Below the pieces are notes generated by a model. That model did not search any database, was not told where the DNA came from, and saw only the letters and a program-made list of their open reading frames with translations. The translations under genes and the position numbers were made by a program. 14,216 nucleotides of DNA, taken from Anaerolineales bacterium. Its GTDB lineage: Bacteria > Chloroflexota > Anaerolineae > Anaerolineales > VGOW01. The stretch covers positions 3,408 to 17,623 of the forward strand of contig CAKKQG010000040.1 in assembly GCA_919901875.1 (NCBI GenBank), in the 5' to 3' direction. Of the stretch, positions 1 through 14,216 are shown one piece after another (within the stretch, counting starts at the first letter, position 1; the number at the start of each line of letters is the position of its first letter).

Positions 1-578
1 TGGGTGTGCCGCTTTCACTCGCGGTTGTCATTTTATTTTGGGGTGGTCGCCGCGCGATGATCGGTTTGGCAGGGTTGGCGGCTGCGGGCGTGGTGGCGGC
101 GATCCCTTTGTCGCAAAGCCCGCGCTTCGCCGATACATTTAATTTCACCAGTGGCACGTCATTCTTCCGAATCCAATTATGGCGATCCGTCGTCTCAATG
201 ATCGCCGATCATCCGTGGCTCGGAGTTGGGCTGGATAATTTTCTGTATGCGTATCGCGGCAAATATATTTTGCCCGAAGCGTGGCAAGAACCGAATCTGG
301 CGCATGCCCATAACATTATTCTCGATTCGCTGGCGCGGCTCGGTGTGTTTGGTTTTGCGGCAACGTTCTGGATGTTGAGTGCATTTTTCTTAAATGCCTA
401 CACGACACTTAAACGACTCGCCGATCCCGACCTTCGCGCGCTCACCATCGGACTCATCGCCTCAATGATCAACTGTCTCGCCCACGGCATGGTAGACACC
501 GGTTATTGGTTTGTGGATTTGGCGTTTGTGTTTATGATGACGATGGGGGTAATGAAGAGGTTAGAGATTGGAGACTAG
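1..578 (+). CDS. O-antigen ligase/polymerase-like membrane protein, 3' part
   Basis: The reading frame is open from the left edge (first full codon at 3) to a TAG at 576-578, so the gene starts outside the window. The visible part, about 191 residues, is hydrophobic. It holds the Wzy_C/O-antigen ligase signature: a loop reading HPWLGVGLDNF, then a short soluble stretch and AHAHNIILDSLARLGVFGF, followed by two membrane segments. Members join or polymerise lipid-linked glycans on the outer face of the inner membrane. The same signature recurs in the protein encoded at 2806-4359, so two paralogues lie in one locus. The last residues (RLEIGD) and the stop are written by a 7-nt repeat array at 561-588, so the C-terminus may have been reset by repeat insertion. 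A polymerase (Wzy) and a ligase (WaaL) cannot be told apart from sequence. Confidence 0.82.
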   Translation, partial: GVPLSLAVVILFWGGRRAMIGLAGLAAAGVVAAIPLSQSPRFADTFNFTSGTSFFRIQLWRSVVSMIADHPWLGVGLDNFLYAYRGKYILPEAWQEPNLAHAHNIILDSLARLGVFGFAATFWMLSAFFLNAYTTLKRLADPDLRALTIGLIASMINCLAHGMVDTGYWFVDLAFVFMMTMGVMKRLEIGD

Positions 579-588
579 AGATTGGTAT
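561..588 (+). repeat. Heptad repeat array, 4 units
   Basis: Four consecutive 7-nt units TTAGAGA, TTGGAGA, CTAGAGA and TTGGTAT lie in strict register. The same unit type (GATTAGAGATTGGAG) recurs at 1692-1733 (opposite strand), 11908-11949 and 12865-12892. Here the array supplies the last codons and stop of the upstream gene and runs into the -10 box of the next promoter. Confidence 0.7.
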
Positions 589-591
589 AAT
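583..591 (+). promoter_or_regulatory. Extended -10 promoter of the toxin-antitoxin cassette
   Basis: TGGTATAAT is a perfect TATAAT (586-591) with a TGn extension. No good -35 at 17 nt is visible; the extended -10 can partly compensate. Transcription would begin near 598 and give a leader of about 36 nt before the DUF433 start. A GGAG ribosome-binding site sits at 622-625. Confidence 0.55.
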
Positions 592-633
592 CTAAACATC
601 AGCCAAGCGTGAAAGTGTCTCGGAGATAACAAG

Positions 634-942
634 ATGAAAAAAAACGGGAAGAAATCAATCACAAGAACATTGTCGAGAAGCTCGTCTCTATTGAAGAACC
701 GAGTTCCCCGTCCAAAACAAAAACAGGTATTGTTAGGACGCTACATTGTCGCCGACCCTGAGATTTGTCACGGCAAGCCAACTTTTCGTGGAACGCGAAT
801 CTTCGTTTCGGATGTTTTAGAAATGGTTGCCGAAGGGATGGCATGGGAGACAATTATTGAGCAGTGGCACGGCAGTGTCACAAAGGAAGCAATTGCCGAG
901 TCGGTAAAACTATCGGGTATGAATGAAAGAGGTGAAATATGA
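634..942 (+). CDS. DUF433 domain protein (VapB-like antitoxin family)
   Basis: This 102-residue protein carries a DUF433 core at about residues 36-95: YIVADPEICHGKPTFRGTRI followed by VSDVLEMVAEG and a helical end. DUF433 proteins are small winged-helix-like proteins usually found as antitoxins of PIN-like (often DUF5615) toxins. The start is supported by GGAG at 622-625, 8 nt upstream. The first 34 residues form a very basic extension (many Lys and Arg) before the core, longer than in the usual member of about 75 residues; it could bind DNA or RNA. The stop overlaps the next start (ATGA, 939-942), so translation is probably coupled. It could be the antitoxin or an extra regulator of the VapC pair just downstream. 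Confidence 0.8.
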   Translation: MKKNGKKSITRTLSRSSSLLKNRVPRPKQKQVLLGRYIVADPEICHGKPTFRGTRIFVSDVLEMVAEGMAWETIIEQWHGSVTKEAIAESVKLSGMNERGEI

Positions 943-1187
943 AAGTAACTATTTCAAAAGAAAAAATCTTCCAAGAGATTAAGTTAATCCCCGAAGAAAA
1001 ACTAGCAGATGTTTATGCGCTCCTGCATCATTTCCGTTTGAGTTTAAAAGCATCACAAACTAAACTAAGACCCGTCATGCACTATGCAGGAATTTGGCAA
1101 GATATGCCTGCCGATATTTTTGCAGAGTTCACCGTAGGCATCTCTGTGCGCCGGCAACAAGCATTTTCGGGAAGACGTGCCAGATGA
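939..1187 (+). CDS. Small antitoxin-like protein paired with VapC
   Basis: This 82-residue protein starts by ATGA overlap with the DUF433 gene and ends by ATGA overlap with the PIN toxin gene. An AGGTG site lies 4 nt upstream of the start. The first half is predicted helical (KEKIFQEIKLIPEEKLADVY). The second half, with GIWQDMPADIFAEF and the basic end RRQQAFSGRRAR, resembles the C-terminal toxin-binding tails of small antitoxins that precede VapC genes. No named DNA-binding fold can be assigned from sequence alone. Its position directly before the toxin and the double overlap make an antitoxin role the best inference. Confidence 0.72.
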   Translation: MKVTISKEKIFQEIKLIPEEKLADVYALLHHFRLSLKASQTKLRPVMHYAGIWQDMPADIFAEFTVGISVRRQQAFSGRRAR

Positions 1188-1594
1188 GACTTGCGCTAAT
1201 TGACACGGATATTCTATCGCTATTCTTTCGAGGCGATCCAAACGTTGTCACCCGTATTCAAGCCTACACCAGCGAACACGGGCAGATCAACTTCAGCATC
1301 ATCACCTATTACGAAATTCTGAGTGGGCTGAAACACCGTGACGCGCAAAAGCAACTAGACACTTTTCTGAGATTCGCTTCTGAGAATAATGTCATTCCCC
1401 TTACTGAACAGGCGGCGACACTGTCAGCCGAAATGTATGCTTCAACACGCGCGAGCGGCACGCCTGTTGCCGACATTGATATCTTGATTGCTGGCATTGC
1501 GAAGGCAAACAATTGGGTCTTGGTCACGCACAATACAAAACATTTTGAGAAGATCAAGGGACTGGATATCGAAGACTGGAGTGAAACGCAATAA
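1184..1594 (+). CDS. vapC: VapC-like PIN-domain ribonuclease toxin
   Basis: This 136-residue protein covers a whole PIN domain. Acidic residues that would bind Mg2+ are visible: D7 and D9 in LIDTDILS, E44 in YYEILSG, and D97 and D99 in PVADIDILIAG. The C-terminal THNTKHFEKIKGLDIEDW is typical of the family. VapC toxins are Mg2+-dependent endoribonucleases, many cutting tRNA or rRNA, and are held inactive by their antitoxin. The frame is open upstream to 1094, but the ATG at 1184 overlaps the antitoxin stop and the protein aligns from LALIDTD onward, so this start is chosen. A terminator follows within 15 nt, closing the three-gene cassette. Confidence 0.88.
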   Translation: MRLALIDTDILSLFFRGDPNVVTRIQAYTSEHGQINFSIITYYEILSGLKHRDAQKQLDTFLRFASENNVIPLTEQAATLSAEMYASTRASGTPVADIDILIAGIAKANNWVLVTHNTKHFEKIKGLDIEDWSETQ

Positions 1595-1608
1595 TTTCTT
1601 CAAACTCG

Positions 1609-1638
1609 AAAAGACCTTTTCTCGCAAAAGGTCTTTTT
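1609..1638 (+). terminator. Rho-independent terminator after vapC
   Basis: A perfect 12-bp inverted repeat (AAAAGACCTTTT, loop CTCGC, AAAAGGTCTTTT) is followed by further T. It begins 15 nt after the toxin stop codon. A-tracts on the left arm mean it could also work on the other strand. Confidence 0.85.
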
Positions 1639-1675
1639 GTTCATCCTTCATTGTTTCATTGTTCATTGCCCCGCG

Positions 1676-1684
1676 TGGTAAAAT
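1676..1684 (+). promoter_or_regulatory. Putative extended -10 promoter of the UXS gene
   Basis: TGGTAAAAT matches an extended -10 (TGn plus TAAAAT at 1679-1684) located between the vapC terminator and the epimerase gene. No clear -35 is seen. Transcription would start near 1691, so the leader would consist almost entirely of the heptad array at 1692-1733. Confidence 0.4.
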
Positions 1685-1691
1685 CCGCCCG

Positions 1692-1733
1692 CAATCTCCA
1701 ACCTCTAATCTCCAATTACTAATTACCAATTAC
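1692..1733 (+). repeat. Heptad repeat array, 6 units
   Basis: Six units in perfect 7-nt register: CAATCTC, CAACCTC, TAATCTC, CAATTAC, TAATTAC, CAATTAC. On the opposite strand 36 of 41 positions match 11908-11948, which lies inside the YqeC-MocA coding region. Just before it (1641-1668) is a looser array of TTCATTG-type units spaced 7-8 nt. The array ends next to the AAGGA ribosome-binding site (1734-1738) of the UXS gene. Confidence 0.8.
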
Positions 1734-1746
1734 AAGGAAACTCTCA

Positions 1747-2697
1747 ATGCGTATACTCATCACCGGCGGCGCGGGCTTTATCGGATCACACTTATGTGAT
1801 CGATTTCTCTCCGAAGGTCACAGCGTCACCGCCATTGATAATTTGATCACCGGCTCCACGCGCAACATTCAACATCTCGCCGGGCGCGACGATTTCACAT
1901 TCATAAAGCACAACGTCTCCGAATACATTTTTGTCGAAGGCAACGTAGATGCGGTGCTACACTTCGCCTCACCCGCCAGTCCGTCGCAGACCGCGCCCAC
2001 CGGTTATTTGCAATTACCGATTCAAACGTTGAAGGTCGGCGCACTCGGCACTCTTAATGCGTTAGGTGTGGCAAAAGCAAAGAACGCAAAGTTTATTCTC
2101 GCCTCAACGTCTGAAGTGTATGGCGATCCGTTGGAACATCCACAAAAAGAATCGTATTGGGGTCACGTTGACCCCATCGGTCCTCGCTCGGTTTATGATG
2201 AAGCCAAACGATTCGCCGAAGCGTTGACGATGGCCTATCACCGCACGCACAACGTTAACACTCGCATCGTCCGCATCTTCAACACCTACGGTCCACGAAT
2301 GCAGTTAGACGATGGTCGCGTCGTGCCAAATTTTGTCGGGCAGGCCTTGCGTCACGAGCCGCTCACAGTGTATGGCGACGGATCGCAGACGCGCAGTTTT
2401 TGCTTCGTAACTGATCTCGTTGACGGCATCGCCCGTTTACTCAACTCAGACGAACACGACCCGACCAACATCGGTAACCCCAACGAGATTTCGATTTTGG
2501 AATTCGCTAAAGCGATCAATCTCATCACTGATAATCCGGCGGGCATCAAGATCGTCGCCAGTGGACGCACACAAGGCGACCCGCAACAACGCAAGCCCGA
2601 CATCAGCAAAGCGAAGCGCGTGTTGAATTGGGAACCGAAAGTTAAACTCGACGACGGGTTGCAGAAGACGATTGAGTATTTTGCGAAGATGGTTTAA
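1747..2697 (+). CDS. UDP-glucuronate decarboxylase (UDP-xylose synthase)
   Basis: This 316-residue extended short-chain dehydrogenase has the NAD-binding GGAGFIG at 7-13, TSE at 121-123, and catalytic Y150 and K154 in the block [13 protein letters not shown]. The string [21 protein letters not shown] and then [13 protein letters not shown] is characteristic of UDP-glucuronate decarboxylases rather than UDP-glucose 4-epimerases or dTDP-glucose dehydratases. The enzyme oxidises UDP-glucuronate at C4 with NAD+, decarboxylates it and reduces the intermediate to UDP-xylose, in the cytoplasm. Length is typical of the soluble bacterial form with no membrane anchor. AAGGA lies 8 nt upstream of the ATG. 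It would supply UDP-xylose for the surrounding glycan genes. Confidence 0.88.
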
Positions 2698-2706
2698 AGA
2701 CTCGTC

Positions 2707-2786
2707 GTCATTGCGAGGAGCGTCTTTTGCGACGAAGCAATCTCAATGCGAGACCAAGATTGCTTCGCAAAGAACGCTCGCAATGA
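2707..2786. repeat. REP-like intergenic hairpin
   Basis: An imperfect inverted repeat: the left arm starts GTCATTGCGAGGAGCG and ends GAAGCAATCT; the right arm starts AGATTGCTTCGC and ends CGCTCGCAATGAC. I recognise the GTCATTGCGAGGAGC...GAAGCAATCT motif as a repeat type common in many bacterial genomes. The loop contains an ATG (2746) in frame with the downstream gene. Confidence 0.8.
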
Positions 2787-2805
2787 CGGTGCCATTTCTT
2801 TTCTG

Positions 2806-4359
2806 ATGCTCGCCCTCAAATTCCCTCGTAACGACTCGTTCTTTCCTTTATATACGCTCACGTTGATCGCCATCGCCCTCAGCCTGGTGATTGCGGTGAT
2901 GCCGCCGATGGTTGCGGTAGCGGCAATCTTAATTGTGGCGTGGTGTGCGTTGGCGGTAACCGAGCCGTTGTTCGCATTGGCATTTGCGATCATTCTCGGA
3001 CCCACCAAAGCGTTGTATGCCGCCGCGTTGCCAAACGAATGGATCGATCTGGGGCAAATAGGGTTTGTGCTGATCGTCGTCTCGTGGTTGCTGCGCGGGT
3101 TGGCGAAGCGAGAAATAAGAATCCCGCCGATAACGATCTTGATTCCGTTTGCGATCTATTTGTTAGCGATCACGCTATCGTTCACCGTCAACCAAGTGCG
3201 CGCGCCCAACGCCGCCTTGAACGAATGGTTGAAATGGATCGAGATGTTGATCACGGCGATCATTGTCGTGGATTGGGCAAAACCTACACCTGACAGGTCT
3301 GTTGTCAACCCGGCGGGTGTTAAGTTCGGCAAGACCTGTCAGGTGTTGTCGAAACCCGGTTGGCTCGTTGCCATCATCATCGCCAGCGGAGTGTTGCAAA
3401 CGATGAGCGGCGTGTGGGAGTGGGGCTTTCGCGGAATCGGACCCGCCACATTTAGAATCTTCGGGGACACCTATCGCGCTTACGGCACATTCGAACAACC
3501 GAATCCCTTCGCCGGATATTTGGGAATGATATGGACGGTGGCGATTGCGGTGGGGGTTGGGGTTGGAATAATCGTAGGGGCAGGGCTTGCCCCTGCCCAA
3601 AGGGCGACCGCAAGAGTCGCCCCTACAAATGTTTGGGTAGGGTTGATCGCCTTCGCAGGTGGGGCGGCGTCACTCGCCGGTTTGTATTTGTCATTCTCAC
3701 GCGGGGCGTGGATCGGGGCGGCAGCCGCCGGAATCGTCATGCTTATCTTCGTGCCACGCCGACGCTGGATCGGAATCAGTTTGGCAATCATTGGCGTGAT
3801 CATTTTCTTCACACTGTACTCACTTAATCTTCTGCCATCGGCAATTGCCTCACGCTTCGCCGACGTCGGAAGTTTTTTTCAGGTGTACGATGTGCGCGGT
3901 GTTCACGTCAACGATTCAAATTTTGCTATTGTGGAACGGTTGGCACATTGGCAAGCGGCGGTGAACATGGCAGACGCGAATCCGATCTTCGGCGTGGGGC
4001 TAGGAAATTATGAGGCGGCTTACGAAACGTATCGCTTGGTGAAGTGGCAATATGCGTTGGGTCACGCCCACAACGTTTATTTGAACACGCTCGCCGAGAC
4101 GGGCGCGCTGGGGTTGGCAGGATATTTGATCTTGTGGGGATCGATCTTTGCGGTTACGATTCGAGTCATTCATCGCGCGGGCGGCGTTGAGCGCGCGTTG
4201 GCGATTGGGTTATTGGGAACGTGGACACATTTAATGACGCACCAGTTTTTAGACAACTTGTATGTGAACAACGTGCATCTGCTTATTGGAGCGCTGTTAG
4301 GGTTGCTGTGTCTTCTCCTGAATTCTATCGCCGAGAGGCAGAGCGCGCAGAATTTTTAA
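2806..4359 (+). CDS. O-antigen ligase/polymerase-like membrane protein
   Basis: From the ATG at 2806 the protein has 517 residues with about ten or more hydrophobic segments. The Wzy_C signature lies near the C-terminus: residues 392-403 (NPIFGVGLGNYE) and GHAHNVYLNTLAETGALGLAGY at 419-440. A short motif YGTFEQPNPFAGYLG (226-240) is also typical of the family. It would polymerise or ligate lipid-linked glycan on the periplasmic or outer face. The frame is open to an earlier ATG at 2746, but that codon lies in the loop of a REP-like hairpin and the extra 20 residues look repeat-encoded, so 2806 is preferred although it lacks a clear ribosome-binding site. Two palindromic repeats sit in frame inside the gene (3286-3346 and 3574-3626), both in predicted loops between membrane segments. 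Confidence 0.83.
   Translation: MLALKFPRNDSFFPLYTLTLIAIALSLVIAVMPPMVAVAAILIVAWCALAVTEPLFALAFAIILGPTKALYAAALPNEWIDLGQIGFVLIVVSWLLRGLAKREIRIPPITILIPFAIYLLAITLSFTVNQVRAPNAALNEWLKWIEMLITAIIVVDWAKPTPDRSVVNPAGVKFGKTCQVLSKPGWLVAIIIASGVLQTMSGVWEWGFRGIGPATFRIFGDTYRAYGTFEQPNPFAGYLGMIWTVAIAVGVGVGIIVGAGLAPAQRATARVAPTNVWVGLIAFAGGAASLAGLYLSFSRGAWIGAAAAGIVMLIFVPRRRWIGISLAIIGVIIFFTLYSLNLLPSAIASRFADVGSFFQVYDVRGVHVNDSNFAIVERLAHWQAAVNMADANPIFGVGLGNYEAAYETYRLVKWQYALGHAHNVYLNTLAETGALGLAGYLILWGSIFAVTIRVIHRAGGVERALAIGLLGTWTHLMTHQFLDNLYVNNVHLLIGALLGLLCLLLNSIAERQSAQNF
3286..3346. repeat. In-frame 15-bp palindrome inside the ligase gene
   Basis: Arms ACACCTGACAGGTCT (3286-3300) and AGACCTGTCAGGTGT (3332-3346) are perfect inverted repeats. 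They encode a hydrophilic loop (residues about 161-181) between two membrane segments. The 13-bp core ACCTGACAGGTCT recurs at 8727-8762 in another gene. Confidence 0.8.
3574..3626. repeat. In-frame composite palindrome (two nested hairpins)
   Basis: Outer arms GTAGGGGC (3574-3581) and GCCCCTAC (3619-3626) enclose two small hairpins, GGGCAGGG/CCCTGCCC and GGGCGAC/GTCGCCC. The stretch encodes GAGLAPAQRATARVAPT (residues 258-274), which interrupts two membrane segments. The motif resembles a GC-rich repeat that I recognise from other bacterial genomes. Confidence 0.75.
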
Positions 4360-4364
4360 TTGTT

Positions 4365-4468
4365 CTGGACTTACGCACTTTAATCACGAATGTCACGAAT
4401 ATACGAATTTAACGAATAGAGCAATTAAAAAACATTCGTGATATTCGCTCATTCGAGTCATTCGTGAT
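4365..4468. repeat. Intergenic inverted repeat built of ACGAAT/ATTCGT units
   Basis: This fills the gap between the ligase and GtrA genes. ATCACGAATG (4383-4392) pairs with CATTCGTGAT (4459-4468), and between them ACGAAT then ATTCG recur every 8-9 nt, so the region can fold into a long imperfect hairpin. The first 28 nt (4365-4392) recur exactly, inverted, at 7204-7231. It could act as a terminator or processing site between the two genes; no T-run follows. Confidence 0.75.
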
Positions 4469-4479
4469 GGAATCATCTT

Positions 4480-5007
4480 ATGCAAGCCATTTCTGAATTG
4501 CGGGCATCCATGCCCAAAGACATCAAACGGTTTATCAAATTTCTAATTGTGGGCGCGAGCAGTTTCTTAGTAGACTTCGGTCTCTTCAATTATTTTCACG
4601 CGCAAGGTGTGGGAACGTGGGTCGCGCAGAATCTCTTCTCATCGTTTTCGAGCGTCGCCCTGTTTTTCGCCGAGCGCCCCGAAGTGGTAGAGCAATCATT
4701 GTCGTTTTCGGTTGCCGTCGTGAACAGCTTCTTTTGGAATTATTCTTGGATCTACCGCGAAGCAAAGAACGAACCGGTAGGCAAGAAGTTGGCGCAGTTC
4801 GTCATCGTCAGCGGCGTCGGGTTGTTGCTTGGCGCGCCGATCTTCAGCGGGGCGTTGATGATCACTCGCCCAATGGTCACTACCATTGGCTTGAGCCATC
4901 CAAGTTTCAACGTGGCGGGCAACTTGGCGTTGATGGTGCGCGTCGGCGTGATCTTGTTCTGGAATTTTTACGCCAATCGCAAATGGACGTACGGGCATGT
5001 CGAATGA
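4480..5007 (+). CDS. GtrA-like membrane protein
   Basis: This 175-residue protein has the GtrA layout of four membrane helices at about 18-38, 72-92, 104-126 and 147-166. Family landmarks are FIKFLIVGASSFLVDFGLFN at the first helix, NSFFWNYSWIYRE after the second, and FWNFYANRKWTY at the end. GtrA proteins are thought to flip polyprenyl-phosphate-linked sugars across the cytoplasmic membrane for cell-surface glycan work. The stop overlaps the start of the glycosyltransferase (ATGA, 5004-5007), so the two are probably co-translated and may act as a flippase-transferase pair. Residues 41-70 between helices 1 and 2 are longer than I expect for the family. Confidence 0.85.
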   Translation: MQAISELRASMPKDIKRFIKFLIVGASSFLVDFGLFNYFHAQGVGTWVAQNLFSSFSSVALFFAERPEVVEQSLSFSVAVVNSFFWNYSWIYREAKNEPVGKKLAQFVIVSGVGLLLGAPIFSGALMITRPMVTTIGLSHPSFNVAGNLALMVRVGVILFWNFYANRKWTYGHVE

Positions 5008-6098
5008 GGATCGGGATCGAGATCACCGCCGCCGTGCGACAAGGCGGCGGCATCGGGCGATATGTGCGTGAGATGATTCGGGCATTGGCAAAAGGGGACG
5101 CCGCCAACCGCTACCAACTTTTTTTCGCTTCCCCAAACCCGATCCCCTTTCCCCCGGCTCCCCTCCCTTCCAATTTCTCCACGCGGCATTTACAATTCCA
5201 TGATATTTGGTTAGCGCGACTTTGGCATCGGGCGCAACTTCCCATAAACGTTGAATGGATCACTGGCGAGATCGATCTCTACCACGCGCCCGACTTCACA
5301 CTGCCGCCGACTCGCGCCCGCAGCCTTTTGACTGTTCACGACCTTTCTTTCGCGCGCGATCCCGACTCGGCCGCGCCGACTCTGCGCGATTATCTCAACG
5401 TAGTTGTGCCGCGATCTGTTAAACGCGCCACACACATCGTCGCCGTCTCGCAAGCAACCAAGAACGATCTCATTGAGTTCTACAACACGCCTCAAGAAAA
5501 GATCAGCGTGATCTACGAAGGCGTGGATGAGAAATTTAAACCGACGGTTGATAAAGCGAAAAGTGAAAAATATAAGTTGGGTGAACGACCTTACATATTT
5601 TCGGTCTCAACAATCCACCCACGAAAAAATTTCAAGCGACTCATGCAAGCCTTCGCCCAATTGCCAAAAGATTTTGATCTGGTGATCGCCGGTGGCAAAG
5701 GTTGGCTGTACGACGACATCTTTGCCGAAGCGCAAAAAAATAAAGGGCGAGTCCGCTTTTTGGGTTTTGTGCCAGATGATGATCTGCCCGCGCTGTATAG
5801 CGGCGCGGCGATGTTCGCCTACCCTTCTTTATATGAAGGCTTCGGCTTGCCATTGCTCGAAGCGATGGCCTGCGGCACGCCGACTCTGTCTTCCAACGTT
5901 TCTTGCTTGCCCGAAGTGGCGGGCGGCGCGGCAGTGACGGTGTCACCGTACGACGTGGATTCGATTGCCGAAGGACTCAAGCACACGCTGGCGAATCGAT
6001 CTGAACTGATCAAAAAAGGTTTCGCCCGCGCCTCACAATTTAAATGGAGCGCCGCCGCGCGGCAGTTGATCGCTCTCTACGAATCGCTTGCGCTATAA
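5004..6098 (+). CDS. GT4-family glycosyltransferase
   Basis: This 364-residue GT-B fold protein has the N-terminal GGGIGRYVREM (14-24), VHDLSF (111-116), the domain linker VSTIHPRKNF (201-210), and the GT4 donor-site motif YEGFGLPLLEAMACG with E278 and E286. GT4 enzymes are retaining transferases using nucleotide sugars, acting at the cytoplasmic face. Donor and acceptor cannot be read from sequence; members with this VHDLSF/HPRKN pattern are often called mannosyltransferases. The frame is open back to 4617, but that part is the GtrA gene read in another frame. ATG 5004 overlaps the GtrA stop and begins the conserved MRIGIEI strand, so it is chosen. It probably builds glycan with the neighbouring UXS and ligase genes. 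Confidence 0.9.
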   Translation: MRIGIEITAAVRQGGGIGRYVREMIRALAKGDAANRYQLFFASPNPIPFPPAPLPSNFSTRHLQFHDIWLARLWHRAQLPINVEWITGEIDLYHAPDFTLPPTRARSLLTVHDLSFARDPDSAAPTLRDYLNVVVPRSVKRATHIVAVSQATKNDLIEFYNTPQEKISVIYEGVDEKFKPTVDKAKSEKYKLGERPYIFSVSTIHPRKNFKRLMQAFAQLPKDFDLVIAGGKGWLYDDIFAEAQKNKGRVRFLGFVPDDDLPALYSGAAMFAYPSLYEGFGLPLLEAMACGTPTLSSNVSCLPEVAGGAAVTVSPYDVDSIAEGLKHTLANRSELIKKGFARASQFKWSAAARQLIALYESLAL

Positions 6099-6099
6099 T
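6094..6099 (+). promoter_or_regulatory. -10 box over the end of the GT4 gene
   Basis: TATAAT at 6094-6099 overlaps the stop codon of the glycosyltransferase and ends 7 nt before the ATG at 6107, so transcription would start at about that ATG and give a leaderless mRNA. TTGATC at 6066-6071 is too far away (22 nt) to be a good -35. Confidence 0.45.
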
Positions 6100-6106
6100 C
6101 ATCATT

Positions 6107-6472
6107 ATGCAAATCATTCCTATCTTCACCACACGCGGCGAACATGCCGCGTTCTACAGCAACGGTTATATTTTTAATTCGGGTGGGGAGTGGATCGGAT
6201 TCGTGGACACGCGCAACGGTTATGTGTATGCGCTAGATGGCGAGTACGTCGGATACTTTGCGAAGGATGGGCGAATTTTGCGAAAGCGCTCGATGGAAGA
6301 GATGCCCAAGCGCACGCCGCCAGCCGCTCCCAAACGACTCGCGCTGCCGACCAGTGTGCCGCTCCCGCCGCTGATAGGCGATCTCGGTTTCGACACGATT
6401 GATGTGTTGGAAGAAATGCCCGAACGATTGCACACACTCGATTCGGGCGACTTGAAACAGGATATGGATTAG
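6107..6472 (+). CDS. Small beta-repeat protein of unknown function
   Basis: This 121-residue protein begins MQIIPIFTTRGEHAAF. The first 60 residues contain a repeated unit: GYIFNSGGEWIGFV (20-33) and GYVYALDGEYVGYF (38-51), then DGRILRKR. Such alternating aromatic/Gly units suggest a small beta fold; they resemble what I recall as the four-fold beta-flower family, but I cannot confirm this. The second half is Pro-rich with an acidic end. The open frame extends upstream to 6044 inside the glycosyltransferase gene; ATG 6107 follows that gene and a TATAAT box, so it is preferred. No ribosome-binding site precedes it, which fits a leaderless message. Confidence 0.6.
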   Translation: MQIIPIFTTRGEHAAFYSNGYIFNSGGEWIGFVDTRNGYVYALDGEYVGYFAKDGRILRKRSMEEMPKRTPPAAPKRLALPTSVPLPPLIGDLGFDTIDVLEEMPERLHTLDSGDLKQDMD

Positions 6473-6475
6473 AAA

Positions 6476-6550
6476 TTTTTGATTTTCGATTGCGGATTGC
6501 TGAGTTTTAGCGCGTCCGCAATCCGCAATCAGAAATCTGAAATCAAAAAT
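6476..6550. repeat. Ten-unit heptad array forming a hairpin
   Basis: From 6481 ten 7-nt units run in perfect register: three of GATTNNN type, a middle, then CCGCAAT, CCGCAAT, CAGAAAT, CTGAAAT, CAAAAAT. The two halves are reverse complements, so TTTTTGATTT...GATTGCGGATTGC pairs with GCAATCCGCAATC...AAATCAAAAA. It fills the whole gap between two genes and reaches the A and T of the thioesterase start codon. Confidence 0.82.
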
Positions 6551-7034
6551 GACAGGAAAATCTCCTAAACAAACACGCCTCACGATCAGCCAACTGATGT
6601 TGCCCGAACACGCCAACGGTCACGGCAACGTGCATGGCGGATGGATCATGAAACTGGTAGATGAAGCGGGCGGGCTGTGTGCGATGCGCTATGCGCACCG
6701 TCCGTGCGTAACTGTGGCGATTGATTCGATGACATTTGAAGAACCGGTGCATGTGAGTGAGTTGATGGAGCTTACCGCCGAAATTACATGGACGGGTCGC
6801 ACAACAGTTGAAGTGGAAGTGAAGGTGGTCGCCGAGAATCCCATGAGTGGCGATCGGGTAGCGACAAACTCTGCTTATTTAGTCTACGTCGCACTCGACG
6901 AGCGTGGCCGCCCGGCGCCTGTGCCGCCGATACAACCTGAGACCGACGAAGACAAAGCGCGTTACGCTGCCGGACAGAAGCGACAGGATTATCGGATTCG
7001 ACAACGAGAGCTGGCGAAGCAAGCAAAGCAATGA
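6549..7034 (+). CDS. Hotdog-fold acyl-CoA thioesterase
   Basis: This 161-residue protein is a single hotdog domain of the cytosolic acyl-CoA hydrolase (YciA/BFIT) type. The helix signature is LPEHANGHGNVHGGWIMKLVDEAGG (18-42), with the likely catalytic or binding Asn and Asp (N27, D38). VTVAIDSMTFEEPVHVSELMEL and then TSMTVEVEV-like strands follow (here GRTTVEVEVKV). It hydrolyses acyl-CoA to free acid and CoA in the cytoplasm; chain length cannot be read. The last 30 residues are a charged Arg/Gln/Lys tail. The start codon touches the end of the upstream hairpin and has no visible ribosome-binding site, but residues from about 10 on match the family, so an internal start would truncate the domain. 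Confidence 0.87.
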   Translation: MTGKSPKQTRLTISQLMLPEHANGHGNVHGGWIMKLVDEAGGLCAMRYAHRPCVTVAIDSMTFEEPVHVSELMELTAEITWTGRTTVEVEVKVVAENPMSGDRVATNSAYLVYVALDERGRPAPVPPIQPETDEDKARYAAGQKRQDYRIRQRELAKQAKQ

Positions 7035-7100
7035 AGAATGAACAATGAGACAATGAACAAAAATCAAATCCCAAATTCCAAAATCCCAACAACCAATGCC
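7031..7100 (+). repeat. Heptad repeats in the 7035-7279 intergenic region
   Basis: ATGAA-type units at 7031, 7038, 7045 and 7053 match the opposite strand of 1641-1668 (for example GAACAATGARACAATGAA). They are followed in 7-nt register by AAATCCC, AAATTCC, AAAATCC, CAACAAC, CAATGCC (7066-7100). Beyond them ATGGTTGGGAT (7110-7120) can pair with ATCCCAAC at 7083-7090. The thioesterase stop lies inside the first units. Confidence 0.65.
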
Positions 7101-7178
7101 AATAAAACAAATGGTTGGGATCAGGAAAATGCTGAATAGAGGATTAGAGAGTTCCTCACAACTCTTCAAAAAAGAAAA

Positions 7179-7231
7179 ATTCGTGTTATTCGTTTATTCG
7201 AGTCATTCGTGATTAAAGTGCGTAAGTCCAG
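7179..7231 (-). repeat. Second copy of the 4365-type repeat, inverted
   Basis: The 28 nt at 7204-7231 (CATTCGTGATTAAAGTGCG...AGTCCAG) are the exact reverse complement of 4365-4392. The preceding ATTCGTG, ATTCG, ATTCGAG units match 4434-4458. Only one arm of the hairpin seen at 4365-4468 is present here. Confidence 0.8.
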
Positions 7232-7240
7232 TTACAAATT

Positions 7241-7270
7241 TTCCTTCGTGTTCCTTCGTGTCCTTAGTGG
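7241..7270 (+). repeat. Decamer tandem repeat before the ATPase gene
   Basis: TTCCTTCGTG is present twice in tandem (7241-7260) and once degenerate (TCCTTAGTGG, 7261-7270). It ends 9 nt before the ATPase start codon. Apart from this and the repeats upstream, I see no gene or clear promoter in 7035-7279. Confidence 0.6.
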
Positions 7271-7279
7271 ACAATAACT

Positions 7280-8440
7280 ATGCCCACCGTTTCATCCTTA
7301 ATGCAATTGATCGATCAAGCATCGGCAAAATCTGTGCTGGATGTGAAGCTCGACGAAGATCGCGGGCTTGCCGAACCACTGCCCTACCCCTTCATGGCAG
7401 TCGTGGGTCAGGCAGAGATGAAGACCGCCTTGTTGTTGACGATGATCAATCCGGCAGTGAGCGGCGTATTACTCATCGGTCCGCGTGGCACGGGCAAAAC
7501 AACGGCAGTGAGATCGATCAGCGATCTCCTGCCTTCGGTGCCGCGATCACTGTGCCAGTATGGGTGCTTGCCCGAAGACATTGAGACCGATGGAATCGAT
7601 TCGGTCTGCCCCGACTGCGCTAAGAAATATGGTCAAGGCGAATCACTAACGCGCACGGATCGCGTTCACTTAATTGAACTGCCACTCAACGCGAAAATTG
7701 ATGACGTGGTCGGCGGTGTGAACGAGCGCGCGGCGATTCAGAATCGCGTTTTGTTGGAGCGTGGTATTCTGGCACGCGCCGATCGTAACTTGCTTTATGT
7801 GGATGAAGTGAATTTGCTAACCGATGCTATTGTGGATGCGATCTTAGACGCGGCGGCGCAAGGGCAGTACACGGTGAGGCGCGGCGCGCTGGCGGCCACG
7901 TTCCGCTCACGTTTCGCCTTGATCGGTTCGATGAATCCCGAAGAAGGACGTTTGCGCCCGCAGATTTTGGATCGCTTTGGATTGCGAGTAATCGTCAAAG
8001 GGTTGAGCGATCCTCAAGAACGGCTCGACGCTTATAAGCGAGTGAGGATGTATCTCAACAACCCGCGCGCGGCGATTGCCGATTATGCCGAGCAAACGAT
8101 AGCGGCGCGTGACGAGATTCAAACAGCGCGCAATAATTTACCCAACGTCAAACTGACACCCGAAGCCGAACAAGCCGGGTTACAGATCACACAACGGATG
8201 AAGATCGATTCGCTTCGCGCCGAGATCACGTTGTTCGAAGCGGCGCGAGCCTACGCGGCAGCCGACAGCCGCGTTGAAGCAACAGTGGACGATGTACGCG
8301 CTGTGGCGCCGATGGCGCTGCGCTTGCGGCGATCGCAGTTCATCGAAAAATTTTTTAGAGCACGAAAGGGTGAGGAAGATGAGATCGAGTCGGTGCTTGA
8401 GGCGGTGAAGAGGAAACAAGGGAGACAGGGAAAGAGGTAG
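7280..8440 (+). CDS. bchI: Magnesium chelatase subunit I-type AAA+ ATPase
   Basis: This 386-residue protein matches BchI/ChlI along its length. Walker A is GPRGTGKT (67-74), Walker B is LLYVDEVNLL (171-180), sensor 1 is in GSMNPEEGRLRP (216-227), the RPQILDRFG region carries the arginine finger, and the C-terminal helical domain has IDSLRAEI (309-316). BchI rings work with a BchD (VWA) partner and a BchH subunit to insert Mg2+ into protoporphyrin IX. No such partner and no other tetrapyrrole gene is in the window, so a different chelatase or a chaperone-like role is possible. Four cysteines, C92, C96, C110 and C113, lie in the insertion after Walker A and could bind a metal. The last residues (KQGRQGKR) run into a repeat. 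Confidence 0.85.
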   Translation: MPTVSSLMQLIDQASAKSVLDVKLDEDRGLAEPLPYPFMAVVGQAEMKTALLLTMINPAVSGVLLIGPRGTGKTTAVRSISDLLPSVPRSLCQYGCLPEDIETDGIDSVCPDCAKKYGQGESLTRTDRVHLIELPLNAKIDDVVGGVNERAAIQNRVLLERGILARADRNLLYVDEVNLLTDAIVDAILDAAAQGQYTVRRGALAATFRSRFALIGSMNPEEGRLRPQILDRFGLRVIVKGLSDPQERLDAYKRVRMYLNNPRAAIADYAEQTIAARDEIQTARNNLPNVKLTPEAEQAGLQITQRMKIDSLRAEITLFEAARAYAAADSRVEATVDDVRAVAPMALRLRRSQFIEKFFRARKGEEDEIESVLEAVKRKQGRQGKR

Positions 8441-8503
8441 ACAAGTAAAGAGGTAAACAGGCACGCAGAGTTCTACCTGTTTACTTTGTATACGTGTATA
8501 CGT
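8437..8503. repeat. Octad repeat array with a 9-bp hairpin
   Basis: GTAGACAA, GTAAAGAG, GTAAACAG run at 8-nt spacing. GTAAACAGG (8453-8461) pairs perfectly with CCTGTTTAC (8476-8484), and GTATACGT is then tandemly duplicated (8488-8503). The hairpin sits just after the ATPase stop and may weakly terminate; only a short T-run follows. The TTG start of the next gene falls inside the array. Confidence 0.6.
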
Positions 8504-9136
8504 TTACGTATTGTGTTCCGCATTGTTGCTTATCTCGCCCTCACCCTTGCGTGGTTCGGCTATTTCTCTCCGTGGATTATGCCCGCGCCGGTTGCGCTGA
8601 GACTCACGGGGTACGATCTGGTCGAGTGGTTAAGTTTCGCGCAAGGCGTAAGAGATGGAACGTTTGCGGTGACGCGGGTGGATATGGTGTTGCCGTTGAT
8701 GATGATTGCGCTGCTCTTCGTAACACAAGACCTGACAGGTCTTAAGAGACCTGTCAGGTCTTTATTGATCGGCTTGGCACTGATCAATGCCTTCCTCGTT
8801 CTTCCTTCCTATCCATTTATTCTCACCGCACACGCCGATCCCGAATTGCGACCACAATTGATCGCGGGCGTGATCACTTTTGTTGGGGTCGCGTTGATGG
8901 TTGCGCTCTCGATCAAACGCCCAACGTGGGCGGAGCGAATCGGCGGCGTCATTGCGGCTGGAGGGATCGTCTTCACGATTCGGGCTTACGCGCTGGCGAG
9001 TCCGGTGATCGCCGACCTCTTGACTCGATCTACGCCCATCGGATATGGAATCATTTTAACGGTGATCGGATTTGCGTCGTACACTTTGTTAATCGCGGCG
9101 CAGCTCTATGGTAGAATGCGCGAAACGCGGGTGTAG
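8486..9136 (+). CDS. Six-helix membrane protein, function unknown
   Basis: I do not recognise this protein of up to 216 residues. Six hydrophobic segments are visible at about 10-31, 66-80, 92-111, 123-142, 151-172 and 183-205, joined by short loops, so it is very probably an inner-membrane protein. The start is uncertain. TTG 8486 lies in a repeat and its first nine residues look repeat-encoded; GTG 8513 just before the first helix is an alternative. Neither has a good ribosome-binding site. A perfect 16-bp palindrome (8727-8762) lies in frame and encodes the loop QDLTGLKRPVRSL between helices 2 and 3. The last ten nucleotides, including the TAG stop, are the first ten of the tRNA-Gly gene. 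Confidence 0.68.
   Translation: MYTCIRLRIVFRIVAYLALTLAWFGYFSPWIMPAPVALRLTGYDLVEWLSFAQGVRDGTFAVTRVDMVLPLMMIALLFVTQDLTGLKRPVRSLLIGLALINAFLVLPSYPFILTAHADPELRPQLIAGVITFVGVALMVALSIKRPTWAERIGGVIAAGGIVFTIRAYALASPVIADLLTRSTPIGYGIILTVIGFASYTLLIAAQLYGRMRETRV
8727..8762. repeat. In-frame 16-bp perfect palindrome
   Basis: AAGACCTGACAGGTCT (8727-8742) and AGACCTGTCAGGTCTT (8747-8762) are exact reverse complements around the 4-nt loop TAAG. It shares the 13-bp core with the arms at 3286-3346. It lies within the membrane-protein gene without breaking the frame. Confidence 0.85.
9109..9117 (+). promoter_or_regulatory. Extended -10 promoter of tRNA-Gly
   Basis: TGGTAGAAT (TAGAAT at 9112-9117 with TGn) lies 9 nt before the tRNA, inside the 3' end of the membrane-protein gene. 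A TTGTTA at 9086-9091 is 20 nt away, a long spacer. Transcription would begin near 9124. Confidence 0.5.
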
Positions 9137-9198
9137 TTCAGTGGTAGAACGCTTGCTTCCCAAGCAAGATATCGTGGGTTCGAGTCCCATCACCCGCT
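9127..9198 (+). tRNA. tRNA-Gly, anticodon CCC
   Basis: A full 72-nt cloverleaf is visible. The acceptor stem GCGGGTG pairs with CACCCGC (9191-9197) and the discriminator is T. The D arm is GTTC...GAAC. The anticodon stem CTTGC/GCAAG encloses the loop TTCCCAA, giving anticodon CCC, which reads GGG (Gly). The variable loop is 5 nt, and the T arm GTGGG/CCCAT carries TTCGAGT. CCA is not encoded (TCA follows), so it is added after transcription. The first ten nucleotides overlap the end of the membrane-protein gene, whose TAG stop is nucleotides 8-10 of the tRNA. Confidence 0.96.
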
Positions 9199-9214
9199 CA
9201 AGCAGACAACTATC

Positions 9215-9255
9215 AGACCGACACGGTTTCGCAAAGCGAACCGTGTCGGTCTTTT
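9215..9255 (+). terminator. Strong hairpin terminator after tRNA-Gly
   Basis: AGACCGACACGGTTTCGC (9215-9232) pairs with GCGAACCGTGTCGGTCT (9236-9252) around an AAA loop, with one bulged T, and TTT follows. It lies 17 nt after the tRNA. The right end touches the stop codon of the convergent HD gene, so it may serve both strands, though the T-run is better for the + strand. Confidence 0.85.
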
Positions 9256-9892
9256 AAACCCCAAACGTATTCTCGACCACCTTCGGCAACACTTGGTAAA
9301 TCGATCTACCGATCTTCTCCGAAAAATATGTTTGCAGTTCAAGATACTTCTGCCACTTCGGCGTGATGTGTTCGCTCACGCCATATCGCAGCGCCACATC
9401 AATAAAACGTTTCTCCATCAAGCAAAAGCCGGAAGGCAGAGAAAGCGCGTCGCACAGTTGCAGCAAGCGATCATAATCATCGTATTCGATGCCCGCCAGA
9501 TATTCATCCACGAACTTTAATTCATCTGCCGAGCAATCCCACGCGCCGAAGATCATCTGAGTATCTTTAATCGGAAACGAGTGCGTCAGCGAAATGCGCG
9601 CCGCACCTTCGTAACCTTCCTCATGTAAAAAATTGTAGCCGTCAATCACATGGCGCATGCTGGTCGCCCCGCACCGCCGCCCGATGTCGTGTAAGAGTCC
9701 AAGAATGTAAGCAGCATCGGGATCAAGATCGGCATGATACGTTGCGATCAACTTTGCCCCTTCGGCGACGTAGAGTGAATGTGAATACCAAGGACCCGGG
9801 TTGAGTTGATTGGCATCGTCGAGGTAGGCGCGGGCTTGGGTTAAGTTGGGAATGTTCAAAGTTATACGATCACCATATCCTTTGCGGCGCAT
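9254..9892 (-). CDS. HD-domain metal-dependent phosphohydrolase-like protein
   Basis: From the ATG at 9892 the protein has 212 residues. The HD signature is visible: H38 in PWYSHSLYVAEGAKLIA, H68-D69 in AAYILGLLHDIGRR, and D148 in LLQLCDALSLPSGFC. HD proteins bind one or two metal ions and hydrolyse phosphomonoesters or phosphodiesters, often of nucleotides; the substrate here cannot be read. The open frame runs to 9952, overlapping the upstream Hint gene by 43 nt; ATG 9892 lies beyond that gene's stop and before the first conserved residues, so it is preferred. TAAAAT on the - strand (9904-9909) lies 11 nt before the ATG and could be its own -10, although it also follows the upstream gene by only 17 nt. 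Confidence 0.8.
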   Translation of the reverse strand: MRRKGYGDRITLNIPNLTQARAYLDDANQLNPGPWYSHSLYVAEGAKLIATYHADLDPDAAYILGLLHDIGRRCGATSMRHVIDGYNFLHEEGYEGAARISLTHSFPIKDTQMIFGAWDCSADELKFVDEYLAGIEYDDYDRLLQLCDALSLPSGFCLMEKRFIDVALRYGVSEHITPKWQKYLELQTYFSEKIGRSIYQVLPKVVENTFGV

Positions 9893-9909
9893 AGGTCGGT
9901 TACATTTTA

Positions 9910-10917
9910 CTATTGATCCAGCGTGCTTCTGAGCAAAATTCCGTTTGCCCAATACAAACCTGTTTCACCGGAAGGCAAAATATCAAACGTATCTTCGCCG
10001 CGATACAAAATTTTTTCGGCGAATGCCACTGACGATCCATTCAACGCATCGCCGACTCGCAAATTGCCAACCACTCGTCCGTCTGCCGTCGGATGCGGCG
10101 CAGAAACAAATATCGCGCGCCCATCGGCAAGCACCAAATGCACGATCTCAAAGTCGGCAGGCACGGGTCGGCTGATCGTCCGAGTCACCACTGCCGCGCT
10201 GCGCGCGCCCGACGAGTCTAAAGTCCAGATCGGCATCCCGATCTTTAATTCTTGCACACGGATCGATCCGAGCGGCGTGTCTATCATCGTGTTCACCGCG
10301 AGACAAATGGGGCAAGTGAGAAATGCGGTTTGACGCTTAGTAACAGTGATTGTGCCGTTGCCATCCACCGCGCCTTCAATCGCCAAACCGCTACCCTTGC
10401 TCTCAGTGCCCGTGCGCAAACTAAATCTATATTGATTACCCGATGGCTCTAACAAGATCGAATTAAGTTTCTTCGACTCGTTGTAAACGATCTGCTTTTG
10501 ACTCTGGGTAAACGACACCATGCCCGATAAGTTTTTGTTCCTCGCAATCGCCTCAAACAATTCGGGGTTCTTACGAATCGCCTCAAAGCGTTGATCCAAT
10601 TCCTGATCAGTCACTTCGCGCCCCACCGGATAAAAATCTGGATCGCAAAAAAATGGTTCGCCAAATTGGGCAATAAGGCGATACTTGATCTCGGTTGGCG
10701 AAAATTTTGAAGAGGGTATTGGCGCCATGGTCGGCGTCACCGCTCGCGTAGGAGTGTCAAGCGGCGCAATCGTAATCAACGGCGTCGCAAACGGAACAGA
10801 GGTCACCACCGGAAGAACCGTCCCCACCTGCGCCGTTGCCGCAGTGGCTTCATCCGGGATCGCCGTGAGTGGCGCGCACGACGTACACAGCAACACAATT
10901 AACAATAGTTTTTTCAT
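9910..10917 (-). CDS. Lipoprotein with C-terminal Hint (intein-like) domain
   Basis: This 335-residue protein starts with a lipoprotein signal (KKLLLIVLLCTSC, likely lipidated Cys14) and a Thr/Pro/Ala-rich linker to about residue 70. A middle region of unknown fold (72-200) follows. The last 130 residues form a Hint domain: the nucleophile-like C205 in CPICLAVNTMIDTPLGSIRV, then H275 in SAPHPTADGR and the end YWANGILLRST. Hint domains can cleave or splice their own backbone (inteins, hedgehog, bacterial BIL domains). A good AGGAG site is 8 nt upstream of the ATG, and the ATG overlaps the MocA stop (ATGA), so it is coupled to a cytoplasmic cofactor gene although it is itself exported. It ends 17 nt before the HD gene start. 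Confidence 0.78.
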   Translation of the reverse strand: MKKLLLIVLLCTSCAPLTAIPDEATAATAQVGTVLPVVTSVPFATPLITIAPLDTPTRAVTPTMAPIPSSKFSPTEIKYRLIAQFGEPFFCDPDFYPVGREVTDQELDQRFEAIRKNPELFEAIARNKNLSGMVSFTQSQKQIVYNESKKLNSILLEPSGNQYRFSLRTGTESKGSGLAIEGAVDGNGTITVTKRQTAFLTCPICLAVNTMIDTPLGSIRVQELKIGMPIWTLDSSGARSAAVVTRTISRPVPADFEIVHLVLADGRAIFVSAPHPTADGRVVGNLRVGDALNGSSVAFAEKILYRGEDTFDILPSGETGLYWANGILLRSTLDQ

Positions 10918-12230
10918 AACGCGCTCTCCTGCAAAGTACGATATTCATCGGGCGTATCGGCTTCGCCCAAAATCGAATCGTCCCAATCCACATAAACGAT
11001 CTCATGACGATCAAAAATTGCTCGCCCGCCCGTGTCTCCCGTGAGTTGATTTAGATCGTGCCACACACTGCGATCAAACAAAACGGGGTTCGCCCGTTTG
11101 CCGTTGACGCGCGCGCAAACAATGGGCGCAAGAGTCTCGCGCCATTTTTGGATCAGTGCGTTGATAATATGCGGTGTGATGTTCGGCTGATCAGTTAATA
11201 AGAAGACAATCGCCTCAGAATTAGTTGACGCCGCCACCGCCGCTTTGACCGATTCACTTTGTCCAGCCTGATACCGCGCATTGAACACGGTGCGCGCGCG
11301 AGGCGGTATCACCTGCTTCACCTTTTCGGCTTCCGCGCCGACGATCACCATCACCTCACCTGCCTCTGATTCCAACGCCACATCCACAATGTGACCCAAC
11401 ATCGTTTTATCTTTCCACTTCAACAACTGTTTTGGCGAACCCATCCGTTTTGATTCGCCTGCGGCGAGAACGGCGCAGGTAACACGCGACCAAACTTCGC
11501 GGATGGGATCATTTTGATTCGCCGCTCCGATCAAAACCCTAAGGGTCTTAAAGACCCTTAGGGTTTGGTCTGCGATCTCGCGCGCCGCTCTCAACCGATC
11601 ATCGTTCTCTACTTTATTAATCAACACGCTCACTCGCGCATTCGATGGAACATTTTTAAATCCGCCTTGAGGATGCATTAAAACTTTAGCTATCAATTCA
11701 GGGTTAATTATCGTGCCTACACGAGTCTCCGCGAGACGCGCAACGATCTCTGGACGATGCACGTATTCACCTGTTAACGGTTTGCCGATCACATCAATGC
11801 CTACAATGTTGACAACGTGCGTGACAAAATCTGGAATCACCGGCTCGTGTTCGGCGGGGGCTTTGAATGGGAGTTGTTTAGAACCATCGGCTTCTATTAG
11901 TAAATAGTAATTGGTAATTAGGGGTTGGAGATTAGAGATTAGAGATTGAGAAACGCCGAGAACTTTTCGCTCAACATAATTAATCTCGCCAGTGAGTAGA
12001 ACATGCGGCGAAGTTTGCAAAGCAATTTGCAACTCTTCAAAAGTGGTAACGTGAACAGGGGCAAGGGAGAGTTGATCGAGACCGAGTCGCGTGGTAGTCG
12101 TAGTGATCACCCGCCCACCCGACTCAACAATTTCACCCGCAAGTCGGAACATCGCTGCCGTTTTTCCTCCTGCCCCAATGAAGGCAACGACATCGTGATT
12201 CGTGAGGCGTAGTGCGCGAGAAAAGTTCAT
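10914..12230 (-). CDS. YqeC-MocA fusion: selenium-dependent hydroxylase accessory protein / Mo cofactor cytidylyltransferase
   Basis: From ATG 12230 the protein has 438 residues and two domains. Residues 1-245 are YqeC-like: P-loop FIGAGGKTAAMF (17-28), TTTTTRL (43-49) and the signature IEADGSKQLPFKAPAEHEP (112-130). Residues 250-438 are a MobA-like nucleotidyltransferase of MocA type: LAAGESKRMGSPKQLLKW (255-272), TDQP (346-349), GDTGGR (398-403) and DTPDEY (425-430). MocA transfers CMP to molybdopterin to make the MCD cofactor of xanthine dehydrogenase-type hydroxylases. YqeC is linked to maturation of selenium-dependent members. The frame is open to 12299, but the extra residues are repeat-encoded. 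Two repeats lie in frame inside (11535-11567 and 11908-11949). The start is 129 nt from the YqeB stop. Confidence 0.88.
   Translation of the reverse strand: MNFSRALRLTNHDVVAFIGAGGKTAAMFRLAGEIVESGGRVITTTTTRLGLDQLSLAPVHVTTFEELQIALQTSPHVLLTGEINYVERKVLGVSQSLISNLQPLITNYYLLIEADGSKQLPFKAPAEHEPVIPDFVTHVVNIVGIDVIGKPLTGEYVHRPEIVARLAETRVGTIINPELIAKVLMHPQGGFKNVPSNARVSVLINKVENDDRLRAAREIADQTLRVFKTLRVLIGAANQNDPIREVWSRVTCAVLAAGESKRMGSPKQLLKWKDKTMLGHIVDVALESEAGEVMVIVGAEAEKVKQVIPPRARTVFNARYQAGQSESVKAAVAASTNSEAIVFLLTDQPNITPHIINALIQKWRETLAPIVCARVNGKRANPVLFDRSVWHDLNQLTGDTGGRAIFDRHEIVYVDWDDSILGEADTPDEYRTLQESAL
11535..11567. repeat. In-frame 16-bp perfect palindrome
   Basis: AAACCCTAAGGGTCTT (11535-11550) and AAGACCCTTAGGGTTT (11552-11567) are exact reverse complements around a single A. 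It encodes TLRVFKTLRVL at the junction of the YqeC and MocA domains without breaking the frame, as a protein with an internal repeat TLRV. Confidence 0.85.
11908..11949 (+). repeat. Heptad array inside the YqeC coding region
   Basis: Six units in register on the + strand: TAATTGG, TAATTAG, GGGTTGG, AGATTAG, AGATTAG, AGATTGA. On the - strand it encodes SQSLISNLQPLITNYYLL, just before the conserved EADGSK block. It matches the opposite strand of the intergenic array at 1692-1732 at 36 of 41 positions. Confidence 0.8.
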
Positions 12231-12231
12231 G

Positions 12232-12378
12232 GCATATCGCGTATGGCGTATAGCGAATGGCAAATGGCGTACAGCGAATGGCGCATGGCTATTCGCCATC
12301 GGCTATCAGCCATCTGCCATCAGCCATCTGCCATCCGCCATCTGCCATCCGCCATTTGCTATCTGCTATTCGCCATCC
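12232..12378. repeat. 21-unit heptad array with central strand switch
   Basis: A continuous 7-nt register runs from 12232 to 12378. The left units are GCGTATG, GCGTATA, GCGAATG, GCAAATG, GCGTACA, GCGAATG, GCGCATG; from about 12288 the units become GCTATTC, GCCATCG, GCTATCA and then mostly GCCATCT or GCCATCC. The two halves are reverse complements, so the array can fold back. It fills the YqeB-YqeC spacer and supplies the last residues and stop of YqeB. Confidence 0.85.
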
Positions 12379-13168
12379 ACGACAACACTGCTTCTACCAC
12401 GCCGCCGCCAACGGCTAACGACTTGTCGGAGATAGTAAAGCAGTAACGCGGATCGCAACGCGGATCGAGATCGCCAATTTTTTCATTGGCATTAACAGAA
12501 ATGCCATCGTGAATCAAACCGCGCAATGCGCCATCGAAGGGCGCGATTATTTTCTGCCCATCTACTGTGGCGATCACGTCGCCTTTGCGAATCAGATCGC
12601 CAATTTCTTTTTGGGCGCACAACGCACCCGCGCCGGGCGCGCGCAAAACACGATCACCTTCAAAGCCCATCACCGATTCGGGTTTGCCCGTATCCGCTTG
12701 TGCCGCGCCTTTCCATATCACACGCCCCAGATCGTGACCGCGATTCGTTTCAATAATTGCGTGGCAATGAACCCCCGCCACAAATCCGGGACCCAAGCCA
12801 ACAACAAACTGCGCCGAATCAATTTTTGTATCGAGCGGCTGCTTGCACATTCGGGCATCAATTAAGATTGAGGGTTGGAGGGTAGAGATTGAATCGCCGT
12901 CGGGATCGATCAAGACAGGAATATCGCCGCCGCGCGCGAGGACGGCAGCCCCGAAGAAATCGTAGCGGATCGCCTGAAGTCCATCAATCGAAATCCCTCC
13001 GTCATAGATCGCTTGGGCCACCGAGACCATGCGCCGCACCACACGCGGTTGATCGAGTTCGAGAACGATGACGGGAAAACCGGCATGATGCAAACGGTGA
13101 ACAACGCCGGTGGCAAGATCGCCGCCACCGCGCACGAGGCACAATGTGTTGTGAAAGAGAAGAGGCAT
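12359..13168 (-). CDS. yqeB: YqeB / EF2563-family selenium-dependent molybdenum hydroxylase system protein
   Basis: This 269-residue protein matches the EF2563/YqeB family: LVRGGGDLATGVVHRLHHAG (11-30), LELDQPRVVRRMVSVAQAIYDG (36-57), VGLGPGFVAGVHCHAIIETNRGHDLGRVIWKG (123-154) and a C-terminal biotinyl/lipoyl-like fold around DLIRKGDVIATVDGQKIIAPFDGALRGLI. Genes of this family accompany YqeC and MocA and are tied to maturation of selenium-dependent molybdenum hydroxylases; the exact reaction is not known to me. It begins 1 nt after the GDSL stop, with no ribosome-binding site, so it is probably translated after re-initiation. The last residues (SWMANSR) and the stop are written by the heptad array 12232-12378. 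A four-unit heptad array also lies inside (12865-12892). Confidence 0.87.
   Translation of the reverse strand: MPLLFHNTLCLVRGGGDLATGVVHRLHHAGFPVIVLELDQPRVVRRMVSVAQAIYDGGISIDGLQAIRYDFFGAAVLARGGDIPVLIDPDGDSISTLQPSILIDARMCKQPLDTKIDSAQFVVGLGPGFVAGVHCHAIIETNRGHDLGRVIWKGAAQADTGKPESVMGFEGDRVLRAPGAGALCAQKEIGDLIRKGDVIATVDGQKIIAPFDGALRGLIHDGISVNANEKIGDLDPRCDPRYCFTISDKSLAVGGGVVEAVLSWMANSR
12865..12892 (+). repeat. Heptad array inside the YqeB coding region
   Basis: Four units in register: AGATTGA, GGGTTGG, AGGGTAG, AGATTGA, of the same type as 11908-11949. On the - strand it encodes SISTLQPSIL, similar to SNLQPLI encoded by the array in the YqeC gene. Confidence 0.6.
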
Positions 13169-13169
13169 T

Positions 13170-14048
13170 CTATTTTAGCGATGGCTCTATCGCCTTGAAC
13201 CACATCTCGGCGATCACATCGTAGCCCTTCTCGTTAGGATGATTGCCGTCGCTGTAAAGCGTGGCGGCGTCCACAAAAATTTTGGTGCTATAAAAATCCA
13301 CTGCAATCGCGCCCTGCTTCGCCGCCACATCTTTGATCAGGTTGTTGTAGGCAACGACTTGCTTCGACATTTGGGCGAGTTCCCCTTTGGTGATTGCGGT
13401 GAAGGCTTGACCATTGAGGGCAACGGGACGCTTAGATTGATCATCGAGCAAGGCAATGAACACCATCGCCCCGCTCTTCTTTAATTCGCTGACAATAGTT
13501 TCAATGTTCTTGCGAAAATTTTGCAAATCATCTTGTTCGTCTTTAGGTGTTGTGCCGCTGGGGTTGCCGTATTCGTATAAATACCAAAGATCGTTGCTAC
13601 CGATCCACACCAGTGCAATGTTGGGCTTGGCGTCTAACGCTTGTTTGAGTTGAGCCGCTTGCCCATCGTGACCTTTGATTAGATTCTCCGAAGTCCAGCC
13701 GGATTTCCCGAAGTTGGCGATCTGTGACCCGCCACGAATTTTTTGGATCAACGCGATTAAACGTCCGGGATAGCCTTTGCCGGAATCGTCGCCGTCACCT
13801 TCGGTGAGGCTGTCGCCGAGCGCGACGATCTTGAGCGCACCTGCCGGAAGTTTGGCAACAGGAGCGGTTGTGGGTTGAGAGGCGGAAGTTGCGGGCGCGG
13901 ATGTTGGGTTGGTTAAGCGAGTCGGCAGCGCGGCGGTTGGCGGTGTCACCGTATTAAAAGCTGTCGACGGACTCGACACCGGTGTTACAGGCGTAGCGCA
14001 ACTCACGAGTAAGACAGCGATCAAAAAATAAAAAATAGGACGTATCAT
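13170..14048 (-). CDS. SGNH/GDSL-family esterase lipoprotein
   Basis: This 292-residue protein begins with a lipoprotein signal (FYFLIAVLLVSC, lipidated Cys17) and a Thr/Pro/Ser/Ala-rich linker to about residue 68. A single SGNH hydrolase domain follows: block I IVALGDSLTEGDG with nucleophile S80, block II FGKSGWTS (113-120), block III WIGSNDLW with N152, and block V DGNHPNEKGY with D267 and H270. All four catalytic or oxyanion residues are present, so it should be an active lipase, esterase or acetylhydrolase anchored outside the cytoplasmic membrane; acetyl groups on glycan are a plausible substrate but unproven. CTCCT at 14054-14058 gives an AGGAG site 5 nt before the ATG. It leads the - strand gene row. 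Confidence 0.9.
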   Translation of the reverse strand: MIRPIFYFLIAVLLVSCATPVTPVSSPSTAFNTVTPPTAALPTRLTNPTSAPATSASQPTTAPVAKLPAGALKIVALGDSLTEGDGDDSGKGYPGRLIALIQKIRGGSQIANFGKSGWTSENLIKGHDGQAAQLKQALDAKPNIALVWIGSNDLWYLYEYGNPSGTTPKDEQDDLQNFRKNIETIVSELKKSGAMVFIALLDDQSKRPVALNGQAFTAITKGELAQMSKQVVAYNNLIKDVAAKQGAIAVDFYSTKIFVDAATLYSDGNHPNEKGYDVIAEMWFKAIEPSLK

Positions 14049-14068
14049 AGATTCTCCTTTTCGTTTGC

Positions 14069-14097
14069 TTGACGTATGTTCTAGCGCGGGTTACAAT
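14069..14097 (+). promoter_or_regulatory. Sigma70-like promoter facing right
   Basis: TTGACG (14069-14074) and TACAAT (14092-14097) are separated by exactly 17 nt. Transcription would start near 14104 and give a leader of about 82 nt before the ATG at 14186. It lies close to the start of the divergent GDSL gene. Confidence 0.7.
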
Positions 14098-14116
14098 TCC
14101 GCCCTGTCACTTCGTA

Positions 14117-14137
14117 GAGCAAGTTGTCAACTTGCTC
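14117..14137. repeat. Perfect 10-bp palindrome in the leader
   Basis: GAGCAAGTTG and CAACTTGCTC are exact reverse complements around a single T. It sits in the predicted leader upstream of the last gene. It may be another dispersed repeat or a leader hairpin; no T-run follows. Confidence 0.6.
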
Positions 14138-14185
14138 AACAAATAGCTTTTGCCCGTCGTGTTGTGTCTGGCGGTTGTCACCTGA

Positions 14186-14216
14186 ATGTTTAAAAGCCTC
14201 AGCGACAAATTACAAA
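14186..14216 (+). CDS. ffh: Probable signal recognition particle protein Ffh, 5' end
   Basis: Only ten full codons are visible before the window ends, reading MFKSLSDKLQ. This fits the start of Ffh/SRP54 proteins, whose N-termini commonly read MF-x-SL-(S/T)-x-(K/R)-LQ. Ffh is the GTPase that binds signal peptides together with 4.5S RNA and targets ribosomes to the membrane through FtsY. A good promoter lies at 14069-14097. No clear ribosome-binding site is seen before the ATG. The assignment rests on ten residues, so it is tentative. Confidence 0.5.
   Translation, partial: MFKSLSDKLQ

Follow-up and report, generated by a model that had tools for sequence, protein, structure and literature searches.

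The window analysed here is a 14,216-nt stretch of an uncultured Anaerolineales bacterium (Chloroflexota; assembly GCA_919901875.1, contig CAKKQG010000040.1; genome G000 below), in which tandem arrays of degenerate 7-nt units lie at the borders of genes and in one case within a gene. A first-pass annotation had named seven such loci. Scored by best lag-7 match against 200 third-order shuffles of the window, five of the seven stand clearly above the shuffles, one is marginal and one sits at chance level. The marginal one is a short plus-strand GAGATTR array at 561-588, which overlaps the stop codon (576-578) of an O-antigen ligase ORF; its score of 11 was reached by 15 of 200 shuffles. A minus-strand array at 1692-1733 (score 19, 0/200) drifts from AATCTCC to AATTACY in plus-strand letters and ends 13 nt ahead of the ATG (1747) of an epimerase gene. 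For four loci we use improved limits: 6475-6550, 7030-7096, 11898-11947 and 12229-12376. The first is a fold-back array filling the spacer from a stop codon (6470-6472) to the next ATG (6549), with a score of 19 at 6481-6550 (0/200). A direct array of AATGAAC and then CAAATCC units (7030-7096, score 20; 15 and 1/200 at the named limits 7066-7100) runs across the stop codon of thioesterase ORF 6549-7034. The array at 11898-11947 lies on the minus strand within coding sequence for a linker of YqeC (ORF 10914-12299), and 11908-11949 scored 23 (0/200). The longest array, a GGCNNAT fold-back at 12229-12376, separates two minus-strand genes, between a stop at 12359-12361 and the likely next start at 12228-12230; 12232-12378 scored 65 (0/200). 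We did not accept the array claimed at 12865-12892, inside ORF 12359-13168, where the lag-7 score of 5 was reached in 200 of 200 shuffles; genome G003 has an equally long coding segment there.

The period-7 arrays are real, and they extend well beyond the window. Head-to-tail 7-nt copies occur beyond chance, as in heptamer long simple sequence repeats (LSSRs) and STRRs: 40 G000 contigs (180,970 readable bases, N never scored as a match) hold 44 lag-7 arrays, against a shuffle mean of 0.33. This unselected sample gave 27 arrays at lag 14, 10 at lag 21 and none at lags 4-6, 10, 11 and 13. Lags 8 and 9 yielded 7 and 9 arrays, some of them families of their own, so that calling the period strict slightly overstates the case, although lag 7 dominates and is ahead at each threshold from 12 to 30. 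Arrays also occur in each of the four genus-mates sampled. Contigs C41-C80 of G000 and the G001 stretches were chosen by contig number, those of G003 mostly through a match to the window or its repeats, and those of G002 and G004 in part through a match to the window. Genomes G005 and G026 are array-free; they were picked for lacking a match to GAGATTR, and as a sample of the order they are biased. With up to three mismatches, GAGATTR gave 112 + 122 whole-genome matches, overlapping ones included, which are not counts of separate arrays because the pattern read backwards also gave 75 + 68. The genome-wide excess that the first-pass annotation had proposed to look for is thus present across the G000 sample and in its genus-mates; its observation is partly confirmed, and its interpretation partly supported. 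Cyanobacterial STRRs likewise show an excess at period 7.

Within arrays, the words vary. The G000 sample holds 141 distinct words in 381 units, the commonest being AATCTCC, AATACGC, AACAATG and AAGGATG. Units rich in G are few (L205:4032), and the commonest units of the sample lack the tract of at least three Gs per unit of G-quadruplex heptamers. Many related words are mixed within one array, unlike repeats of one exact word of the TAACTGA type. Adjacent units average 75% identical, short of the near-perfect copies of LSSRs and STRRs, and the counts of Mrazek and colleagues and those for cyanobacterial STRRs reportedly concern mainly near-perfect repeats. Similarity between units declines with distance along the array, as if each had been copied from a unit one or two places off. 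Across 136 runs (1,149 units), unit identity falls from 0.747 through 0.700, 0.624, 0.583 and 0.547 to 0.539 at separations 1 to 6. Restricting the count to consensus-close units (129 arrays) gives 0.765, 0.746, 0.682, 0.661, 0.636 and 0.644, against about 0.69 when units are permuted. Identical units make up 117 of 1,013 adjacent pairs, 124 of 877 pairs two apart and 54 of 741 pairs three apart. Adjacency of units is in part a condition of this test, and permuted units set into background and detected again (about 75 of 136 were found) also reached 0.742 at separation 1; this control flattens at 0.68, whereas the real arrays drop to 0.54. The gradient fits the slippage process with a 7-base step that had been suggested from the window.

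Arrays prefer spacers between genes that point the same way. Using simple greedy ORFs of at least 90 aa, and dropping gaps below 10 bp, above 600 bp or with N, we found 90 of 107 spacer arrays between co-directional genes. The density per kb is 1.78 in co-directional spacers, 0.66 in convergent and 0.53 in divergent ones. In G000, the neighbouring stop codon lies at a median distance of 4 nt (24 of 38 within 20 nt), and arrays lie a median of 9 nt ahead of start codons (28 of 36 within 30 nt). Coding sequence also harbours arrays: 69 of 226 (score at least 12) are at least 80% within called ORFs, and some of those ORFs may have arisen by chance or over-calling.

Many arrays fold back on themselves. 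An inverted-repeat score of at least 12 was found in 82 of 204 array regions compared with 11 of 204 controls (by region set, 22/48, 31/90, 19/31 and 10/35; controls 5, 6, 0 and 0). After removal of candidates with arms below 21 nt, an inverted-repeat score below 10, arm lag-7 identity below 0.55, N or a duplicate start, 59 fold-backs remained, with loops of 2-21 nt in 50 and 29-65 nt in 9. RNA folding gave z scores of -3.2 to -7.9 in seven of eight G000 sequences, most of them picked for fold-back. Within the window, the claim that several arrays fold back holds at 6475-6550 (z -4.8) and at 12237-12382, where the arms 12237-12289 and 12330-12382 are 77% complementary (z -6.7), but not at 1692-1733, where folding of 1685-1745 revealed no hairpin of its own (z +0.9). 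The arms mirror each other unit by unit only weakly (mean score 16.2; 14.8 with permuted units), and picking arms by complementarity biases the test towards the observed order. We therefore set it aside as proof of template switching.

Arrays at orthologous positions were compared between species. At 15 orthologous sites in the two nearest genomes, four arrays keep most of their words, three share some, five have different words and three are present on one side only. L201:4739 (masked), L038:7750 (a weak coding site seen at the lower threshold only) and L038:2702 (where the aligned G003 sequence is not alike) were left out of the 15. Two of five orthology searches yielded little: for L033, G003 matched only in short, repeat-like pieces, and for L195 we found no long match in G000. 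The aligned contigs bearing the compared arrays are 83-91% identical overall. Both genomes carry a near-identical array at L201:16108. At L025:1499, the same two bases differ between the species, in register, across four successive units. At L201:1536, L201:12744 and L038:9002, word sharing is 0.02, 0.00 and 0.00 and the arms are still complementary (inverted-repeat scores in the two genomes 17/16, 16/16 and 17/12). The window repeats these outcomes on a small scale. At the 7030-7096 site, G003 has mostly the same words (share 0.66). Its counterpart of 12229-12376 is shorter, is built mostly of other words (share 0.27) and has lost the pairing (z +1.2 against single-base shuffles). In G001, the gene pair flanking 6475-6550 encloses a fold-back array built of different words (TTGGAAG/CTTCCAA), and in G004 it encloses none; the G003 contig begins past this site. 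Several orthologous sites hold arrays of unequal length, a difference predicted between strains and seen here between species. The idea that units change under a constant period is borne out at some of these sites, and because it holds at orthologous positions, this is stronger support than the window alone could have offered.

Turnover reaches into protein-coding sequence as well. In frame with yqeC, the linker array is replaced by CCCAAAT units in G001 and TTCTGCA units in G004; G003 has a palindrome and G002 no comparable repeat, both also in frame. The lag-7 scores of 23, 18 and 16 in G000, G001 and G004 were reached by 24, 7 and 29 of 5,000 length-matched random stretches. One yqeC linker holds three different heptamer arrays in three species.

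We searched 41 genomes for enzymes that might account for the arrays. Reverse transcriptase (PF00078) was found in 12 and not in G000 (64% complete) or G003 (76% complete), which have the most GAGATTR matches of all, so a dedicated copying enzyme, which the first-pass annotation had envisaged as one option, is not supported. Y1 transposases (PF01797) are uninformative, occurring in 33 of 41 genomes, including G005 and G012, which lack GAGATTR matches; judged by presence across genomes, no link of either enzyme to the arrays was found. Loss of the hairpin nuclease SbcD was rejected as a cause: TIGR00619 was found in 37 genomes, with 35 scores above the cut-off. The 37 include G000 (partial, below cut-off), G001, G002 and G004; it was not found in G003 (76% complete). 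The MutS domain PF00488 was found in 40 of 41 genomes and not in G000 (64% complete). A strong MutS match (E near 1e-84) turned up in G001 and G004 but not in G000, G002, G003, G022 or G037; because the last two have no GAGATTR matches, loss of MutS is not decisive. Spread by phages was considered too, and the 13 IMG/VR contigs matching one word pattern are too few to argue from. Several of these contigs carry further heptamer arrays.

We consider it probable, at roughly 60%, that the arrays are degenerate heptamer microsatellites, relatives of STRRs and LSSRs, made and remade in place through slippage of 7 or 14 bases and template switching at hairpins. Arrays would lengthen as replication slips by 7 or 14 bases from one imperfect copy to another, and the inverted arm would be written when the nascent strand snaps back and switches template. 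Later template switching could homogenise both arms, so that a new word spreads through both. Arrays would persist at sites under little sequence constraint where a hairpin in the transcript is harmless, above all inside operons. Judged from the genome comparisons, the turnover of words with a kept period, and sometimes a kept hairpin, favours local copying errors as the probable source over a mobile element or a fixed signal. Sites with unrelated words may instead reflect independent insertion of new arrays. Plain slippage alone does not predict 7 over 5, 6 or 8. An unlikely candidate is a writing process indifferent to sequence, its 7-base step set by the hold of a replication or repair polymerase on a slipped primer end. 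It would overwrite unconstrained transcribed spacers and even coding linkers, passing on the period and often the fold but not the word, and the arrays would be a footprint of enzyme geometry.

Selection on RNA is doubtful as the main cause. Arrays could serve as interchangeable stem-loops that stabilise the upstream message or set downstream translation, with pairing and position conserved. The co-directional density, the nearby stop codons, the folding scores and the three sites at which pairing survives a change of words all suit this idea, which also has a single-locus precedent in the P6b stem of the Nostoc tRNA-Leu intron. However, a strong inverted repeat is missing from 122 of 204 regions, 1685-1745 is unfolded, the G003 copy of 12229-12376 has no pairing, and arrays occur in coding sequence too. 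We regard as improbable that the arrays are small mobile palindromic elements (REPIN- or MITE-like), moved by Y1/RAYT enzymes into operon spacers and taking turns at tolerant sites. Word families are dispersed genome-wide, a non-heptamer palindrome stands opposite the relative's array at three of the 15 sites (inverted-repeat scores 10, 17 and 15), the G003 copy of L038:9002 has a palindrome nested in its loop, and the same genomes contain ordinary dispersed palindromes (for example, 2706-2789). Yet no constant element sequence or ends exist, units drift along an array and reach 141 words in the G000 sample, one coding linker holds three heptamer words in frame, and Y1 transposases also occur in genomes without GAGATTR matches. 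The role proposed for TAACTGA in Beggiatoaceae, that of binding sites for a sequence-specific regulator, is very improbable here: the position just ahead of start codons and the recurrence of AATCTCC, AATACGC and AAGGATG would fit, but at five of 15 orthologous sites both genomes have an array and its words are not conserved, and the G000 units are too diverse in wording. An assembly artefact of short-read metagenomes is scarcely credible; the window's genome and its nearest relative are fragmented drafts (484 and 480 contigs), but separately listed genomes have arrays at the same sites, with mostly matching words at four of 15, and these stand within aligned contigs, near-identical at L201:16108.

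For the question of why heptamers prevail among bacterial simple repeats, this genus offers orthologous sites at which words turn over at a constant period, together with a coding linker that carries different heptamers in three species. Such turnover makes the making process separable from selection on sequence, and the 7-base step can be tested in vitro with purified polymerases. It also cautions against taking such words for regulatory signals or mobile elements.

A close parallel is the P6b stem of the Nostoc tRNA-Leu intron: degenerate 7-nt repeats form a hairpin stem, length changes in steps of 7 or 14 nt, and the word class has been replaced repeatedly with similar secondary structure. 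That system is one group I intron locus with two word classes, whereas the Chloroflexota arrays occupy spacers and some coding linkers genome-wide, in many word families, and many are single-armed. The GGGNATC/GGGGAYT heptamers of Xanthomonas and Nostoc, as described in PMC4692102, are likewise genome-wide, over-represented in non-coding regions and preferably placed between aligned ORFs and near stop codons, with inverted pairs (70 cases in Xcc). They are one G-rich, quadruplex-tied word type; ours comprise many words, the common ones without G tracts, and at some orthologous sites the word has changed. The TAACTGA direct repeats found in marine Beggiatoaceae, Cyanobacteria and Bacteroidetes (PMC4679880) also form spacer arrays near start codons but consist of a single exact word with only one indirect repeat, in contrast to the mixed words and common fold-back seen here. 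Quasipalindrome template switching, as outlined in PMC8604942, concerns short inverted repeats in yeast; here it would act on heptamer arms. Long simple sequence repeats share the period-7 excess and the idea of slippage (Mrazek et al. 2007, as summarised in PMC4679880); our arrays, by contrast, are degenerate and often fold back, and individual sites were compared between species. According to that summary, heptanucleotides outnumber every other category of long simple repeats in most genomes, and 7 nt was proposed as a possible polymerase-interacting length favouring slippage; the first-pass annotation had known of no mechanism. Both the preference for 7 bases and a slippage proposal had thus been published before, whereas the host group, the variety of words and their turnover at fixed sites are new.

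The first-pass annotation had claimed seven period-7 loci in the window; five exceeded chance, window 561–588 was marginal, and 12865–12892 did not exceed chance and should be dropped. The observation was correct in kind and extends to genome scale. The window forms part of contig C40 of a draft genome (G000; 2.63 Mb, 484 contigs, 64% complete). Across 40 of its contigs chosen by number (180,970 readable bases), we detected 44 lag-7 arrays versus 0.33 in shuffled sequence. Lags 8 and 9 yielded 7 and 9 arrays, lags 4–6, 10, 11 and 13 yielded none in the same sample, and lag 7 ranked first at all thresholds from 12 to 30. Scaling up would place about 600 arrays in the whole genome. The same genome holds separate degenerate families of period 8 (GTAAACAG, TAGTCGAG; L031:676–723, L208:2651–2708 and L218:5895–5946, given as stretch and position) and period 9 (CCTTTATTT-like; L031:3593–3652, L033:468–498 and L201:13004–13034).

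Lag-7 arrays were also present in all four genus-mates: 23 in 327,316 bases of G001, where lag 8 was likewise high (16), and, in partly selected stretches, 29 in 179,559 bases of G003 (the nearest), 15 in 79,055 bases of G002 and 15 in 88,491 bases of G004. None occurred in 81,595 bases of G005 or 18,482 bases of G026, two genomes of the order picked for lacking matches to GAGATTR, a heptamer pattern that by itself has matches in 16 of 41 genomes from this order. Beyond these, 79 ATPase-gene loci from other Chloroflexota genomes (1.21 Mb, excluding L100, a duplicate of G003) contained 26 arrays in 17 loci, with lag 7 the commonest among lags 4–30. JACRLA010000152.1, from a groundwater Chloroflexi MAG, matches one G003 contig letter for letter, and the titles of the 80 relatives retained from one protein search named Chloroflexi, Chloroflexota, Anaerolineae, Anaerolineales or a genus therein. 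Three IMG/VR contigs filed as viral (L292, L294 and L303) each carry several heptamer arrays, degenerate in L292 and almost perfect in L303.

Arrays are frequently folded back. Strong inverted repeats were found in 82 of 204 array regions versus 11 of 204 length-matched controls (four groups summed), and loops measured 2–21 nt in 50 of 59 selected fold-backs and were longer in nine. Seven of eight G000 sequences, most of them picked for folding back, folded far better than dinucleotide shuffles; the eighth, window 1685–1745, did no better. The same architecture appears with period 9 at window 4383–4468 and 7179–7231, a fold-back of a ATTCGTGAT-like unit with at least 10 similar places in G003. 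Separately, the palindromic element at window 2706–2789 (TCGTCATTGCGAGGAGCG...) is dispersed: close copies are numerous in both G003 and G000, including six places within the 181-kb G000 sample.

Each array consists of related words that often shift gradually from one end to the other. The G000 sample held 141 distinct words among 381 units, and 12 words turned up two or more times in all three of G000, G003 and G001. Unit identity fell from 0.75 between neighbours to 0.54 at a separation of six, against about 0.60–0.62 throughout when order was permuted; restricted to consensus-close units, it fell from 0.77 to 0.64 (permuted, 0.69). Permuted arrays placed into background and re-detected reached 0.742 at separation 1, so the height there is partly a selection effect, but they flattened at 0.68, and the long-separation fall in the real arrays is therefore real. 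Identical units were slightly commoner two apart than adjacent, indicating that 14-base steps matter too.

Aligning G000 with G003 (48,130 columns) gave 16 sites, 15 of which were scored after one was masked. Most words were common to both genomes at four (L201:763, L201:16108, L016:1499 and window 7029) and some at three (L025:394, L025:1499 and window 12229). At five, both genomes had an array but shared no or almost no words: L201:1536, L201:12744, L038:9002, L025:834 and L016:1265, the last with a weak array (score 9) on the G000 side. At the remaining three (L201:14525, L016:656 and window 11898), a single genome had the array and its counterpart a palindromic sequence. Words had changed in both arms with pairing retained at L201:1536, L201:12744 and L038:9002; pairing was gone from the G003 copy of window 12229. 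At L025:1499, a two-base change ran in register across four units. The spacer at window 6475–6550 is filled in G001 with a fold-back of different heptamers, and its G004 counterpart has no array.

Word differences also extend into coding sequence. Upstream of the conserved EADGS motif, the YqeC linker contains AATCTCT/AATTACY heptamers in G000, CCCAAAT in G001 and TTCTGCA in G004; G003 has a palindrome there and G002 has none of these. The reading frame is kept in every case. The lag-7 scores of 23, 18 and 16 (G000, G001 and G004) were reached by 24, 7 and 29 of 5,000 random stretches from the same genomes. The listed ATG of ORF 10914–12299, at 12299, sits within the repeat; the YqeC start is likely the ATG at 12228–12230, which borders the repeat, and automatic gene calling may therefore render the array as protein. 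A palindrome within the YqeC–MobA coding sequence (AAACCCTAAGGGTCTT/AAGACCCTTAGGGTTT, window 11534–11566) has a loop 30 bases longer, a multiple of three, in G003.

Together, the unit gradient, the 7- and 14-base steps, the in-register change at L025:1499 and the different heptamers in the YqeC linker point to arrays that grew in place, each extension probably copying from local units. Inverted arms with short loops switch words jointly, which suggests snap-back template switching as the process that may change both arms together; PMC8604942 reports that it homogenises inverted-repeat arms, and our direct test of template switching gave a weak result. The first-pass annotation had proposed a copying enzyme or slippage process with a 7-nt step; neither reverse transcriptase nor transposase gene patterns explain the arrays, and SbcD and MutS patterns, considered as causes, explained none.

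Arrays favoured spacers between co-directional genes. Among 107 spacer arrays scoring at least 14 (604 spacers of 10–600 bp), 90 were co-directional, 8 convergent and 9 divergent, corresponding to 1.78, 0.66 and 0.53 arrays per kb of spacer (binomial p ~3e-6 for the co-directional excess over base share). A neighbouring stop codon lay a median of 4 nt from G000 arrays. At a lower threshold, 69 of 226 arrays fell mostly within called ORFs, which counts against a purely intergenic picture. The co-directional concentration may reflect tolerance, an origin tied to transcription or a role for the arrays as RNA hairpins. Window gene content is ordinary: O-antigen ligases, DUF433 and PIN proteins, a sugar epimerase, GtrA, a glycosyltransferase, a thioesterase, a magnesium-chelatase-like ATPase, YqeC fused to a MobA-like domain and a GDSL lipase. 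Within window 561–1733, the DUF433 and PIN cassette lies between GAGATTR arrays of opposite orientation (561–588, marginal, and 1692–1733), and the two genes flanking it are no more than ~110 bp apart in G001; the cassette is possibly an insertion into an array.

Our search of the open literature, with most subscription papers outside reach, found no paper on heptanucleotide repeats in Chloroflexi, and among the titles listed for STRR, degenerate or Chloroflexi repeats none described heptamer arrays in Chloroflexota. Heptanucleotide prevalence and slippage across a 7-nt polymerase contact were put forward in 2007, as relayed in PMC4679880. In PMC4692102, Xanthomonas heptamers occur across the genome, between aligned ORFs and with inverted pairs, and PMC4476775 describes Nostoc heptamer hairpins in which the word was replaced repeatedly at a single locus. 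New within this known kind of repeat are the degenerate, frequently folded-back heptamer arrays in Chloroflexota, with word turnover at some fixed sites.
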